From assembly GCF_029870955.1 (NCBI RefSeq), contig NZ_PGFQ01000005.1, positions 1 through 64,000 on the forward strand: DNA of 64,000 nt, read 5' to 3'. The translations under genes and the position numbers were made by a program. The DNA is from Sulfitobacter faviae (GTDB lineage Bacteria > Pseudomonadota > Alphaproteobacteria > Rhodobacterales > Rhodobacteraceae). The notes under the pieces were generated by a model. The model worked only from the letters and a program-made list of their open reading frames with translations, had not been told where the DNA came from and ran no database searches. Shown piece after piece: positions 1-64,000 of this stretch. The first letter of the stretch is position 1. Each line of letters starts with the position of its first letter.

Positions 1-305
1 CTCGGCCAATTCTCGGCCGCATCGGTTAGAAATATTGCGCGGTAACGCTCCCGCCGCACCAAACCAGCAGCCTTGAGTCGGGAGATGTTCTTGGTCACTG
101 TTGGAGATTTCACGCCAAGCCGCTCGGCGATTTCGACCGGCCTAGCCCCCCGCAACTCGATCAGCTCTGCGATCAGTTCCACATAATCCTCCGCCATTTC
201 GCTTTCATGTGCTCGGCGCACAGTCGCGAAACCCTTAGCCTGCGCTTCGGGAGCTCTCTCGACAGTCTCGAACGCCTCGCGTTCGTATGATTGTAGCTTC
301 GACAT
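1..305 (-). CDS. mntR: MntR-type manganese-responsive transcriptional repressor (N-terminal part)
   Basis: DtxR/MntR-family metalloregulator whose 3' part lies beyond the left edge. Read from ATG at 305, about 93 codons carry the family block RRAHESEMAEDYVEL (near residue 30-45) followed by a winged helix with VEIAERLGV and SPTVTKNISRLKAAGLV. MntR proteins of proteobacteria repress manganese uptake genes when bound to Mn(II). The last visible codons read DAAENWP, but one extra base in the CC at 17-18 would give DAGRELAE, the expected family sequence, so a one-base deletion is likely there. The gene is divergent from the peroxidase/ABC operon starting at 397, which it probably controls through the palindrome at 365-378. 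Confidence 0.85.
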   Translation of the reverse strand, partial: MSKLQSYEREAFETVERAPEAQAKGFATVRRAHESEMAEDYVELIAELIELRGARPVEIAERLGVKSPTVTKNISRLKAAGLVRRERYRAIFLTDAAENWP

Positions 306-333
306 GTCCGGACATTGCAACGAATAACTAAAA

Positions 334-378
334 TTGACAATCTAATTAGCCTAGAATATCTAAGTTAGACGAGTCTAA
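334..378 (+). promoter_or_regulatory. sigma70-type promoter with palindromic operator (candidate MntR box)
   Basis: A -35 TTGACA (334-339) and a -10 TATCTA (357-362) are separated by 17 bp. Directly downstream is the dyad TTAGAC-GA-GTCTAA (365-378), which extends to near-perfect 10-bp arms. A dyad over the start site fits repression. That MntR is the binder is inferred from the divergent mntR gene. Confidence 0.65.
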
Positions 379-396
379 GTTTTAGCGCTGGAGGCT

Positions 397-2276
397 ATGG
401 TGATAAAAAATCTTTCGAGGCTGCTGCTAACCGCTGCAAGCGCGGTCCTGCTGTCCGGACCCGGGGGGCGACGCCTGTCAAAGAGGCTCCGTGGCTTCCT
501 GAGGCGGCAGCCTATCGGCTGACACTTTTTCTTGGGAATCTCGCGCCAGTGCCTTGGGACGACATCGAGACCGCTTGGACAGAACCTCACCGGGGTTCGG
601 AATTCTCGACCGGCGCGTTGGAGTGGGTGGACCGCAAAAGCGGTATCAAGCCGGATGGTATCCTTGACGCCGTGGCACGTGAAGACCGGCAAGCAGTTTT
701 CACAGAGGCCACTCGTCTTGTAGCGCTTAGGATCGAAGAGGAATTGGACCGGGCTCTCGCAGCCGAAGAACCTGCAAAGGCGCGCCAGGCTCTGCGAACG
801 GCAGGCGAGCTCTACCGTGCGTTTGAGGATGGTATCGCGGCAGCCGACCCCGAAGCAGCAAGACGTATCGGCCTCGCTTGGCTGGAACTTAACAGCAGCA
901 CGGGGTCCGCTGGTCTTCTCGGCGCTGGCGCCTTTTCCGCGGATCGCGACACGCTGGGGGCCGCGCGCGCAGTCATTTCCAGCTATCTCGCGGAAAATTA
1001 CCTCTTAGCCAACTATGCTCCACGTCAGACACTGAGTGCCCTGCCCGAAACCGCTGTGTTCAGCCGACGCACTATCGAGGTGCCGCCAAGCTTGCCGCCT
1101 GGCTCCGACATCTTCGATCAGGACCCGCTGCCATTGCTTGTCCTCAACTTCGAGGAACAAGGTATCGACGAGACCGATCTGCCCTTGGTGGCTTATGGCG
1201 ACATGCTTTTCGACAGCCCGCAGATATTCGGAAATCCTGCGCGAAACCTCGGGATCGCCTGTTCGACCTGTCACAATCGCTCGGATGTGAACCAGCGCCT
1301 CTTCATCCCGGGCGCCAGCCACCAACCCGGTGCCATCGACGTCGATGGCGCGTTCTTTAATCCTATCTTCAACGACCGGCGCGACGACCCGATCGACATT
1401 CCGAGCCTGCGCGGGCTGCGCTTCACCGGGCCTTATGGTCGCGATGGGCGCTTTGCCTCTCTGCGCGACTTCAGCCGGAACGTGATCGTCAATGAATTTG
1501 GCGGCGCGGAGCCGACGCCCTTGATGCTCGACGCGCTGGTAGGATACATGCTCGAGTTCGACTTCCTACCAAACTCTAAGCTGAATGCGGATGGTACGCT
1601 GTCCGAGGCAAACCCGGACGCGGCGCACCGAGGCGAGGCTATTTTTAATCGGCCTTTCGCTGGGCTAGGCGATCGCTCCTGCGCTAGTTGCCACGTGCCT
1701 GACGCAAATTTCCTCGATCGGCAAGCCCATGACATTGGATCGGTCTCGCCGGCATATAGTGGCGCGCGCGCAGGCGCGCTGGATACGCCGTCCTTGCTGG
1801 GAACCGCATATACCGCCCCCTATTTTCACGACGGTTCGCTGTCGACGTTGGCCGCCGTTGTTGAGTGGTTCGATGAGACGAAATCGCTCGGGCTATCAGA
1901 GACGGAACGGACTGAACTGACCGCGTATCTGGAGACTGTAGGGTCGGCAGACGAGCCTTACGAGAAGTTCGACGCAGAGAACACCGCCTTTCGCCTGACA
2001 TTTGCCGAATTGGCGACATTTGCATCGACGCTCGACACGCTTCTGCCCCGACGTGACGCAGAGCACATCCTGCTGCTGACCGATACTGTCGCTGCGGACC
2101 TCGCCGCAGACGCGAGCACCATGTCGAACCTGACCGCACGGCCCGAAGTCTATGCCTTGGCCGAGCGTCTTGCCGCAGTCGGCGATGCAGCCCGTGACGA
2201 CGACTGGGAGGCCGCCGAAGCAAGTTGGACCGCGTTCAAGACCGAAGCCGACGCGATCGAAGAGAGGGCATTCTGA
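397..2276 (+). CDS. MauG/cytochrome c peroxidase-like di-heme protein, exported (frameshifted near the start)
   Basis: Periplasmic di-heme c-type peroxidase/oxidase of the MauG-CcpA superfamily. Heme sites are CSTCH (1260-1274) and CASCH (1680-1694), each followed by the expected distal region (GPYGRDGRF, APYFHDGS). ATG 397 opens a signal peptide (MVIKNLSRLLLTAASAVLLSG) in one frame; the mature protein is in another from about 470. One additional G in the G6 run 463-468 joins them into about 625 residues. The heme core is preceded by about 200 and followed by about 90 residues of helical sequence not usual in MauG. The stop overlaps the next start (TGATG), so it is co-transcribed and probably co-translated with the ABC importer. 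Substrate unknown. Confidence 0.8.
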
Positions 2277-3151
2277 TGGAATTCTACCTAACCCGCAGAA
2301 ATATGCTGGCCTTGGCCAGTGCAGGCGCGATCTCGCTGGCCTCCCCGCTGATCGCACAAGACACTCCCTTGCGGCTTGCTTTCATTCCGCAGGAGAATCC
2401 CGACAAGCTCTTAGGCGACATTGAGGCCATCACAAGATGGCTATCCGAACAGATTGGCGTTCCCGTGGAAGGCTTCGTCACCATCGACCATGCTGCGGCT
2501 GTCGAGGCACTTCGCAACGGAGATGCAGACGTCTCCTTCATGGGCGCGTTGCCTTTCGTTCTGGCGGAGGCGGAAATTGGCGCGGTACCTCTCTTGTCTG
2601 AGGTCTACCGGGGCGCGTCAAGTTACACAGGACGCATTTTTGTCCGCCGCAACAGCGGTATCGATACGCTGGCAGACCTGCGCGGGCGCGATATCGCCTT
2701 TGCCGACCCGATCTCTGAATCAGGTTATCTTTATCCTCTTTCCGAATTCGTTAAGGCCGGGCTAATTGAGGGTCCTGGCGCAGCGGAGAAATTCTTCGGC
2801 CGCGTGTTCTTTGCGGGAGGCTACCAGCAAGCCATGCAGGCTATGGCCGAAGGTCTGGTCGATGCCGCCGGTGCCAGTCAGTATGCGGATTTGTTGTTGA
2901 CCCCACAACAGCAGGCCGAGGTGACTTGGCTCGTAGAAAGCGCGCCGATTCCAAGTCACCTTGTGATCGCACGCCCAGAACTCGATGCCGCCCTGCAAGC
3001 CCGTTTTGTTGACGTCATGCTGAAGCTCAACGAACCGAAGCACCGCGACAAATTGAGCTATCTTTACGGACCAGATGGCTACGTCAGGGCAGACGGCACC
3101 GCGTATGAAGGCGTACGCGATATGGCAAAGAAATACGGGCTGTTACGATGA
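2276..3151 (+). CDS. PhnD-family ABC transporter substrate-binding protein
   Basis: Periplasmic solute-binding protein of the PhnD (phosphonate/phosphate/phosphite) family, 291 residues. The N-terminus has a twin-arginine-like export signal (LTRRNMLALASAG, residues 5-17). Family features include an early beta strand LRLAFIPQENP and a SGYLYPL segment like the anion-binding SGS/T region of PhnD. ATG 2276 overlaps the previous stop and the stop overlaps the ATPase start by 4 bp, giving a tight operon. PhnD-family proteins bind small oxyanions, but the adjacent MntR-type control and di-heme peroxidase leave open a metal-linked substrate. Family call is firm; substrate is not. Confidence 0.8.
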   Translation: MEFYLTRRNMLALASAGAISLASPLIAQDTPLRLAFIPQENPDKLLGDIEAITRWLSEQIGVPVEGFVTIDHAAAVEALRNGDADVSFMGALPFVLAEAEIGAVPLLSEVYRGASSYTGRIFVRRNSGIDTLADLRGRDIAFADPISESGYLYPLSEFVKAGLIEGPGAAEKFFGRVFFAGGYQQAMQAMAEGLVDAAGASQYADLLLTPQQQAEVTWLVESAPIPSHLVIARPELDAALQARFVDVMLKLNEPKHRDKLSYLYGPDGYVRADGTAYEGVRDMAKKYGLLR

Positions 3152-3930
3152 GCATGGCTATCGAAATAGACGATCTGAGTTATGTCCATAAGGGCGCACA
3201 GCTACCAGCGTTGGAACGAGTCTCATTTCGGCTCCCGGCGGGCGAGTGTGTCGCTTTACTGGGCCCATCCGGGGCGGGCAAAACGACGTTGCTGGCGCTG
3301 CTCGACGGTAGGATTCAGGGATGGCGCGGGCGCGTTTCTGTCTTGGGTGCGCCGCTCAATCCCGACCGCCCACCACCCCGAGCTCGCCGTCCTGATACCG
3401 GTTTCGTGTTTCAGGAATTCGCCCTCGTAGAACGCTCCACGGCACTACGCAACGTGCTCAACGGCCGCCTGGGGCGGATGTCACCTTTCCAAGCAGTACT
3501 GGGATCGCCAATGGCTCACGATCTCGATATTGCCCGCACAGCACTCGCCGATTGCGGCATCGCAGAACTCGCGGAACGCCGTGTCGACAGTCTCAGCGGA
3601 GGACAGCGACAGCGCGTGGCTATTGCGCGATGTCTGGCGCAGGAACCACGGCTGATCCTCGCCGACGAGCCAGTGAGCAACCTCGACCCCGCCCGCGCTG
3701 GAGAGGTTCTGGGGTTGATGACCAAGGCGGCGCGAGCGCGTGATGCAACAGCGCTATTCTCCTCGCACCAACCCGATCTGGCGCGGCGTTTTGCAGGGCG
3801 CATCATCGGCATACGAGAGGGGCGGATCGCGTTTAACGTGCCAACGTCCGAGTTGAAAGACGATGCGACTGCCGAACTCTATCGGGGGTCAGGACCGACG
3901 CCGGAACTCGGTCCCCGGGCGGTGTTATGA
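3148..3930 (+). CDS. PhnC-family ABC transporter ATP-binding protein
   Basis: ATPase subunit of the importer, 260 residues. Walker A GPSGAGKTT (residues 39-47), Q-loop FQEF (near 89), signature LSGGQ (149-153), Walker B LILADEP (169-175) and an H-loop SSHQ near 205 are all present, so it should be active. It overlaps the genes on both sides by 4 bp (ATGA). PhnC-type ATPases energise uptake of phosphonates or related anions; here the partners are the PhnD-like protein and the PhnE-like permease. Confidence 0.85.
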   Translation: MSMAIEIDDLSYVHKGAQLPALERVSFRLPAGECVALLGPSGAGKTTLLALLDGRIQGWRGRVSVLGAPLNPDRPPPRARRPDTGFVFQEFALVERSTALRNVLNGRLGRMSPFQAVLGSPMAHDLDIARTALADCGIAELAERRVDSLSGGQRQRVAIARCLAQEPRLILADEPVSNLDPARAGEVLGLMTKAARARDATALFSSHQPDLARRFAGRIIGIREGRIAFNVPTSELKDDATAELYRGSGPTPELGPRAVL

Positions 3931-4687
3931 TGGCCCCCCGCGACTTCGGCGGCTTCGTCACCAGTTCGCTGATCGCTATTGCCATCCTATGGTCCCTCGT
4001 CACAACCGATGTCGAGTTGTCGCGTCTTGCTTCGGCCGGTCCACGGATTACCGACTTTATCGGCCGGATGTTCCCGCCCGATCCGACAGTGATGACCGAG
4101 ATCAAAAAAGGCAGCGCAGAGACACTAAGAATAGCAATCCTCGGCTCCCTCGGCGCAGTGCTGCTGTCGACCCCTCTGGCTATTCTCGCGTCCGAAACCA
4201 TGGTTTCGCGTGCGGTGTTCGGGCCGGTCCGCGCGCTGCTGGCCTTTATCCGGGCGGTACCGCTGATCCTCGTGGCCATGCTCATGGTGGGCGCGGTCGG
4301 GCTCGGGCCGCTGCCCGGCATCATCGCAGTTGCCTTTCATGCCACTGGGATGCTCGCTAAATTCTATGCCGAGGCGATCGACGGCGTATCTCGCGCCCCA
4401 TCGCAGCACTTGAAAGTGCAGGGGCTGGACCGCTCGTGCGGCTCAGACATGCGATTTGGCCACAGATGGCCCCAGTCATCGCCCGCGACACGATTTTCCG
4501 GTTCGAACTGAACCTGCGTGAGTCGTTGGTCCTCGGCATCGTCGGCGCGGGCGGGATCGGCTTTTACATCCAGACCTACATCCGCTCTTTTCAGTATGAC
4601 AAGGCGGCCAGCGTCACGATTGCCGTCGTCGGCCTAGTCATCGTCATCGAGGCGATCAACATCACGCTGCGTCGTCGATTTACCTAA
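3927..4687 (+). CDS. PhnE-family ABC transporter permease (frameshifted)
   Basis: Inner-membrane permease of the same importer. The first frame from ATG 3927 covers about 170 residues with several hydrophobic helices and the start of the EAA loop (YAEAIDGVSRAPSQ). The remainder, from VRLRHAIWPQM through the terminal helices to stop 4687, is in another frame beginning near 4436. A single missing base around 4425-4436 (in CTGGACCGCTCGTG) accounts for the break, which falls inside the conserved LDR-VRLRHAIWPQ segment. It is either an inactivated gene or, given similar breaks elsewhere in this sequence, a sequencing error. Without a permease the operon could not transport. Confidence 0.75.
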
Positions 4688-4690
4688 CCA

Positions 4691-5200
4691 TCAAGCATAA
4701 ATGTCGATCGGTGTTCCATTTTTCACCATTGCGTAGATTTCCTCGATCTGACGGTCCGTTACGGCGATGCATCCTGCGGTCCAGTCACGCTTGTTCATCG
4801 GGTCGATCCCCTTGCGTGGCCCACCGTGAATAAAAATATCGCCACCCGGCGACTTTCCTTGGGACTCAGCAAAGGCAATATCCGCCGCGTTGGGATATGA
4901 GATGCCGATGGAGAGGTGGAAGAGGCTGTCCGGGTTGCGTCGGTCAATCACGTAGGTGCCTTCTGGCGTACGGCCGTCTCCCTCGAACTGTTTGTGACCC
5001 TGGGGCGCGAAGCCCAATCCGATGGGAAATGTACGCAAAACGCCAGCCTTCCCGTCAAGGACGAGCAACCGCTGTGCCTTGTACATGCGAAGACGGGTTA
5101 CTTTGGGTCCGTTGTAGGTCCGGAACTTATCTGCACAGCCTGACAGGAAGGCAGCCAACCCACTTAGAATAAAGACCCGTCGTGGAAAATTGGTAGTCAT
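4691..5200 (-). CDS. L,D-transpeptidase (YkuD domain) lipoprotein
   Basis: Periplasmic peptidoglycan cross-linking or lipoprotein-anchoring enzyme, 169 residues. It has a lipoprotein signal with lipobox LSGC (residues 19-22) after a twin-arginine-like PRR, and a YkuD domain with IHGG near residue 125 and the catalytic cysteine in DWTAGCIAV near 143. It converges on the phnE-like gene (3 bp between stops) and is the first of four L,D-transpeptidases in the window. Confidence 0.85.
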   Translation of the reverse strand: MTTNFPRRVFILSGLAAFLSGCADKFRTYNGPKVTRLRMYKAQRLLVLDGKAGVLRTFPIGLGFAPQGHKQFEGDGRTPEGTYVIDRRNPDSLFHLSIGISYPNAADIAFAESQGKSPGGDIFIHGGPRKGIDPMNKRDWTAGCIAVTDRQIEEIYAMVKNGTPIDIYA

Positions 5201-5266
5201 TACTGCTTGATGCCCCTTTCGTGAGGTCTGATGTGTTTTAGGCGTTACTTAACCGCAAATGCCGGA

Positions 5267-7661
5267 TCAATGACCGTGCGCCAGTGCTCCCTTTGCCATA
5301 TTCTCGCCCACCGGTTCACCGCCCGAAGGCCCGCCCTTGATCTGATAGCCGTTCAAAAGCCGCAGTGCATTGGCGACCACCAACAGGGATACGCCCACAT
5401 CCGCAGCGATGGCGCCCCACATAGAGGCCATGCCGAACGCGGTCAGCCCGACGAACAGCGCTTTGGTCGCCAACGATATACCAATATTCTGGTGGATGAT
5501 CGACATGGTCCGGCGTGAATGACCAATAAGCCAGGGCACCTTGCCGATATCGTCAGTCATCAGCGCAATGTCGGCCGTCTCGATGGCCGCATCAGATCCG
5601 ACAGCCCCATGGCAATGGCATAATGCGCCCGCGCCATGGCCGGTGCGTCGTTCACGCCGTCACCAATCATCGCCACCATGTCGTGGATTTCCACCAGTTC
5701 TTCGATTGCCGTCACCTTATCTTCTGGCAAAAGTTCGGCGCGCACTTCGTCGATCCCAACTTCGGCCGCGACGGCACGCGCGGTGCGTTCGTTGTCGCCC
5801 GTCAACATCACGATCGTCTCCACACCCTGCGCATACAACTTTTCAACGACCCCCTTAGCATCAGGGCGGATGCGGTCGCGCAGCTCTAGTATGCCGACCA
5901 CGGCAGTCTCGTCACCCACTACAACTAAGGTGCTCCCTGCTCCTTCTATTCGATCTCTCAAATCTGTCGGAATGTGATTGCCAAACCCCTTCTCCTCAGC
6001 GAACCGATCCGAGCCGAGCCAGATTACACGCCCGTCGGCGCGCCCTTCCAGCCCGCGTCCAGGCACGGTGCGTGTATCCTCTGCAGCAGTTATGGAAACA
6101 CCATCAGTTTGCGCGCGCGCGAGAATGGCCCGTGCCAGCGGGTGCGAAGACCGTGCCTCCAAACTCGCTGCCAGCGTTATGAGATCGCCCGCGGAGGCTT
6201 CGCCCAATGCGTGAACTGCTGCAACCTCGGGTTCGCCCATAGTGATCGTTCCCGTCTTATCCATCGCCAGCGCAGTGGTGCGACCTGGCGCCTCAACATA
6301 AGCGCCCCCTTGATAAGCACCCCTGCTCGCGCCGACGCGGTCAGCGCTGCCACGATCGAAACTGGTGTTGAGATGACAAGGGCACAGGGGCAGGCGATTA
6401 CCAGCAGCACCAACGCATTGTAGAACCAATAGTCCCAGGCACCGCCCAGGAGGAGCGGCGGCACCAGCGCAAGGGCGACCGCCAGCGCCATCACTATGGG
6501 GGTGTAGATGCGTGCAAACTTCGCGACCCATTGCTCGACCGGGGCGCGACGGGCATGGGCATCGCCGACCATGCGAATGATTTTCGCGAGCACCGTGTCC
6601 GAGGCGGCCTTCGTAGCGCGCACCGTCAGTGTGCCCTCACCATTGATTGTGCCGGCATAAACCTCGTCGCCGAGTTCCTTCGGAACCAGTGCGCTTTCGC
6701 CAGTGATCGGGGCCTGGTCAACAGCCCCGGCCCCCTCTACGACCTCGCCATCAAGTGGGATGCGATCGCCGCCGCGCACGATGAAACGATCATCCACGGC
6801 AACTTCTGCCGCTGGAACATTCGCCTCGCTACCATCCGGCCGAATGATCCTGGCTGTCGGCGGTGCTAAATCCAGAAGGGCCGACACCGCATTGCGCGCC
6901 CGCCCCACACTCCAGCTCTCAAGGTAGAGCGACAGTGAAAAGAAAAACGCAACTGTCGCTGCCTCGAAGAATTCGCCCAGCCCGATAGCACCCGCCACGG
7001 CCACCACCATCAATAGATTCATGTCAGGGCTAATTCTGCGTGCTGAAGACCAGGCCTTTGGTGCAACGAGCCAGACGCCAAAAAGGATTGCGACGGCAAA
7101 CAGCCCGGCTTCCGCGATGGGCATCGGCGCCGTGCCATGCCCTGCAAACAGACCAAGCGCACCACCCATGCCCGTTTCGACGATATGGTAGAGAAATCCT
7201 GCCGCCCAAAACCCGCCGCTCAGCGTGGTAAAACGCTTTTGACGTGCCAAATGCGCTGCCTGATTTTCGGCCGCGTTGTCGGCATCCCACGGTTTCGCGC
7301 TCATCCCCGTGCTCGCGACCAACTCAGCGACCTCATCATCTGAAATCTTATCCGCAGTATCCAGAATCGTCATTCGTCCATTAATGACATCAAACGCCAG
7401 ATGCTCTGTCCCGCCAACTGTTGGACCGACAGCCCTATTCAGGATCGCCACCTCTTCGGCACAATCCAGACCAGAGACCTGGAAACTTCGTCCGGTCGCG
7501 GGGATGGGTTGTGCTGGTTCCGTGTCGGCTCCAGCACCGCAGCACGTACCACCTTCTCCATGAGAGTGGGAAACTCCTTTCGGATGCTCTTGATAATCAC
7601 TGTGCTCGCGATCGCGGTCAGATTTGTGTTTGTGGTCGCGGCGGTGGTCATGGATAGACAT
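5267..7661 (-). CDS. zntA: ZntA/CadA-type P1B ATPase exporting Zn/Cd/Pb (two frameshifts)
   Basis: Heavy-metal efflux ATPase of the inner membrane. From ATG 7661: a His-rich N-terminus (HDHRRDHKHK, then SHSHGEGGTCC), an HMA domain with GLDCAEEV, the actuator ITGES, the metal site CPC in LVIACPCALVIS, the phosphorylation site DKTGT, and GDGVNDAP. Reading changes frame at the C5 run 6305-6309 and the C4 run 5605-5608; one extra base in each restores the continuous text GVLIKGGAYVEAP and AMGAVGSDAAIETADI, about 797 residues. A 19-bp-spacer MerR-type promoter lies just upstream (7695-7725), implying metal-induced expression; its regulator is not obvious nearby. Confidence 0.85.
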
Positions 7662-7694
7662 AGATTGACCCTAGGATTAGATTGATTCAACTCT

Positions 7695-7725
7695 GACATA
7701 GCCCCTACAGTTACTAGAGGTTCAA
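7695..7725 (-). promoter_or_regulatory. MerR-type promoter of the ZntA-like ATPase
   Basis: On the minus strand, -35 TTGAAC (7720-7725), a 19-bp spacer holding the dyad CCTCTAGT-A-ACTGTAGG, and -10 TATGTC (7695-7700). The overlong spacer with central dyad is the hallmark of ZntR/CadR/PbrR promoters. Confidence 0.75.
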
Positions 7726-7861
7726 TAGAAAAATTGCGTTTCTTTTTATGAACTCTTTTGAAGATGCCGCGCTCCGACCGCCCCAGGGTGGTTCTTGTGG
7801 ACCTGTGCCCGGTATGCAAGATTGTTGGTGAAAACCAAAGTAGGACAGGTCAGAGGACTGA

Positions 7862-8134
7862 ATGCAAACACGACATATGATGATTGGAGCGGCCCTGCTG
7901 CTCGCAAGCGGATGTGCCGCACCAATGGCTAACTCCCGCGCGCCGGTAGACGCGGTTGGAAACCTTCCCGAACAAATCGTTAACCTAGCTGCACCTGGTC
8001 AGGACCTCACAACAGCTCGGCTTCGTTCCGAGGATGGGTGCTACTGGTATGAGCACAGCGGTCCAGTAGAAACGACACTGGTGCCGCTCCGCTCAATAGG
8101 TGGCAACCCGATCTGCACCACGCGCTCGGCGTGA
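7862..8134 (+). CDS. small predicted lipoprotein, function unknown
   Basis: 90 residues with a lipoprotein signal (MIGAALLLASGC, lipobox ASGC ending at Cys 18) and a C-terminal part with two further cysteines (DGCYWY and NPICTT) that could form a disulfide. I do not recognise a named family. Its 3' end overlaps the end of the convergent L,D-transpeptidase by 94 bp, so either this gene or that protein's C-terminal tail may be miscalled; the good lipobox favours a real gene. Confidence 0.55.
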   Translation: MQTRHMMIGAALLLASGCAAPMANSRAPVDAVGNLPEQIVNLAAPGQDLTTARLRSEDGCYWYEHSGPVETTLVPLRSIGGNPICTTRSA

Positions 8135-8835
8135 CTAATTGACCAGTGCAGACGGGTTGGGCGTAGATCACGTTCGCGGGTCACGCTTTCTTCTGCCGAA
8201 TACAGGAACGCCGTCGAACCAGTTTTGACGTTCGGGTATAGATGGTTGATATGTGCCATGACCATGCGGACACACCCCGAACTCGCGCGCCCGCCGATGC
8301 TTCTTGGTTCGGGCGTCCCGTGAATGCGAAGATAGGTGTCTCGGTTGCCTTCAAAAAGGTAAAGCGCCCGCGAGCCAAGAGGGTTTTCTGGGCCAGGGTC
8401 AACACCGTCGGCAACCGGGCCATAGAGCTCGGGATCGCGTGCGATCATGTTTTGGGTCGGCGTCCAGTTTGGCCATTCCACTTTTCGCTGGATCGTATAC
8501 GTGCCGGGCTCGTACAGGTTACCACGGGCGATCGCCACACCGTAACGCATCGCAGTTCCCCCTTCTTCGATGTGATAGATGTAGCGCGCTACGGCATCAA
8601 CGTGGACGTCTCCCGGAACAAGCCCGTCCTTAGCGTCCACCCGCTGGGGCAAAAAGCGCGGGTGCAGGCCCCACGGGTTTGACGTAGTTGGATCAAAAGC
8701 GGGAGGTGTGACCTGCGCGTCCCAGGCGGCCTTCTCCTCCTTGGTGGGCCGGGTGGCTGCCAGTAGCGGGCCAGCGATTGGAGTAGAAAACAGCGCACCG
8801 CTGGTTTGGAGAAAATGTCGTCTTGTCAGCATCAT
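8041..8835 (-). CDS. L,D-transpeptidase (YkuD domain), exported
   Basis: 264-residue periplasmic enzyme starting at ATG 8835, chosen for the Shine-Dalgarno GAAGGA 7 bp upstream and the following twin-arginine-like signal MLTRRHFLQTSG. The YkuD core is clear: NWTPTQNMIARDPELYG, NPLGSRALYL, then IHGTPEPRSIGGRASSGCVRM with catalytic His and Cys. The layout is the ErfK/YbiS type with WTPT-M-RDP and NPLGxRALYL. A MerR-type promoter (8954-8984) nearly identical in design to that of the ZntA gene lies upstream, so this cell-wall enzyme is probably metal-induced. Confidence 0.88.
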   Translation of the reverse strand: MMLTRRHFLQTSGALFSTPIAGPLLAATRPTKEEKAAWDAQVTPPAFDPTTSNPWGLHPRFLPQRVDAKDGLVPGDVHVDAVARYIYHIEEGGTAMRYGVAIARGNLYEPGTYTIQRKVEWPNWTPTQNMIARDPELYGPVADGVDPGPENPLGSRALYLFEGNRDTYLRIHGTPEPRSIGGRASSGCVRMVMAHINHLYPNVKTGSTAFLYSAEESVTRERDLRPTRLHWSISHAERVVQIGLPPIERSGTSVVSTGPLCSYQ

Positions 8836-8953
8836 TCTTATTCCTTCAACGTTAGGTAGGCAAACTAAGCTCAAACAAAACCGCTCTGCCGTTCATTAAG
8901 GAAAGCCTGAAGCAGTATGGCCTGTTTGAATCGAATGCCGTTCTTCGCCTGCG

Positions 8954-8984
8954 GTCCTAACTCCTAAAGCTACTATAGGTTCAA
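8954..8984 (-). promoter_or_regulatory. MerR-type promoter upstream of the L,D-transpeptidase
   Basis: Minus strand: -35 TTGAAC (8979-8984), 19-bp spacer with dyad CTATAGTAGCTTTAGGAG, -10 TAGGAC (8954-8959, weak). The -35 and spacer closely resemble the site at 7695-7725, suggesting the same regulator. Confidence 0.6.
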
Positions 8985-9237
8985 GAAAAATATTGAGGTC
9001 GAACCGGGGCTTTCGTGTTCTTACTTAGACAAGAACAGACCAGTCCGCCAGCAATTCGGTCGTGGCCCGTCACCGCAGGACTATCCGATATTCTGGGTGC
9101 GGGGCCGATGTTCGCCATTGGTTGAAAAAACCTTCGCGGTAACATCTCGACTGTGTCTCACGTCGAAAGAACTACATCTAAAGAACGACCAAACCGGAGC
9201 GATGTAACGACCTGGCCGAAGGCCGCGACATCTTGAA
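8985..9237. other. non-coding stretch with a short inverted repeat
   Basis: No convincing gene. Contains GTTCTT-N8-AAGAAC (9017-9022 and 9031-9036), which may be an operator, and otherwise nothing I can assign. Confidence 0.4.
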
Positions 9238-9582
9238 TCACGTCTCGCGATAGTTGTCACAAGCCTCAACCCCTTCTGCGACGACATCAAGAAGAGCATC
9301 TACATCGCTCAATAGCGTTATGATACGTGAATTGCTGATACGGTAGCGAACAAACCGTCCATCTCGATCGCTGGCGACAAGCCCGCACTCCAGCAGGCAT
9401 CGCAAATGATTGGAGATATTGGGCTGAGTTAGTCCCGTGTGCGCGACGAGCTCCTGAACGACGAACGGACTTTTTGCCAAGGCGTCCAAAATCGTCAAAC
9501 GACTGGTATCTGCGAAGCCGCGAAGCAATTTCGCGCGCTGTTCAATAGTGGTGGTCTTGTTGTCCATAACGATTTGCGCCAT
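9238..9582 (-). CDS. ArsR/SmtB-family repressor, CmtR-like Cd/Pb sensor
   Basis: 114-residue winged-helix repressor. The recognition helix region is LTQPNISNHLRCLLECGLV; the two cysteines (62 and 66) sit at the end of that helix, and a third (Cys108) is near the C-terminus. This arrangement matches CmtR (Cys57, Cys61, Cys102), which senses Cd(II) and Pb(II), rather than the CadC or SmtB site. ATG 9582 is preceded by GAGAAA. It is divergent from the CDF exporter with 57 bp between, and its start overlaps the inverted repeat at 9582-9599, consistent with autorepression and control of the CDF-lspA-P450 operon. Confidence 0.82.
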   Translation of the reverse strand: MAQIVMDNKTTTIEQRAKLLRGFADTSRLTILDALAKSPFVVQELVAHTGLTQPNISNHLRCLLECGLVASDRDGRFVRYRISNSRIITLLSDVDALLDVVAEGVEACDNYRET

Positions 9583-9599
9583 ATCATTTCTCGCTGATA
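9582..9599. promoter_or_regulatory. TATCA-N8-TGATA operator in the arsR/CDF divergent promoter
   Basis: Inverted repeat TATCA (9582-9586) and TGATA (9595-9599), extendable to CCATATCA/TGATATATGG. It overlaps the repressor start and lies between -35-like TTGCGC (9574-9579) and -10-like TATATG (9598-9603) of the CDF operon. The same motif recurs at 15555-15572. Confidence 0.65.
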
Positions 9600-9639
9600 T
9601 ATGGAATCTTCTATCCACTTTAGCAGGAAAGCCGCGATC

Positions 9640-10488
9640 ATGGCCAACACAGACAACGAGATAGCAGATGCGCCATTGTTTCGATACCGGGTTTCCGGCA
9701 TGGATTGCGCGAAGGATGCTGCACAGATCGAGCGGGCGGCACAGTCGGCCGGGGTAGCGCCCGGCGATGTGAAAGTGTCGGCCGCAACCCACATCATGAC
9801 ACTGGCTGCACCCGAAGGGCGCCTGCCGGACATCGAAAAGGCCGTTGCGGTGACTGGTTACAGCTTCGACCGGATCGAGGACAATGCAGACATTCCGCCA
9901 AATCCGGCCCATCAGGACCCGGCCTACCGCCGTGCCCTCTGGATCGTCGTGATCCTGAACGTGGGATACGGGGTCCTCGAAATGATCGGCGGTTTCATTT
10001 CCGGATCGCAGGCCGTGAAGGCCGATGCGCTCGATTTCATCGGCGATGGCGCGATCACCTTCCTCGGCCTGCTGGCCATCGGCTGGAGCCTCGCTTGGCG
10101 GGCACGGTCGGCTCTGATCCAAGGCATCTTCCTCGGGCTCCTCGGTCTTGGCGTCCTCGGCACAACCATCGTTCGGGTCTTCGAACAGACGACGCCGGAT
10201 GCAGGTCTCATGGGCCTGCTCGGTATGATCGCCCTTGTCGTGAACGTCGTCTCCGTTCTGCCGCTGCTGCGATTCCGCAAGGGCGACGCGAACATGCGGG
10301 CTGTCTGGCTGTTCTCGCGCAACGACGCTATCGGCAATGCGGCGGTCGTCATCGCCGCCGGTCTCGTGGCGTGGCTGGGCAGCGCGTGGCCCGACCTTAT
10401 CGTCGCCTTCGGTATCGCCGGACTGTTCCTGCACTCCGCTTGGGCCATCATCCGCGACGCGCGGGGCGATCTGAAGGCGACGGCATGA
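9640..10488 (+). CDS. cation diffusion facilitator with N-terminal HMA-like domain
   Basis: Inner-membrane metal exporter of 282 residues. ATG 9640 is preceded by AGGAAA at good spacing. The N-terminal about 70 residues form an HMA-like ferredoxin fold with SGMDCAKDA, carrying a single cysteine instead of CxxC. Six hydrophobic helices follow with the CDF signature SGSQAVKADALDFIGDG in helix 2 and RNDAIGNAAVVIAA in helix 5. Together with the divergent CmtR-like sensor it is most likely a Cd/Zn/Pb exporter. Its stop overlaps lspA by 4 bp (ATGA). Confidence 0.82.
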   Translation: MANTDNEIADAPLFRYRVSGMDCAKDAAQIERAAQSAGVAPGDVKVSAATHIMTLAAPEGRLPDIEKAVAVTGYSFDRIEDNADIPPNPAHQDPAYRRALWIVVILNVGYGVLEMIGGFISGSQAVKADALDFIGDGAITFLGLLAIGWSLAWRARSALIQGIFLGLLGLGVLGTTIVRVFEQTTPDAGLMGLLGMIALVVNVVSVLPLLRFRKGDANMRAVWLFSRNDAIGNAAVVIAAGLVAWLGSAWPDLIVAFGIAGLFLHSAWAIIRDARGDLKATA

Positions 10489-10985
10489 ACGGTCGCGTTC
10501 TCGGTGGGCTCTGCGCAATCGCAGCGCTCGGTCTCGATCAGGGCACCAAGGCGCTCGCCCTGACCACACCGGCGCTCGAGAGCGGGGTCGAGGTTTTACC
10601 CTTTCTTAACCTCGTGCGGGTTCTGAACGATGGGGTCAGCTTCGGTATGCTCGGCGGGTTCGTACCGTGGTGGGGTCTCATCGCGCTTGCTGGCGTGATC
10701 GTGGCATGGCTATTGATCTGGTTATGGCGCGCGCCGGACAGGCTGACAGCTGCCGCTCTCGGTCTGATCATCGGCGGCGCACTCGGCAATATTCTTGACC
10801 GCGTACGCTATCAGGCCGTTCCTGACTTTCTCGACTTCCATTACGGATCATACCACTGGCCGTCCTTCAATCTCGCGGACGTAACGATTTTCTGCGGTGC
10901 GGCCCTGCTGTTCTGGGACAGCTTCCGCTCTGCGAAGGACAAGCCTGGTCAGAGTGAACGCAAGGAAAACACAACGGGGGTGTAA
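10485..10985 (+). CDS. lspA: lipoprotein signal peptidase (signal peptidase II)
   Basis: 166-residue membrane aspartyl protease cleaving prolipoprotein signals. Family boxes are present: LDQGTKA near the start, NDGVSFGML, GNILDRVRY and FNLADVTI with the catalytic aspartates. It starts inside the CDF stop codon, so it is an accessory copy tied to metal export, not the housekeeping gene. In Cupriavidus metallidurans the lead resistance gene pbrC encodes a similar signal peptidase, which supports a lead/cadmium role for this operon. Confidence 0.92.
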   Translation: MNGRVLGGLCAIAALGLDQGTKALALTTPALESGVEVLPFLNLVRVLNDGVSFGMLGGFVPWWGLIALAGVIVAWLLIWLWRAPDRLTAAALGLIIGGALGNILDRVRYQAVPDFLDFHYGSYHWPSFNLADVTIFCGAALLFWDSFRSAKDKPGQSERKENTTGV

Positions 10986-10988
10986 CCC

Positions 10989-12236
10989 ATGTTCGGCATA
11001 CCATCTGCGAAAGGCTTTGACAGCACACTGGCCCTGCTGCGCAACCCATATGGGTTCATCTCGGAGACCTGCCGCGCACTCGACACAGACCTGTTCGAAA
11101 CCCGCATCCTCCTTCAAGAGACGATCTGCATGACCGGCGCGGCGGCAGCGAAAGTTTTCTATTCCGAGGATAAACTGATCCGCGCGGGCTCGATGCCGGG
11201 CCGCATACAGAAGACCCTGCTGGGCGAAGGCGGCGTTCAGGGATTGGACGGCGCTGCCCACCAGCACCGCAAGAAGATGTTCATGTCACTCATGGGGACC
11301 GAGCGGATCGCCGCGCTTCAGGGCACGTCGCTTCACATGTTGGACAAATATGCGCCGGACTGGGAGGCGAGGAACGAGGTCGTCCTCTATGACGAAGTGC
11401 GCGAAATGCTCACAAGAGCTGTTTGCGCCTGGGCCAGGGTGCCGCTTGATGAAGCTGAGGTGGCGACCCGAACGGCGCAGCTTACAGCGCTTTTTCAGGA
11501 CGCCGGTGCCATTGGCCCGAAACATTGGGCCGCGCGACTGGCGCGCCACCGCCTGGAAAAATGGGCAGCACGGATGATCCAACAGGTCCGCGATGGCGAG
11601 CTTCAGCCGACGCAGGAAAGCGCCCTTCATTTCATCGCGACATGGCGCGATCTCGATGGGGAGTTGTTGACCCCCAGGGTGGCCGCCGTAGAGCTGTTGA
11701 ATGTCCTGCGCCCGACCGTCGCGGTATCCGTGTTCATAGTTCAGGCGGCGCATGCTTTACATCGGCATCCCGAGTGGCGGCAAAAGCTGAAGGACGACGA
11801 GGGACAGCTCGAACCTTTCGTGCAAGAGGTCCGCCGTCTGTATCCGTTCTTTCCCGCGGTTGCGGCACGGGTGAAGAGCGATTTCGAGTGGCGCGGACAT
11901 CGCTTTCCCAAAGGGTACAGGGTTCTGCTCGACCTCTACGGCACGAATACCGACGCTCGTTCGTGGGACGCGCCGCAAGAGTTCCGGCCCGAGCGGTTTC
12001 ACGATCGGGAGGTCACTCCCTACGAGTTCATTCCGCAGGGCGGTGGCGATCACCACAGGAACCACCGTTGTCCGGGCGAGTGGATCGCGATCAGCCAGAT
12101 GAAGGCGTTTTGCAGTTTCTTCGTGAACGCCATCGACTACGAAGTGCCGGATCAGGATCTGGATCTGGAAACCGGAGAACTGCCGCCCATGCCCAAATCT
12201 CGGTTCATCATGCGTAACGTCAGGCCTCGGCAGTAG
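10989..12236 (+). CDS. cytochrome P450 of the CYP152 (fatty acid peroxygenase) type
   Basis: 415 residues, soluble heme-thiolate enzyme. The heme loop FIPQGGGDHHRNHRCPGEW places the ligand at Cys361, and the I-helix has NVLRPTVAVSVF with the Arg-Pro pair that replaces the usual acid-alcohol pair in CYP152 peroxygenases. CYP152 enzymes use hydrogen peroxide to hydroxylate or decarboxylate fatty acids and need no reductase; none is encoded here. It begins 3 bp after lspA, making it the third gene of the CDF operon. The 3' end overlaps the convergent cation transporter by 17 bp. Confidence 0.88.
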   Translation: MFGIPSAKGFDSTLALLRNPYGFISETCRALDTDLFETRILLQETICMTGAAAAKVFYSEDKLIRAGSMPGRIQKTLLGEGGVQGLDGAAHQHRKKMFMSLMGTERIAALQGTSLHMLDKYAPDWEARNEVVLYDEVREMLTRAVCAWARVPLDEAEVATRTAQLTALFQDAGAIGPKHWAARLARHRLEKWAARMIQQVRDGELQPTQESALHFIATWRDLDGELLTPRVAAVELLNVLRPTVAVSVFIVQAAHALHRHPEWRQKLKDDEGQLEPFVQEVRRLYPFFPAVAARVKSDFEWRGHRFPKGYRVLLDLYGTNTDARSWDAPQEFRPERFHDREVTPYEFIPQGGGDHHRNHRCPGEWIAISQMKAFCSFFVNAIDYEVPDQDLDLETGELPPMPKSRFIMRNVRPRQ

Positions 12237-12879
12237 CTTCGCCCTCGTCCGGATCGACCGACCGCGCATCCTTCGTGGCCTCGAACGCCTCCCATGCAAC
12301 GTAGGGCACGATCAGAAGCGCCGCCACCGGGTCGGCCCACCACCAGCCCATCCATTGCGTCAGACCGATCCCGGCCAACACCACGATCGTCTGATACTGG
12401 CAGATCATGGTGTCCTTGGCATTGTACTTCAGGGCGGGCGCATCGAGCCGCTTGCCGTAGCGATACTTGCCCCAGGCGAGGAACGGGTTGGCCACGAGCG
12501 AAGCACCCAGAATCGCGATACCCCACCAGTTGAAGCCCGGCGCCTTCTGCGAAATGAAGGCGGAGACCGCCTCGTAGAGGATCGCCGCGACGACGATCCA
12601 GAAGGCACAGGCAACCACGTAGAGCGCGACCTTCTTGCGGTGCAGGACCGTGCGCTTGTCGGCACCGTCCACCTCACTCTTCAAGCGCCAGATCAGAGTC
12701 GCAGCCGAGGTGGCCTCGACCGTACTGTCGAGGCCCCAACTCACCAGCGCTGCGCTGCCGGTCAGAAGTCCCACGGTGACGGATACGACGACCTCGATGA
12801 TGTTGTAGACGAGGCTGGCGATCTCGACCCGGATGCCGCGCGTCAGATTGGCCTGCCGGTTATCTTGATGACTGCTCAT
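12220..12879 (-). CDS. cation transporter of the CDF superfamily (short form)
   Basis: 219-residue polytopic membrane protein with about five to six hydrophobic helices. SWGLDSTVEATSA near residue 46 and KYNAKDTMICQYQ near 150 correspond to CDF metal-site helices 2 and 5. It lacks the usual C-terminal cytoplasmic metal-binding domain and ends in an acidic tail (DPDEGEATAEA). Expression is from its own upstream region (12880-12990). It presumably exports Zn or Cd; specificity cannot be read from the sequence. Confidence 0.72.
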   Translation of the reverse strand: MSSHQDNRQANLTRGIRVEIASLVYNIIEVVVSVTVGLLTGSAALVSWGLDSTVEATSAATLIWRLKSEVDGADKRTVLHRKKVALYVVACAFWIVVAAILYEAVSAFISQKAPGFNWWGIAILGASLVANPFLAWGKYRYGKRLDAPALKYNAKDTMICQYQTIVVLAGIGLTQWMGWWWADPVAALLIVPYVAWEAFEATKDARSVDPDEGEATAEA

Positions 12880-12990
12880 AACATCTCATCACCGCAAAAT
12901 TTTCGGCGAAAGTTCGAGGCGAGAATTGGCTACCTTGCCATCAGTTGCGCCACGGATCGAAAGCCGAGATTGTCCTGTTTCCAAGCTTCC

Positions 12991-13605
12991 TCAGTAGAGG
13001 CGAGCTTGTCCCTCATACATGAAAACCAAGGGCTTCGGACCTGTCGCGTAACCGGTGTTGAGCCGCTCCATGCGGAAGCCGCTTGTCTCGATCAAGTCGG
13101 CCGTCGGGCGGTCAAGATGGCAGTTCCCGGCGCAGTGTTTCCAGACAGGCGTCAGCCAGCGTTGCCAGCGCCGGATACGGGGTCCGGGCGCCAGGCCATG
13201 CTCGACGAAGCGGAAGACGCCATCCGGCTTGAGAACGCGCCGGATCTCGGCGAGAGCCTTCTCCGGTTCCGAAACGCTGCAGAGTGTCCAGGTGGCGACG
13301 ACGCAATCGACGCTGCGATCTTCGAGCGGCAATGCTTCGGCCACGCCCTCGATCATCTCGGCCGCGGGCATCAGTCCATGGGAGGTTTGCGCGGCCCGAG
13401 AGAGGAGTTCGGGCGACGGATCAATACCGATGATCTGGCGCACGGCCTCGGGGTAGAGCGCAATGTTCAGGCCCGAGCCGATTCCGATCTCCAGCACACG
13501 CCCATGCAGGCCGGAGATGGCGCGGCGCCGGTAGGGAAGAAGTTGATCCTGGCCCATCGCCAGATGCGTCAGCCGAGGGAGGATATGTTTCTCGTACAGT
13601 CGCAT
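12991..13605 (-). CDS. class I SAM-dependent methyltransferase, METTL7-like
   Basis: 204 residues starting at ATG 13605. The SAM fold is clear: VLEIGIGSGLNIALYP (motif I), IGIDPSPELL, and DCVVATWTLCSV (motif IV). The C-terminal part FVEHGLAPGPRIRRWQ, then WKHCAGNCHLDR and GPKPLVFMYEG, resembles METTL7-type enzymes, animal members of which methylate thiols. It follows ccdA closely (stop of ccdA at 13610) and is the last gene of the ccmG-tlpA-ccdA operon. Substrate unknown; a thiol or metalloid is an inference from context. Confidence 0.75.
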   Translation of the reverse strand: MRLYEKHILPRLTHLAMGQDQLLPYRRRAISGLHGRVLEIGIGSGLNIALYPEAVRQIIGIDPSPELLSRAAQTSHGLMPAAEMIEGVAEALPLEDRSVDCVVATWTLCSVSEPEKALAEIRRVLKPDGVFRFVEHGLAPGPRIRRWQRWLTPVWKHCAGNCHLDRPTADLIETSGFRMERLNTGYATGPKPLVFMYEGQARLY

Positions 13606-13609
13606 CTGT

Positions 13610-14344
13610 TCACCCGATCCGCGCAAGGACAGGGAAGGTGTCCAGCAGCCAGTAGGCCAGTGCGCTCAACCGCCCGGTCATCATCGCCAGGCCCATCAGG
13701 ATCATGACGCCGCCCGCAGCCTGATGCAGGCGGCGACCCCAACGACCGATGCCGCGCAGCCTGCCGGCAATACTGTCGGTGAACCCCGCGACGACCAGAA
13801 ACGGGATCCCAAGGCCGGCCGAGTAGACGGCAAGCAATGCGACGCCCTCGCCAATCGTCGCGCTTGTCGCGCTGGCGGTTAGGATGGCACCGAGGATCGG
13901 CCCGATGCACGGTGTCCAGCCGAAACCGAAGGCGAGTCCGAGCACGTAGGAGGCGACCGGTTGCCCGCCCGGCAGGTCGAGATGGAAACGCAGGTCGCGC
14001 TCCATGGCCGACAGGCGCGCTGCCCCGATCATGAACAGACCGAACAGGATCACGATCGCGCCGCCGACGAGGTTGAGTTCGTAGCGCCACTGCAGCAGCG
14101 TCTGACCGAGCGCGGTGGCAGAGGCCCCAAGCGCGATGAATATCGTGGAGAAGCCAAGGACGAAACAGAAGCTGAGCCAGACGGCCCGCCCCTTCGAAGG
14201 CGCTGCACTGCCGGTGACCGTACGTCCGGCAACGTAGGATACGTAGCCGGGCACGAGCGGCAGCACGCAGGGCGACAGAAAGGAAACGGCACCGGCCAGC
14301 AATGCCGCCATTAGTCCAAGAACGGAAAGTTCAATCAAATCCAC
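13610..14344 (-). CDS. ccdA: CcdA-type thiol-disulfide transmembrane transporter
   Basis: 244-residue inner-membrane protein carrying reducing equivalents to the periplasm. Six or more helices and the two conserved cysteine motifs SPCVLPLVPGYVSY and GWTPCIGPILGAIL are present. GTG 14344 (or TTG slightly inside) is preferred because GGAG precedes it; earlier in-frame codons are not membrane-like. It lies between thioredoxin-like genes and the methyltransferase, and would feed electrons to those periplasmic thioredoxins. Confidence 0.88.
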   Translation of the reverse strand: MDLIELSVLGLMAALLAGAVSFLSPCVLPLVPGYVSYVAGRTVTGSAAPSKGRAVWLSFCFVLGFSTIFIALGASATALGQTLLQWRYELNLVGGAIVILFGLFMIGAARLSAMERDLRFHLDLPGGQPVASYVLGLAFGFGWTPCIGPILGAILTASATSATIGEGVALLAVYSAGLGIPFLVVAGFTDSIAGRLRGIGRWGRRLHQAAGGVMILMGLAMMTGRLSALAYWLLDTFPVLARIG

Positions 14345-14426
14345 ATCTCCAAACTGATCGGTAGACCGCCACCACGTGTGCGCACGGAGCGGAACGGCTG
14401 GCGCGGTCGTCGTGCTTTTCCATGTC

Positions 14427-14948
14427 CTATTGCTTACGTTCGTCAATAAGAGCGCTTATCTGCGCAACGGCTTCGGGGCTGTTCCATTCGGCCGGGCCTG
14501 CGAGGCGCCCCCGCTCGCGCCCAATGCGGTCGATCAGAATCGTTGTCGGCAGACCCACCACGGCCAAGGCCAGCATCGCGCGCGTATCCTCCGCGATATA
14601 GAGATCGAGGTTGCGAATGCCGGTCTCTCGGTAGAAGCGGCGCACAGGTTCGAGACCGGCCCGATCGATCGACAGCGGCAGAACATGAAAATCCGATCCG
14701 CCGAGGCGCGCTTGCAGCGCGTCGAGCGTCGGCATCTCCTCGCGACAAGGCGGGCACCAAGTCGCCCAAATGTTCAGAAGCACGACACGTCCCTCGAAGT
14801 CCGCCAGCGTCAGATCCCGTCCATCTCCATCCACGAAAGGCGGCGACAGGAGATCACGCGGAGTCCCGTGATTAGGGATCGGTGGTCGGGCGGAGGCAGG
14901 GCTTGCCGCAAGCGCCAAGACTCCGGCAAGGACGTCACGTCGCCTCAC
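14427..14948 (-). CDS. TlpA-like periplasmic thioredoxin
   Basis: 173 residues with an N-terminal signal (MRRRDVLAGVLALAASPASA) and a thioredoxin fold containing the redox site WATWCPPC (Cys65, Cys68) and the cis-proline loop VGLPTT. TlpA/ResA-type proteins reduce periplasmic cysteines, for example in apocytochromes. It overlaps the upstream ccmG-like gene by 4 bp and likely receives electrons from CcdA. Confidence 0.85.
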   Translation of the reverse strand: MRRRDVLAGVLALAASPASARPPIPNHGTPRDLLSPPFVDGDGRDLTLADFEGRVVLLNIWATWCPPCREEMPTLDALQARLGGSDFHVLPLSIDRAGLEPVRRFYRETGIRNLDLYIAEDTRAMLALAVVGLPTTILIDRIGRERGRLAGPAEWNSPEAVAQISALIDERKQ

Positions 14949-15523
14949 GGGTCGCTCTCAGCCTGCAACCGGCGCACGACCGGCAGAATGTCCTCCTCAA
15001 GCGAGGCCTGATCAAAGGGGCCGACATGCTTGTATGCAATGCGCCCCTCGGCGTCGATTATGTATGTTTCCGGCACTCCATAGACGCCCCAGTCTATCGC
15101 AACGCGGCCTGATCGGTCCGCGCCGATGCGGGTGAAGGGATCGCCGAGCTCTTCGAGGAAACCCAGCGTCTCCTCGGCATCGTCCTTGTAGTTGATACCG
15201 TAGATCGGAACGGTGCCCGCTTCGGCAAGATCGACGAGAAGCGGGTTCTCCGTGCGGCAGGGGACGCACCACGACGCCCAGACGTTGACGAGAGAAACCT
15301 GGTCTTGCAGGTTCGCCGAGCCTAGGCCGTCCTGCCGCCCTTCGATGGGCGGGAGCGCGAATTCCGGGATTGGTCTTCCGATCAGCGTCGAGGGCAACCG
15401 GTCGTCGTTGTTCCAGAGGCCCCAGTAGAAGACTACGCCCAGCAACCCAAACAGAAGAATAGGCAAAATCATGAGCGGCCGTCCGCTCCGGCGCCGCTTT
15501 TCTTGGTTATCCTTCGAACTCAT
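14945..15523 (-). CDS. DsbE/CcmG-like membrane-anchored thioredoxin
   Basis: 192 residues: an N-terminal transmembrane anchor (PLMILPILLFGLLGVVFYWG), then a thioredoxin domain with VWASWCVPC (Cys86, Cys89) and YGVPETYII. CcmG-type proteins reduce the CxxCH of apocytochromes c. First gene of the ccmG-tlpA-ccdA-methyltransferase operon. A second ccmG lies at the right edge of the window, so this one is probably an accessory copy. Confidence 0.85.
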   Translation of the reverse strand: MSSKDNQEKRRRSGRPLMILPILLFGLLGVVFYWGLWNNDDRLPSTLIGRPIPEFALPPIEGRQDGLGSANLQDQVSLVNVWASWCVPCRTENPLLVDLAEAGTVPIYGINYKDDAEETLGFLEELGDPFTRIGADRSGRVAIDWGVYGVPETYIIDAEGRIAYKHVGPFDQASLEEDILPVVRRLQAESDP

Positions 15524-15836
15524 AGCCTGCCATCAATGCTTGGAAGGAATAAGGTATCAGCAACCGCTGATATGAAGCAAACCGTCGCCGATCACAATGC
15601 CGAACGATGGGGGAGGCTTGGCCGCGGCTTCGCAGACCCGAGCCATACTTACTGTTTAGATTCGTAAGAAATCAGTGAAAGGTCGGTATCTGAAGAGGCC
15701 GTTGAATTCAGACCTCTGAACGGCCCCTTCGTCCGCTCTCCGGACATGCGCACCGAAAGCAGCGAAAAGCCGGTATTTGAGCAACTCAGCACGCTCAAAT
15801 TCTCGCAGCATGATGGCAAAGCTGTCTTTGCCAGCG
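15524..15836. other. intergenic region with one operator, otherwise empty
   Basis: 313 bp between the ccmG-like gene and a convergent-orientation secreted protein gene. Apart from the palindrome at 15555-15572 I see no gene or repeat. Confidence 0.5.
15555..15572. promoter_or_regulatory. TATCAGC-AACC-GCTGATA palindromic operator of the thioredoxin operon
   Basis: Perfect 7-bp arms with a 4-bp centre, 32 bp upstream of the ccmG-like start. Reduced to TATCA-N8-TGATA it has exactly the spacing of the repeat at 9582-9599, and both share CGCTGATAT on the right side. The likely binder is the CmtR-like repressor. Confidence 0.65.
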
Positions 15837-16532
15837 CTAGTAGTTCACCTGTTCGAAGTCGTAGTTGCCATCATAGTCACGCCAATCGACGAAGACAGAT
15901 CGGTGATAGATACCCGGGCAATTCTGGCCCCAACGTTCAAGTCCCACATGGGCCTCAGGCAGGGCAGTTATAGAAGATCGCTGCCATGAGAAATCGCCTT
16001 GGGTTCCATAAGTGCCGAGGACTACAGTGGCGTAGCGTTCGCAGTCTCCTTCGCTTCCTGCTTCGTATTGCCGCGCGTAACGAACATCAAAGACACGGAT
16101 GGATCGTACGAAATTGAACTCAGGTCCGCTGATATCGATGTCCGCCCGATCTTGAACGAGCCGGAGGGCCTGGTCGGCGGGAACGAATTTGTCTCTTGGC
16201 AAGGATTGGAGCGGTCGATGGCTGTCGGGCCGGTACAAGGCTTCAAAGATACGGCCAGCGTTGTTTGGTGGCCGATCGCCCTCATAGGAGGCGCCCATGG
16301 GACAGCGCCAGATTTGCAGCGGCGGTTCCACTGGCCAAGGCGTGATACGCCTGATGAATTCGGCGCGAGCTCGGGCGCAAGGGACGGAAGCGGGCCAGCC
16401 GCCAGACAGACACAAGAGGATCGCGCAGTCGATCGGGTATGTCTGCGCTCGGGCGGACATTGGTAGCGAAAGACCAGTCACGGTGAAAGCGACTGCAACC
16501 GAGGGGAGGAGCTTCTTGATCAGATAGTGCAT
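15837..16532 (-). CDS. secreted conserved hypothetical protein
   Basis: 231 residues from ATG 16532, which has GGAGG about 9 bp upstream. A cleavable signal peptide (LLPSVAVAFTVTGLSLPMSARA) is followed by a Cys-rich start (PIDCAILLCLSGGWP, then VPCARARAEF and IWRCPMG) and the text ITPWPVEPPLQIW. I recall similar proteins as uncharacterised families in mobile regions of alphaproteobacteria, but have no function for it. It borders the IS30 elements. Confidence 0.6.
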   Translation of the reverse strand: MHYLIKKLLPSVAVAFTVTGLSLPMSARAQTYPIDCAILLCLSGGWPASVPCARARAEFIRRITPWPVEPPLQIWRCPMGASYEGDRPPNNAGRIFEALYRPDSHRPLQSLPRDKFVPADQALRLVQDRADIDISGPEFNFVRSIRVFDVRYARQYEAGSEGDCERYATVVLGTYGTQGDFSWQRSSITALPEAHVGLERWGQNCPGIYHRSVFVDWRDYDGNYDFEQVNY

Positions 16533-16637
16533 GCTGCGGAACCTCCGTGAGAGGAGTCCAGCATATATACGATAATATACTATCGCAATGTGAGCGATAC
16601 CTGAACTGCGACTCATGTTGGGATCAGGGTAGGGGCG

Positions 16638-17653
16638 TCATCGCATTTCCTCCAACATCTTTTCGCGGAAGACCTCAGCTGGCGTTTTCCATCCAAGGCA
16701 CTTGCGCGGCGTATTGTTGAGGCGATCACAGATCACCTTCATATCGTGATCTGTGCATTGCCGGATATCGCGTTTGCGGGGCAACCACCTTCGAAGGCGT
16801 CGGTTAGTGTTCTCGACTGTGCCTTTCTGCCAGGGGCTGGAGGGGTCGCAGAACCACGTCTGGGTTCCGATCTCGGCTTGCAGGTGGGGCCAACTGACAA
16901 ACTCGGTTCCGCGGTCAAAAGTGTTGGACCGACGGGCGACGAGGGGAGGTCTTTGATGGCGCTCATGATCTTGGCCATGACCGGCTTGGTGCGCTTGTTC
17001 GGGTTTTTCAGGATCACAGTGAAGCGGCTGACGCGCTCAACCAGTGAGGTAACGTTGGACTGGCCAAGCTTTTGTTTAAACAGCATCAAATCAGCTTCCC
17101 AATGACCGAACTGACGGCGATGAGCGACATCATCGGGTCGGAACAGAATGCTGACATCGCGGTGGAATTTGGGTTCTCTGCGCCTTCTGGTGCGACGTGG
17201 TCTGCGGGCGACACGGTGGGTCGGTAGATACCACCACAGGTCTTCGCGCTGACCTTCCTTGGAGTAGATGTAACGATAGATGGTTTCCTGACAGACCCTG
17301 AGAGGAGCGCGTTCGTGAATCATACGGTTACTGATCTGCTCTGGTGTCCAGCCGTTCTTGATACGCTCGATCACGCACTTGCGAAGCTCAGGATGTTTGA
17401 TCAGTTTGCGCTCTCGAGCACGACGTTCCGCTTGCATCAGGTGAGCAGCGGCACCGTAATAGCCATCGCAACCCGGCATGCTTTCGTCCGAAAAATGGTT
17501 GCGCTTTAGCTCGCGAAATATCGTTGATCTGCAGCGCTTCAGAACGCGCGCCATCTCATCAACTGGGACCTTAGCGTGTCTCCAGCGTTCTATCTTGCGT
17601 CGTTCTGTGATACTCAGTTGGTCGTAAACGGCTCCCATACCGATTCCTCTCAT
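16638..17653 (-). CDS. IS30-family transposase (frameshifted near the C-terminus)
   Basis: DDE transposase. Helix-turn-helix start (ITERRKIERWRHAKVPVDEMA), FGHWEADLM with the first Asp, and in a second frame SNTFDRGTEF with the second Asp and the KGTVEN region, ending EMR-stop at 16638. The frame changes at the G4 run 16943-16946; one more base gives a full-length protein of about 338 residues. I could not identify its terminal inverted repeats with confidence. Confidence 0.8.
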
Positions 17654-17723
17654 TAGATAAACTACTGTTTTCTAACAAGAGTCGCGCTTGAGGGTAGCGC
17701 GCGCCAATGGTGTCTCAAGGGTC

Positions 17724-18778
17724 GTTGCGACAGTTTCCGCTATCTCAGTTTCCTCAACTCTTCCCTGAACGCTTCCGTCGGTGTGCGCCAACCAAGGCAC
17801 TTTCTTGGCGTGCCGTTGAGGCGGTCACAAATCGCCTTCATATTGCGATTTGAGAGCGCCGCGAGCTGGGTGTCACGGGGAAGATATCGCCGTGCGCGTT
17901 TGTTGAGGTTCTCGACCGAGCCTTTTTGCCAGGGTGCTTGTGGGTCACAAAACCAGCTGTCAGTGCCGATGCCCGACTTGAGCTTTCTCCACTCCCGGAA
18001 TTCGAAACCACGGTCAAAGGTGATCGATTTGCGGGCCGGCTGGGGTAGGGGTTCCATCACATCCATCAGCTTGCGCATGAAGTGGGTCGAACTGCGGTCG
18101 TTGTTGCGAAACAGGACGGCGAACCTGGTCTTGCGTTCGACGAGCGAAGCCACGTTCATCTTGCCATTGGCACGTTCAAAGATCATCAGATCGCCTTCCC
18201 AGTCACCGAACGCCTCGCGTGTCTTCACATGTTCAGGGCGCTCGTGAATGGACCGATCCAGCGGGAATACCTGGTCTCGGGGGCGTCTGGCATACCGGGA
18301 CCGTCGTTTCTTGCGACGACTTGGAAGGTATCTGGCTAATTCTTCGGATTGTCCCTCAGCGCTGTAAACATGGGCGTAGATCGTCTCATGGCTGACGCGA
18401 ATGGCATGTCCTTCGAATGTAAGCCGACCGGCAATCTGCTCGGGCGACCAGCCTTCTTTCAACTGAGTGATAACAGCCTTCCGAAGCTTAGGGAGACGGA
18501 TCAATTTCCGCCGCCGCGCACGTCGAGCTTCTGCCTTCCGCTGTGCAATCACACAATAGTAGCCACTGAGATTTGGCATTTCGCCATCAATGTAAAAATT
18601 CCGCTTTATGTCGCGATAGACTGTTGAGCGGTGTCTCCCAAGCTCAGCGGCTATTTTGTTGATCGAGAATTTTGCTCTGAGCATGTCCTCGATGATGCGT
18701 CTTTCACGCAAATCCAGCTCTGTATGTGCCATGTCTGTTCTCCTTGCTTTTTCAGCAAGATACCGGAGGTGTCGCAAC
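17724..18778 (-). mobile_element. IS30-family insertion sequence, intact
   Basis: Imperfect terminal inverted repeats: GTTGCGACA at 17724-17732 and its complement at 18770-18778, continuing inward as GTTTCCGCTATCT and CCTCCGGTATCT. They enclose one transposase. No target duplication was seen. It lies next to a second, diverged IS30-family gene. Confidence 0.7.
17740..18732 (-). CDS. IS30-family transposase, complete
   Basis: 330 residues from ATG 18732. N-terminal helix-turn-helix (INKIAAELGRHRSTVYRDI) and a full DDE domain: GDWEGDLMIF, SITFDRGFEF and KGSVENLNKRARRYLP. Ends PTEAFREELRKLR as is typical. Sequence is complete, so probably active. It is clearly diverged from the neighbouring IS30 transposase at 16638-17653. 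Confidence 0.9.
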   Translation of the reverse strand: MAHTELDLRERRIIEDMLRAKFSINKIAAELGRHRSTVYRDIKRNFYIDGEMPNLSGYYCVIAQRKAEARRARRRKLIRLPKLRKAVITQLKEGWSPEQIAGRLTFEGHAIRVSHETIYAHVYSAEGQSEELARYLPSRRKKRRSRYARRPRDQVFPLDRSIHERPEHVKTREAFGDWEGDLMIFERANGKMNVASLVERKTRFAVLFRNNDRSSTHFMRKLMDVMEPLPQPARKSITFDRGFEFREWRKLKSGIGTDSWFCDPQAPWQKGSVENLNKRARRYLPRDTQLAALSNRNMKAICDRLNGTPRKCLGWRTPTEAFREELRKLR

Positions 18779-18990
18779 CCAGTTTAGAATGTGCCCAACA
18801 CTAAGTATAAATACGCATAATGAAGTTTATGTTAAAAAATCTTCCAGTACATTCTCGGAAAATTGAGAGTCAGTCTTATATTGAAGGATAGCCTGGCAGA
18901 CTGGATGTTGGGCAAGTAATCTTGGCTCAAATCGGCTAAGTTTCGCGGCAGCAGGTAACAATTGCGTGGACCACTACATCATCGAGTTGA

Positions 18991-19359
18991 TCATTTTGCT
19001 GCCACTTCGATCTTTTCAAACGCACCTTCGGCCTGCCAACGCTGCGCGATTTCGCCCAAGGCTTCGAGTACCTGGCGCAGATCGTCGCCGCGTTCTGTCA
19101 TACCATAGGTGACAGCGGGCGGGATCGTTTGCGTCTGGTCGCGCCAGATTACCCCGGCCGCCTGAAGCATTCGCAACCGTTCCGTCAGCATACGGGTCGA
19201 AATTCCCGGCACTGCCCGTTTCAGTGCCCCGAAACGTTGCGGCCCTCCGTCGCTTAGAACCCAGAGAATATAGGTTGTCCACGGCCCCATCAGCAGGCGC
19301 AGAATGGAGTCCATGGGACACGCGGGCGGTGTTTTCTGTTTCATCTTGAGGCTCTCCAA
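18991..19359 (-). CDS. HxlR-family transcriptional regulator
   Basis: 122 residues (start possibly at MKQKTPP, a few codons in). Typical HxlR: CPMDSILRLLMGPWTTYILW with the N-terminal cysteine, then winged helix RFGALKRAVPGISTRMLTERLRML. HxlR proteins often sense electrophiles, quinones or thiol stress. It is divergent from the DoxX-dioxygenase-reductase-GST cluster (19497-22390), which it probably regulates. Confidence 0.85.
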   Translation of the reverse strand: MESLKMKQKTPPACPMDSILRLLMGPWTTYILWVLSDGGPQRFGALKRAVPGISTRMLTERLRMLQAAGVIWRDQTQTIPPAVTYGMTERGDDLRQVLEALGEIAQRWQAEGAFEKIEVAAK

Positions 19360-19496
19360 GAGTGGTTACTTTTCAGTGCCTACTTTTCAATATGAACTAG
19401 GACGCTTTATAATACTAGGAAGAAAAGCAAAACCTGGCAAGCCTGAGCAATTCGGAAGAATGCCCGGGCAATTTGTACAAAATAGGGGACGTCCAA

Positions 19497-19901
19497 ATGA
19501 GCAGAAAATCTGCAAAAATCTCCTACTGGGTGGCAACCGGGCTGGTTTCGTTGGTCTATCTGGGAGGGGCGACATTCTACATCACCGCGCATGACATGGT
19601 TGCCGGAATGTATGAGGGCATCTTGAAATTTCCAACCTACATAATTTGGCCATTAGCCATCCTGAAAATCGTGGCGGTCGTGGTGCTCCTCTGGCGTCCG
19701 TCAACGTTTTTGTCCGATTTCGCCTATGCGGCGATGTTCTGGCACCTGTTGCTGGCCGCCTCGGCGCATTTGGCTGCGGGCGATCTGGGTTGGCCACCGG
19801 CCATTGTCGCCTGGCTTGCGCTGATCGTGTCGTTCCTGACGCAAAACCGAGTGCGCGAAAATAAATCGCCCTACGGAAATCTGCTGAACAGCGCGGCATA
19901 A
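19497..19901 (+). CDS. DoxX-like four-helix membrane protein
   Basis: 134 residues from ATG 19497, with four hydrophobic helices (WVATGLVSLVYLGGATFYIT; ILKIVAVVVLL; FAYAAMFWHLLLAASAHLA; IVAWLALIVSFLT). DoxX-family proteins are linked to thiol and redox stress; the exact role here is unknown. First gene of the cluster divergent from the HxlR regulator. Confidence 0.75.
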   Translation: MSRKSAKISYWVATGLVSLVYLGGATFYITAHDMVAGMYEGILKFPTYIIWPLAILKIVAVVVLLWRPSTFLSDFAYAAMFWHLLLAASAHLAAGDLGWPPAIVAWLALIVSFLTQNRVRENKSPYGNLLNSAA

Positions 19902-19975
19902 TCGGCCCTCGGGGCAACCAAACACGGGTTGGGTCGTCAGGCCTCGCCCGCGATAAAGACGAAAGGATGCAGTAC

Positions 19976-20788
19976 ATGACCCGAATGCCGACGATGTTTC
20001 TTCCACACGGAGGAGGCCCGTGTTTCTTCATGGACTGGGATCCGCCGGAAACCTGGGATCGGCACCGCGCGTTTCTGGCGCGTGTACCGGATACATTGCC
20101 AGAAACCCCCAAGGCGTTGCTGGTGATTTCCGGCCATTGGGAAGAGCCACAATTCACTGTGCAAAAGAACAAAGCCCCGCCGCTCCTGTTCGATTACAAT
20201 GGGTTTCCTCCGCATACGTATGAACTGACTTGGCCCGCGCCCGGCGATCCTGCGCTGTCGGACAGGGTAAAGGCGCTGCTCGAAGGGGCCGGGTTCCCCT
20301 GCTCCGTCGATGAGGCGCGCGGGTATGATCACGGCGTGTTCATTCCGCTGAAGGTGGTCTTTCCGCAGGCAGACATTCCTTGTGTGCAGCTCAGCCTGCG
20401 CAGCGACCTTGACCCGGCTGCGCATATTGCGGTCGGGCGGGCACTGGCGCCGTTGCGCGACGAAGGTGTTCTGATTATCGGTTCGGGCAACACCTATCAC
20501 AACATGCAAAAGATGATGCAGGCGATGCGGGGTGGCGCTGCGGGTGCCGTGAACGGGCAGGAATTTGACCGCTGGCTAAGCGATGCCGTGACCCGCCCCG
20601 ATCCTGCAGAGCGTGATCGGATGCTGGCACAGTGGGACGCCGCCCCCGGTGCCCGCGAGGCAAACCCGCGCGAGGAACATCTGCTTCCGCTGCATGTGGT
20701 CGCGGGGGCGGCCCTTGCCGACAAAGGCGTGAAAACGCTGGAGGATCACGTGCTCGGCGCCGTCGAAAGCGCGTTCACCTTCGGCTGA
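19976..20788 (+). CDS. DODA-type extradiol ring-opening dioxygenase (LigB superfamily)
   Basis: About 270 residues. Start 19976 is preferred over 19967 because AAAGGA then has proper spacing. Conserved Zn/Fe ligands are visible: FLPHGGGP near residue 10, SGHWE near 55, GYDHGVFIPL near 115 and EEHLLPLHV near 225. Relatives include 4,5-DOPA dioxygenase and YgiD. It probably opens catechol-like rings; substrate unknown. Sits with a reductase and a GST under likely HxlR control. Confidence 0.85.
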   Translation: MTRMPTMFLPHGGGPCFFMDWDPPETWDRHRAFLARVPDTLPETPKALLVISGHWEEPQFTVQKNKAPPLLFDYNGFPPHTYELTWPAPGDPALSDRVKALLEGAGFPCSVDEARGYDHGVFIPLKVVFPQADIPCVQLSLRSDLDPAAHIAVGRALAPLRDEGVLIIGSGNTYHNMQKMMQAMRGGAAGAVNGQEFDRWLSDAVTRPDPAERDRMLAQWDAAPGAREANPREEHLLPLHVVAGAALADKGVKTLEDHVLGAVESAFTFG

Positions 20789-20844
20789 ATCCCATCCAAC
20801 GTTTGAACATCCAAATCCAACCCCAAAAAATCTAGGAAAACCCA

Positions 20845-21744
20845 ATGACGAACATTCAAGACGGTCCTTTCATCGTCACCGGTGCATCCGGCCAGCTTGG
20901 CCGACAGGTTATCGACAATCTGCTTGCGGCCGGGGCCAGCCCGATCATCGCCGTTTCCCGTTCGCCGGAAAAGCTGGCTGAACTGGCTGACAAAGGTGTC
21001 GAGGCCCGCAAGGGTGATTTCAACGACCCTGCGTCGCTGACGGCGGCTTTTTCAGGTGGCAAGCGTCTGCTCATCATCTCGACCGACGATCTGGAACCAG
21101 GCAAGCGGTTGGTAGCGCATAAAAACGCCGTCGCCGCCGCGACGAAAGAAGGTATCACGCATATCGTCTATACATCGCTGACGAACCCGGTTGAGGAAAG
21201 CCCGATCACGTTCTCCAAGGATCACAGCGACACCGAGGCGTTGATCAAGGAAACCGGTGCCAACTATACCATCCTGCGCAACAACCTTTACACCGATCTG
21301 GTACTGATGGGTGGTGGTCAAAGCATCGGCATGGGGCAACATTTTGCCGCTGCTGGCGAGGGAAAAACCGGATATGTCACCCGCTCCGACTGCGCCCGCG
21401 CCGCCGCGGCGGCCCTGATGCAGGAAACCGGTTCAAGTGTTCTGGACATTACCGGACCGGAGGCAGTTTCCCAAGGTGACATCGCGGCCATCCTGTCGGA
21501 ACTATCGAGCAAGGACATTCCCTATATCCCGATCTCAACCGACGAACTGGTCCAGGGCATGATCGGCGCCGGTTTGCCCGAGCACATGGCAAAGGTCTTT
21601 GCGTCCTTCGACGAGGCGATGGCGAAGGATTATCTGAGCGTTGCAACGGACGATCTGGAAAGCCTGACCGGGCAAGCGGGGCAGTCGGTGCGTGATTTCC
21701 TGATTGCCAACAAGCCTGCCCTGCTGACCCCACAGGCGCAATGA
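20845..21744 (+). CDS. NmrA/QorB-like NAD(P)H-dependent reductase
   Basis: 299 residues, Rossmann fold with VTGASGQLGRQVIDNLL at the N-terminus and an ATP/NmrA-type order of elements (GDFNDPASL, YTSLTNP, TILRNNLYTDL). Closest in layout to QorB NAD(P)H:quinone oxidoreductases and NmrA-like proteins. Lies in the DoxX-dioxygenase-GST cluster, which as a whole looks like quinone or electrophile detoxification. Confidence 0.82.
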   Translation: MTNIQDGPFIVTGASGQLGRQVIDNLLAAGASPIIAVSRSPEKLAELADKGVEARKGDFNDPASLTAAFSGGKRLLIISTDDLEPGKRLVAHKNAVAAATKEGITHIVYTSLTNPVEESPITFSKDHSDTEALIKETGANYTILRNNLYTDLVLMGGGQSIGMGQHFAAAGEGKTGYVTRSDCARAAAAALMQETGSSVLDITGPEAVSQGDIAAILSELSSKDIPYIPISTDELVQGMIGAGLPEHMAKVFASFDEAMAKDYLSVATDDLESLTGQAGQSVRDFLIANKPALLTPQAQ

Positions 21745-21754
21745 GGAAAGCACG

Positions 21755-22390
21755 ATGAAACTTTACAACGCCAATTTCTCGCCAAACGCCCTTCGCGTGC
21801 GCGCGGTCGCCCTGGAACTGGGGATCGATCTTGAAATCATCGAGGTCGATCTCCAGGGCGGCGACAACCGAAGCGCGGAATTCCTGTCGATGAACCCCAA
21901 CGGCAAGGTGCCTGTGCTTGTGGACGACGATTTCGTGATCTGGGAATCGCGTGCCATCAATTCCTATCTTGCCAGCAAGAAACCCAAGCGCGGTCTTCAC
22001 CCGGATGATCCGAAGTCCCGCGCAACGGTGGACCAGTGGTTATACTGGCAGACAATTCACCTTGGGCCAGCGATGCAAAAGCTGTCGTTCGAGCGGTTTC
22101 TGAAAGCGAAGTTCGGCATGGGTGATCCGGACCAAGGCGTCATCGAGGCGGAACTGAAAAACGTAGATCAATTTCTGGCGGTGCTGGAAATCGGCCTTGC
22201 CGGCAAGGACTGGATCGCGGGCGATCTGAGCGTCGCGGATTTCGCACTGGCCTCGACATTCATGTACCGTGCGCAGTCTGACATATCGCTTGACGATCTG
22301 CCAAATGTCGCGGCCTGGATCGAACGGCTGGAGGCGCGCCAGTCGTGGAAAGATGCGTTTGCACCCGTTCGGGAATTGCTTGGCCTGTAG
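21755..22390 (+). CDS. glutathione S-transferase
   Basis: 211 residues. N-terminal thioredoxin-like domain (KLYNANFSPNALRVRAVALE; NPNGKVPVLVDDDFVIWESRAI with the cis-Pro and glutathione-binding ES) and all-alpha C-terminal domain with LSVADFALAS. The start follows the reductase gene by 10 bp with GAGGAAAG upstream. Last gene of the likely HxlR-controlled cluster. Confidence 0.88.
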   Translation: MKLYNANFSPNALRVRAVALELGIDLEIIEVDLQGGDNRSAEFLSMNPNGKVPVLVDDDFVIWESRAINSYLASKKPKRGLHPDDPKSRATVDQWLYWQTIHLGPAMQKLSFERFLKAKFGMGDPDQGVIEAELKNVDQFLAVLEIGLAGKDWIAGDLSVADFALASTFMYRAQSDISLDDLPNVAAWIERLEARQSWKDAFAPVRELLGL

Positions 22391-22629
22391 AAATTGCAGA
22401 AGTGCTTTCGGGGGCGAGCCAGTCGCCCCGCCACAGTGAAGGACATATCGTGCAAATCGTGCCATACACGCGCGCGGGGACGGCGGCAGGACGGGATTGC
22501 CATTCTAATGGCGATCGGGATGCTTAACCCCGAGCCTTTGAACGAAGCGATCGAAATCTCACTGATTGAGGCCGATCCGGATCAGCGCGGAGCTTTGGGA
22601 TATAACCGAACGAAACAGAAAGGCAGGAA
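22391..22629. other. intergenic stretch with a short inverted repeat
   Basis: Holds ATTGCCATT-CT-AATGGCGAT near 22496-22515 (8 of 9 bases paired), which may be an operator or weak hairpin. A short open frame across 22508-22642 (MAIGMLNPEPLNEAIEI) has no recognisable features. Confidence 0.3.
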
Positions 22630-23118
22630 ATGTTTGAACTGACACCCCGCATCGGTCCAAGACCAGAAACCACCGACTGCGCGCCGCATGAGCAGGTAAG
22701 CCAGAACCCCGACGCAAGTACCTATCAAAAGCTCAAGGAACGGGCCTTTGACTTTCCTTTCGTGGAGCGCCGCCCCAGTATCATCTCTGTTCCCGGTGCC
22801 GAGGCTCTTTGGCTGGCACACGATCACGCGCACGGTTGTCAGGAATCCTTTATGGTGGGAAACGAGTTCGCGCATGTGCATCCGCAATATGATGGTTCGA
22901 TGCATCTGATGCTCCCGCTCGAATGCACCCGCGAGCTCTTCGCCAAAGGCTGGGGCGAGCCACACCCGATGGCGGCTACTGGCATGATCCCGGCGACCGC
23001 CGTCATGGTGTTTGCGCCGCGTAATTTGCAAGAGATCGAAACAGCTTTGCAAATTCTTGCCGTATCTTATGATTTTGCGTCTGGAAAACTCTCGAATCCC
23101 GCCCCGATCCTGTTGTGA
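22630..23118 (+). CDS. luciferase-domain (DUF5519-type) conserved hypothetical protein
   Basis: 162 residues, soluble, no signal. The segment HVHPQYDGSMHLMLP and GWGEPHPMA match the small 'luciferase family protein' domain (DUF5519), whose function is unknown; it is not a light-emitting enzyme. AGGAAA precedes the ATG. Confidence 0.65.
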   Translation: MFELTPRIGPRPETTDCAPHEQVSQNPDASTYQKLKERAFDFPFVERRPSIISVPGAEALWLAHDHAHGCQESFMVGNEFAHVHPQYDGSMHLMLPLECTRELFAKGWGEPHPMAATGMIPATAVMVFAPRNLQEIETALQILAVSYDFASGKLSNPAPILL

Positions 23119-23119
23119 A

Positions 23120-23398
23120 AATGAGTGAACGGAATGTGTCGCGACACAACGGTATTTCCCGGCCTTCGTCCGACTTCCAGTCGAGGCCCAGCGTCTTTTT
23201 GTTGCGGCCCAGCGTTTTCCACCAGACACCCACTCCGTCCTCGGCCTTGGGTCCAAGGTCACGCATCATGTCGGTTCGGTTCGGTGCCTCGATCTTGATG
23301 ACATCGGCACCGAAGTCGGAAAGCAACGCAGCCGAAAGCGGCCCCGCAATCACATGACCGAGTTCGATGATTTTCAGGTGATTAAGTGGTCCAGTCAT
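23120..23398 (-). pseudogene. N-terminal fragment of a CaiB/BaiF-type CoA-transferase
   Basis: From ATG 23398 the text LKIIELGHVIAGPLSAALLSDFGADVIKIEAP and LGLDWKSDEG matches the N-terminus of family III CoA-transferases (normally about 400 residues). After about 92 residues the similarity ends in sequence unrelated to the family, so only a truncated remnant is left. A long palindrome lies immediately upstream. Confidence 0.75.
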
Positions 23399-23404
23399 AC
23401 GCTT

Positions 23405-23446
23405 TCATCGCTGATAACCTAACACATGTTAGATTATCAGCGATGA
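23405..23446. promoter_or_regulatory. long near-perfect palindrome, probable operator
   Basis: Two 20-bp arms (23405-23424 and 23427-23446) with one mismatch and a 2-bp centre; the core is CTAACA-CA-TGTTAG. It starts 7 bp before the CoA-transferase fragment's ATG. Most likely the operator of a TetR- or GntR-type regulator that once controlled that gene. Confidence 0.6.
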
Positions 23447-23576
23447 GGAAATCAATCCTAAACACGCGATACTGGAAATCGGACCGCTGCGTTCAGGCAC
23501 TCCGCATCCATCCACGTGTCAAAGCAAGAACGCGCGCGCGCCAAAGGACTGCGCGCGCCAACGGAACCTACAATTG

Positions 23577-25751
23577 TCAGGCCAATCCTTGACGCGAAAA
23601 TGGTAACTCGCGAACTGTCTTGCCGGTTGCCCTGCGGACTGCATTCGCCACGGCGGGACCAATTGGCGGTGTACCGGGCTCGCCTATGCCTGTCGGCGCC
23701 TCGGTTGATTGGACGATGTGAACGTCCACCCGTGGCATGTCGGCGATCCGAAGCGGCATGTAGTCGTAGAAATTCGACTGGTCCACCTCGCCTGCAGTCA
23801 TCGTGATCTCTTCACGCAGGATCGCCGAGAGGCCGTAGCCCAGGCCACCTTCAATCTGCGCCTCGATGTTCGAGGGGTTTATCGGGACACCGCAATCGAC
23901 ACCACAGGTCACACGCTCGACCTTGACGGTGCCATCCTCGCGGATCCTAACATCCGCGATTTCGGCGACGTAGGAACCGAAGCTTTTGTGCACCGCGATG
24001 CCCCGTGTCAGGCCGGCCGGTATCGTACCGGCCTTTACGGCTGCCAGTTCCAGCACGCCACGCGCGCGCGGATCGGTGAGGTAGCGCAGACGGAATTCCA
24101 CCGGATCGGCACCCGCCGCCTCCGCCAACTCATCCATGATCGTCTCGACGACATAAGCCGTGTGCGTATGCCCGACCGACCGCCACCAGAGCACGGGAAC
24201 ACCGACAAGCGGATGATGAACATCGACCGACCAGCCCGGAATGGTGTATGCCGAGTGCTGCCCAAGGCCCTCAACAGAAGACGCATCGACGCCGTTGTTC
24301 ACCATGAACTGTTCGAACGCGGTTCCGATGGCGATACCCTGCCCCACCACGCGCTGTTTCCACGAAGTGATATTGCCCTCTGCATCAAGACCGGCACGCA
24401 CACGGTGCATGTGCATCGGGCGATAATATCCGCCGCGCACATCGTCCTCGCGGGTCCAGACCAGCTTGATCGGGCGCGCCTGCCCATGGGTTTGCAGCCA
24501 CGCTTGCGCAATCATCGCCGCCTCGGCCACATAGTGGCTGTCATAGATCGCGCGGCGCCCGAATGAGCCACCGCCCCAAAGGGTCTCGATTTTCACTGAA
24601 CCGGGATCAATGCCAAGGACCTGAGCACCGATGTTCTGGTCCAGGGTCTGGATCTGCGATCCGGTCCAAAACGCCGCCTCGGTCCCGTCGAACAGAACGG
24701 TGACGTCTATCGGCTCCATCGGGGTATGCGCGAGATACGGGAAGAAGTAATCGGCTTCGACCACCTTCGCCTCTTCGGCCTCCGAGACTGCGGCGCTATG
24801 GAATGCGATGCCATCTTCATCCAGCAATGCGGTGTACTCTGCCCGCAAATCCTCTGTGCCCCGATTTTCAGCGTTCGAGAAATCCCATTCGGCAGCCAGA
24901 GCGTTACGCGCCTGAATGGCCTGCCACGTGGATTCAGCGATGACTGTGGCCCGATCCGGCAGGCGGATCACGTCGATCACGCCGGGCATTGCCCGCGCCT
25001 CGGCTTCATTCAGTCCGACCAACACGCCACCAAAGCGCGGGCTGCGGAGGCTAACAGCGTACATCAGCCCGTCCATCGCGACATCCATGCCGAACATGTC
25101 GGTGGCACCTTGGGTCTTGGGCGCAACATCCACCCGCGGAAAGGACTTGCCGATATACACCCACTGGTCGGGCGTTTTCAGCGTCACGCTGTCTGGCACG
25201 CCCTGCCTGGCAGCAGCGGTGGCCATGTCGCCCAGCGTAGCTGTGTTCGGGCCACCACTGATCTCACCTTTTGATATGGTGACGTCCGAAGGATCGACGC
25301 CCCAGGTCTCGGCTGCCGCGGCGACAAACATTGCGCGCGCCGTCGCCCCCGCCTCACGGTATTGCTGCCATGAGTTGGGCATCGCAGTCGATCCACCTGT
25401 GCCCTGCACACCCAGGAGCGTGTTGGCATAAAGACCCGTGTTGGCAGGTGCAAATTCTGTGGTGACCTGCGCCGCATCCGCATCAAGCTCGTCCGCAATC
25501 AGCGTTGCCAATCCCGTGGCGGTCCCTTGGCCCATGTCCAGATGTTTGACGATCACGACAACAGTGTTGTCAGGACGAATATGGACAAAAGGCGTGGCCA
25601 GACCGTCGGTACCAGCTTGTGCAGCTGCTGCGATCGGCTGAAGCGCACCACCCAGAATAAGGCCACCCGCAGCGCCCGCGCTCAGTTTGAGAAAGCCGCG
25701 CCGCGTTGTAACCGTTGCTGGGACGGCCTGTGAGATAATCCTGTTCAGCAT
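23577..25751 (-). CDS. xanthine dehydrogenase-family molybdopterin-binding subunit (IorB-like)
   Basis: 724 residues from ATG 25751 (GGAGGG just upstream). A twin-arginine signal ([16 protein letters not shown]) is followed by a molybdopterin aldehyde/isoquinoline oxidoreductase large subunit: [56 protein letters not shown] and [17 protein letters not shown] with the catalytic Glu. The layout is the single large subunit of isoquinoline 1-oxidoreductase-type enzymes, paired with the 2Fe-2S subunit encoded 1 bp upstream. Exported, folded with cofactor. Substrate unknown. Confidence 0.88.
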
Positions 25752-25752
25752 G

Positions 25753-26211
25753 TTAACCCTCCACAATTTCGGATGCGCGATGGATCGCTTTGCGGATCCG
25801 TGCATAGGTGGCACACCGGCAAAGGTTTCCATCCATTGCCGCGTCGATGTCTTCGTCGGTCGGTTTGGGCGTGTCCCGCAACAGCGCCGCCGCCGACAGG
25901 ATTTGGCCTGACTGGCAATAGCCGCATTGCGGCACCTCCAACTCGACCCACGCCGCGCGGATCGCTTCGGTGGTCTCATCCAGCGCGCCCTCGATCGTAG
26001 TCACGGTAGCGCCGTCGATGTCGCCCACATACGTCTGACAAGAGCGTACAGGCGCACCATCGACATGCACCGTACAGGCCCCGCACGAGGCAACCCCGCA
26101 GCCGAATTTGGTGCCGGTCAAGCCCAGCTCATCGCGCAGCGCCCACAACAATGGTGTATCCGGACTTGCCGCGATCTCGCGCGGCTCACCGTTCAAGGTC
26201 AGTTTGATCAT
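25753..26211 (-). CDS. 2Fe-2S subunit of the molybdenum hydroxylase (IorA-like)
   Basis: 152 residues with eight cysteines binding two 2Fe-2S clusters: plant-ferredoxin type [15 protein letters not shown] plus a fourth Cys in VRSCQ, then the helical domain CGYCQSG and [11 protein letters not shown]. It delivers electrons from the Mo site to a c-type cytochrome or other acceptor. Directly upstream of the large subunit; no separate signal, so it would be co-exported with it. Confidence 0.9.
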
Positions 26212-26229
26212 CGCTCACTTCTCCATTTT

Positions 26230-26862
26230 TCAGCTCAAGTCCGGTGCGGTGGACGCAAAGGTCTCATCCGCGCTTATTCTGTCCCACCACTCTTGCACGC
26301 CGTCGATCGACAGGATCGCCGGGCCATCTTCGGTCATGGTCGCATAGGCGATGAGCGGCCCAAGCAGATAATCGGCAAACCCGGGTGTATCCCCGGCGAG
26401 AAACGGCGCGTCGCCCCTATTCTCCATAACAAGGCTGACCAGCTTCTTGGCCTGATCAAGGCAGGATGTGCGCATTTCTTCATCCTTTCCACCAACGAAG
26501 TCGGGAAACAGATGGTAGGCCACGAACCCGATGATCGCACCGTAGCCGTAATTGCCGATCAACGCCGCGTTCTCGTCAGCTTTCGCACAAACCTTTGCGT
26601 CGGCAGGAAACATCGAAGGCTTCGGGTCGCGCGCTTCGAGGTATCGGACGATTGCATCGGTTTCACGCAGGCGCAGTCCGTCGATATCAAGAACAGGCAC
26701 CTTACCGAAAGGGTGGCGCTCAAGATGCTCTGGTTCCTGCGGCTCGCCCTCCAAGACGTTGACAGGTACCTGATCGTAAGGAACGCCCTTGCTCGCCAAT
26801 ACGCAGCGCACGGTGCGCACATATGTTGAACCGTCGAAACCAAAGAGAGTTGTTTTTGTCAT
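26230..26862 (-). CDS. glutathione S-transferase
   Basis: 210 residues. N-terminal domain with FGFDGSTYVRTVRCVLASKG, FGKVPVLDIDGLRLRETDAI and a C-terminal helical domain with PGFADYLLG. Upstream of, and probably co-transcribed with, the molybdenum hydroxylase genes (18 bp apart). Different from the GST at 21755. Confidence 0.88.
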   Translation of the reverse strand: MTKTTLFGFDGSTYVRTVRCVLASKGVPYDQVPVNVLEGEPQEPEHLERHPFGKVPVLDIDGLRLRETDAIVRYLEARDPKPSMFPADAKVCAKADENAALIGNYGYGAIIGFVAYHLFPDFVGGKDEEMRTSCLDQAKKLVSLVMENRGDAPFLAGDTPGFADYLLGPLIAYATMTEDGPAILSIDGVQEWWDRISADETFASTAPDLS

Positions 26863-27218
26863 AGTATCCTCGTTGTTTTATTTGTGAGTTTGAGAGATAT
26901 CGGCGTTCAGATACCCAGCAGATAGGGTGACAAGTTCGCGCAGTCTTTCAGAGCCCTGCCTCGAAGTGTCGGATGCACACTGACGTGGCGTTGGTCGGAG
27001 CGGTCACGGTTTCGCGTCCGCAATCCGTGATCTTGCGTGTGCCTCAGGAATTCACCATCTCCGTTCTACACGAGACATGCGACACCATAAGTGCATGGCA
27101 GCTTGACGATGCAGGTCCGAAGAAATTGTTTAATGTGCACCGCATTGAATCTCATGTCGCTTTGCCGCCAACAACCTGCAAGGGAGCGCCGTCGGGTGCC
27201 CCCTTGCAGTGCCAAGTA
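26863..27218. other. intergenic region without recognisable features
   Basis: 356 bp between the GST start and the end of the MBL hydrolase gene. It should hold the GST-IorAB promoter; I see no clear -35/-10 pair, gene or repeat. Confidence 0.4.
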
Positions 27219-28178
27219 TTACATCCAGGTCGACGGGAGATAGCGATAGGCTTCACCATCCCGCAGAATACGGCCAAAACCCGGGAAGTGGATGTGGCTG
27301 CCCGCGACGAGCATCTTGTCGGCCGACACCATATCAAACACTCGGCGGCGGGATTCTGCGGCTTGAGCGGGATCAGAGTCGAAACCAAACCCGACATCCG
27401 GCAACGCCGTATGCACATCCGCCGAGTGCAGCGTGTCGGCAATCATCAGCAATTGGCGATCCCCGCCGTCTATCATTACAATAGAATGACCGGGCGAATG
27501 GCCGGGAGACAGCATCATCGACAGACCCGGAGCAGCATCGCCACCGTCGGCGATGCGGGTCACTCTTGTGCCATAGGCATTCAACACGGTTTGTGCCAGT
27601 TGGAACAGGCCTTTCGCTTCGTCGGGGGCCTGCGCCATCATCGCCTCATCGGTCCAGAAACCCGCCTCGACGTCGCCAATCGCGAGTTCGGCGTTCTGGA
27701 ACACCGCGTCACCACCACGGATCAACCCGCCAAGGTGATCGGGATGCGCATGCGTCAAAACCACCAGATCAACGTCATCCGACGCGACACCGGCTGCGGC
27801 CAGAGCAGGTGTTACCCCACCAAAGCCCGGCCCGAGCAGTTCTTGCTCGCCCATACCCGCATCGATCAGGATCGTGCGGTCGTCTGACTGCAGAAGGAAC
27901 GCCGACACAGGCGCGGGCAAGGCATCTGGTCCGATGCCAACCTGCTGCATGACAGGGTCAATTTCGTCGCTGCCGAAGAAAAAACCACGCCCCAAAGGTG
28001 CGATCCCGTCGAGCAGAGCGGTGATGCGGTATTGTCCGAGCGGAGCAGAATAAAGCGCCGCCTCTTGCATCGCGCTATGCCCTGCGGCCAGCGCCGGAGT
28101 TGCAGCCCCTGCGAGAGCAGCGGTTGCAGGCAATGCGGCAGCACCTTTGAGCAGGTTGCGTCGGTTGATCTTGGTCAC
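27219..28178 (-). CDS. MBL-fold metallo-hydrolase, Tat-exported
   Basis: 319 residues. Twin-arginine signal INRRNLLKGAAALPATAALAG, then a metallo-beta-lactamase fold: LIDAGMG, the metal motif THAHPDHLGG, SPGHSPGHS and GSHIHFPGFG. Similar proteins include quorum-quenching lactonases and other periplasmic hydrolases; the substrate is not evident. It is divergent from the OhrR-like regulator, with 101 bp between. Confidence 0.85.
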   Translation of the reverse strand: MTKINRRNLLKGAAALPATAALAGAATPALAAGHSAMQEAALYSAPLGQYRITALLDGIAPLGRGFFFGSDEIDPVMQQVGIGPDALPAPVSAFLLQSDDRTILIDAGMGEQELLGPGFGGVTPALAAAGVASDDVDLVVLTHAHPDHLGGLIRGGDAVFQNAELAIGDVEAGFWTDEAMMAQAPDEAKGLFQLAQTVLNAYGTRVTRIADGGDAAPGLSMMLSPGHSPGHSIVMIDGGDRQLLMIADTLHSADVHTALPDVGFGFDSDPAQAAESRRRVFDMVSADKMLVAGSHIHFPGFGRILRDGEAYRYLPSTWM

Positions 28179-28279
28179 AGTAAGTCCTTTCGTGTTGGAT
28201 TAATTCGTACCCGAAGTTTATGGTCGCAAATGTGGCTTTGCCGCATTGCATTTACGACTGATGTGGATACTTAGCGTGC

Positions 28280-28771
28280 ATGGAAAAGAAATCCAACCTC
28301 AATGATCTGGCCTGCTTTCAGGTCTACACGCTGCATCATGCGTTTGGCCGCTATTATCAGGCGGCGTTTGCAGAAAGCGGCCTGACCTATGCAAAGTACA
28401 TTATCTTGAAAGCTCTGGATACGCAGGCACCGATGTCCCTTTCTGAGCTCTCGCAACATGTAGGTGTTGAACCAAACACGGTCTCGCCTCTCGCCAAAAA
28501 AATGGCGACCTATGGCGTGATCGAGCGGGTGCGCGACGCTGAAGACGAACGCCGCATTGTTTTACGTCTCACGGAATATGGCTTCCAGGTCGTGAAAGCC
28601 GCCGATCAGGTTGTGGCGCAAAATTTCGCAGATCTCGGGATCTCGGATGATGATGCCAGTCAAGCGATTGCTCTGATATCACGCCTCCGTTCGGCGGTGG
28701 AAAAAGCCAGGCCGGTTCGGTTCGATTTGCCTCAAGCGCCTCCAAGAGCGCAAGACAGCCTGCCGGATTGA
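28280..28771 (+). CDS. MarR-family regulator, OhrR-like
   Basis: 163 residues. Winged helix [24 protein letters not shown] and the wing [14 protein letters not shown] cysteine at position 12 in [18 protein letters not shown] corresponds to the peroxide-sensing Cys near residue 15 of OhrR. It probably represses the divergent MBL hydrolase and/or the downstream cupin and flavoprotein genes, responding to organic hydroperoxides or other electrophiles. Confidence 0.82.
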
Positions 28772-28896
28772 GGCGCTGCAGCAGGCATGGACGCAGCGTT
28801 TTCCCGGTTGATCCCATACTAACACCAGATGGTGTCAAGGGTAAAACCTGGACGACATACCGCCCCCTTTGCAGGGTACGAAAAGGATTGAAACAG

Positions 28897-29565
28897 ATGG
28901 AACTGAACGCTGATTTTTCTCAGAAGGTCGTTGTGGACACCGATAGTCTCGAGTGGCAACCCTCGCCCATGAAGGGCGTGGACAGAAGGATGCTCGACCG
29001 GATCGGGGACGAGGTTGCCCGCGCCACAACCATCGTGCGCTATGCGCCCGGCAGCAAATTTTCAGCGCATAGCCACGGGGGCGGCGAAGAGTTCATCGTG
29101 CTCGATGGTGTCTTTCAGGATGAACATGGCGATTATCCTGCGGGGACTTATGTGCGTAATCCGCCAACGACCTCTCATACCCCGGGATCGGATGCGGGTT
29201 GCACGATTTTCGTCAAACTCTGGCAGTTCGACACGGATGACCGCACCCAGTTTCACAAAGATATGGAAGCAGAGCTTGGCGCGCCCGAAAATGGTGTGGC
29301 GACCGCTATCCTGCACCGCGATATGCGCGAGACAGTGACGTTCTCCAGTTTGGAGGCGGGCGCGACCATGACATTGGATGCAACAGGCGGCGCCGAGGTA
29401 TTGGTCATCAGCGGGACCGCAACGGTGAATGGAGAAGCCCTGAGACAAAACGCTTGGCTGCGTCTGCCTGATGGCAGTGCCTTGACAGCCACAGCTGGGG
29501 CTGAGGGCGCAACGCTTTGGATGAAAACAGGGCATCTGCCCTATGCCAAAGCGCCGCAGGTTTGA
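28897..29565 (+). CDS. cupin-domain protein, ChrR-like
   Basis: 222 residues from ATG 28897 (AAAAGGA upstream). Two cupin barrels; the first has [16 protein letters not shown] and [10 protein letters not shown] with metal-ligand His and Glu, as in ChrR anti-sigma cupins. The ZAS (zinc anti-sigma) domain of true ChrR is absent, so it may be a stand-alone cupin sensor or enzyme. Followed 41 bp later by the FAD oxidase gene. Confidence 0.78.
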
Positions 29566-29606
29566 CGAAAACGGGCCGAACCACTGCGCACAGGGAAATC
29601 TGAACG

Positions 29607-30662
29607 ATGCAAACGCAGACCCTTATCATCGGTGGCGGGCTTTCAGGTCTGGCGCTCGCCGCGCGGCTATCGGCCGAGGAGCAAGATTTTCTGCTTGTCG
29701 AAGCCCGCGAAAGATGGGGCGGACGTATCCTGAGCGAGCAGTGCAATGCGGGCGCCTTTGATCTTGGCCCCTCGTGGTTCTGGCCCGGCCAACCCCGTAT
29801 CGCGGCGCTGATCGATCGTCTTGGGCTCACACGGTTTGAGCAGTTTTATCAAGGCGAACTTTTGTACGAAGACGAACGTGGCCATGTCCAGCGCGGGCGC
29901 GGCTTTGCGTCGATGCAAGGCTCATGGCGGTTGCAAGGCGGTCTCGCAGCCTTCATCGACAAGCTGTTGCTTGAAATTCCGTCAGACAAACGCATCTGCG
30001 CCACGCCAATCAACGCGCTGCGAAAAAAGAGCGATGGCGTCGCCGCCCAAACGGTCGCGGGTGCGCAGATCATGGCAAAAAAGGTCGTTCTGGCCTTGCC
30101 ACCGCGCATTGCAGCGCAGTTTTCCTATAAGCCTGTGCTGCCCACAGACGCCCTGACTGCGATGGAGGGTATTGCGACCTGGATGGCAGGACAGGCCAAA
30201 GTCGTTACTGTGTTTGACCGCCCTTTCTGGCGTGATAATGGCCTGTCGGGCGATGCGATGAGCAGGGTTGGCCCGATGGTTGAATGTCACGATGCCAGCC
30301 CGTCTGAGGGTGGTCCCTATGCCATCTTCGGCTTCATCGGGATCCCGCCAGATTTGAGGCGCGACACCGCGGCCCTGCGCGAGCAGGTGCGCATGCAATT
30401 GGTGCGGCTCTTTGGCCCCGAAGCACAAAATCAAAAGCGTCTATACATCAAGGACTGGGCTGTAGACCCATTCACAGCGACTTATCTTGACCAGCGGACC
30501 GTTTATGCCCACCCCGATTATGGTTTGCCGCGCGCTTTGTCCGGTCTTTGGGACAATGCGCTCATCTTTGCCGGCACCGAAGTGGCCCCCACGTTTGGCG
30601 GCTTTCTTGAAGGCGCGCTTGAGGCGGCGGATCAAGCCTACACTGCTCTCACGACAGGCTAA
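29607..30662 (+). CDS. FAD-dependent amine oxidase-family flavoprotein
   Basis: 351 residues, soluble. FAD-binding Rossmann motif LIIGGGLSGLALAARLS at the start, the GG motif RWGGRI, and a C-terminal FAD segment LIFAGTEVAPTFGGFLEGALE. Belongs to the monoamine oxidase/protoporphyrinogen oxidase superfamily. Downstream of the cupin and MarR genes; reaction unknown. Confidence 0.85.
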   Translation: MQTQTLIIGGGLSGLALAARLSAEEQDFLLVEARERWGGRILSEQCNAGAFDLGPSWFWPGQPRIAALIDRLGLTRFEQFYQGELLYEDERGHVQRGRGFASMQGSWRLQGGLAAFIDKLLLEIPSDKRICATPINALRKKSDGVAAQTVAGAQIMAKKVVLALPPRIAAQFSYKPVLPTDALTAMEGIATWMAGQAKVVTVFDRPFWRDNGLSGDAMSRVGPMVECHDASPSEGGPYAIFGFIGIPPDLRRDTAALREQVRMQLVRLFGPEAQNQKRLYIKDWAVDPFTATYLDQRTVYAHPDYGLPRALSGLWDNALIFAGTEVAPTFGGFLEGALEAADQAYTALTTG

Positions 30663-30695
30663 CTGCGGTAGGCGCGCCCGTGCGCCAGCCTGACT

Positions 30696-31525
30696 TTAGG
30701 CGGGTGCCGCAGCACCGGACGTAGCGCTGTCTTTCTTCGGCGGTCTGATCCGGAAAAACAGCGCATACAGCACGGGCACTGCGATCAAAGTCAGAATCGA
30801 AGCGAACGCGAGGCCGCCCATAATTGTCACCGCCATTGACGCAAAAAATGCATCCGGCAGCAGCGGGATCATGCCGAAAATCGTTGTCCCGGCGGCGAGA
30901 ATAACGGGTCGCAAACGGCTAACAGATCCGTCAACAACCGCCTGATAGTCCGGCACCCCGTCGGCACGCTGAAGATCGATCTCTTCAACCAGAACAATCG
31001 CGTTCTTCATCAACATCCCCGACAGTGACAGGAACCCAAGCAATGCTGTGAAAGTGAAGGGCAAGCCCGTGAACAGCAGCCCCAAGACCATGCCCGTCAC
31101 TGACATCGGGACGACGAGCCACAGGATCAGGGGTTGCCGGACTTTGTTGAACATCAATATCGAAATCGTCAGCATAACAAGGAAGCCCAAGGGGAGCTGC
31201 TTGCCAAGACTTGCCTGCGCATCTCCGGCGCTTTCGAATTCGCCGCCCCACTCCATCATGTAACCCTCAGGCAGCGGAATGGCTTCGATATCCGACCGGA
31301 CACTTCGGAAGGCTTCGTCCGCAGTCAGATCGCTGCGAGAACCGCCAAGCGCAGTGATTGTGCGCTCCCGGTCCCGCCTGTGAATGAGCGCCTCGACAAG
31401 GCGTGTCTCGAAACGGTCCACGAGGTTAGCCATGGGAACGTAGGACCCTGCCCCGTCGGACCACACCGACAGGTCCTGAAGGCGGTCAATGCCGTCGCGC
31501 TCACGCTCAGGGAGGCGCGCAGGCC
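30696..31525 (-). pseudogene. C-terminal remnant of an RND-type multidrug efflux permease
   Basis: About 275 residues of an AcrB-like transporter (full length about 1000): the end of the periplasmic porter domain (VWSDGAGSYVPMANLV; HRRDRERTITALGG), then transmembrane helices with SGMLMKNAIVLVEEIDLQ and the final helix FASILTLIAVPVLYALFF. The 5' part is missing and the frame is fused to the cut 3' end of a sulfatase gene. No start codon of its own is convincing, so it is not a working pump. The junction position (near 31525) is approximate. Confidence 0.8.
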
Positions 31526-32701
31526 CTCCGCCCGCCAGTCCGGTGGATAGTAATATAGAACATGGCGACCGTCGGTGATGCCGATCGGCCCGCCGAACAA
31601 GCCGAATACCGCCTCGCTCCGTCCCGGACGGGTCGGATCGGCGAGGACCTCGGCCAGGTCTGTCGCGCGCGCCTCGTCCGGTGGCTTCACGCCATGCAAA
31701 CCGAGCAACGTGGGCATCAGGTCCGCCGTCTGTGTCAGTGCATCGGTTCGCTTTCCGGCTGCCTGCGGATGCCGGGGGTCGTGGATCATCAGAGGTATAT
31801 GACTGACTTCCTCGTAGTAGGGCATCCGGCACTTGCCCCACCAGTCGTGCTCGGACAGCAGGAAGCCGTGATCCGTGCCGAGGATCAGCGCGGTGTCTTT
31901 CCACATTCCATGTGCGTCGAGATAGTCGAGCAAACGGCCGAAATAGTCGTCGCACATCGCGACCAAGGCGGCATAGTTTGCCCGGATCGTCTTGATGTCC
32001 TCGGGGCTGTCGAGCACACGCTCGTAGTGAGGCCAGTCGAGAATGCGACGCGTCGTTTCAACATAGGCGTTCTGGAAGCGGTCCGGTGCATGGAAGGGTT
32101 CGTGCGGATCGAAGCATTCCAGCATGAGAAGCCAATCGTCGGCCTGCCTGTTGCGGTCGAGGAAATCGAATGCGGAGGCAAAACACCTGGGTCCGGGGAA
32201 GTCCTCTTCGCTGCGAAGTTCCTCGCGGTTTATCATGGCCTGAAAGCGCTTGCTGTCTCGGGTCATCGGGTAGTGACGCTCGTCGAACTTTTCGCGAAAG
32301 CGTTCGACTGGGGGCTGAACCATCGCGACACAGGGGTCGTATTCCTGCCCGCGGATGAAATCCCAGGACGAGAAACGTGTATGAAATCCGGATCCACCAT
32401 CTTCGAAGTAGTGCAGATGATCACTGACGAGATGCGTGTAGATGCCATGCGATTTCAGGCTTTGTGCGAAAGAATTGTCAAATGGTTCCAGCGGCCCCCA
32501 GCTTCTGTGGGTAAAGTTCAGCCGCCCGGTGTGCATATCCCGCCGTGCAGGCATGCAAGGCAGCGACCCGACATAATGACGGTCGAATGTCATCGCACGT
32601 TTGGCAAATCTGTCGAAATTCGGTGTCCGGACAGAGGTTCCATGGTAGGCGCCAATAGCGCTGCGATTCAGGCTGTCGAAAAGAACAAAAATCGTACGCA
32701 T
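31525..32701 (-). pseudogene. sulfatase-family hydrolase, 3'-truncated
   Basis: From ATG 32701 (GGGAGG upstream) about 390 residues of an alkaline phosphatase-superfamily sulfatase: FVLFDSLNRSAIGAYHG, the formylglycine site LPCMPARRDMHTGRL (CxPAR), and LGTDHGFLLSEHDWWGK. Similarity ends after VLYYYPPDWRAEG, where the frame runs into RND-transporter DNA read out of frame. Deletion between two genes transcribed in the same direction explains both remnants. The divergent LysR gene is probably its former regulator. Confidence 0.8.
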
Positions 32702-32788
32702 GTTTCCCCCTCCCGAAAGGCACAGAAACACGCACGACAGATAAAGAATAATATATACTTTCCGCTCAAAGATCAGCAGAATTTATCT

Positions 32789-33712
32789 ATGACGGCGCCC
32801 TCAGCAATAGCAGTCCTGAGCCGAAGAACGATGCAGTTTCTCGCAATCTTCGAGACCGGCAACGTACACCGGGCAGCCGAACAGTTGGGTATTTCGCAGC
32901 CCGCGCTCAGTATGAGCCTCAAGCAATTCGAGGATGAACTCGGCGTTCCGCTCTTCCGGAGATTGCCGCGCGGAGTGGTGCCGACTGAAGCTGGCGAAAT
33001 TCTTTATCGCTATGCGGCCAGTGCCCGGCATTCGGCACGCCTTGCAACAGAAGAAATAGCGGCGCTCGCCTCCGGCACAGTCAGCAAGCTCCGCTTGGGT
33101 GCCGGCGTCGCTTGGACGACGACTGTCCTGCCATCCGTGCTCAGCGATCTTCATACGCGCTACCCGGGGATGTTGATCGACGTTGTCACCGGCGTCGGGG
33201 ATCAGCTTGCGGCTCTCTTCCTGGCCGGAGAAATAGACGTACTCCTGGCTGCTGGGTCGATGAGCGAGCTCGATGCGCCTGACATAAAAAGGGAGTTTGT
33301 GGTCAACCTCGCAATGCGTGCAGTGGCGGATCCAGACAATGAGCTGGCGCGGCGTGACAGAGTTGATCCGGCCGATCTCGTGACTGTCGAATGGGCCGGC
33401 TTTTACGAAGATGAAGGCTTCCTTCACCTTGTGCAACACTACATGGCCGAACGCGGACTGGGCGCACCGAAAATTGCGCTCAGAACGAATTCGGCTGCGG
33501 CTCTCACTTCGCTTGTCAAACGCACGAACCTCATCACGATCCTGATCTCTCCTTTGGCGGAGGCGGCGCAAGAATCCGGATTGGTAGAGCTTCAACTCTC
33601 GGAGAATCTCTGGGAGATGCCGGTCAATATCTACTACCGGAAAGTGGCGGCCGATCTTGGAGCCATTCGCGCTTTCTGCGAGCGGGTGCGGGAAGAGATT
33701 GTCACCATTTGA
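32789..33712 (+). CDS. LysR-family transcriptional regulator
   Basis: 307 residues. N-terminal helix-turn-helix VHRAAEQLGISQPALSMSLKQFEDELGVPLFRR and an effector-binding domain resembling a periplasmic binding fold. Divergent from the truncated sulfatase with 87 bp between, so it likely controlled that gene; the start ATG 32789 follows an AT-rich promoter-like stretch. Confidence 0.9.
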   Translation: MTAPSAIAVLSRRTMQFLAIFETGNVHRAAEQLGISQPALSMSLKQFEDELGVPLFRRLPRGVVPTEAGEILYRYAASARHSARLATEEIAALASGTVSKLRLGAGVAWTTTVLPSVLSDLHTRYPGMLIDVVTGVGDQLAALFLAGEIDVLLAAGSMSELDAPDIKREFVVNLAMRAVADPDNELARRDRVDPADLVTVEWAGFYEDEGFLHLVQHYMAERGLGAPKIALRTNSAAALTSLVKRTNLITILISPLAEAAQESGLVELQLSENLWEMPVNIYYRKVAADLGAIRAFCERVREEIVTI

Positions 33713-33954
33713 ACCGGGCTCCGGATAACTTCCACCAGAGTCGAGACACAACCATTTGCGATTTTTAATTCGCCTGTATAACAGCCACAACATGCGCGAT
33801 CAAAAAGATGGAGGCGGAGCGCCACAAGCTATCAATGCTTGCAGCCTGATTTAGCAACTTATGTGTCTATGTAATTGCCGTGCGAGCCTGGTCAGGCCGC
33901 TATTCCGACCGGAGACTGCCGGCGCGCGTATGTGACCTGAAACTGGAGGAAAAC
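33713..33954. other. intergenic stretch, nothing recognised
   Basis: Part of a gene-poor 590-bp interval between the LysR and patatin genes; apart from the CoA-transferase remnant that follows, I see no gene or repeat. Confidence 0.35.
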
Positions 33955-34101
33955 ACGAGCAATTGCTCTCGGACCTGGGGAATAATCGCCGTGGGCCGCA
34001 TCGGTGCGGCGCCGTGGTGTAACCAGACGCTGGCCGATCTATGGGCCGACATAATCAAGATCGAGCGCCCCGGGCTTTTCGGTGATGGGCCGCTCACATG
34101 A
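33955..34101 (+). pseudogene. short remnant of a CaiB/BaiF-type CoA-transferase
   Basis: The reading frame contains GAAPWCNQTLADLWADIIKIERPG in two pieces resembling the N-terminal AGPWCTQTLADLGADVIKIERPG block of family III CoA-transferases, followed by GDGPLT-stop. Only about 45 residues survive. The rest of the interval to 34301 shows no gene. A second, different fragment of this family lies at 23120-23398. Confidence 0.5.
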
Positions 34102-34301
34102 GGAATGAACAGAGTTGGCATAGGGGTCATGTAACGGCTACACACCGTATACCTGACTTCTGATCTGGCCGACACCGGGTGCGGCCGCTTTGGCCGCCCG
34201 TTTAGGTAAGATTTGAAGGGCGCGAGCTTTGAGACGAGGGCCAATTCCGCACGCGGCTTCGACCACGTGCCTCAGCAGATTTCGAAAGTGGAGAAACGTG
34301 C

Positions 34302-35509
34302 ATGTATGATGACAATGTTGCGGGCCGACGCGGCCCGATCTCAAGACGGGGTGCGATGATCCTGCTCGGCTCCGGCGTGGTCGGCGCCTGCACCGCCTCG
34401 CCCCGCATCCCCTACCGCCCGGACGACGGGGTTTCGACCCGGCTTCTGGGTGCCGATTACCGCGTCAGGGCCGATGCCCTTGCGGAAGATTATCCCGTCG
34501 ATTACGCGCCGCGGTTCCGGGACGGAAATCGGTCGCATTATCTGGCGCTGTCCGGCGGCGGTGCCGACGGTGCCTTTGGGACAGGCGTGCTGGCGGGCTG
34601 GACCGCGGCGGGAACCCGTCCGACATTCTCGGTCATCAGTGGTGTCAGCACCGGCGCGCTGATCGCGCCTTTGGCCTTTCTCGGTCCCGATCAGGATGAC
34701 ACCCTGCGCAATCTCTATACCAGCGGTGTGGCCGAGGGAATCGGCGGACGACCTTCGCTTCTGACGGCGCTGACGCGCGGGGCACTTTTCGACCGGCAAC
34801 CGTTGCGCCGCCTTGTTGCATCTTTTGTAACACCCGACCTGCTCGCTGCCATTGCCGCCGAGCACCGTCGCGGCAGGCGCCTGTTCGTACTGACCACGGA
34901 TTTGGATTCGCAGGTCGGAATCATCTGGAATATGGGCGCGATCGCGGCCAGTGGCGATCCGCGCGCGGCGACGATGTTCGAGGATGTTCTGTTAGCCTCG
35001 GCCGCGATACCCGGTGCATTCCCGCCGATCCGGATTTCAGGTCAGACCGCCGCTGGCCGACCGTTCGAGGAAATGCACGGCGACGGGGCCTTGATCTCGC
35101 ATATTTTCACCCTGCCCGAGGCGGCGATGGTTTCATTCCGGGGGAACTTGCAGCAGAAGCGTCTCTGACCGACATCCATATGTTGATGAACCTCCGTCTT
35201 GAGCCCGAATTCGATCTGGTGGAAGAAAATCCCGGCGCAATCGCGGCGCGCTCGGTCTCGACCCTTCTGAAGTATCAGGCGCGGGGCCAGGTCAACGCGA
35301 CCTATGATTTCGCCCGCGACGCAGATATCGGCTTCAACGTCACCTCGATCGAAACGCCGGTATCCGAGGATGTGGAGTCATTCGAGTTCGATACGACATA
35401 TATGCGCCGCCTGTACGCCGAGGGTTTCTCACGGGCACGCGACGGGGCGGCCTGGTCACGGGTTCCGCCTACCCTGACGACCCGGACCATACTTGCAAGC
35501 GCGGGCTAG
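34302..35509 (+). CDS. patatin-like phospholipase, lipoprotein (frameshifted)
   Basis: Serine lipid acyl hydrolase. N-terminal signal with a lipobox-like GACT near residue 29, patatin elements ALSGGGADGAFGTGVL (oxyanion loop), GVSTGAL with the catalytic Ser, and HGDGALI with the catalytic Asp. The first frame stops after LQQKRL; one added G in the run 35143-35147 continues it as FRGELAAEASLTDIHM to stop 35509, about 402 residues. The gene ends 3 bp before the ISKra4-type element. Confidence 0.8.
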
Positions 35510-35572
35510 TGGGAGAGTACCGCAAAGTGTGGGGCAGTTGCTCGGGGCAGGCGTTGATGGCAAGTTCGGGTC

Positions 35573-36235
35573 ATGGCCCTTACAGGAGAAATCGTTCAGT
35601 TGAAAGTCCGGCTGCTCGGGATCAGTCCCATGATCTGGCGGCGGTTGCTGGTGCCTGCATCGATGACCTTGCAGGAGCTTCACGGCGTTTTGCAAGTCGC
35701 GATGGGGTGGGAGGGTATCCATCTTTTTTCGTTCGATATTCATGCAGTGGGGTACGGGTCATTCGAATTGTCGTTGGCGGATCCCCGTGTTGCTCTCGGC
35801 AGCTTTGATCTTCGCAAAAATGACAAGGTCTCCTACGTTTATGACATGGGTGACCACTGGGAGCATGAAATCCGAGTTGAGGAGTTCGGAAAGTCTGCGC
35901 CAAAGAAATCTTACCCCATTTGCATCGGCGGATCCGGCACGTGTCCGCCCGAGGATTGTGGCGGACCGCATGGCTTTCTTGAACGTCGTGACGAGGCGGA
36001 CGGCTATGACGCATGGCAGGATATGGGCCTGATGGTGGAATGGCTCGATGATGTGATGCAAACTGCGAACCCACACCAGACCGTTCGCGATGTGCTAACT
36101 GACGACATCGAGGCGGCTATGCATCGTGTCATCGCGCGCGAGCCGTATCAGACAGGCAAGTTTTCCCGGAAACTGGTCAACGAGGCATTTCGCGCCGAGC
36201 GACACCGCGAATTGATGCATCAGCAGCTTGCCTGA
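35573..36235 (+). CDS. plasmid pRiA4b ORF-3-family protein
   Basis: 220 residues. Start LKVRLLGISPMIWRRLLVPASMTLQELHGVLQVAMGW and YDMGDHWEHEIRVE are diagnostic for the pRiA4b ORF-3/IS1096 TnpR-like family, found on plasmids and in transposable elements. Four cysteines in the middle (CIGGSGTCPPEDCGG) may bind zinc. Function unknown; here it is a passenger inside the ISKra4-type element. Confidence 0.82.
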   Translation: MALTGEIVQLKVRLLGISPMIWRRLLVPASMTLQELHGVLQVAMGWEGIHLFSFDIHAVGYGSFELSLADPRVALGSFDLRKNDKVSYVYDMGDHWEHEIRVEEFGKSAPKKSYPICIGGSGTCPPEDCGGPHGFLERRDEADGYDAWQDMGLMVEWLDDVMQTANPHQTVRDVLTDDIEAAMHRVIAREPYQTGKFSRKLVNEAFRAERHRELMHQQLA

Positions 36236-36351
36236 CCTGTTCAGAAAGGACCGGTTACGTACATGTGCCCCCGATATATCCTAAAATTATATTGACGGCA
36301 TATTGAACATGCCTATGGTTCTGGACACCCATTTCTTTACAGTGTGCGTCC

Positions 36352-36933
36352 ATGTCCAGAACCTTTGCCTATACCCGGGTCTCAACCACAGAGCAGACCC
36401 CGGAAAACCAGCTTCAGGAGATCGAAGCGGCGGGTTTCAAAGTCGAGCCGCACCGTGTTGTTACGGAAACCGTATCCGGGTCCGTGGCTATTGCGCGCCG
36501 CAAAGGGTTCAGCCGGTTGCTGGACAAGATGGAACGAGGTGATGTGCTGATCGTAACCAAGCTGGACCGCCTCGGCCGGGACGCCATCGATGTCAGCACA
36601 ACTGTGGCCAGGCTCGAAGATATTGGTATCCGAGTTCACTGTCTTGCCCTAGGCGGCGTCGATCTGACCAGTTCGGCGGGAAAGCTGACCATGGGTGTGA
36701 TCAACGCTGTAGCCCAGTTCGAACGTGATCTCTTGATTGAGCGCACCCAATCCGGTCTGGCGCGCGCCAAAGCGCAGGGAAAACCACTCGGGCGACCGAC
36801 AGCGCTGACGACAGATCAGCAAGCCCATGTGCGTGAACGGATCGCTGCTGGCGAAACCGTCTCGGCCATAGCCCGCGACATGGGCACAAGCAGGCAGACG
36901 ATCATGCGCGCAAGGGATGCGCAGCCGACATAA
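36352..36933 (+). CDS. serine recombinase (resolvase/invertase family)
   Basis: 193 residues. Catalytic domain with YTRVSTTEQTPENQL (nucleophile Ser11), TKLDRLGRDAIDV and AQFERDLLIERT; C-terminal helix-turn-helix VSAIARDMGTSRQTIMRA. Probably resolves cointegrates of the surrounding element; the 115 bp of AT-rich DNA upstream may contain its binding site. Confidence 0.9.
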   Translation: MSRTFAYTRVSTTEQTPENQLQEIEAAGFKVEPHRVVTETVSGSVAIARRKGFSRLLDKMERGDVLIVTKLDRLGRDAIDVSTTVARLEDIGIRVHCLALGGVDLTSSAGKLTMGVINAVAQFERDLLIERTQSGLARAKAQGKPLGRPTALTTDQQAHVRERIAAGETVSAIARDMGTSRQTIMRARDAQPT

Positions 36934-36956
36934 AATAAGAGCAGGCAGGAAAACAC

Positions 36957-38342
36957 ATGGACATCGAGATCGAGGTCAAGATCACCGGGCCGGACGGCAT
37001 GGCACATACGGAGAAGATTGCGACTTTCAGCAAAGGCGCCGAGACCATAGGCGAAATCGGTCTCTCAATCGCCGAAAGCAAAGACCTTTTGTTGCAGCTC
37101 CAGCAGGAGATCGTATCCGCGCAATGCGCGGCTCACTGCGCGAAACGTTCCTGTTGTCCGAGTTGCGGGAGAAAGCTGCGGTGCAAGGGGCGCGGGCGTA
37201 TCCGGTATCGCACGGTCTTTGGAGATGTCACCGTCCCGAGTTCACGCTTCTACCATTGCCAATGTCACGATGGCCCGGCCAGCACCTTCAGCCCATTGAC
37301 TGAACTTCTGCCGGACCATGTCGCGCCGGAGCTGCTCTGGCTGGAAACAAAATGGGCATCTTTGGTGTCATTCGGCGTGACGGCTGACGTTTTGAAGGAC
37401 GTCCTGCCGATCGATGCGCGGCTCAGCCCGGACACCATCCGCAGGCACCTTGGCCGCGCCGCGACACGGATGGAAGGTGAGTTGGCCGAGGAGCGGTTCA
37501 GTTTCATCGAGACCAGCGCCGTATTGCGGGAGCAGCTTCCCAATCCGGAAGGACCGATCACCGTCGGGATCGACGGCGGGTATGTGAAGTCACGGGAGGA
37601 AGGGCAGTCCCACTTCGAGGTGACAGTGGGCAAATCGGTCCCCACGGATCGCCCGAGCCGATATCTCGGCCTCGTCCAGAGCCAAGACGCCAAACCCAAA
37701 CGCCGGCTACATGAGGTGCTGAAGGACCAGGGTTGGCAGGAAAACCAGCCAGTGACCTTCATGACCGACGGCGGCGACACCGTGATCAACATGGCCCTGC
37801 ACATGGCTCCGGCCTCGGAGCACATCCTCGACTGGTTCCACATCACCATGCGGCTTACGGTCATGCAGCAATACGTCAAAGGCCTGGCCCACCATAACGA
37901 GGCGGATGCCGAGAAGCTGGCCAGGTTGCTCCGCCAGATCAAAGGCTTCCTGTGGAACGGGAACCTGCACGACGGGCAACTGGTGGTCGAGGATCTGGTC
38001 ATGGACCTGGACGAAATCGAAACGGATTACGCCAGCATCAAGGCGCTGCGCAAAACGGCTACCGAGTTTGAAACGTACATCGCCAACAACAAGGATATGA
38101 TCCCGAATTATGCGGAGCGCCGACGCTACGGCGAGCGCGTATCCACCGGCTTTGTCGAAAGCACTGTCAACACTGTCGTCGGGAAGCGCTTTGGCAAGAA
38201 GCAGCAGATGCGCTGGTCAAAACAAGGAGCCCACCTCATGCTCCAAACCCGGGCCCGCGCGCTTGACGGGACTCTCCGCGCCAAGTTCGAGCAGTGGTAT
38301 CCCGGTCTGAAATCTCACGAAGAAACGCAAATGGTGGCCTGA
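36957..38342 (+). CDS. ISKra4-family transposase
   Basis: 461 residues. N-terminal zinc-ribbon-like SCCPSCGRKLRCKG, then a DDE-type core with VGIDGGYVK, MTDGGDTVINM and ILDWFHITMRL, ending RYGERVSTGFVESTVN. Complete, with the stop codon overlapping the right inverted repeat, so probably active. Confidence 0.88.
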   Translation: MDIEIEVKITGPDGMAHTEKIATFSKGAETIGEIGLSIAESKDLLLQLQQEIVSAQCAAHCAKRSCCPSCGRKLRCKGRGRIRYRTVFGDVTVPSSRFYHCQCHDGPASTFSPLTELLPDHVAPELLWLETKWASLVSFGVTADVLKDVLPIDARLSPDTIRRHLGRAATRMEGELAEERFSFIETSAVLREQLPNPEGPITVGIDGGYVKSREEGQSHFEVTVGKSVPTDRPSRYLGLVQSQDAKPKRRLHEVLKDQGWQENQPVTFMTDGGDTVINMALHMAPASEHILDWFHITMRLTVMQQYVKGLAHHNEADAEKLARLLRQIKGFLWNGNLHDGQLVVEDLVMDLDEIETDYASIKALRKTATEFETYIANNKDMIPNYAERRRYGERVSTGFVESTVNTVVGKRFGKKQQMRWSKQGAHLMLQTRARALDGTLRAKFEQWYPGLKSHEETQMVA

Positions 38343-38367
38343 TTGCCCCGCACTTTGCGGTGCTCTC

Positions 38368-38655
38368 TTTGCGTAGGTTAAGGCTCGCTGTTTAGCTGAA
38401 AAAGTGCAACGGGTAGGTAATGCTGACGGATTTTGAACCCGTCCTCTTTCGTACCCTTAGGTGCTGTGATTGGGCGGATCGTTGCCCTGACGTTCTGCAA
38501 CGAGAGCCTTCCTCGAAGGCTTTGGCCAAGATTTCTTCGCTGCAGAACTGCGACCTAGCCAGATTGGCCAAACGGTAACGCCTCTGCCCTTAACAAAATG
38601 CCGCCCCCAGTCGGAGGCGGCAGATGTCGTTTCAAAAATGGAGCTTACTTCTGCT
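38368..38655. other. short gap between two insertion sequences
   Basis: 288 bp with two hairpins (GCCTTC-CTC-GAAGGC near 38506-38520; TGCCGCC and GGCGGCA near 38600-38622). Neither has a U-rich tail. No gene is visible. Confidence 0.35.
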
Positions 38656-39471
38656 GGTGTTGTCACATTAACGGTCCTGAGGTTGCTGGTTCATTGATCT
38701 GGGCGTAGGCGGTGTCGATGCAGACACAAAAGATCAGCTACAAACGCCACCGGTTTCCGCCTCAGATCATCGCTCATATTGTCTGGCTTTACGTCCGGTT
38801 CAACTTGAGCCTGCGCGAGGTCGAAGAGCTGATGCTGGAACGTGGCGTCGACGTTTCGTATGAGACAATCCGGCGCTGGAGCGTCAAGTTCGGCCCCCTG
38901 ATCGCCCACGTTCTACAGCGACGGCAGCCGCGCCCCGGCGATGTCTGGCATCTGGACGAAGTCGTTGTGAAGATCGCGGGTCGGTCATACTGGCTCTGGC
39001 GCGCGGTCGACCAACACGGCTTTGTTCTTGAGGAAATTCTCCAATCGAGACGAGACAAGCGCGCCGCAAAGCGGCTTTTGGTCAAGCTGATGAAACGTTG
39101 GGGCTTCGTGCCAAAAAGGATCATTACGGACAAGCTGCGCTCCTATGGTGCCGCAAAGCGCGAGGTCGCGCCTGGCCTTGATCATTGGTCACACAAGGGA
39201 CTCAATAACCGCGCAGAAAACAGCCACTTGCCCTTCCGAAAACGAGAGCGGGTGATGCAAGGCTTCCGATCGCCGGGTGGATTACAACGCTTCGTATCTA
39301 TGAAGTCTGCAACCCGCAATAGTTTCTCTGTCCCAGCCCGCCGCCGCTCTGCGCTCACCATCCGCTACCATCGGCTCGAAGCATTCGAGGCGTGGAAATC
39401 CGCGGCACAGGCCGCTTGATCAACGAACAGCTTGCCAACTTGCAAATTCGGCGAGTTAACGTGACAACACC
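38656..39471 (+). mobile_element. IS6-family insertion sequence, left copy
   Basis: Inverted repeats GGTGTTGTCACATTAAC (38656) and, from 39471 inward, GGTGTTGTCACGTTAAC. Length 816 bp, normal for IS6/IS26-type elements. One transposase gene. Confidence 0.85.
38712..39419 (+). CDS. IS6-family transposase (left copy)
   Basis: 235 residues with a helix-turn-helix (SLREVEELMLERGVDVSYETIRRW) and the DDE core WHLDEVVVKI, ITDKLRSYGAAK and AENSHLPFRKRERVM. Complete and identical in protein sequence to the copy at 43954-44661, which implies a recent duplication. IS6 enzymes move DNA by cointegrate formation. Confidence 0.93.
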   Translation: MSMQTQKISYKRHRFPPQIIAHIVWLYVRFNLSLREVEELMLERGVDVSYETIRRWSVKFGPLIAHVLQRRQPRPGDVWHLDEVVVKIAGRSYWLWRAVDQHGFVLEEILQSRRDKRAAKRLLVKLMKRWGFVPKRIITDKLRSYGAAKREVAPGLDHWSHKGLNNRAENSHLPFRKRERVMQGFRSPGGLQRFVSMKSATRNSFSVPARRRSALTIRYHRLEAFEAWKSAAQAA

Positions 39472-39621
39472 CTGTGGAGTTCTACGGCTTGGTATGAGTT
39501 CCGTCCCAAACACTTGCATTTAGCGGATATTCCGAATGAACTGGCTTACAAGGGCGAAGCTTGGAAAGGCTGTAGCCTCAGAGCGCACAGCGAGAGTTTT
39601 TGCAATCCGCTGCATTAATAA
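39472..39621 (+). pseudogene. possible remnant of an integrase-repeat protein
   Basis: The frame from 39472 reads WYEFRPKHLHLADIPNELA then YKGEAWKG, resembling the repeat unit (AWYKxx..P.DIPxxPxxxYKxxGWxGWGDWLG) found beside phage-type integrases. It stops at 39621 and is cut on the left by the IS6 copy. Weak similarity, judged by eye. Confidence 0.35.
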
Positions 39622-39979
39622 ATCTCAGAAAAACACAAGCATGTCTGATTGGCACACGATCTCGCTTTCTGACGCTGCACGCAGGTTATTTCAGGGATGT
39701 ATTGCTGCAGCGAGTAAAGTCCTCCGAACCAGGTCCGCGATAGCCTCTATCAACGTCTGATCGCTATCTCCAGATGAGTTGTTGATCAATTCTTGGATGA
39801 GCCTGTCTTTCGCCGATCATCTCTGGAAACCGGGCATAGCAAGCGAAAGATGATCTACATCAAGCGCGTTCGCGAACCTTCGGGCAACTGCGTAGGCGCC
39901 CCTTCGCCCTTCCCGAACCAAAGCAAATCACATCAGCAACCACCCACCCTACCGACGGTCAGCACACCCTAACCCCATA
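39622..39979. other. intergenic region without recognised genes
   Basis: 358 bp between the integrase-like remnant and the copper operon promoter. No reading frame or repeat that I can support. Confidence 0.4.
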
Positions 39980-39993
39980 TGTAACCATATGTA
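39980..39993 (+). promoter_or_regulatory. TGTA-N6-TGTA direct repeat before the copper operon
   Basis: TGTA-ACCATA-TGTA followed after 3 bp by TTGATC, a -35-like hexamer. One of five such boxes in the right half of the window; predicted binding site of the response regulator encoded at 59546-60264. Confidence 0.65.
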
Positions 39994-40056
39994 TTCTTGA
40001 TCCTTTGCAGGCGTTCCGGCGATAAAACCTCCAGTTCCACGGAGGGCACGTGAATC

Positions 40057-40188
40057 ATGGATCCGACAAATTCAGAACTCGAAACAGGCCCCGCGCTGAC
40101 CCTCGCAAGTTGCAAGGCAGAACCGCGCGTAAACGCCCCCGGCACGTGCCGTGTTCGAAGCGAACTGTGCCGAGCCGGGTGCGACTGA
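40057..40188 (+). CDS. 43-residue cysteine-containing small ORF upstream of pcoA
   Basis: ATG 40057 has GGAGGG about 10 bp upstream. The product begins MDPTNSELETGPALTLASCK and has four cysteines (SCK, GTC, LCRAGC), no signal peptide and no known domain. It lies in the 270-bp leader between the regulatory box at 39980 and pcoA. It could be a metal-binding peptide or a leader whose translation affects pcoA expression. Coding status is inferred from the ribosome site and codon pattern only. Confidence 0.4.
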   Translation: MDPTNSELETGPALTLASCKAEPRVNAPGTCRVRSELCRAGCD

Positions 40189-40262
40189 CCTCCAAAACGC
40201 CGTCGAACCCTTGAGCACGCGCGCTGCGGCACCTTTCAGACAGACTAATACAAGGAAAACGA

Positions 40263-42248
40263 ATGCAATTCTTCAATAGAAAGCAGCTGGCCCTCTGGGA
40301 TACGGCGCTCAGTACCTCTGAAGAGCTGGCGAAGGGGTTGTCGCGGCGTCAGTTCGGCTTGGCTGCGGCTGCGGCTTTTGCGATGCCCAAAGCGTTGAGC
40401 GCGCATGGCTCCACGCAGGTGACCTCTCAGGGAACCTACAATATCACAGTCGACCCGGTGCGCATCAACACGGGCGATTTTCAGAAGATGGGCGTGGGCT
40501 ACAACCGCAGCCAGATTCCGACGATCCTGCGCTTCAAGGAAGGTGAGGAGGTTACGATAAACGTGACCAACAACCTCAGCGAAAGCACCTCGATCCACTG
40601 GCATGGACTTATCGTGCCCTTCCGTCAGGACGGCGTTCCGGGGATCAGCTTCAACGGCATCGCCCCCGGTCAGACCTTTACCTATCGCTTCCCGATCCAG
40701 CAGGCCGGGACCTATTGGTTCCACAGCCATTCAGGCCTTCAGGAGCCGGATGGCGCCTACGGTGCGATCGTGATCGAGCCGCGCGGCAGGGAACGCATAC
40801 CAGCGCACCGCGACTATGTCGTTCAGCTGGCCGACAAACATCCCCATCCGGGCAACCGCATCTTGCGGAACCTCAAGATGCAGTCCGACTACTACAACCG
40901 TTCGCAGCGCACTTTTCAGGACCTGATCCGGGACGCCCGCATGGACGGTCTCAAGGCGACGCTGAAAGAGCGCCGCATGTGGGGGCGCATGCGCATGCTG
41001 CCGAGCGACGTCGAAGACGTGCAGGGATTTACCTCGCTGATCAACGGTCGCAGCACGTCGCAAAACTGGACCGGTTTGTTCCGGCCCGGTGAGAAGGTCC
41101 GCCTTCGGATCATCAACTCCTCCGCGATGACCTACTTCGACATGCGGATACCGGGACTGAAAATGGTCGTCGTGCAGGCTGACGGCAACGATGTGGAGCC
41201 TGTCGCCGTGGATGAACTGCGGGTCGCGGTTGCCGAGACCTATGATGTCATCGTCCAGCCTACGCAGAACAAGGTCTATAGCATTATTGCGGAATCCATG
41301 GGCCGCAACGGGCTTGTTCGGGGCACCCTGTCACCCAGAGAGGGCTATGCCGGTGCCGTGCCCCGTCTCAGACCCAAGCCCTTGCTCACCATGGCCGACA
41401 TGAGCGGCATGATGGGCGGTATGGGTATGGATATGGGCATGGGTATGGGCGACCACGTCATGCAGAACATGACCGGAATGAACCACACCGACATGACAGG
41501 CATGGACCATTCAAACATGCAATCCAGCCAGCAGCCCCCGATGCCTGCGATGACCCCGTCAGAGGAAAAGCCGAAGAAAAAGACTTCGATGGCTGGGATG
41601 GACCATACGCAGATGCAAAAGCCTGCGATGGACGGCATGGACCACACGCAGATGCAGCAGAAGAAAAAGGCACCGATGTCAGGCATGAACCATGCCCAGA
41701 TGCAGAAGCCCGCAATGGACGGTATGAGCGGCATGGACAGTATGAGCGGAATGGCAATGTCTGATGGCGGCGATCCGTTCTATGTCCCGGGCAGCGGACT
41801 GACGCCTGTCGCGTACAACGGCGGCAAGTTCCTGTCCTACGCAGACCTGCGCGCCGCCAGCCCTCGTTACCGTCACCGCGCACCCTCACGCACCATCGTG
41901 TTGCGGCTGACCGGTAACATGGAGCGCTACATCTGGTCGATCAACGACGTGAAATACGACGATGCCGCCCCGATCACGCTCCGATACGGCGAGCGGGTGC
42001 GCATGCGGTTCATCAACGAAACGATGATGTCGCATCCGATGCACCTGCACGGGATGTGGTCGATCATCGATGCCGGTCACGGTCCGCGCAATCCCATCAA
42101 GCACACCGTGAACATCAATCCCGCCGCCACGACGGACATCGAAGTCGAGGCCGACGCCCCCGGTCAATGGGCGTTCCACTGTCACCTCAGCTACCACGCG
42201 CGGGCGGGAATGTTCCGCAAGGTCGTGGTCAAGGGACGCGCGGCTTGA
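40263..42248 (+). CDS. pcoA: copper resistance multicopper oxidase (CopA/PcoA type)
   Basis: 661-residue periplasmic multicopper oxidase. A twin-arginine signal (GLSRRQFGLAAAAAFAMP, about residues 25-42) is followed by three cupredoxin domains. Copper motifs: IHWHG and FHSHSG, then HPMHLHG and HCHLSYHARAGM near the C-terminus. Between domains 2 and 3 is a Met-rich stretch with repeated MDHTQM and MSGM units (about residues 380-500) that should bind Cu(I). PcoA-type enzymes oxidise or sequester periplasmic copper. First gene of pcoA-copB-cupredoxin, inside the IS6 composite. Confidence 0.93.
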   Translation: MQFFNRKQLALWDTALSTSEELAKGLSRRQFGLAAAAAFAMPKALSAHGSTQVTSQGTYNITVDPVRINTGDFQKMGVGYNRSQIPTILRFKEGEEVTINVTNNLSESTSIHWHGLIVPFRQDGVPGISFNGIAPGQTFTYRFPIQQAGTYWFHSHSGLQEPDGAYGAIVIEPRGRERIPAHRDYVVQLADKHPHPGNRILRNLKMQSDYYNRSQRTFQDLIRDARMDGLKATLKERRMWGRMRMLPSDVEDVQGFTSLINGRSTSQNWTGLFRPGEKVRLRIINSSAMTYFDMRIPGLKMVVVQADGNDVEPVAVDELRVAVAETYDVIVQPTQNKVYSIIAESMGRNGLVRGTLSPREGYAGAVPRLRPKPLLTMADMSGMMGGMGMDMGMGMGDHVMQNMTGMNHTDMTGMDHSNMQSSQQPPMPAMTPSEEKPKKKTSMAGMDHTQMQKPAMDGMDHTQMQQKKKAPMSGMNHAQMQKPAMDGMSGMDSMSGMAMSDGGDPFYVPGSGLTPVAYNGGKFLSYADLRAASPRYRHRAPSRTIVLRLTGNMERYIWSINDVKYDDAAPITLRYGERVRMRFINETMMSHPMHLHGMWSIIDAGHGPRNPIKHTVNINPAATTDIEVEADAPGQWAFHCHLSYHARAGMFRKVVVKGRAA

Positions 42249-42274
42249 GCCGGGAAATACAAAGGACGAACGTA

Positions 42275-42994
42275 ATGAAATACAGTCAACTCGCCGGACT
42301 GGCCGGCCTCATCCTTCCTTGGGCCTCGCTCGTGCAGGCTCAGCCCGTCAAACAAACCGAACAGCTGATCTGGGGCGTGCAGGCGGAACAGTTGGAAATT
42401 CGCGCACTGGATGACGAAGAGGTCCTTGTCTGGGATTTCGACGCCCTCATCGGCACGGATGAGCTCAAGCTGGTGTGGCGCAGCGAAGCTGAATACGGTC
42501 TTTCGTCCGATGAGTTCGAAAGCCTCGAAAACCAGCTACGTCTCCGGTTTCCAATCTCGACCTTCTTTAACGGCGTGGTCGGAGCCTATGCCAGCACACC
42601 CGAGGGCGTTCCGGAACGCTACGCGGCTGTCGTGGGGGTAAAAGGGCTCGCGCCGCAGTGGTTCGAGATCGACGCCGATCTCTACCTCTCCGACTATTCG
42701 TTCTTCAGTTTCGAGGCGGAATACGAACTGCTCCTTACCAACCGTCTGATCCTGACCCCGAACATCGAGATCGATATGCCGCTGAAGGATGACATCGCCC
42801 GGGGGCGGGGTGCGGGTGGCGCAGTCATGGAGATCGGTGCGCGGCTGAGTTACGACCTCATCGACCGTGCGGTCTCACCCTATATCGGCGTCAACTACGA
42901 GACCTCGTTCGGCGACACGCGGGACATCACCCGCGCGGCCGGTGGGGATACAGATGAGTTCTCGGTCGTGATCGGTACACGCCTTCAATTCTGA
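42275..42994 (+). CDS. copB: copper resistance protein B (outer membrane)
   Basis: 239 residues from ATG 42275 with a signal peptide ending VQA-QPV. The body is a run of amphipathic beta strands with alternating aromatic residues and ends in GTRLQF, a typical outer-membrane C-terminal Phe. WGVQAEQLEIR and LVWDFDALIGTDELKLVWRSE are CopB/PcoB signatures. The His/Met-rich N-terminal region of long CopB proteins is absent. It is 26 bp downstream of pcoA and works with it. Confidence 0.9.
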   Translation: MKYSQLAGLAGLILPWASLVQAQPVKQTEQLIWGVQAEQLEIRALDDEEVLVWDFDALIGTDELKLVWRSEAEYGLSSDEFESLENQLRLRFPISTFFNGVVGAYASTPEGVPERYAAVVGVKGLAPQWFEIDADLYLSDYSFFSFEAEYELLLTNRLILTPNIEIDMPLKDDIARGRGAGGAVMEIGARLSYDLIDRAVSPYIGVNYETSFGDTRDITRAAGGDTDEFSVVIGTRLQF

Positions 42995-43078
42995 GATTTG
43001 TTCCTGCGGGAGCAATCCGGAGGGCTGATGAGTCCTCCGGCCAATACCTGAACCCAAAAGCAACCAAGGACTAAACAG

Positions 43079-43576
43079 ATGAAACATCTACTGCTGACAA
43101 TCGCACTGGCTTCCTCCTTTGCGGCACCGGGGTTTGCCGGCGAAGCGGCTCACGGAAACAAGTCCGGCGACACCCATGGAGAAATGAAGATCGGCATGCC
43201 CGGCGATGCCGCTGCGGTGGACCGCACGGTCGAGATCGACATGGTCGAAACAGACGACGGCGAAATGCTGTTCAAGGGCGGCGATCTGGATTTCAAAGAA
43301 GGCGAGACCGTCCGTTTCGTCGTCCGCAACGAGGGCGAGTTGGACCATGAGTTCATTCTCGACTCGCAAAAGAAGAACGCCGCGCACAAGAACGAAATGG
43401 CGGATATGAGCGGTATGAATATGGGTCATAATGAGCCCAACCGCATCCGGCTCGCGCCCGGCGAAGATGCCGAAATCATCTGGACATTTGCAAATAACGG
43501 CACGTTCGAAGCTGCTTGCCTGATCCCCGGTCATTACGAATCCGGCATGTTCCGCGAAGTCTCCGTTACTCACTAA
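43079..43576 (+). CDS. cupredoxin-fold copper-binding protein
   Basis: 165 residues, signal peptide (MKHLLLTIALASSFAAPGFA) and one plastocyanin/azurin-like domain. Type 1 copper ligands are visible: His in GELDHEF and Cys-His-Met in CLIPGHYESGM. Met/His-rich inserts (MADMSGMNMGHNEP) add extra copper sites. Resembles CopI-like cupredoxins that accompany copA-copB. Third gene of the operon, followed by a terminator hairpin. Confidence 0.85.
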   Translation: MKHLLLTIALASSFAAPGFAGEAAHGNKSGDTHGEMKIGMPGDAAAVDRTVEIDMVETDDGEMLFKGGDLDFKEGETVRFVVRNEGELDHEFILDSQKKNAAHKNEMADMSGMNMGHNEPNRIRLAPGEDAEIIWTFANNGTFEAACLIPGHYESGMFREVSVTH

Positions 43577-43624
43577 ACGGTCAGTGCGGATCGCGAGCAC
43601 CGCCTTGCGATAACGTTAATACCA

Positions 43625-43655
43625 GAACGGGCGTACACCGCGCCCGTTCTTTCCC
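43625..43655 (+). terminator. rho-independent-type terminator after the copper operon
   Basis: Perfect 9-bp stem GAACGGGCG/CGCCCGTTC with a 7-base loop, followed by CTTTCCCCC-type pyrimidines. It ends the pcoA-copB-cupredoxin unit. Confidence 0.6.
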
Positions 43656-43902
43656 CCGTTGGGCGCCCGTCTGCGACGATGGTGTACCGCGCCAGCGGCG
43701 GTAGTACCCAGATCCGACGTTTGCAGCAACGCCAGATCGAAGCTGAAAGCCGGGGCCTGACGAAGGCCGAACGCAGAACCCGTGAAAGAAAAGGGACATT
43801 GAAGGGCACGAACTCGGCCGTCTCGACAACCGAAGGGCTGCGCCCGATCGATACGGGTGATACATCGCGCCCATTGTTCAAGGTGGAGAGATGGTGAATT
43901 GA
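43656..43902. other. stretch between the copper operon and the right IS6 copy
   Basis: Open frames exist on both strands but show no recognisable domain or ribosome site; no supported gene. Confidence 0.35.
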
Positions 43903-44717
43903 GGTGTTGTCACGTTAACTCGCCGAATTTGCAAGTGGCAAGCTGTTCGTTGATCAAGCGGCCTGTGCCGCGGATTTCCACGCCTCGAATGCTTCGAGCC
44001 GATGGTAGCGGATGGTGAGCGCAGAGCGGCGGCGGGCTGGGACAGAGAAACTATTGCGGGTTGCAGACTTCATAGATACGAAGCGTTGTAATCCACCCGG
44101 CGATCGGAAGCCTTGCATCACCCGCTCTCGTTTTCGGAAGGGCAAGTGGCTGTTTTCTGCGCGGTTATTGAGTCCCTTGTGTGACCAATGATCAAGGCCA
44201 GGCGCGACCTCGCGCTTTGCGGCACCATAGGAGCGCAGCTTGTCCGTAATGATCCTTTTTGGCACGAAGCCCCAACGTTTCATCAGCTTGACCAAAAGCC
44301 GCTTTGCGGCGCGCTTGTCTCGTCTCGATTGGAGAATTTCCTCAAGAACAAAGCCGTGTTGGTCGACCGCGCGCCAGAGCCAGTATGACCGACCCGCGAT
44401 CTTCACAACGACTTCGTCCAGATGCCAGACATCGCCGGGGCGCGGCTGCCGTCGCTGTAGAACGTGGGCGATCAGGGGGCCGAACTTGACGCTCCAGCGC
44501 CGGATTGTCTCATACGAAACGTCGACGCCACGTTCCAGCATCAGCTCTTCGACCTCGCGCAGGCTCAAGTTGAACCGGACGTAAAGCCAGACAATATGAG
44601 CGATGATCTGAGGCGGAAACCGGTGGCGTTTGTAGCTGATCTTTTGTGTCTGCATCGACACCGCCTACGCCCAGATCAATGAACCAGCAACCTCAGGACC
44701 GTTAATGTGACAACACC
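43903..44717 (-). mobile_element. IS6-family insertion sequence, right copy (inverted)
   Basis: 815 bp with GGTGTTGTCACGTTAAC at 43903 and the complement of GGTGTTGTCACATTAAC ending at 44717. Same element as at 38656, opposite orientation, one base shorter near the inner end. Confidence 0.85.
43954..44661 (-). CDS. IS6-family transposase (right copy)
   Basis: 235 residues, identical in protein sequence to the left copy (38712-39419), with the DDE core WHLDEVVVKI, ITDKLRSYGAAK and AENSHLPFRKRERVM. Complete and presumably active. Confidence 0.93.
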   Translation of the reverse strand: MSMQTQKISYKRHRFPPQIIAHIVWLYVRFNLSLREVEELMLERGVDVSYETIRRWSVKFGPLIAHVLQRRQPRPGDVWHLDEVVVKIAGRSYWLWRAVDQHGFVLEEILQSRRDKRAAKRLLVKLMKRWGFVPKRIITDKLRSYGAAKREVAPGLDHWSHKGLNNRAENSHLPFRKRERVMQGFRSPGGLQRFVSMKSATRNSFSVPARRRSALTIRYHRLEAFEAWKSAAQAA

Positions 44718-44776
44718 TCTTCTTCCTTCTCTCAATTGCTAAGCGTTCAACTAAGTCATCCGCATTTGGTTTCAAT

Positions 44777-44790
44777 TTCCAGCGCTGGAA
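44777..44790. promoter_or_regulatory. CueR/HmrR-like dyad downstream of the composite transposon
   Basis: Perfect palindrome TTCCAGCGCTGGAA, the core of copper-sensing MerR operators. Neither strand shows a good -35/-10 pair with 19-bp spacing, so it may be a remnant left when the IS6 copy inserted next to it. Confidence 0.4.
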
Positions 44791-44912
44791 GGTTGGAGGC
44801 CGCGGTTGCGATTGAAATGTTCAATGAAGAAAAAAGCTTCTATTGGCCTTCCTGCTACGAACGCGGACTTCGTCGCGTTATTCTCGCAGCGGGATGGCTT
44901 CACAAACGACAT

Positions 44913-44958
44913 TGTATCCGTTTGTAAAGTTGACCAACCGGGAGATGCAGCCATAGAG
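44913..44958 (+). promoter_or_regulatory. TGTA-N6-TGTA box and promoter of the scsB/dsbD-like gene
   Basis: TGTA-TCCGTT-TGTA (44913-44926), 3 bp, then -35 TTGACC (44930-44935), 17 bp, -10 ATAGAG (44953-44958). The box abuts the -35, as is usual for activation by OmpR-type regulators. Confidence 0.65.
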
Positions 44959-45005
44959 GTGCTTCGGATTTCGATCTCGGGACAAGGGTGGAAGCGAGCC
45001 AAAAG

Positions 45006-47099
45006 ATGATGCGAACCACGTTGCGCCTATTCTTCCTTCTCATGGCTTGCCTTTGGGCCTCCATGGGCTTTGCTGCATCGAGCGATACCTACGAGAATTC
45101 AACAATCACGGCCCGGCTCATCTCCGTTGAAAATGGGGTCGCGGAAACCTCCAGAACCCTTTCCCTTGGCCTGGATGTCGAGCTGGCCGAGGGCTGGAAA
45201 GCCTATTGGCGTTCGCCCGGCGAGGTGGGTCTGCCGCCTGAAATTTCATGGGATGGATCGGAAAATCTGGTGAGCGCACAGATGCTCTGGCCCGCGCCTG
45301 AGCGCTTCACGGCATTCGGCATCGAGAATTTTGGCTACAAGACCCGTGTCGTCCTGCCCATTCAGGCAGTTCTCGAAACTGCGGGCCAGTCCGCAACATT
45401 GCAGGCGCGTGTTTCATTGCTGGCGTGCTCGACTGTCTGTGTGCCGCATGATTTCGATCTCGCACTGACAATTCCGGCGGGCACCGGGATTGACGCGAAG
45501 GCGGCGGGCCTGATTTCGGAGTATGCCCAGCGGGTGCCGCTTGGTCCCGAAGAGAGCGACATCATTGTCGAAACGGCGGTGATCGCGGATGATGCGCTTT
45601 ATGTGACGGCGCGCAGTGCGAATGCCTTTGTGAAGCCGGATATCTTTCCGGAACTGGGGCCGGAATTCACCTTTGGCAAACCGGACATCCGAACCGATGA
45701 TGCGGGAACAGCCCTTTGGGCCAAGCTGCCTCTTCTCGCGCAAGGGGAGGATCCGCCGCCCCTGCAACTGACTTTGACCGATGGATCACGCGCGGTGACA
45801 GCGCAGCCCGCTTGGTCAGACCGCATCCCGGGTGCACCATTCGAGGTTATGGCGAACCTGCCGGATCTGACGCAAATCCTGGCGATTGCGGCCTTTGCCT
45901 TTCTTGGCGGTCTGATCCTGAATGTCATGCCCTGTGTTCTGCCTGTCCTGTCCATCAAGCTGACATCGGTTCTCAATCATGGAAACAAGCCAGCGCACGA
46001 GGTCCGGAATGGGTTCCTGATGTCGGCGCTTGGCGTTCTGGTGTTCATGTGGGCCCTCGCCGCAATCATTCTGGTTCTGCAATCCGTCGGCGTCACCGTT
46101 GGGTGGGGCCTGCAATTCCAAAGCCCTGTTTTCCTGACCGTCATGTTTCTGGTGCTTGCCGTGTTCTCTGCCAATCTGTTCGGGGTGTTCGAAGTTTCAT
46201 TGCCCTCCGGGTTGCAGTCACGGCTGGCCAGATCAAGCGGTCGCGACGGGTATGGCGGAGATTTTGCAACAGGCGCCTTCGCGGCGGTGCTGGCCACGCC
46301 CTGCTCGGCCCCGTTTTTGGGGACAGCGGTTGCCTTTGCCCTGTCCGGGCGCCCGATTGATGTCATTCTCGTTTTCACGGCTCTGGGGCTTGGGCTCTCC
46401 CTGCCCTATCTGGTTCTGGCGGGGAAGCCTGGTCTGGTCCGGTTGTTGCCCAGGCCGGGACGTTGGATGGTTGTCGTCAAATGGGTGCTTGCCGGTCTTC
46501 TGGCCGGGACCGCGATCTGGCTGCTCTGGGTACTGATAGGGGTGGCGGGTGGCCGGGTGGCCATGACCGTGCTGCTTATGACGAGCCTTTTCATTCTTCT
46601 CGCAACAATACGTTTGCCGGGCAGATTGACGCGCCCGACAGCGCTGGTGGTGGTTGCTGTTCTCAGCCTTCTGGTGCCGACGGCGCTGACAATCCCGCCG
46701 CAGACGAGAGCGGTGGGCCAGGACTGGGTCGCGTTCGATCGCTCCGAGATACCGAAACTGGTGTCGCAGGGAAAAACCGTCTTTGTCGACGTGACCGCAG
46801 ACTGGTGCCTGACGTGCAAGGCCAACAAGACGCTGGTGCTGGACCGTGCGCCCGTGGTCGACCAACTGCGGGGTGATAATGTCGTTGCGATGCGGGCAGA
46901 CTGGACTAGGTCCAGCACTGACATTTCCCGGTATCTGGAAAGCCACAACAGGTTTGGCATCCCGTTCAACATCGTCTACGGGCCAAACGCGCCAGACGGG
47001 ATCATCCTGTCCGAGGTTCTGACGTCCGAAGCCGTTCTCGACGCGCTGAGCAGGGCTGCACTTGGCGACCCTGTGACCGCTTTGAAAACGGATGGTTAG
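45006..47099 (+). CDS. scsB: ScsB/DsbD-type thiol-disulfide interchange protein
   Basis: 697 residues in the inner membrane. Signal peptide, then a large periplasmic domain with CSTVCVPHDFDL (the cysteine pair typical of ScsB), an eight-helix membrane core with MPCVLPVLSIK and TPCSAPFLGTAV, and a C-terminal thioredoxin domain with ADWCLTCKANK. It passes electrons from the cytoplasm to periplasmic partners. Scs (suppressor of copper sensitivity) systems protect periplasmic thiols from copper; the DsbA-like protein at 52223 is a plausible partner. ATG 45006 chosen because it directly precedes the signal peptide. Confidence 0.88.
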   Translation: MMRTTLRLFFLLMACLWASMGFAASSDTYENSTITARLISVENGVAETSRTLSLGLDVELAEGWKAYWRSPGEVGLPPEISWDGSENLVSAQMLWPAPERFTAFGIENFGYKTRVVLPIQAVLETAGQSATLQARVSLLACSTVCVPHDFDLALTIPAGTGIDAKAAGLISEYAQRVPLGPEESDIIVETAVIADDALYVTARSANAFVKPDIFPELGPEFTFGKPDIRTDDAGTALWAKLPLLAQGEDPPPLQLTLTDGSRAVTAQPAWSDRIPGAPFEVMANLPDLTQILAIAAFAFLGGLILNVMPCVLPVLSIKLTSVLNHGNKPAHEVRNGFLMSALGVLVFMWALAAIILVLQSVGVTVGWGLQFQSPVFLTVMFLVLAVFSANLFGVFEVSLPSGLQSRLARSSGRDGYGGDFATGAFAAVLATPCSAPFLGTAVAFALSGRPIDVILVFTALGLGLSLPYLVLAGKPGLVRLLPRPGRWMVVVKWVLAGLLAGTAIWLLWVLIGVAGGRVAMTVLLMTSLFILLATIRLPGRLTRPTALVVVAVLSLLVPTALTIPPQTRAVGQDWVAFDRSEIPKLVSQGKTVFVDVTADWCLTCKANKTLVLDRAPVVDQLRGDNVVAMRADWTRSSTDISRYLESHNRFGIPFNIVYGPNAPDGIILSEVLTSEAVLDALSRAALGDPVTALKTDG

Positions 47100-47101
47100 G
47101 C

Positions 47102-47870
47102 CTAAAAGAGGCCCATCGCACGCGCCGACATCCAGACGCCCATGAATATCATCATCAGGTTTTCGGTCAGGGACACGAAACCCAGCGGCACGTTTGAACC
47201 GCCGCCCACGCAGGCGCACTTGATCTCGCGCTTATCGATGTAGACGGCCTTGAAAACTGAAGCCGCTCCGACCGTACCGATGAACAGTGCAACAGGCGCG
47301 CTGATCCAGACCAAGGCACCGGCGACCATGAGAATACCGGCAAGTGCTTCGCCGAAGGGATAGACATAGCCATAGCGCACCCATTTCTGGGCAAGCAGAT
47401 CGTAGTTCAGAAACATCGTGGAAAACGTCTCGACGTCCTGCAGTTTTTGAACAGCAAGAAAGCTCATCGAGATCGCGATGAACCACTCGAATGCCCGCAG
47501 CGTCAGGATCGAACCGTAAAACGCCCAACTGAGACCAAGCGCCATAAGGAATGCGACCGCGAATATCGCAATGACGGGTTGATAAGTCGTCTCGTCGTCA
47601 TCCTTTACGTCCTGGCCGAAAAATTCCCTCAGCGCGTCATAGCCACCAATTCTTTCATTGCCGATAAAGGTCTGCGGAGTCGTTTCGACACCGTGTTCTT
47701 CCATGAAAGCATCCGTTTCCTCGCGGGTGTTCAGAGGCCGGTCCTCAATCGAATACCCCTCCCGCTCAAGCAGGTCCTTCGATTTTCAGCCCATAGGGAC
47801 AAACATGCTCCTCCATCACCATTCGGTACAAAACCGCCGTCTTCGGGGTGGATTTTGCCTCTCTCGTCAT
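47102..47870 (-). CDS. glutaredoxin domain fused to a MauE/DoxX-like membrane domain (frameshifted)
   Basis: ATG 47870 has AAAGGA 7 bp upstream. The N-terminus is a glutaredoxin with active site EEHVCPYG, followed after the break by LLEREGYSIEDRPLNTREE and TTPQTFIGNERIGGYD; the C-terminal about 130 residues form four helices of the MauE/DoxX redox-associated family with IKCACVGGGSNVPLGF. Removing one base from the T4 run 47784-47787 restores the frame (about 255 residues). It could pass reducing power across the membrane. Converges with scsB, 2 bp between stops; same strand as the DUF305 gene. Confidence 0.78.
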
Positions 47871-47890
47871 GACGCGTTCCTTTAAATCCT

Positions 47891-48841
47891 TTAACCGTTG
47901 CAGGTCCAATACCCGGTAAATCCGACAGTCAGAGGCGTCTCTCCCGTCAATTCAAACAGCAGGGTGGCGTCTTCACCGTCCGCGTCACCCGGCGCCAGCG
48001 TGAATTGGCCACCATCGGCAGACAGGACGCCACCGGACGTCACTGTGTCTTGCGACGTGAAGTTGACCAGCGATCCGGATATCTTGGCGACGCCGTTCCC
48101 CGCCCCGTCCGTGACCAGAATGGGATCGGCGTTCACGGCGCGAATGAAACGGCATTGTCCGTCGGACCCCAGTGCGCGTGTTATTTCTTCGGCTTTGAGC
48201 GGTGCAGGACGGATTCCGGCAATCACCGGGGTTGCAATCGCTTCTTGAAGCCCCTCCATTTCAGCCGGACCGTCCGCTTCACCAAGTGGCCATTCAGGAC
48301 CGGCTTCGCCATTTGCCTCAATGTCATCTATGAGGAAACGCATTTCGGAAATTTCGCGGTTTTGCGCCGTCACAATTTCCGAAGCCAGCGCCTCGACCCT
48401 TGGATCTGTCAGCTCGGCCCGTTCGCTTGTCATGATCGCAATGGAGTGGTGCGGAATCATCGCGCTCATCCAGCTTTCGTCCTGAATGGTCTCCTGGCTT
48501 CTCACGAGCCAGAGCGCGCCGGCGAACATCACGACAGACCCGAGAATGATCGCGGCGTTGACGCCCTTGTTCTTGTACATGTTCAACATGAAAAGGAGCA
48601 TCACGGTCGCCATCGTCGCGCCCATGATGAACGTCATGTAAAATCGGGTTTCGCTCCAGTAGACATGTTCGAAGGAGTACGAGTTGATGTACATCAGGCC
48701 GAACATGATCGCAGTCGATGTGCCGACCATCGCCAGAAACCGGCCATAGGATGAACCTGAATGGCCTCCCGAATGTGCTGCACCTTCACTTGAACGGGTA
48801 TCGGACCCGCCACGAGATTTCCCGATCGCATCTTCAGACAT
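47891..48841 (-). CDS. DUF305-family membrane protein (CopM-like)
   Basis: 316 residues. N-terminal part has three hydrophobic helices (FLAMVGTSTAIMFGLMYI; FYMTFIMGATMATVMLLFML; AIILGSVVMFAGALWLV), then the DUF305 signature MIPHHSIAIMTSERA with vicinal histidines; some members (CopM) bind copper. A C-terminal about 110-residue region with GQCRFI and YWTCNG is unusual for short DUF305 proteins and ends in a likely disulfide. A MerR-type promoter lies upstream. Confidence 0.8.
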   Translation of the reverse strand: MSEDAIGKSRGGSDTRSSEGAAHSGGHSGSSYGRFLAMVGTSTAIMFGLMYINSYSFEHVYWSETRFYMTFIMGATMATVMLLFMLNMYKNKGVNAAIILGSVVMFAGALWLVRSQETIQDESWMSAMIPHHSIAIMTSERAELTDPRVEALASEIVTAQNREISEMRFLIDDIEANGEAGPEWPLGEADGPAEMEGLQEAIATPVIAGIRPAPLKAEEITRALGSDGQCRFIRAVNADPILVTDGAGNGVAKISGSLVNFTSQDTVTSGGVLSADGGQFTLAPGDADGEDATLLFELTGETPLTVGFTGYWTCNG

Positions 48842-48873
48842 CTGATCTCTCCATCATGGATTCTATTTGTGGA

Positions 48874-48904
48874 GGAACAACATTCCAGCGCTGGAGGGTT
48901 TCAA
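48874..48904 (-). promoter_or_regulatory. CueR-like promoter of the DUF305 gene
   Basis: Minus strand: -35 TTGAAA (48899-48904), 19-bp spacer with CCTCCAGCGCTGGAATG dyad, -10 TGTTCC (weak, 48874-48879). The dyad core CCAGCGCTGG is shared with the site at 44777. Confidence 0.5.
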
Positions 48905-48960
48905 GACGATATATCGAAACGGCATGAAACCCCATAAATGTCTGGCCCAGGCATCGTGCG

Positions 48961-49350
48961 TTACGGGTCTTTGGCCAGATCTTTCAGGATTGGACAATCG
49001 GGGCGGTGATCGCCCTGGCAGGCGTCAACGAGGTGAGCCAGGGTCTCTCGCATCGACTTGAGCTGGGCGATTTTTTCGTCAACGGCGGCCAGATGCTCTT
49101 GAGCGACAGCCTTGACCTGTGCACTTTCCCGCGTCTCATCTTCATAGAGATCAAGCAGCGTGCGGCAGTCTTCGATCGAGAACCCGAACGTCCTGGCGCG
49201 ACCGAGAAATGCGAGCTTGTGGATGTCGCTGTCGCGAAAGGCGCGATAGCCGTTGTCGCTGCGCAAAGGCCGGACAAGGCCGATGTCTTCGTAGTAGCGG
49301 ATTGTCTTCGCTGGCAAACCCGCGCGTTCTGATACTTCTCCGATGTTCAC
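48961..49350 (-). CDS. cueR: CueR/HmrR-type copper-responsive MerR regulator
   Basis: 129 residues. MerR helix-turn-helix MNIGEVSERAGLPAKTIRYYEDIGL, long dimerisation helix, and a C-terminal metal loop ACQGDHRPDCPI with Cys111 and Cys119, equal to Cys112 and Cys120 of CueR that bind Cu(I), Ag(I) or Au(I). It starts 9 bp after the copA ATPase stop, so copA and cueR form an operon and the regulator is autoregulated through the copA promoter. Confidence 0.93.
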   Translation of the reverse strand: MNIGEVSERAGLPAKTIRYYEDIGLVRPLRSDNGYRAFRDSDIHKLAFLGRARTFGFSIEDCRTLLDLYEDETRESAQVKAVAQEHLAAVDEKIAQLKSMRETLAHLVDACQGDHRPDCPILKDLAKDP

Positions 49351-49359
49351 ACCTGTCTC

Positions 49360-51870
49360 CTATTCTGCGGGCTGCGTTGCGAATTTCGTCTCCGCGTCGT
49401 GGGGCGGATCCTGTTCCGACATCGTCGCCTTGATCCGTCGCAGCCGCAGCGCGTTGGTCAGAACCGACACGGAGGACAGCGCCATGGCCCCGGCGGCAAA
49501 CACCGGCGACAGGAGCAATCCAAAGGCCGGGTAAAGCGCGCCCGCCGCCACAGGGATCAGCGCGACGTTATAGCCAAAGGCCCAGATAAGGTTCTGCCGT
49601 ATGTTGCGCATGGTCTTGCGCGACACGTCGATGGCATTCACCACGCCGCGCAGGTCGCCCGACATCAACACCACGTCGGCGCTTTCGATTGCGACATCCG
49701 TGCCGGTTCCGATGGCGATGCCGACATCGGCATGGGCCAGCGCTGGCGCGTCGTTGATGCCGTCTCCGACAAAGGCGATCTTGCTGTTCCCTTGCCGCAA
49801 TTCGTCCAGGGCGGCGACTTTTCCATCCGGCAACACCCCTGCAATGACATGGTCGATCCCGACCTCGCGGGCGATGGCATCTGCCGTGGCCTTCTTGTCT
49901 CCGGTGATCATCGCGACCTTGATCCCTCGATCATGCAGAGCTGCGATCACTTCGGCGCTGGAGGATTTGACCGGGTCTGCCACGGCAATCACGGCCGCCA
50001 GGGATCCGTCCACCGCAGCATAAAGCGCGGTGCGTCCCTTTTCGGCCAAGGCCCTTTCGCGGTCTTCCAGCGGGCTGGTGTCAATGCCCTGCTGCACCAT
50101 GAAGCGATCCGCACCGACATGAACCTTGCGGCCCTGGACAAGCGCCTCGACACCGTAGCCGGTCACGGACCGGAATTCCGTCGCATCGGGCCAGGACAGG
50201 CCTTCGCTCTTTGCGGACTGCACAATGGCCTCTGCCACCGGGTGCTCAGACTGCGCCTCGACAGATGCGATGAGGGCGAGTGTCTCTGCCCGGTCAAAGC
50301 CGTCGGCCGTGATGAGGTCTGTCAAACTGGGTTGCCCTTGCGTGACCGTCCCGGTCTTGTCCAATGCGACAACGCCAACTTCATCCAGATGTTGCAGCGC
50401 ATCTCCCTTGCGGAAGAACACCCCCATCTCAGCCGCGCGTCCTGTCCCCACCATGATCGAGGTGGGCGTGGCCAACCCCATGGCGCAGGGGCACGCAATG
50501 ATCAGAACGGAGACACCCGCCACAAGCGCAAAGGTCAGAGCCGGATCGGGACCGACCAGCAGCCAGACAACCACAGTCGCAAGCGCCAGAACCAGAACGG
50601 CAGGCACGAACCACATGGTCACGCGATCCACTAGGCCTTGGATCGGCAGCTTGGCCCCCTGAGCATCTTCGACCATGCGGATAATCTGCGCCAGCGTGGT
50701 ATCCGCCCCGACTCGCGTCGCCGTTATGGTCAGGCTCCCGGTGCCGTTCACCGTGCCGCCGGTCACCGGTTCGCCAGCAGCCTTTGGCACGGCGAGGGGT
50801 TCACCGGTGATCATGCTTTCATCGACGTTGCTTGATCCTTCTGTGACCTCGCCATCGACAGGCAGCCTTTCACCGGGACGCACGAGGATCTGATCGCCGA
50901 TCCGAAGTTCCTTGATGTCAACCTCGGTCGCCTGCCCCTCGCGCAGGACCCTGGCTGTCTTTGCCTGCAGACCAAGAAGGGCCTGAATGGCTGCACCGGT
51001 CTTGCCCTTGGCCCGCGCTTCAAGCCAGCGACCCAACAAGATCAGAACGACAATAACCGCCGCTGCTTCGAAATAGACGGCGCGCACACCGTCAGGCAGC
51101 ACCTGTGGCAGGAAGGTCGCGACTACGGAATAAGTCCACGCCGCCCCGGTTCCCAGCGCGACAAGGCTGTTCATATCCGGAGCACGCTTGATCAACGCCG
51201 GAATGCCCTTCGCAAAGAACCTCCAACCCGGTCCGAACAGAACCACCGTGGCAAGCGCGAATTGGATCAGCCACGACGTTTGAATGCCGATTGTGCTCTC
51301 AATCAGGCCCTCAAAGCCGGGTATGGTGTGTTTTCCCATTTCCAGAACGAACACCGGAACGGTCAGGATCGCGGCAAGGATGACACGGCGCGCCAGCGCG
51401 TCGGCTTCTTCTGCCTTGCGGTCCGATCGGTCCTCGTGCGCATCGCTCTGCGCAATCTCGGCCGGGTATCCCGCCTCCGTACTGATCCGGGCAATCTCTT
51501 CCGGGGTGATGGCATCTGAAAGATACTCTACCACAGCCGTTTCGGTTGCTAGATTGACCGCCGCATTCAATAGGCCGGGTGTCCGTACAAGCGCCTGTTC
51601 AACCCGACCGACACAGGACGCGCAGGACATGGCGTCTACGTTCAGCGTGACGCGCGCCGTGCTTGCCGGGTAGCCGGCCTGCGACAGTGCCGCAACCGCT
51701 GCGCCCGTCGTGGCTGCATCATCCGTCTGAAACTGTGCCGTTTCACTCACCAGATTGACACTGACGTTCGAAAGGCCTGGAACCTCGCCGAGAGCCTTTT
51801 CAACCCTGCCCACACAGGACGCGCAGCTCATGCCGGAAACGGACAGACGTATCGTATTGGGGTCGGTCAT
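49360..51870 (-). CDS. copA: copper-exporting P1B-type ATPase
   Basis: 836-residue Cu(I) exporter. Two N-terminal heavy-metal domains each with MSCASC (about residues 14-19 and 83-88), actuator loop MITGEPL, copper site CPC in [15 protein letters not shown], phosphorylation site [13 protein letters not shown] and [16 protein letters not shown]. Intact, no frameshift. Expressed from a textbook CueR promoter at 51898-51928 and followed by cueR. Distinct from the multicopper oxidase pcoA. Confidence 0.95.
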
Positions 51871-51897
51871 GAGAGACTCCTCGGTTGAACTTACCCT

Positions 51898-51928
51898 GAT
51901 ATAGGGCTTCCAGTTGCTGGAAGCTCAA
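51898..51928 (-). promoter_or_regulatory. CueR-controlled promoter of the copA ATPase
   Basis: Minus strand: -35 TTGAGC (51923-51928), 19-bp spacer with dyad TTCCAG-CAA-CTGGAA, -10 TATATC (51898-51903). The long spacer and dyad are as in known CueR promoters. Confidence 0.8.
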
Positions 51929-51960
51929 GAGAGTATCTCATTTATTTTTCTGATATTTGC

Positions 51961-51991
51961 TTGACCTTCCTCCCGATGGAACGACCAAGTC
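51961..51991 (+). promoter_or_regulatory. possible CueR-type promoter of copZ
   Basis: TTGACC (51961-51966), then CTTCC-N7-GGAAC as a half-conserved dyad in a 19-bp spacer, and CAAGTC as a poor -10. Divergent from the copA promoter; plausible but weak. Confidence 0.35.
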
Positions 51992-52019
51992 TGAGGTTGT
52001 ACCAAAAATGGAGGCCTTC

Positions 52020-52214
52020 ATGATTTTTTCCGTCCCGAAAATGAGCTGTGGACACTGTACATCCGCTATCGAAAGCGGCATCAAGGCAAAGGATCCATCA
52101 GCCGTTGTCACGTCCGATCTGGACCTTCGCCTTGTCACTGTCCAAAGCACATTGGAACAGGCCGCTGTGCGGCAAGCCATCGTTGACGCTGGCTACGACG
52201 CTTCAGCCGCGTAA
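52020..52214 (+). CDS. copZ: CopZ-like copper chaperone (HMA domain)
   Basis: 64 residues from ATG 52020, chosen because GGAGG ends 5 bp upstream (an ATG at 52008 is also in frame). Single HMA fold with MIFSVPKMSCGHCTSAI, the Cu(I)-binding MxCxxC, and the end VDAGYDASAA. It delivers cytoplasmic copper to the CopA ATPase encoded divergently. Confidence 0.9.
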   Translation: MIFSVPKMSCGHCTSAIESGIKAKDPSAVVTSDLDLRLVTVQSTLEQAAVRQAIVDAGYDASAA

Positions 52215-52222
52215 GCTTGTCC

Positions 52223-52942
52223 TTATTCGGCGGCCCGTGCCTGATCGACAAGCTCGATCATCTGGTCCGCCTGGATCAGGCCCGGCGCAAGACTGTCGCC
52301 GATCACAAATGAAGGTGTGCCACTGAACCCCAGAGATTGCGCAAGCCGCATGGAAGTCTGTATGTGTTCTTCTATTTCCGGTCCGTTCATGTCGCTACGC
52401 AACTGTGCAACATCGAGGCCGATGTTTTCCGCAGTGCGGAGAATCGATGCTTCCTCTGCGCGTTCCTTCAGTTGCATCATGGCCCAATGAAACTCTTCAT
52501 ATTTGCCCTGGTTTCGGGACGCCAGCGCCGCGCGGGCGGCAAAAACCGACCCGTCCCCCAGAATGGGCCATTCCCGGTAAACGACCCTGACGTTGGGATC
52601 AGCGGCAAGCAATGCCTCCATTTCAGGTTTAACCCGGCGGCAATAGGGGCAGTTGTAGTCGAAGAATTCGACAACCGTGACATCGCCATCCGGATTGCCC
52701 AGAACGGGCGCATTGGGATCATTTTCAAGCGTGGCTTTTTCCGTATCGAGAACCTGCGCTGCGGCTTGCGCCTGCAACGCCTGCTGTTGCTGTTCGAACA
52801 ACTGCGCGGCCTCGAACACGATGCCCGGATTCTCGCGGATGGCTTCCAGCACCAGTTCCTTGATCCGGTCTTCGTCCATGCCGTCTGCCGTCGCAGCGAT
52901 GGGAAGCATTAACAGTGCGGTGGTAGCCAAGAATCTTTTCAT
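52223..52942 (-). CDS. DsbA-family thiol oxidoreductase (ScsC-like)
   Basis: 239 residues with signal peptide ([19 protein letters not shown]), an N-terminal helical region with Gln-rich coiled coil (LFEQQQQALQAQ), and a thioredoxin fold with the redox site DYNCPYCRR and cis-Pro loop SGTPSFVIG. The N-terminal extension is as in trimeric ScsC/BcfH-like isomerases. With the ScsB-like protein at 45006 it may form a copper-protective disulfide isomerase pair. Start overlaps the stop of the upstream cytochrome gene by 1 bp. Confidence 0.85.
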   Translation of the reverse strand: MKRFLATTALLMLPIAATADGMDEDRIKELVLEAIRENPGIVFEAAQLFEQQQQALQAQAAAQVLDTEKATLENDPNAPVLGNPDGDVTVVEFFDYNCPYCRRVKPEMEALLAADPNVRVVYREWPILGDGSVFAARAALASRNQGKYEEFHWAMMQLKERAEEASILRTAENIGLDVAQLRSDMNGPEIEEHIQTSMRLAQSLGFSGTPSFVIGDSLAPGLIQADQMIELVDQARAAE

Positions 52943-53436
52943 TATCCGTCTCCTTGTGAGGCAATATCCTGGGCCGTGCGCTCGGCTTGCGTGGCGCGTT
53001 CACGCTCCGGCCATGTTGACTTGATGTATGCGAGGATGTCCCAGATTTCCCCGTCGCTCAGTTGGTCGCCGAAACCGGGCATGCCGCTGTTGAAGTCAAC
53101 GCCTTGCGCCGCGAGAACCTCGGCGCCCCCCAGCTTGGTGTAGGCGAACAGCATGCTGTCCGCGTGGTGCCAAGTGTGGCCGCTTGCATCATGCGGCGGT
53201 GCGGGCAGGCTTCCGTCATCACGCGGACTGCGCCAGTTTTCTTCACCTTCCAGATTTGCGCCATGGCACGCGGCGCAATTTTCGGCATAGAGGACTTCGC
53301 CCGCGGCCACATCGGCTGAGGAGTTGATGAGGTTTTCCGCCGTATGGTCGGTTCCGCCGGACCGGGTCCACAGGAATATGGTAGCCACCGCAACGGTAAC
53401 TACGCCCAACGCAAGATAGACGGATCGCGGGGTCAT
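52942..53436 (-). CDS. membrane-anchored mono-heme cytochrome c
   Basis: 164 residues from ATG 53436. One N-terminal helix ([18 protein letters not shown]) anchors a class I cytochrome c domain: heme site [13 protein letters not shown], Met ligand likely in [13 protein letters not shown], and [13 protein letters not shown]. Overlaps the multicopper oxidase stop by 4 bp (ATGA). Part of an operon of an oxidase and several cytochromes, 57367 to 52223. Confidence 0.88.
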
Positions 53437-54821
53437 CCAACGACGATCTTGGTCATCATGCCCGAAGCCGCATGCGACAGCATGTGGCAATGTAGCAGCC
53501 ATTGGCCCGGGTTGTCCGCCACAAAGGCAATCTCGCGCGTCTGACCCCGTTCAAGAAGGGTCGTGTCACGCAGCGGTCCGAGGGTGCCGTTTTCGGCGAC
53601 CTCGTGGAAGTGAATGCCATGCAGGTGCATCGCGTGCGGAAACGCCGTGTCGTTCACGATCTTCAATCGTACATTCTGGCCGCGGTCCAGCCGCGCAAGG
53701 GGATCACCGTTGATCCCGTCCACTTTGCCGTTGAACGACCAGAAATACCCGGCCTCGACGATCTCGCCGATCGGCTTGAGTTCGCCCCCAAGGGAAGCGG
53801 ACCTCATCCGCCCCATGGCACCGCCTTCCATACTCAGGCTGAGCATCGTGGCTTCACTCAAGTCGACCATCCTGTGGTCGTTCGGCGGCAAGGCCAAAGG
53901 CGCGTCTCGACGATTTTTCGAGCCCCACTCAACGACCTCGAATGTAACCTGGCTGAAGGCCTCTTCCCGGCCGAACTGAAGAATATGAGCCGTTTCACCA
54001 ACATCCGCGACCACATCGACGATCAGGTCGATCCGTTGAGCCGGAGCGAGGATCATCGGCTCCGTCACCTTAATGGGTGCAGCCAGGGGCATGCCGTCCA
54101 AAGCAACCGCCCAACCGTCAAGGCCTTCCAGCCCCAGTTGGAAATTGCGCGCATTGGCAGCATTGATCAGCCGCAAGCGCAGTCTTTCGTTCTTGCGTGC
54201 ACTCAGGCCCAGATTGAAGGTTCCATTGGTCGTCAGCAGGTTGCCGATGCGCCCTGCGTGGCTGAGATCATGAGGCGCTCCGAAGTCGTCTTTGATCTGC
54301 GCGGTTTCGGGGTCAATAAGCCAATCATCCAGGATCAGGACTTCCTCGCGATCAATGTCGAGAGGCTCGGCCTCTTCCACGATCAGTGCACCGTAAAGCC
54401 CTCTGCCCACCTGCTCAAACGACCTATTATGGGCATGGTACCAATAGGTCCCGGCATCCGGGACAGTAAAGTCATAGTCGAATGTTTCCTCCGGCTGGAC
54501 CACATCCTGTGTCAGGCCGGAAACGCCATCCATCGCATTGTCGATGCGGATGCCGTGCCAATGCGTCGACGTTCCCTGAGAAAACCGGTTGACCAATCTG
54601 CGCTGGACACGCCCCCCCTGCGCCACGCGAATCTCCGGACCGGGTGAGCCGCCGTCAAAGCACCAAAGCGATGTCTTGCCATAGTTGCCGGGCAGCAGCT
54701 GCACGTCGCTTTGCTGGGCTGTCAGGGTCGCGAATGGCGTGCCCGCAAATCCAGTGCTGGCCGACAGACCACTGAACGCAGCAGATGTTGCCAGAAATTG
54801 GCGGCGATTGAGCGTGATCAT
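53433..54821 (-). CDS. multicopper oxidase (CueO/laccase-like)
   Basis: 462 residues from ATG 54821. Twin-arginine signal ([15 protein letters not shown]), three cupredoxin domains, copper motifs [26 protein letters not shown] and [13 protein letters not shown]. No Met-rich insert like that of pcoA. Likely oxidises Cu(I) or another metal/phenol in the periplasm. Its operon with c-type cytochromes is unusual and suggests electrons are passed to, or taken from, them. Confidence 0.9.
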
Positions 54822-54837
54822 TCGTGGGTTCCCAAGA

Positions 54838-55728
54838 TTATGATTTGTTGTCCAGCAGGTAGGTGGCCATCGCATTCAGGTCTGCGTCGCTCAGAAAGCC
54901 CGTGCCATAGCGCACGGCTTCGGCCATTGATCCACCAAATACGTCGCCAGACGGCGTTATGCCAGATCGCAATGCATAAGCCATATCGTCTGTTGTCCAG
55001 CCTTCGGACACAAGATCGCGCGTCCGGATCGAAGGTGCTTTGCCACCTCCCGGCAAGGCGTCGTTGCCGGAAAACCTCTTCGATACTATGCGTGCGCCTG
55101 CAAAGTTCCGCGTTGTGTGGCAGGCAGCACAATGTGCCGCCCCGTTGACCAGCAGCTTGCCCCTGTTCCAAGCATCGCTTCGGTCCGCCTCTGGTGCGGT
55201 GTCAGGCTTTGTCAGAAAAGCCGCCCGCCAAAGTTTCATCCCCCATCGCTGATCGAACGGAAAAGGCACCTCATGGGACGGGGTCGGCACATTCACGGCT
55301 GGCACGGTCTGGAACGCGGCCCACAGATCGGCAATGTCCTGATCCGTGTAGTTTGCATAAAACGGGTAGGTGAAGGTGGGATAATAGGGGTCTCCGTCCG
55401 GGGAAATTCCCTGCCTTACCGCTTTTGCAAACTCTTCTACTGTCCAGCCGCCAATCCCGAATTCGACATCGGTGGTCAGATTTGGCGGATAGAATGTCCC
55501 GAAATCGGTCCGGAGCGGCGCTCCTCCTGCCAATGGCGCCCCGCCAGCTTCAAAGTTGGTGTGGCACGCAATGCATCCACTGGCGCGCGCCAGATACGAC
55601 CCCCGCTGGGCATCGCCTTGCAGGGTCAGGTCCGAGACTGGCGCACCGATCGGCCAGGCTATCGTTGCCGCGACAACGCCGATGCCGCCGACGACCCCCG
55701 CACCGATGATCCAACGCCACCACCGCAT
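54838..55728 (-). CDS. membrane-anchored di-heme cytochrome c
   Basis: 296 residues from ATG 55728. N-terminal helix (WWRWIIGAGVVGGIGVVAATIAW in part) and two cytochrome c domains with ASGCIACHT and AAHCAACHT. Phrases such as FYPPNLTTDVEFGIGGW are typical of cytochrome subunits of alcohol or gluconate dehydrogenases (usually tri-heme). Likely an electron carrier between periplasmic enzymes and the respiratory chain. 16 bp upstream of the multicopper oxidase. Confidence 0.87.
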   Translation of the reverse strand: MRWWRWIIGAGVVGGIGVVAATIAWPIGAPVSDLTLQGDAQRGSYLARASGCIACHTNFEAGGAPLAGGAPLRTDFGTFYPPNLTTDVEFGIGGWTVEEFAKAVRQGISPDGDPYYPTFTYPFYANYTDQDIADLWAAFQTVPAVNVPTPSHEVPFPFDQRWGMKLWRAAFLTKPDTAPEADRSDAWNRGKLLVNGAAHCAACHTTRNFAGARIVSKRFSGNDALPGGGKAPSIRTRDLVSEGWTTDDMAYALRSGITPSGDVFGGSMAEAVRYGTGFLSDADLNAMATYLLDNKS

Positions 55729-55732
55729 CTGA

Positions 55733-56332
55733 TCACTTGTCCTCTTTGCGGAACTTCTGGTGGCAGGCCGAACAGGTCTGGGCGACCATCGCGAACGCAC
55801 GGTCGGTCGGCATGTCCGCAAACATCTCGGTCGTCATGGGAAGGTCCGATCCCATCATGCCCCCTCCCATTGCAGGCGCGGACCCGCCACCCATCATCCC
55901 GTCAGTGGCGCCGCCCATCATTGATTCGCTACCGTTGCCCTGTGCTGCGGCCAACCCATTGCCTGCGCTCAACTTCAATCCTTCGGCGGCTGTTCTCAAC
56001 TCTTGCGCAAGGGCCGCGAACTCTTCGCTGTTTTCCCAGACCGACGGCAACGCCTTGGACACTCCGCCACCCGAGCCTTCAGGAAACAGTCGCGTCATTT
56101 GCTCACCGGCATGGCCGATCATCGCGCCAGCTTCCCTGCGGACGACATCGGCGTCATAAGGTACCTGACCCCGCATCATGGGTGATAGCGTCTTGAGTGT
56201 TTTGGCCATCGCGGACATGCCCTGCATCCGCTCCAGCACCACGCCGGTTGCTCCGGAATGCGCCAAGGCAGCAACGCCGGTCGTCCCGATCGCAATGGCA
56301 GTAATCCATATCTTCATGTTCAAGTTGGTCAT
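55733..56332 (-). CDS. class II cytochrome c (cytochrome c'-type)
   Basis: 199 residues from ATG 56332. Signal sequence, four-helix bundle pattern with RMQGMSAMAKTLKTLSPMMRG, and the C-terminal heme site TCSACHQKFRKED characteristic of cytochromes c'. A Met/Gly-rich insert (SMMGGATDGMMGGGSAPAMGG, about residues 140-165) is unusual and might bind copper. Confidence 0.85.
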   Translation of the reverse strand: MTNLNMKIWITAIAIGTTGVAALAHSGATGVVLERMQGMSAMAKTLKTLSPMMRGQVPYDADVVRREAGAMIGHAGEQMTRLFPEGSGGGVSKALPSVWENSEEFAALAQELRTAAEGLKLSAGNGLAAAQGNGSESMMGGATDGMMGGGSAPAMGGGMMGSDLPMTTEMFADMPTDRAFAMVAQTCSACHQKFRKEDK

Positions 56333-56337
56333 TCCTG

Positions 56338-56796
56338 TCAATTGATCCCGTTGGCGCGCTGAAGTTCCCGCACATATGCAACAACCATCTTCACATCGCC
56401 GGGCGTGACGCCTTCAACTGGCGGCATATTGCCAAACTTCCAATGGTGCGCTCTGACACCTTGTTTCGCGGCAAGCAAAAAAGCGGCGTCACCGTGATGG
56501 CTCGGTTCATAGATCTTGTGGACAAGCGGCGGTGCCACGCCATTCTGTCCGGCAGCATTCGCACCGTGACAAGCGGCGCAAGCGCCATCGAAAACACGCT
56601 TTCCCAATTGGGCATTTGCTGAGAATTCAGCAGGCACAACCACGTCTGCAATCGGCGCGCCCTCTTCCGTCTGCGAAAGATCAGGCGTTGTCATTGTGTG
56701 GCCGGGCATCGAAGACGATGGCTGCAATTGCTGCCAGATCACAACCGCGCCACCGACGACAAAAAACGCCGCAATCAGGATGCCGGACTTCGACAT
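56338..56796 (-). CDS. mono-heme cytochrome c, membrane-anchored
   Basis: 152 residues from ATG 56796, which shares its A with the stop of the preceding L,D-transpeptidase. N-terminal helix (GILIAAFFVVGGAVVIW), heme site [14 protein letters not shown], Met ligand in FGNMPPVEGVT. Class I cytochrome c domain similar to those of oxidase-linked carriers. Second gene of the L,D-transpeptidase-cytochrome-oxidase operon. Confidence 0.87.
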   Translation of the reverse strand: MSKSGILIAAFFVVGGAVVIWQQLQPSSSMPGHTMTTPDLSQTEEGAPIADVVVPAEFSANAQLGKRVFDGACAACHGANAAGQNGVAPPLVHKIYEPSHHGDAAFLLAAKQGVRAHHWKFGNMPPVEGVTPGDVKMVVAYVRELQRANGIN

Positions 56797-57367
56797 CAGA
56801 TTAATCGTACCTGCGTGCCGACCGGTGTCCTTTCGAACACCTCGATGATTTGCTCGTTGTAGAGACCGATACACCCGCTTGAAGAGCGTCTTCCGATCTT
56901 GCGCGTATCATGGGTGCCGTGAATCCTGTAGTACGTCCAACTCAGGTGCAGGGCACGGACGCCCAACGGGTTATCCGGCCCGGGCGGCATATAGGCTGGC
57001 AAAGACGGGTCACGTTCGCGCATGGAGGGTGTAGGGGTCCAGTCAGGTTCGGGTCCTTGAACGTGACTGTCGTGTAGCCGCGCTTTGTCAGCTCGTCAGA
57101 CAAGGGAACCGATGTCGGATAAATGCGCATTTCGCCATCGGCCGTCCAGTGTTGCATCACGCGGGTAACGGTGTCTGCGATGATGATACCCTTGTCCAAA
57201 GCGTCAAAGTGGTCTTGCCAAGCGTGTGTACGAAACGATGAGATATTCCTTCGGACACTGGTTTGATCCACCTGCGCACGCAGGATGGACGGGGCCGCGA
57301 AAGCTGCCGATGCGGCACCTGCCGTGAATGCTCGACGCGTTACACGTGTTTGCTTGCGGGTCATCAT
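56796..57367 (-). CDS. L,D-transpeptidase (YkuD domain), exported (frameshifted)
   Basis: From ATG 57367: Tat-like signal (VTRRAFTAGAASAAFAAPS), then the YkuD domain. The frame changes at the GG pair 57046-57047; one extra base gives PDWTPTPSMRERDPSLP and continues through GPDNPLGVRALHLSW to IHGTHDTRKIGRRSSSGCIGL with the catalytic His and Cys, ending VGTQVRLI. About 190 residues when restored. First gene of an operon of cytochromes and a multicopper oxidase; a TGTA-N6-TGTA box lies 80 bp upstream. Confidence 0.82.
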
Positions 57368-57447
57368 ATGGCCTCATGTTGTTGTCTGCCTATCCACTAG
57401 ACTACCCGCCTGGTCGCATTTCATGAACAGTCCGGGGCCTGATATTA

Positions 57448-57461
57448 TGTAACGATATGTA
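57448..57461. promoter_or_regulatory. TGTA-N6-TGTA box between two L,D-transpeptidase genes
   Basis: TGTA-ACGATA-TGTA on the plus strand, while the downstream gene (57367) is on the minus strand; reversed relative to the other boxes. On the minus strand it lies between TTGGCC and TAATAT, a possible -35/-10 pair 18 bp apart. Confidence 0.5.
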
Positions 57462-57495
57462 TCCCGGCCAACGGACACGTCTTCGCGCTGCTGCC

Positions 57496-58089
57496 TCAAA
57501 CCTCGATGGGTTTCAGGACAACACGCGTGTCGAGCGGGACCTTCTCATAGAGTTCGATGATCTGATTATTGGTAAGCCTTGCACAGCCGTTTGAGACACG
57601 TCGACCAATCGTCTTCGGATCCGTTGTGCCGTGAATTCTCAGGTAGGTGTCCCCACGCCCTGGCTGGTAAAGATACAAGGCGCGGGCACCGAGTGGATTG
57701 TTCAGCCCACCGGGCACACCGCCCGCAAAACGAAGATATCGGTCAGGATCTCTGGCTATCATGGCGGGTGTGGGCGTCCACCGCGGCCACTTTTGCTTGC
57801 GCGCGACATAGAACTCGCCGGATTCATAGAGCCCCTCCCGGCCAATTCCGACGGTATACCTGATTGCCCGATTGTTCGGCAAAGTCCAAAATAAAGCGAA
57901 CTGGTTCGGATCGACATGTATTTCTCCCGGTTTGTCTGCCTCGGTGAACGGAACCTGGCGCGGCAACTGCTCCGGGGGCACCACAGATGGCCCGACGCGC
58001 CGGTCGTGCTCTGCGTCACTATGCGCGAATGCTGTTTTTCCACTCACCGAAAGAGCTGCAACAGAAGTCAGGAAATATCTTCGTTTCAT
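57496..58089 (-). CDS. L,D-transpeptidase (YkuD domain), exported
   Basis: 197 residues, complete. Signal peptide (MKRRYFLTSVAALSVSGKTAFA), YkuD core with KWPRWTPTPAMIARDPDRYL, NNPLGARALYLYQ and IHGTTDPKTIGRRVSNGCARL with catalytic His and Cys. Close in layout to the enzyme at 8041-8835. It follows the histidine kinase gene on the same strand (17 bp), so it is probably part of the two-component operon. Confidence 0.9.
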   Translation of the reverse strand: MKRRYFLTSVAALSVSGKTAFAHSDAEHDRRVGPSVVPPEQLPRQVPFTEADKPGEIHVDPNQFALFWTLPNNRAIRYTVGIGREGLYESGEFYVARKQKWPRWTPTPAMIARDPDRYLRFAGGVPGGLNNPLGARALYLYQPGRGDTYLRIHGTTDPKTIGRRVSNGCARLTNNQIIELYEKVPLDTRVVLKPIEV

Positions 58090-58106
58090 ATACTTGCCTC
58101 ACTAAA

Positions 58107-59549
58107 CTAGTCGGGTTTGAGGTGACGAACAACCCGCGCCATATGTGGCGAGCCTTCCTCTTTCGGGGCTGACTCGGCGCTTTGTTTGACGGGCAGCGTG
58201 ATTTCAGCGCGCAGACCCCCATCAGTGCGGTTTTTCAGTTCGATAGAACCACCGTGCTCAAGGATGATGCTGCGCGCAATCGACAGCCCCAGGCCATGAC
58301 CGCCGGTATCCTGTGATCGCGACGTCTCGAGCCTGACATAGGGTCCGAAAACAGCCTCCAGCTGATTGTCGGGAATACCGGGCCCCTGATCGTCGATGGC
58401 GACCACTACCTCACTGCCCATGCGTTGCCACGAAACCCTGGCCTCACTCCCGTAGCGGATCGCGTTCTCAATCAGGTTTCTCAACGCGCGCCCCATCGCG
58501 CTTGGTTTCACGGATACGATGAGTGGACCTTGGCTGGTCACCTGAACCTTGTCCAAGCCCATACCAGTGATCAGATCGTGCAAATCAACCGATTGGACCT
58601 CTTCATGCTGTCCGACGCCCTTCGCGAAATCGAGGGTCGCATCGACCATCCGTTGCATCTCTTCACTTGACGCCACCAAGGACGTGCGCGTGTCTTCGTC
58701 GTCCACCATTTCGGCCCGCACCCTAAGCGCCGTCAAAGGCGAGCGCAGATCATGCGCAAGCGCTGCAAGCATCTGGGTCCGGTCACTGACAAATCGCGTC
58801 AGGCGATCCTGCATGATGTTGAATGATCGGGTCAGATCCCGAACTTCCTTCGGCCCTACGACCGGCAGATCGCCCTTGGCGGCGCCGCGACCCAGACGTT
58901 CGGACGCAGTCGCGAGATCGTTGAGTGGTCCGGTCAGTCGGGACAGGAGAAACCAGAAACTTGCAACCAGCAGAAGTCCCGCAGTCAGTGCAAAGGATAT
59001 GTTGGACGCCAGCGACCTTTGCAGAGGCGGCCGTTCGAACCGCGTCTCGATGTTGAGCCAATTCCCACCGGACAGCGCAATGGACAGCTCCATCTCGATG
59101 GCCGCAAGGCTGCCCTGCATCATTTCGGCGTGCATTTGCGCCATTTCCGGTGACAGGTTCGGAAGGGGCAGCAGACCTCCCTCGATTTCATGAACCTCAA
59201 CCCGGATATCCCGGCTGTAGCTTTCCTGAAGCAGTGCCCGTATCCGCGCTTCGACCGCTCCACCGTCATCGTGTTGTCCGTGTGCAACCGACGGCTCGTC
59301 TGTAAGGTCGAACCGTACGAGCGGAGACGTTGCCGCGCGGACGATCTGGGCATGCAATTCCGGGGGTGCGCCTTCAATCAACTGTGCGACATTTGCGGCC
59401 CTTCCGGCGGCTTCGGCACCGATGGCGGCCTGAATGGCTAACGAGCGTTCATCAACGAAAAACCAAAGACTCAGAGCTTGCGCGAGGATCAAGACACCGA
59501 GGACCAGAAGGGCAATCTGTGCACGCAACGTCCGCGGAAGCAGCTTCAT
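58107..59549 (-). CDS. sensor histidine kinase with HAMP domain
   Basis: 480 residues from ATG 59549 (overlapping the response regulator stop; an ATG 6 bp earlier is also in frame). Two membrane helices flank a periplasmic sensor region of about 150 residues with His/Met-rich parts (AHGQHDDGG; PEMAQMHAEMMQG) that could bind copper. HAMP, then the phosphoacceptor LAALAHDLRSPLTALR, N box LIENAIRYG, and G boxes DDQGPGIPD and GHGLGLSIA. Partner of the OmpR-type regulator. Copper sensing is inferred from the neighbours and the His/Met content. Confidence 0.9.
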   Translation of the reverse strand: MKLLPRTLRAQIALLVLGVLILAQALSLWFFVDERSLAIQAAIGAEAAGRAANVAQLIEGAPPELHAQIVRAATSPLVRFDLTDEPSVAHGQHDDGGAVEARIRALLQESYSRDIRVEVHEIEGGLLPLPNLSPEMAQMHAEMMQGSLAAIEMELSIALSGGNWLNIETRFERPPLQRSLASNISFALTAGLLLVASFWFLLSRLTGPLNDLATASERLGRGAAKGDLPVVGPKEVRDLTRSFNIMQDRLTRFVSDRTQMLAALAHDLRSPLTALRVRAEMVDDEDTRTSLVASSEEMQRMVDATLDFAKGVGQHEEVQSVDLHDLITGMGLDKVQVTSQGPLIVSVKPSAMGRALRNLIENAIRYGSEARVSWQRMGSEVVVAIDDQGPGIPDNQLEAVFGPYVRLETSRSQDTGGHGLGLSIARSIILEHGGSIELKNRTDGGLRAEITLPVKQSAESAPKEEGSPHMARVVRHLKPD

Positions 59550-60264
59550 TCGCAAATCTCGACATCGCAGGAAAGACTATACCCCCATGCCGGACAGTCG
59601 CGATGATCTTCGGGCGCAAAACGTCCTCTTCCATCTTCCGGCGCAACCGGCTCACCTGATTGTCGATGGTTCGGTCCAATGGACCGGCGACCCGGCCGGT
59701 GCTCAATTTGAGCAGCTCCTCGCGGCCAATGACCGTCCTTGGCCTTTGCAGGAACAGGGTCAGGAGTTTGAGTTCACCGGATGTAAGTTGCGTACGCGAA
59801 CCGCCTTGGTCAATCAGTGTGCGGCCATCGAAATCCAGCTTTAGGTGTGCAAACTTCAACGTTTTCCCCGCAAAACCATTCGGTTTTGGGATCAGCTGCG
59901 TCCGACGCAATATCGCGTTGATCCGCGCCACCAGTTCCTTGGGATTAAACGGCTTGGCGAGATAATCGTCTGCCCCGCCATCCAGACCCGCGATGCGGTC
60001 TTCGTCGTCACCCAATGCGGTCAGCATCAGGATCGGAATATGCCCTTCCTTGCGCAATCGCCTGCACGCGGACAGCCCGTCTTCCCCCGGCATCATCACA
60101 TCGAGGACAATCAGATCGAAATGCGCTTCCGCCAGCCTTGCGTCCATCTCAACTGCATTTTCCGCCGCTGAAGCACGCATGCCGTTGCGTTCCAGATAAC
60201 TGGTGACGGATTTCCGAATCTCTGAATGGTCATCGACGACAAGGATGCGTGGCAGATCGCTCAT
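59546..60264 (-). CDS. OmpR-family response regulator (frameshifted at the end)
   Basis: About 238 residues from ATG 60264. Receiver domain with LVVDDH, phospho-Asp in LIVLDVMMPGEDG and the conserved AKPFNPKEL; winged-helix output domain LTSGELKLLTLFLQRP, VSRLRRKME and KIIATVRHGG. The C5 run 59582-59586 lacks one base: adding it gives RHGGYSLSCDVEICE and a stop at 59546 that overlaps the kinase start (ATGA). Without it the frame runs on to 59452. Likely activator of the TGTA-N6-TGTA boxes and autoregulated. Confidence 0.88.
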
Positions 60265-60309
60265 GCCGCCAACATAGTCATTTTCACCAAGGGACGCCCA
60301 TCCCGTGTT

Positions 60310-60323
60310 TGTAGCCAAATGTA
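60310..60323. promoter_or_regulatory. TGTA-N6-TGTA box between response regulator and DUF411 genes
   Basis: TGTA-GCCAAA-TGTA in the 125-bp divergent region. A possible plus-strand promoter is TCGACT (60337-60342)/TATTTA (60360-60365), 17 bp apart. The box could serve both directions. Confidence 0.6.
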
Positions 60324-60389
60324 ACAGCGCGGGCAGTCGACTTCGGGATACCGAGCAACTATTTAAGGAAGAACAACGAGGAGTTTTAA

Positions 60390-60836
60390 GTGAACCGACG
60401 TGAATTTGGCCTTACGGCACTCAGCCTGGCCTTGGCCGGGCCTGCTTTGTCGCAAACCGCCGCACCCACGTTGCAGGTGACAAAGACACCGACCTGCGGC
60501 TGCTGCGGCGCTTGGGTAAATGAGATGATCGCTGCCGGTTTCAAGGCATCGGTCGAGGACGTGGATTACGACACGCTTCAGGTTCTGAAGCAGAAACACG
60601 GCATCGCGCCGGAACTGGCAGGATGTCACACTACGTCCGTGGGCGGATATTTCGTCGAGGGTCACGTGCCTGCGGCTGACATCGGGCGGTTGCTGAGCGA
60701 AAAACCTGTCGCGCGCGGACTGACAGCACCGGGAATGCCCATGGGTTCGCCCGGCATGGGCCCCCAAGGTGATCCCTATGATGTGCTGCTTGTACTGATG
60801 GATGGGTCGACGCAAGTCTTCGCAACCCACGGCTGA
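60390..60836 (+). CDS. DUF411 (CopG-like) periplasmic metal-binding protein
   Basis: 148 residues; GTG start with GAGGAG upstream. Tat-like signal (MNRREFGLTALSLALAGPALS) and a DUF411 domain: KTPTCGCCGAWVNEM, GIAPELAGCHTTSVGGYFVEGHVPA. Cysteines and histidine match the family's proposed metal site. DUF411 proteins are common in copper resistance clusters; some (CopG) have been described as periplasmic copper oxidoreductases. Divergent from the two-component system. Confidence 0.88.
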   Translation: MNRREFGLTALSLALAGPALSQTAAPTLQVTKTPTCGCCGAWVNEMIAAGFKASVEDVDYDTLQVLKQKHGIAPELAGCHTTSVGGYFVEGHVPAADIGRLLSEKPVARGLTAPGMPMGSPGMGPQGDPYDVLLVLMDGSTQVFATHG

Positions 60837-60837
60837 C

Positions 60838-61476
60838 GTGTTTGCCCGCGATACGTTCCGACAAAGTTTTTCGCCGACCTTACCATTCGGCAGATTTTGT
60901 TGGAACGTATCCGTTCTGAGCTTGGCAAGCATATTGCCGTTCCTGCTTGTCTACATCCTCGCAACGCCTGGTTTTGCGACGCTGCTGCTGACGAATGGGA
61001 CCGCGCTCTCGCGCTTCCTCCGGCAGGTCTTTACCAATGGGTTTGTGGTCGTTTTCCTCGTGAATTACTTGGGGTTCGTTTCCGCATCGGTCGCGCTGAA
61101 GCAGTACCAGCATCGGCCGATTGTTTACCTGGTTTTAGATGGCCTGCTGCGGAGTGTCGCATTCATTGGGGTTCACATTGCCGTCTATGTGATGTCGGCC
61201 GATCTGTTCGGCTCGTTCAACGGCAGCCGTGCAACAGCTTTGAGCGTGGTCGGACCAACGCTCGAGCGGTCGTTCATGTTTGGGAACATCTCGGGCGTAT
61301 ATCTCTATGCCCTGGCGCCCGGCACCTTCATCGCGCTTCTGGTGGTTCTGACAGAACCTTCTGGCGAGGCATCGAAGCCTACCATGTTCAGGACAATGAG
61401 CATGGCCTTGCTGTTCAGCCTGACCCCGATCCCCCTCGTCACATTCCTGTCCTATGCGTTGGATCTGGCAACCTGA
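60838..61476 (+). CDS. hypothetical multi-pass membrane protein
   Basis: 212 residues if started at GTG 60838, 1 bp after the DUF411 stop; ATG 60802 inside that gene is an alternative. About five to six hydrophobic helices (SLASILPFLLVYILA; FVVVFLVNYLGFVSAS; YLVLDGLLRSVAFIGVHIAV; VYLYALAPGTFIALLVVL; ALLFSLTPIPLVTFLS). No cysteine or metal motif and no family I recognise. Probably co-transcribed with the DUF411 gene. Confidence 0.55.
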   Translation: MFARDTFRQSFSPTLPFGRFCWNVSVLSLASILPFLLVYILATPGFATLLLTNGTALSRFLRQVFTNGFVVVFLVNYLGFVSASVALKQYQHRPIVYLVLDGLLRSVAFIGVHIAVYVMSADLFGSFNGSRATALSVVGPTLERSFMFGNISGVYLYALAPGTFIALLVVLTEPSGEASKPTMFRTMSMALLFSLTPIPLVTFLSYALDLAT

Positions 61477-61521
61477 CGGGCCAACTTGGTCAACGACCCG
61501 CAGGCTGTCATCTGATCAAAT

Positions 61522-61544
61522 TGTATCCGAATGTACCCTTGACC
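61522..61544 (+). promoter_or_regulatory. TGTA-N6-TGTA box with adjacent -35, before the DUF2933 gene
   Basis: TGTA-TCCGAA-TGTA (61522-61535), 3 bp, then TTGACC (61539-61544). Same arrangement as at 44913. No clear -10 was found. Confidence 0.6.
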
Positions 61545-61595
61545 TTGCCTCACTGGAATGTCGCAGAAGAACACGAGCATATTCTGGAGAGCTAC

Positions 61596-61907
61596 ATGTC
61601 TGACAATCAAAGTCAAAAATCCACCGGTTCATCGAAACTGATGCAGTATGGTATGATGGCCTGTTGTGCCGTTATGTTGTTTCCAGTCGCCGCATTCTTT
61701 ATTGCAGGCGGCACGATCGCGGGTCTGTGGGGCAACGTCGGCCTTTTTGCGCCGCTCGCACTTTGTCTTGGTGCGCATGTCGTCATGCACAGGATGATGG
61801 GAAAGTCGTGTCACGGGTCAAGAGTTGAACAGGCGAACGAGGCGACTGTGGATGCAGAATTTGAAGATGGCCAAGCTCCCGAACGAGAACTGGTACGCGC
61901 CCGCTAG
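61596..61907 (+). CDS. DUF2933-like small membrane protein
   Basis: 103 residues; GGAGAG precedes the ATG. Two hydrophobic helices (MMACCAVMLFPVAAFFIAGG; LFAPLALCLGAHVVMHRMMG) with KSCHG after the second, as in short DUF2933 proteins of metal-resistance loci. The Cys-Cys pair and His/Met residues may bind metal. Function unknown. Confidence 0.7.
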   Translation: MSDNQSQKSTGSSKLMQYGMMACCAVMLFPVAAFFIAGGTIAGLWGNVGLFAPLALCLGAHVVMHRMMGKSCHGSRVEQANEATVDAEFEDGQAPERELVRAR

Positions 61908-62130
61908 AACGCGGCTGACAATCGGAATTCCGATTGCAGGTATTCTGGCCCTCGGCGGTTGTGCCCAGTCGGCCTCGGGCAAGCTTTGCCCACTTGAGCC
62001 CCCTTCCGTGACACGGGATGCGGCACACGACGTCATGCTTCCCGTAGGATGTCGCTTGGTCGGTCAGTCTGAAGGTACTACCCACGAAATAGTCTGTGAC
62101 GACGGCCGGACCGGATGGGCTTTCGATTAA
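61852..62130 (+). CDS. small predicted lipoprotein, function unknown
   Basis: 92 residues from ATG 61852 (GAGG 9 bp upstream), overlapping the DUF2933 gene by 56 bp in another frame. A hydrophobic signal ends in the lipobox ALGGC; the mature part has three further cysteines (KLCPLE, VGCRLV, IVCDDG). Probably the second gene of the DUF2933 unit. No family recognised. Confidence 0.55.
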   Translation: MQNLKMAKLPNENWYAPARTRLTIGIPIAGILALGGCAQSASGKLCPLEPPSVTRDAAHDVMLPVGCRLVGQSEGTTHEIVCDDGRTGWAFD

Positions 62131-62187
62131 GCGCCAAACCTTGATCCTGCCTCACATTCACCTGCACAGCGACGGTCGCCCACGCCA

Positions 62188-63344
62188 CTACGGGCGCAAC
62201 CGTTCCAACGCGCTTTGCACGGCTTGACGGCGCGGGTCATCTCCCGGCACCTCCGACAACAGGATTTCAGCGTGTTCAAACGCCGCGATTGCCGGCGCGG
62301 TATCACCCAGAACCGAATAGGCATTGCCAAGCCGCATCCATCCATCAAGATCGTCAGGCTCATCTTCCAGCCGCGTGGCCAGCCGTTCGACCATCGAGCG
62401 GATGAAATCCTGTCGTTCCTCCACACTCATGTCCTGCGCGTTTTCGATGTCTTCCTGTGTCGGGCCGGACGCACTGGTCTTCGGGGCATAGTCGGCCAGC
62501 GAGATCGGAGCCTTGCCGATCTTCGCGCCAATCCGGTTGGCTTCGCCAACAAAGCTTTCCATCCACGGGAAAAACCTATCCGCATCGTCCAGCCGGGCCA
62601 CCAGCGTTTCGTGAGCCCGAGCCTCATCGCCCTTCTGCTCGAGCGAGACTGCCTTGAAAAAGGCAGCACCGGGATTGGAAGGATCCAGTTCGTACGCCCG
62701 ATCAATCGCGGTGTCCGCTTCAGGTGTCACCACACCTTGCTCTGCGTAGATCAGAACCTCGGCCAACATGGAGAAGACGGCGGAATCGGCCTCCGGTCGT
62801 TGTGCGACAACTCTATATGCATCGGCTGCATCCGCATACCGGCCCATTTTCGAATAGGTTTGCCCCAGCAGCATCCAGCCTTCCGAAGGCCCGCCTTCGG
62901 GGTCTGAACTGAGCCGGACGTACAGACGATCTGTCAATTCGGCGATTTCCGCCGCTTCCTGCCGTTCAGTGGCACGTTCGGCAAAGGCGACACCTGGGAT
63001 CTCTGGCGAGCCCATTGCGGAGTAATATCCAAAAGCGAAGACCGGCACGAACACTGCGCTCAGAACGACCATCAAGCGGCCCCTGCCGCCGGTTTCCCAT
63101 CTGACAGAACGGACCGGCGCGACTGCACGAGGATCCGTCTCTTGATCTCCTGCTCCGCCGCCGTGGCCTCGGTGTCGGAAATGACACCGCGCTCAAGATC
63201 CCGCCGAACCTCATCCAACTGATCCATGAGGACCGCATCCGTGGCGTCAGCCGGGACGGGTGTCCGCGACGACCGATGGCGCAGCGGCAGGCCCATGAAA
63301 AGCAGACCTACAACGGATAACAGGGCGAAAACCAACCAGATCAT
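62188..63344 (-). CDS. ccmI: cytochrome c biogenesis protein CcmI (frameshifted)
   Basis: Apocytochrome c chaperone of the Ccm system. The N-terminal part from ATG 63344 has the membrane helix MIWLVFALLSVVGLLFMGLP and the coiled region DQLDEVRRDLERGVISDTEA; the second part has another helix (LMVVLSAVFVPVFAFGYY) and tetratricopeptide-like repeats (GWMLLGQTYSKMGRYADAADAYRVV; MRLGNAYSVLGDTAPAIAAFEHAE in pieces). One extra base in the C4 run 63080-63083 joins them (AAGGRLMVV) into about 385 residues. Some species do split CcmI in two, so two genes remain possible. Last gene of ccmG-ccmH-ccmI. Confidence 0.82.
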
Positions 63345-63811
63345 GAACCGTCCTTTGAAGCGTTCTCTTCAATGAAACGCGCAATTTCCGCTTTTTCGTC
63401 ATCGGAAAATCCCGTTGCGGCAGCCCTGCGCCGGCTTCTCGAAATGACGGTCCAGCCGACAAGCAGCGAAACAAGCGCAAACACGAAGGGCGCCATCCAG
63501 AGCGCGAGAGTGGCGCGATTCAGGGGCGGGCGCATCAGGACATAATCGCCATACCGGGCGTGGATGTACGCGATGACCTCCTTGTCGCTGTCACCGGCAA
63601 CAAGCCTTTCGCGCACCAGTATGCGCAGGTCCCGCGCAACCCCGGCGTTGGAGCTGTCGATGTCCTGATTCTGGCAGACAACGCAGCGCAGTTCCCGTGA
63701 TATTTCACGGGCGCGTTGCTCCAGTACAGGATCCTGCAACATCTCGTCTGGCTCGACCGCCAAGGCCGTCACCGGAAGCAGCAGGAGGAAAGCAAATGCG
63801 ATATACCTCAT
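63341..63811 (-). CDS. ccmH: cytochrome c-type biogenesis protein CcmH
   Basis: 156 residues. Signal peptide (MRYIAFAFLLLLPVTALA), redox motif ELRCVVCQNQDIDSSNAGVA, one C-terminal membrane helix (LWMAPFVFALVSLLVGWTVI). CcmH reduces or holds apocytochrome c cysteines for heme attachment. Overlaps ccmI by 4 bp and the ccmG stop by 4 bp. Confidence 0.93.
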   Translation of the reverse strand: MRYIAFAFLLLLPVTALAVEPDEMLQDPVLEQRAREISRELRCVVCQNQDIDSSNAGVARDLRILVRERLVAGDSDKEVIAYIHARYGDYVLMRPPLNRATLALWMAPFVFALVSLLVGWTVISRSRRRAAATGFSDDEKAEIARFIEENASKDGS

Positions 63812-64000
63812 CCGTTCTGGCCCCTTGCTAACGCGCCAGCCTGGATCAATGCTTCCCTGAATGTGGAAATCGCCGTTTCGCCCACGACGGGGCCGACATA
63901 TCTGAACAACACCGTCCCGTCAGAGCCGACAATGAATGTTTCAGGTACGCCCGAAAGGCCCCATTCAATCCCCACTCTGCCGCTCAGATCAGACCCGATC
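63808..64000 (-). CDS. ccmG: CcmG/DsbE thiol-disulfide reductase (C-terminal part)
   Basis: Gene continues beyond the right edge; its redox site is not in the window. The visible 63 residues read SDLSGRVGIEWGLSGVPETF, then VGSDGTVLFRYVGPV, typical of the CcmG C-terminus with the cis-Pro loop GVPET. Its stop overlaps the ccmH start (ATGA). A second, complete ccmG-like gene is at 14945-15523. Confidence 0.85.
   Translation of the reverse strand, partial: IGSDLSGRVGIEWGLSGVPETFIVGSDGTVLFRYVGPVVGETAISTFREALIQAGALARGQNG

Follow-up and report, generated by a model that had tools for sequence, protein, structure and literature searches.

The window, that is, the whole 64-kb stretch of DNA analyzed here, carries a copper-resistance island whose features are collected in Table 1. 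Nearly identical copies of the island occur on plasmids in several genera. A pcoAB module lies, together with box 1, between two identical 782-bp inverted IS6 copies. Beyond its frameshifted first gene, which is intact and annotated as an L,D-transpeptidase on plasmid copies, the operon at box 3 runs on the minus strand from 56942 down to 52223. A distinct L,D-transpeptidase gene is found downstream of the kinase gene, in the same direction as the regulator gene. The longer form of the DUF2933 open reading frame scores 20.5 bits against PF11666, just below the cut-off of 21.

Table 1. Features of the copper island, with the scores of the five boxes against a PWM built from relatives
Feature	Position	Strand	Remarks
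IS6-family element, left copy	38656..39437	+	PF13610; plasmid copy annotated IS6
Box 1	39980..39993	+	TTGATC 3 bp downstream; 269 bases to pcoA ORF start; PWM 24.2
pcoA/copA-type multicopper oxidase	40263..42248	+	TIGR01480 662.5 bits (cut-off 478.95)
Copper resistance protein B (CopB)	42275..42994	+	PF05275
Cupredoxin-like protein	43079..43576	+	PF00127 26.4 bits (cut-off 21.2); plasmid copy annotated cupredoxin
IS6-family element, right copy, inverted	43936..44717	-	Plasmid copy annotated IS6
Box 2	44913..44926	+	Followed after 3 bp by TTGACC; upstream of scsB; PWM 21.5
scsB/DsbD-type thiol reductase	44988..47099	+	PF02683, PF11412
CueR, a separate regulator for copper within the island	48961..49350	-	TIGR02044 164 bits (cut-off 147)
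CopA-type P-type ATPase	49360..51870	-	TIGR01511 613 bits
Cytochromes c and c-prime, second multicopper oxidase, ScsC/DsbA-like protein	52223..56874	-	Pfam
First cytochrome-operon gene, L,D-transpeptidase-like	56942..57367	-	Frameshifted here; relatives 186-190 aa
Box 3	57448..57461	-	Reversed relative to its minus-strand operon; reads TGTA-N6-TGTA on plus strand; PWM 27.9
L,D-transpeptidase (third gene, preceded by regulator and kinase)	57496..58089	-	PF03734
EnvZ-like sensor kinase	58107..59549	-	Conserved His/Met residues in periplasmic part
OmpR-like response regulator	59452..60264	-	C-terminus out of frame in this copy
Box 4	60310..60323		Between divergent regulator and DUF411 genes; PWM 25.1
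DUF411 protein	60390..60836	+	PF04214
Box 5	61522..61535	+	Followed after 3 bp by TTGACC; upstream of DUF2933; PWM 24.5
DUF2933 small membrane protein	61596..61907	+	Plasmid copy annotated DUF2933

A first-pass annotation had proposed that five TGTA-N6-TGTA direct repeats define a copper two-component regulon. All five are present on the plus strand (boxes 1 to 5: TGTAACCATATGTA, TGTATCCGTTTGTA, TGTAACGATATGTA, TGTAGCCAAATGTA, and TGTATCCGAATGTA). They are the only matches to the pattern in the window (100 shuffles: mean 0.21, largest 2), and the left half is free of them, as had been noticed. The genome-wide search suggested by that annotation returned 17 matches in the 3.83-Mb genome, versus 48 for the backwards control pattern. 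At the rate of the rest of the genome, 0.07 matches are expected in 21.6 kb (P of at least five = 1e-8). The refined form TGTANCSNWWTGTA has five matches in the whole genome, every one inside the island. A PWM was trained on 32 distinct boxes of relatives, including those of the diverged plasmid copies L231 and L232 and leaving out the window and near-identical copies. The five boxes score 21.5 to 27.9 against it, and no other site in the window reaches 9. Across 404 kb of other sequence of the same genome, the best scores (20.7, 18.1, and 17.1) all lie within 20 kb to the right of the window, and the remainder scores at most 15.2. A sixth promoter is probable in that direction, at positions 66457-66496 of the contig (C5); its candidate target is an operon encoding a Met-rich protein, a rhodanese, and a multicopper oxidase.

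Boxes 1, 2, and 5 are followed after exactly 3 bp by TTGATC or TTGACC, as claimed; the other two of the five lack this spacing. Among 42 distinct box contexts, some of which are close relatives of one another, TTGAY stands 3 bp downstream in 18; no context has it at any of the remaining offsets between 0 and 10. This fixed spacing makes class II-type activation a candidate mode for the boxes. Box 4, assigned earlier to both the regulator and DUF411, does sit between these divergent genes, 45 bases from the start codon of the former and 66 from that of the latter. Box 3 precedes the cytochrome operon in an orientation reversed relative to the gene, because the operon starts at 57367 on the minus strand.

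The same promoters carry boxes in other genera. In L231, the counterparts of boxes 2 (before the dsbA-scsB genes), 3, and 4 are identical at 13/14, 13/14, and 14/14 positions, respectively; identity to diverged copies amounts to 64/70 in the boxes versus 384/612 in their flanks. The box upstream of pcoA is kept on a plasmid of Roseovarius THAF9; no exact box was found at four pcoA-homologue loci of other family genomes (L227-L230). Upstream of DUF2933, 9 of 12 loci have an exact box and a further one has a box with one mismatch. DUF2933 itself is present in 10/21 genomes with a regulator of the clade versus 1/128 others (Fisher p = 3e-9). Around the 21 clade regulator loci (392 kb), we counted 22 exact boxes (0.65 expected from shuffles; backwards control, 10), distributed over 15 loci, with 6 having none. 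A site with a PWM score of at least 12 occurs within 300 bp of the regulator at 18 of these loci, in 12 cases through sites outside the training set, and is missing at the promoters of the other three. A pattern-free dyad scan recovered TGTA-N6-TGTC and TTGT-N7-TGTA, each in 12/20 regulator promoters (at most 5 in ten shuffles). Beyond the clade, refined boxes occur in 37/128 genomes without the clade regulator, an exact box lies within 200 bp of 15/67 non-copper OmpR-like regulator loci, and 4/11 outgroup loci have a PWM score of at least 12.

The regulator had been described as the only one of its type in the window, and it gives the sole Trans_reg_C match on contig C5; of the 10 matches in the genome, the remaining 9 are on C1, two of them being pieces of one place. 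It has both the receiver (PF00072, 108 bits) and the winged-helix domain (PF00486, 55.8 bits) of the OmpR family. Its best-scoring named family among 96 is NCBIfam OmpR (236.1 bits, below the equivalog cut-off of 331), and that of the kinase among 80 is EnvZ (198 bits, below the cut-off of 415); judged by these profiles, the two proteins are OmpR-like and EnvZ-like, outside OmpR and EnvZ proper. Against PDB proteins, the DNA-binding domain scores 51 bits with OmpR, 36 with RstA, and 31 with PcoR. Kinase residues H93, H120, M136, M139, H140, M143, and M144 are conserved in 16 to 19 of 19 clade members (H90 in 14/19), and H140 alone is matched in any of three outgroup kinases. The sensor motif was found in 10/11 versus 0/67 loci, with periplasmic His and Met residues confined to the copper clade. 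The kinase structure prediction (mean pLDDT, 76.1; pTM, 0.47) places the Met/His stretch in a helix (residues 134-143) with block means of 54 to 63, below the well-modelled parts; it was left out of the evidence because it is too weak at this stretch.

The boxes consist of two direct half-sites with a 10-bp period, of the TACA-N6-TACA/GTTACA type, in agreement with the OmpR-type binding proposed earlier. Two papers (PMC5438342 and PMC7315122) give the tandem motif of OmpR and RstA as GTTACAnnnnGTTACA or TACA-N6-TACA; the island box is the reverse complement of this arrangement in EnvZ/OmpR and RstB/RstA of Escherichia coli and Salmonella. The recognition helices of the island regulator and OmpR (RTIDNQVSRLRRKM against RSIDVQISRLRRMV) are alike, whereas the half-site is mostly TGTATC in the island and TGTAAC in the OmpR/RstA type. 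We considered whether this difference goes with the N in the IDNQ stretch, which is V in E. coli OmpR, and dropped the idea, because locus L103 combines RSIDVQ with a TGTATC box. The island system further differs from EnvZ/OmpR and RstB/RstA in its His/Met-bearing sensor, copper gene targets, and plasmid location. With CopRS, CusRS, PcoRS, and AgrRS it shares pcoA/copA-type targets and probable autoregulation. However, its operators are direct repeats, while those in print for CopR, PcoR, CusR, and AgrR are inverted repeats such as ATKACANNNNTGTMAT (in the portions available among PMC11195947, PMC7380067, and PMC10141476), and both proteins miss the cut-offs of that subfamily (regulator, TIGR01387 CztR/SilR/CopR, 128.2 versus 279.2 bits; kinase, TIGR01386 CztS/SilS/CopS, 117.3 versus 292.55 bits). 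The inverted repeat TKACANNNNTGTMA has one match in the window, with one mismatch, at 20988 (3.46 expected), and CopR-type operators were rejected for this lack of enrichment. No OmpR-type copper system of Rhodobacterales is described among the matches listed, which comprise titles and abstract openings and include few subscription papers.

The proposed copper two-component regulon is supported by the rarity of the boxes, their conserved promoters, the 3-bp spacing, and the box at the regulator's own promoter, and the boxes very likely serve as operators for the two-component system that the island itself encodes. Gene content and the conserved His and Met residues of the kinase suggest copper as the signal. 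The kinase would probably sense periplasmic copper ions through these residues and phosphorylate the regulator, a dimer of which would bind the two 10-bp half-sites (TGTATCCNWW type) head to tail. At pcoA, scsB, and DUF2933, where the box precedes a -35-like TTGAY element by 3 bp, the bound regulator may recruit RNA polymerase. Box 4 would provide autoregulation of the regulator-kinase operon and also serve DUF411, the reversed box 3 would control the cytochrome/multicopper oxidase operon, and the operon right of the window would probably be a sixth target.

Other readings were weighed against this one. That the repeats match by coincidence, or that they arose by copying of a repeated element, has almost no chance of being right: IS6 copies are indeed a few hundred bases away from boxes 1 and 2, but the frequency relative to the genome rate, flanks that differ from one box to another, and boxes conserved in diverged copies speak against it, and the PWM, the enrichment at regulator loci, the dyad scan, and the fixed TTGAY spacing already contradict it. 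A response to envelope stress or to another metal such as silver, with copper incidental, is rather unlikely. The best named families, OmpR and EnvZ, are no copper regulators, and the targets include a thiol reductase and two L,D-transpeptidases; yet pcoAB, DUF2933, DUF411, and multicopper oxidases stand behind boxes, and the His/Met residues of the sensor are clade specific. Alternatively, the main reader of the boxes might be a chromosomal OmpR-like paralogue (about C1:2925680-2926411), the island system being dispensable or dead here. The helix of this paralogue is RTIDNQVARLRKKV, with tandem half-sites cgTATCCATTTGTAACGCTTTGTCGC upstream; because its operator is similar, cross-binding is possible, and in this strain the gene of the island regulator reads out of frame close to the C terminus, with intact copies elsewhere. 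We nevertheless regard a main role of the paralogue as decidedly unlikely, given that boxes and island two-component system move together between genera and plasmids, that DUF2933 goes along with the clade regulator, and that only the clade has the His/Met residues of the kinase.

CueR, a one-component, MerR-type regulator encoded beside copA, differs in kind from the two-component system. The copA and copZ promoters have no TGTA box, and that of copA resembles a CueR site. Joint CueR control of box-adjacent promoters was proposed because TTGACCTT resembles the CueR-type promoters of the island copA and copZ; at DUF2933, TTGACCTT...TGGAA is similar to TTGACCTTCC...TGGAA of the copZ promoter. 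However, dyad symmetry in 15 promoters was reached by fractions of 0.07 to 1.00 of 500 shuffles, not clearly above shuffles; CueR-type dyads adjoining the boxes were rejected, and joint control appears very improbable.

Marine roseobacters encounter copper, for example, in antifouling paint. Returning to the island's own two-component system, we lean toward viewing it as a copper-responsive lineage from the OmpR/EnvZ branch, not CopR/CusR, with His/Met-based periplasmic sensing, direct-repeat operators in both orientations, and at least six promoters, spread in marine Roseobacteraceae on plasmids, several of them typed as conjugative. The analysis names a regulator, an operator, and a set of targets, all concrete and open to testing, for a mobile, plasmid-borne copper-resistance island. 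It suggests that copper sensing would have arisen in the OmpR/EnvZ branch too, beside the CopR/CusR branch.

Five TGTA-N6-TGTA boxes in the island, the copper-resistance gene region of this contig, had been assigned by the first-pass annotation to one predicted copper two-component regulon. All five are present at the given positions, making 5 matches in the 64-kb window versus 0.21 expected. The genome-wide search proposed as a check, in which the plain patterns were run over 3,830,987 bases in 5 contigs (the first 64,000 bases of the 208-kb contig C5 being the window), returned 17 matches versus 48 for the pattern read backwards; compared with the rate in the rest of the genome, five boxes in 21.6 kb have a P of 1e-8. 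The refined form TGTANCSNWWTGTA has 5 matches in the genome, every one inside the island. The exact 3-bp spacing to TTGATC/TTGACC was found at boxes 39980, 44913, and 61522, while as a general rule it breaks down at 57448 (orientation) and 60310 (position). The initial observation is right, and the regulon interpretation is well supported.

Positions of the boxes and associated features (window coordinates unless a contig or locus is named)
Feature	Position	Remark
Box	39980	pcoA
Box	44913	scsB
Box	57448	cytochrome operon
Box	60310	regulator/DUF411
Box	61522	DUF2933
OmpR-like response regulator gene	59452-60264 (-)	C-terminus (59452-59620) out of frame
EnvZ-like sensor kinase gene	58107-59549 (-)	
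First cytochrome-operon gene, L,D-transpeptidase-like	56942-57367 (-)	frame shifted (56942-57120)
IS6-family copies, 782 bp, identical, inverted	38656-39437 and 43936-44717	lie on either side of pcoA-copB-cupredoxin and box 39980
Divergent promoters of copA and small HMA-domain gene	51900-51990	no TGTA box
ccmI/ccmH-like cytochrome c maturation genes	62188-63811	adjoin the island
Facing degenerate box pair	C5:66457-66496 (L109:2458-2497)	2.5 kb right of the window; PWM 18.1 and 20.7
Tandem half-sites of the box class	L236:587-612 (C1 about 2925586-2925611)	precede a chromosomal gene for an OmpR-like regulator

A matrix (PWM) was trained on 32 distinct boxes taken from relatives, with the window and near-identical copies left out and the diverged plasmid copies from Pseudosulfitobacter (L231) and Roseovarius (L232) included. 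In the window it scores the five boxes at 21.5 to 27.9 and finds no other site of at least 9. In 404 kb of other sequence from the same genome (the scan of contigs C1 to C4 covered 260 kb), the top sites, 20.7, 18.1, and 17.1, all lie within 20 kb to the right of the window and are followed by sites of at most 15.2. A scan without a prior pattern of 20 regulator promoters of relatives recovered TGTA-N6-TGTC and TTGT-N7-TGTA in 12 promoters each, versus a maximum of 4 or 5 in ten shuffles. The 21 loci of the regulator's clade (392 kb) contain 22 boxes versus 0.65 expected from shuffles and 10 for the backwards control, with at least one box in 15 loci; the surroundings of 12 more distant regulators contain 2 versus 0.35 expected, the control also giving 2. 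The -35-like TTGAY lies at exactly +3 in 18 of 42 distinct box contexts, and never at another offset between 0 and 10; these contexts come from 36 clade and plasmid loci, including the window, and some are closely related to each other.

Facing box pairs, with one member 60 to 72 bp and the other 91 to 106 bp upstream of the matched regulator start (86 and 117 bp in L092), occur in 13 of the 21 clade loci, the weaker member scoring from 10 up to 24; in the window, a single box of the pair is recognizable. Sites scoring at least 12 occur within 300 bp in 18 of the 21 loci (12 by sites outside the training set, 6 by training sites), L084, L096, and L097 having none, and in 4 of 11 outgroup loci. 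DUF2933 is present in 11 of 149 family genomes, and 9 of its 12 loci have an exact box upstream and another a one-mismatch box; those in G043 and G066 have neither. It occurs in 10 of 21 genomes with a clade regulator (E at most 1e-72) versus 1 of 128 others (p = 3e-9, or 2e-9 with G014, whose kinase was treated as outgroup, counted among the others). The refined pattern occurs in 14 of 21 versus 37 of 128 genomes (p = 0.002), so it is not specific on its own.

Sulfitobacter faviae and S. dubius plasmids carry the region at 99.6% identity over 99 to 100%, a Tritonibacter mobilis plasmid at 98.2% over 99%, and Salipiger abyssi and Roseivivax marinus plasmids at 99.1 and 99.5% over 76%. Among 72,556 plasmid records, 165 match somewhere and 7 with at least 80% coverage in one place. 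The diverged Pseudosulfitobacter plasmid pDSM107133_e retains four boxes at corresponding promoters, and the Roseovarius plasmid retains the box and TTGATC upstream of pcoA; across these five box pairs, identity with the window is 64/70 in boxes versus 384/612 in flanks. Loci around four pcoA homologs from further genomes of the family (L227 to L230) contain no exact box. Both frameshifts in the window are one-base homopolymer differences from three near-identical records used as the frame reference (L114, L115, and L233); unbroken copies of both genes exist on plasmids, and sequencing error is a likely cause.

The regulator's best NCBIfam score is for OmpR (236 bits, under the cutoff of 331), with 128 bits for the heavy-metal subfamily cztR_silR_copR (cutoff, 279); the kinase scores 198 bits for EnvZ (cutoff, 415) and 117 for cztS_silS_copS (cutoff, 292.55). 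Against the PDB, the DNA-binding domain gives 54.5 bits with 6zwt, 51 with OmpR, 36 with RstA, and 31 with PcoR, and the recognition helix, RTIDNQVSRLRRKM, lines up with RSIDVQISRLRRMV in Escherichia coli OmpR (PDB entries such as 6lxl). The published motifs, GTTACATTTTGTTACAT for E. coli OmpR (PMC5438342) and TACA-N6-TACA for RstA (PMC7315122), are the reverse complement of the island's arrangement. The inverted-repeat operator pattern of the CopR/PcoR/CusR type is not enriched within the window. The predicted island system belongs to the OmpR/EnvZ branch, has an operator of the OmpR/RstA type, and lies outside the CopR/CusR subfamily; no paper describing such a system was among the matches listed in literature searches.

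The chromosomal OmpR-like regulator of this genome, with tandem half-sites upstream, could also bind the island boxes. An exact box lies within 200 bp upstream of 5 of 11 regulators at least 55% identical to the island's and of 15 of 67 others, and therefore the box tracks OmpR-like DNA binding generally. The kinase motif M..MH..M(M) is found in 10 of the 11 loci (absent from L123) versus 0 of the 67 (78 named loci in all, not counting the two nearly identical to the window; one of the 67 had no kinase found), so that the Met/His pattern tracks the copper clade. Of 19 clade kinases (excluding L082, near-identical to L081; L088, with a split reading frame; L097; and L231), 16 to 19 retain periplasmic H93, H120, M136, M139, H140, M143, and M144, and 14 retain H90. 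Among these residues, H140 is the only one with a counterpart in any of the three outgroup kinases. We infer that copper would be the kinase ligand; the predicted structure (mean pLDDT, 76.1; pTM, 0.47) models the Met/His stretch poorly and gives no evidence either way. In Pseudomonas records (L176, L177, L179 to L182, and L188 to L190), TGTAT-N5-TGTATC boxes lie about 80 to 155 bp upstream of OmpR-like regulators.

The facing pair to the right of the window (TGTCACCGTTTGTA, plus TGTAATCATTTGTC on the opposite strand) forms a probable sixth promoter, upstream of genes encoding a Met-rich EF-hand protein, rhodanese, and multicopper oxidase, with a ccmF-like gene on the opposite side. Other plasmids carrying the island have the pair too; the Pseudosulfitobacter copy, which is 72% identical across the wider region, has the first box unchanged and the second altered. 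The ccmI/ccmH-like genes perhaps serve the island's c-type cytochromes. The IS6-family arrangement is composite-transposon-like, and because the copies flank both, the pcoAB module may have entered the island together with its operator. The divergent promoters of copA and the small HMA-domain gene resemble CueR-type promoters and lack a TGTA box, suggesting that two separate copper regulons exist in one island.
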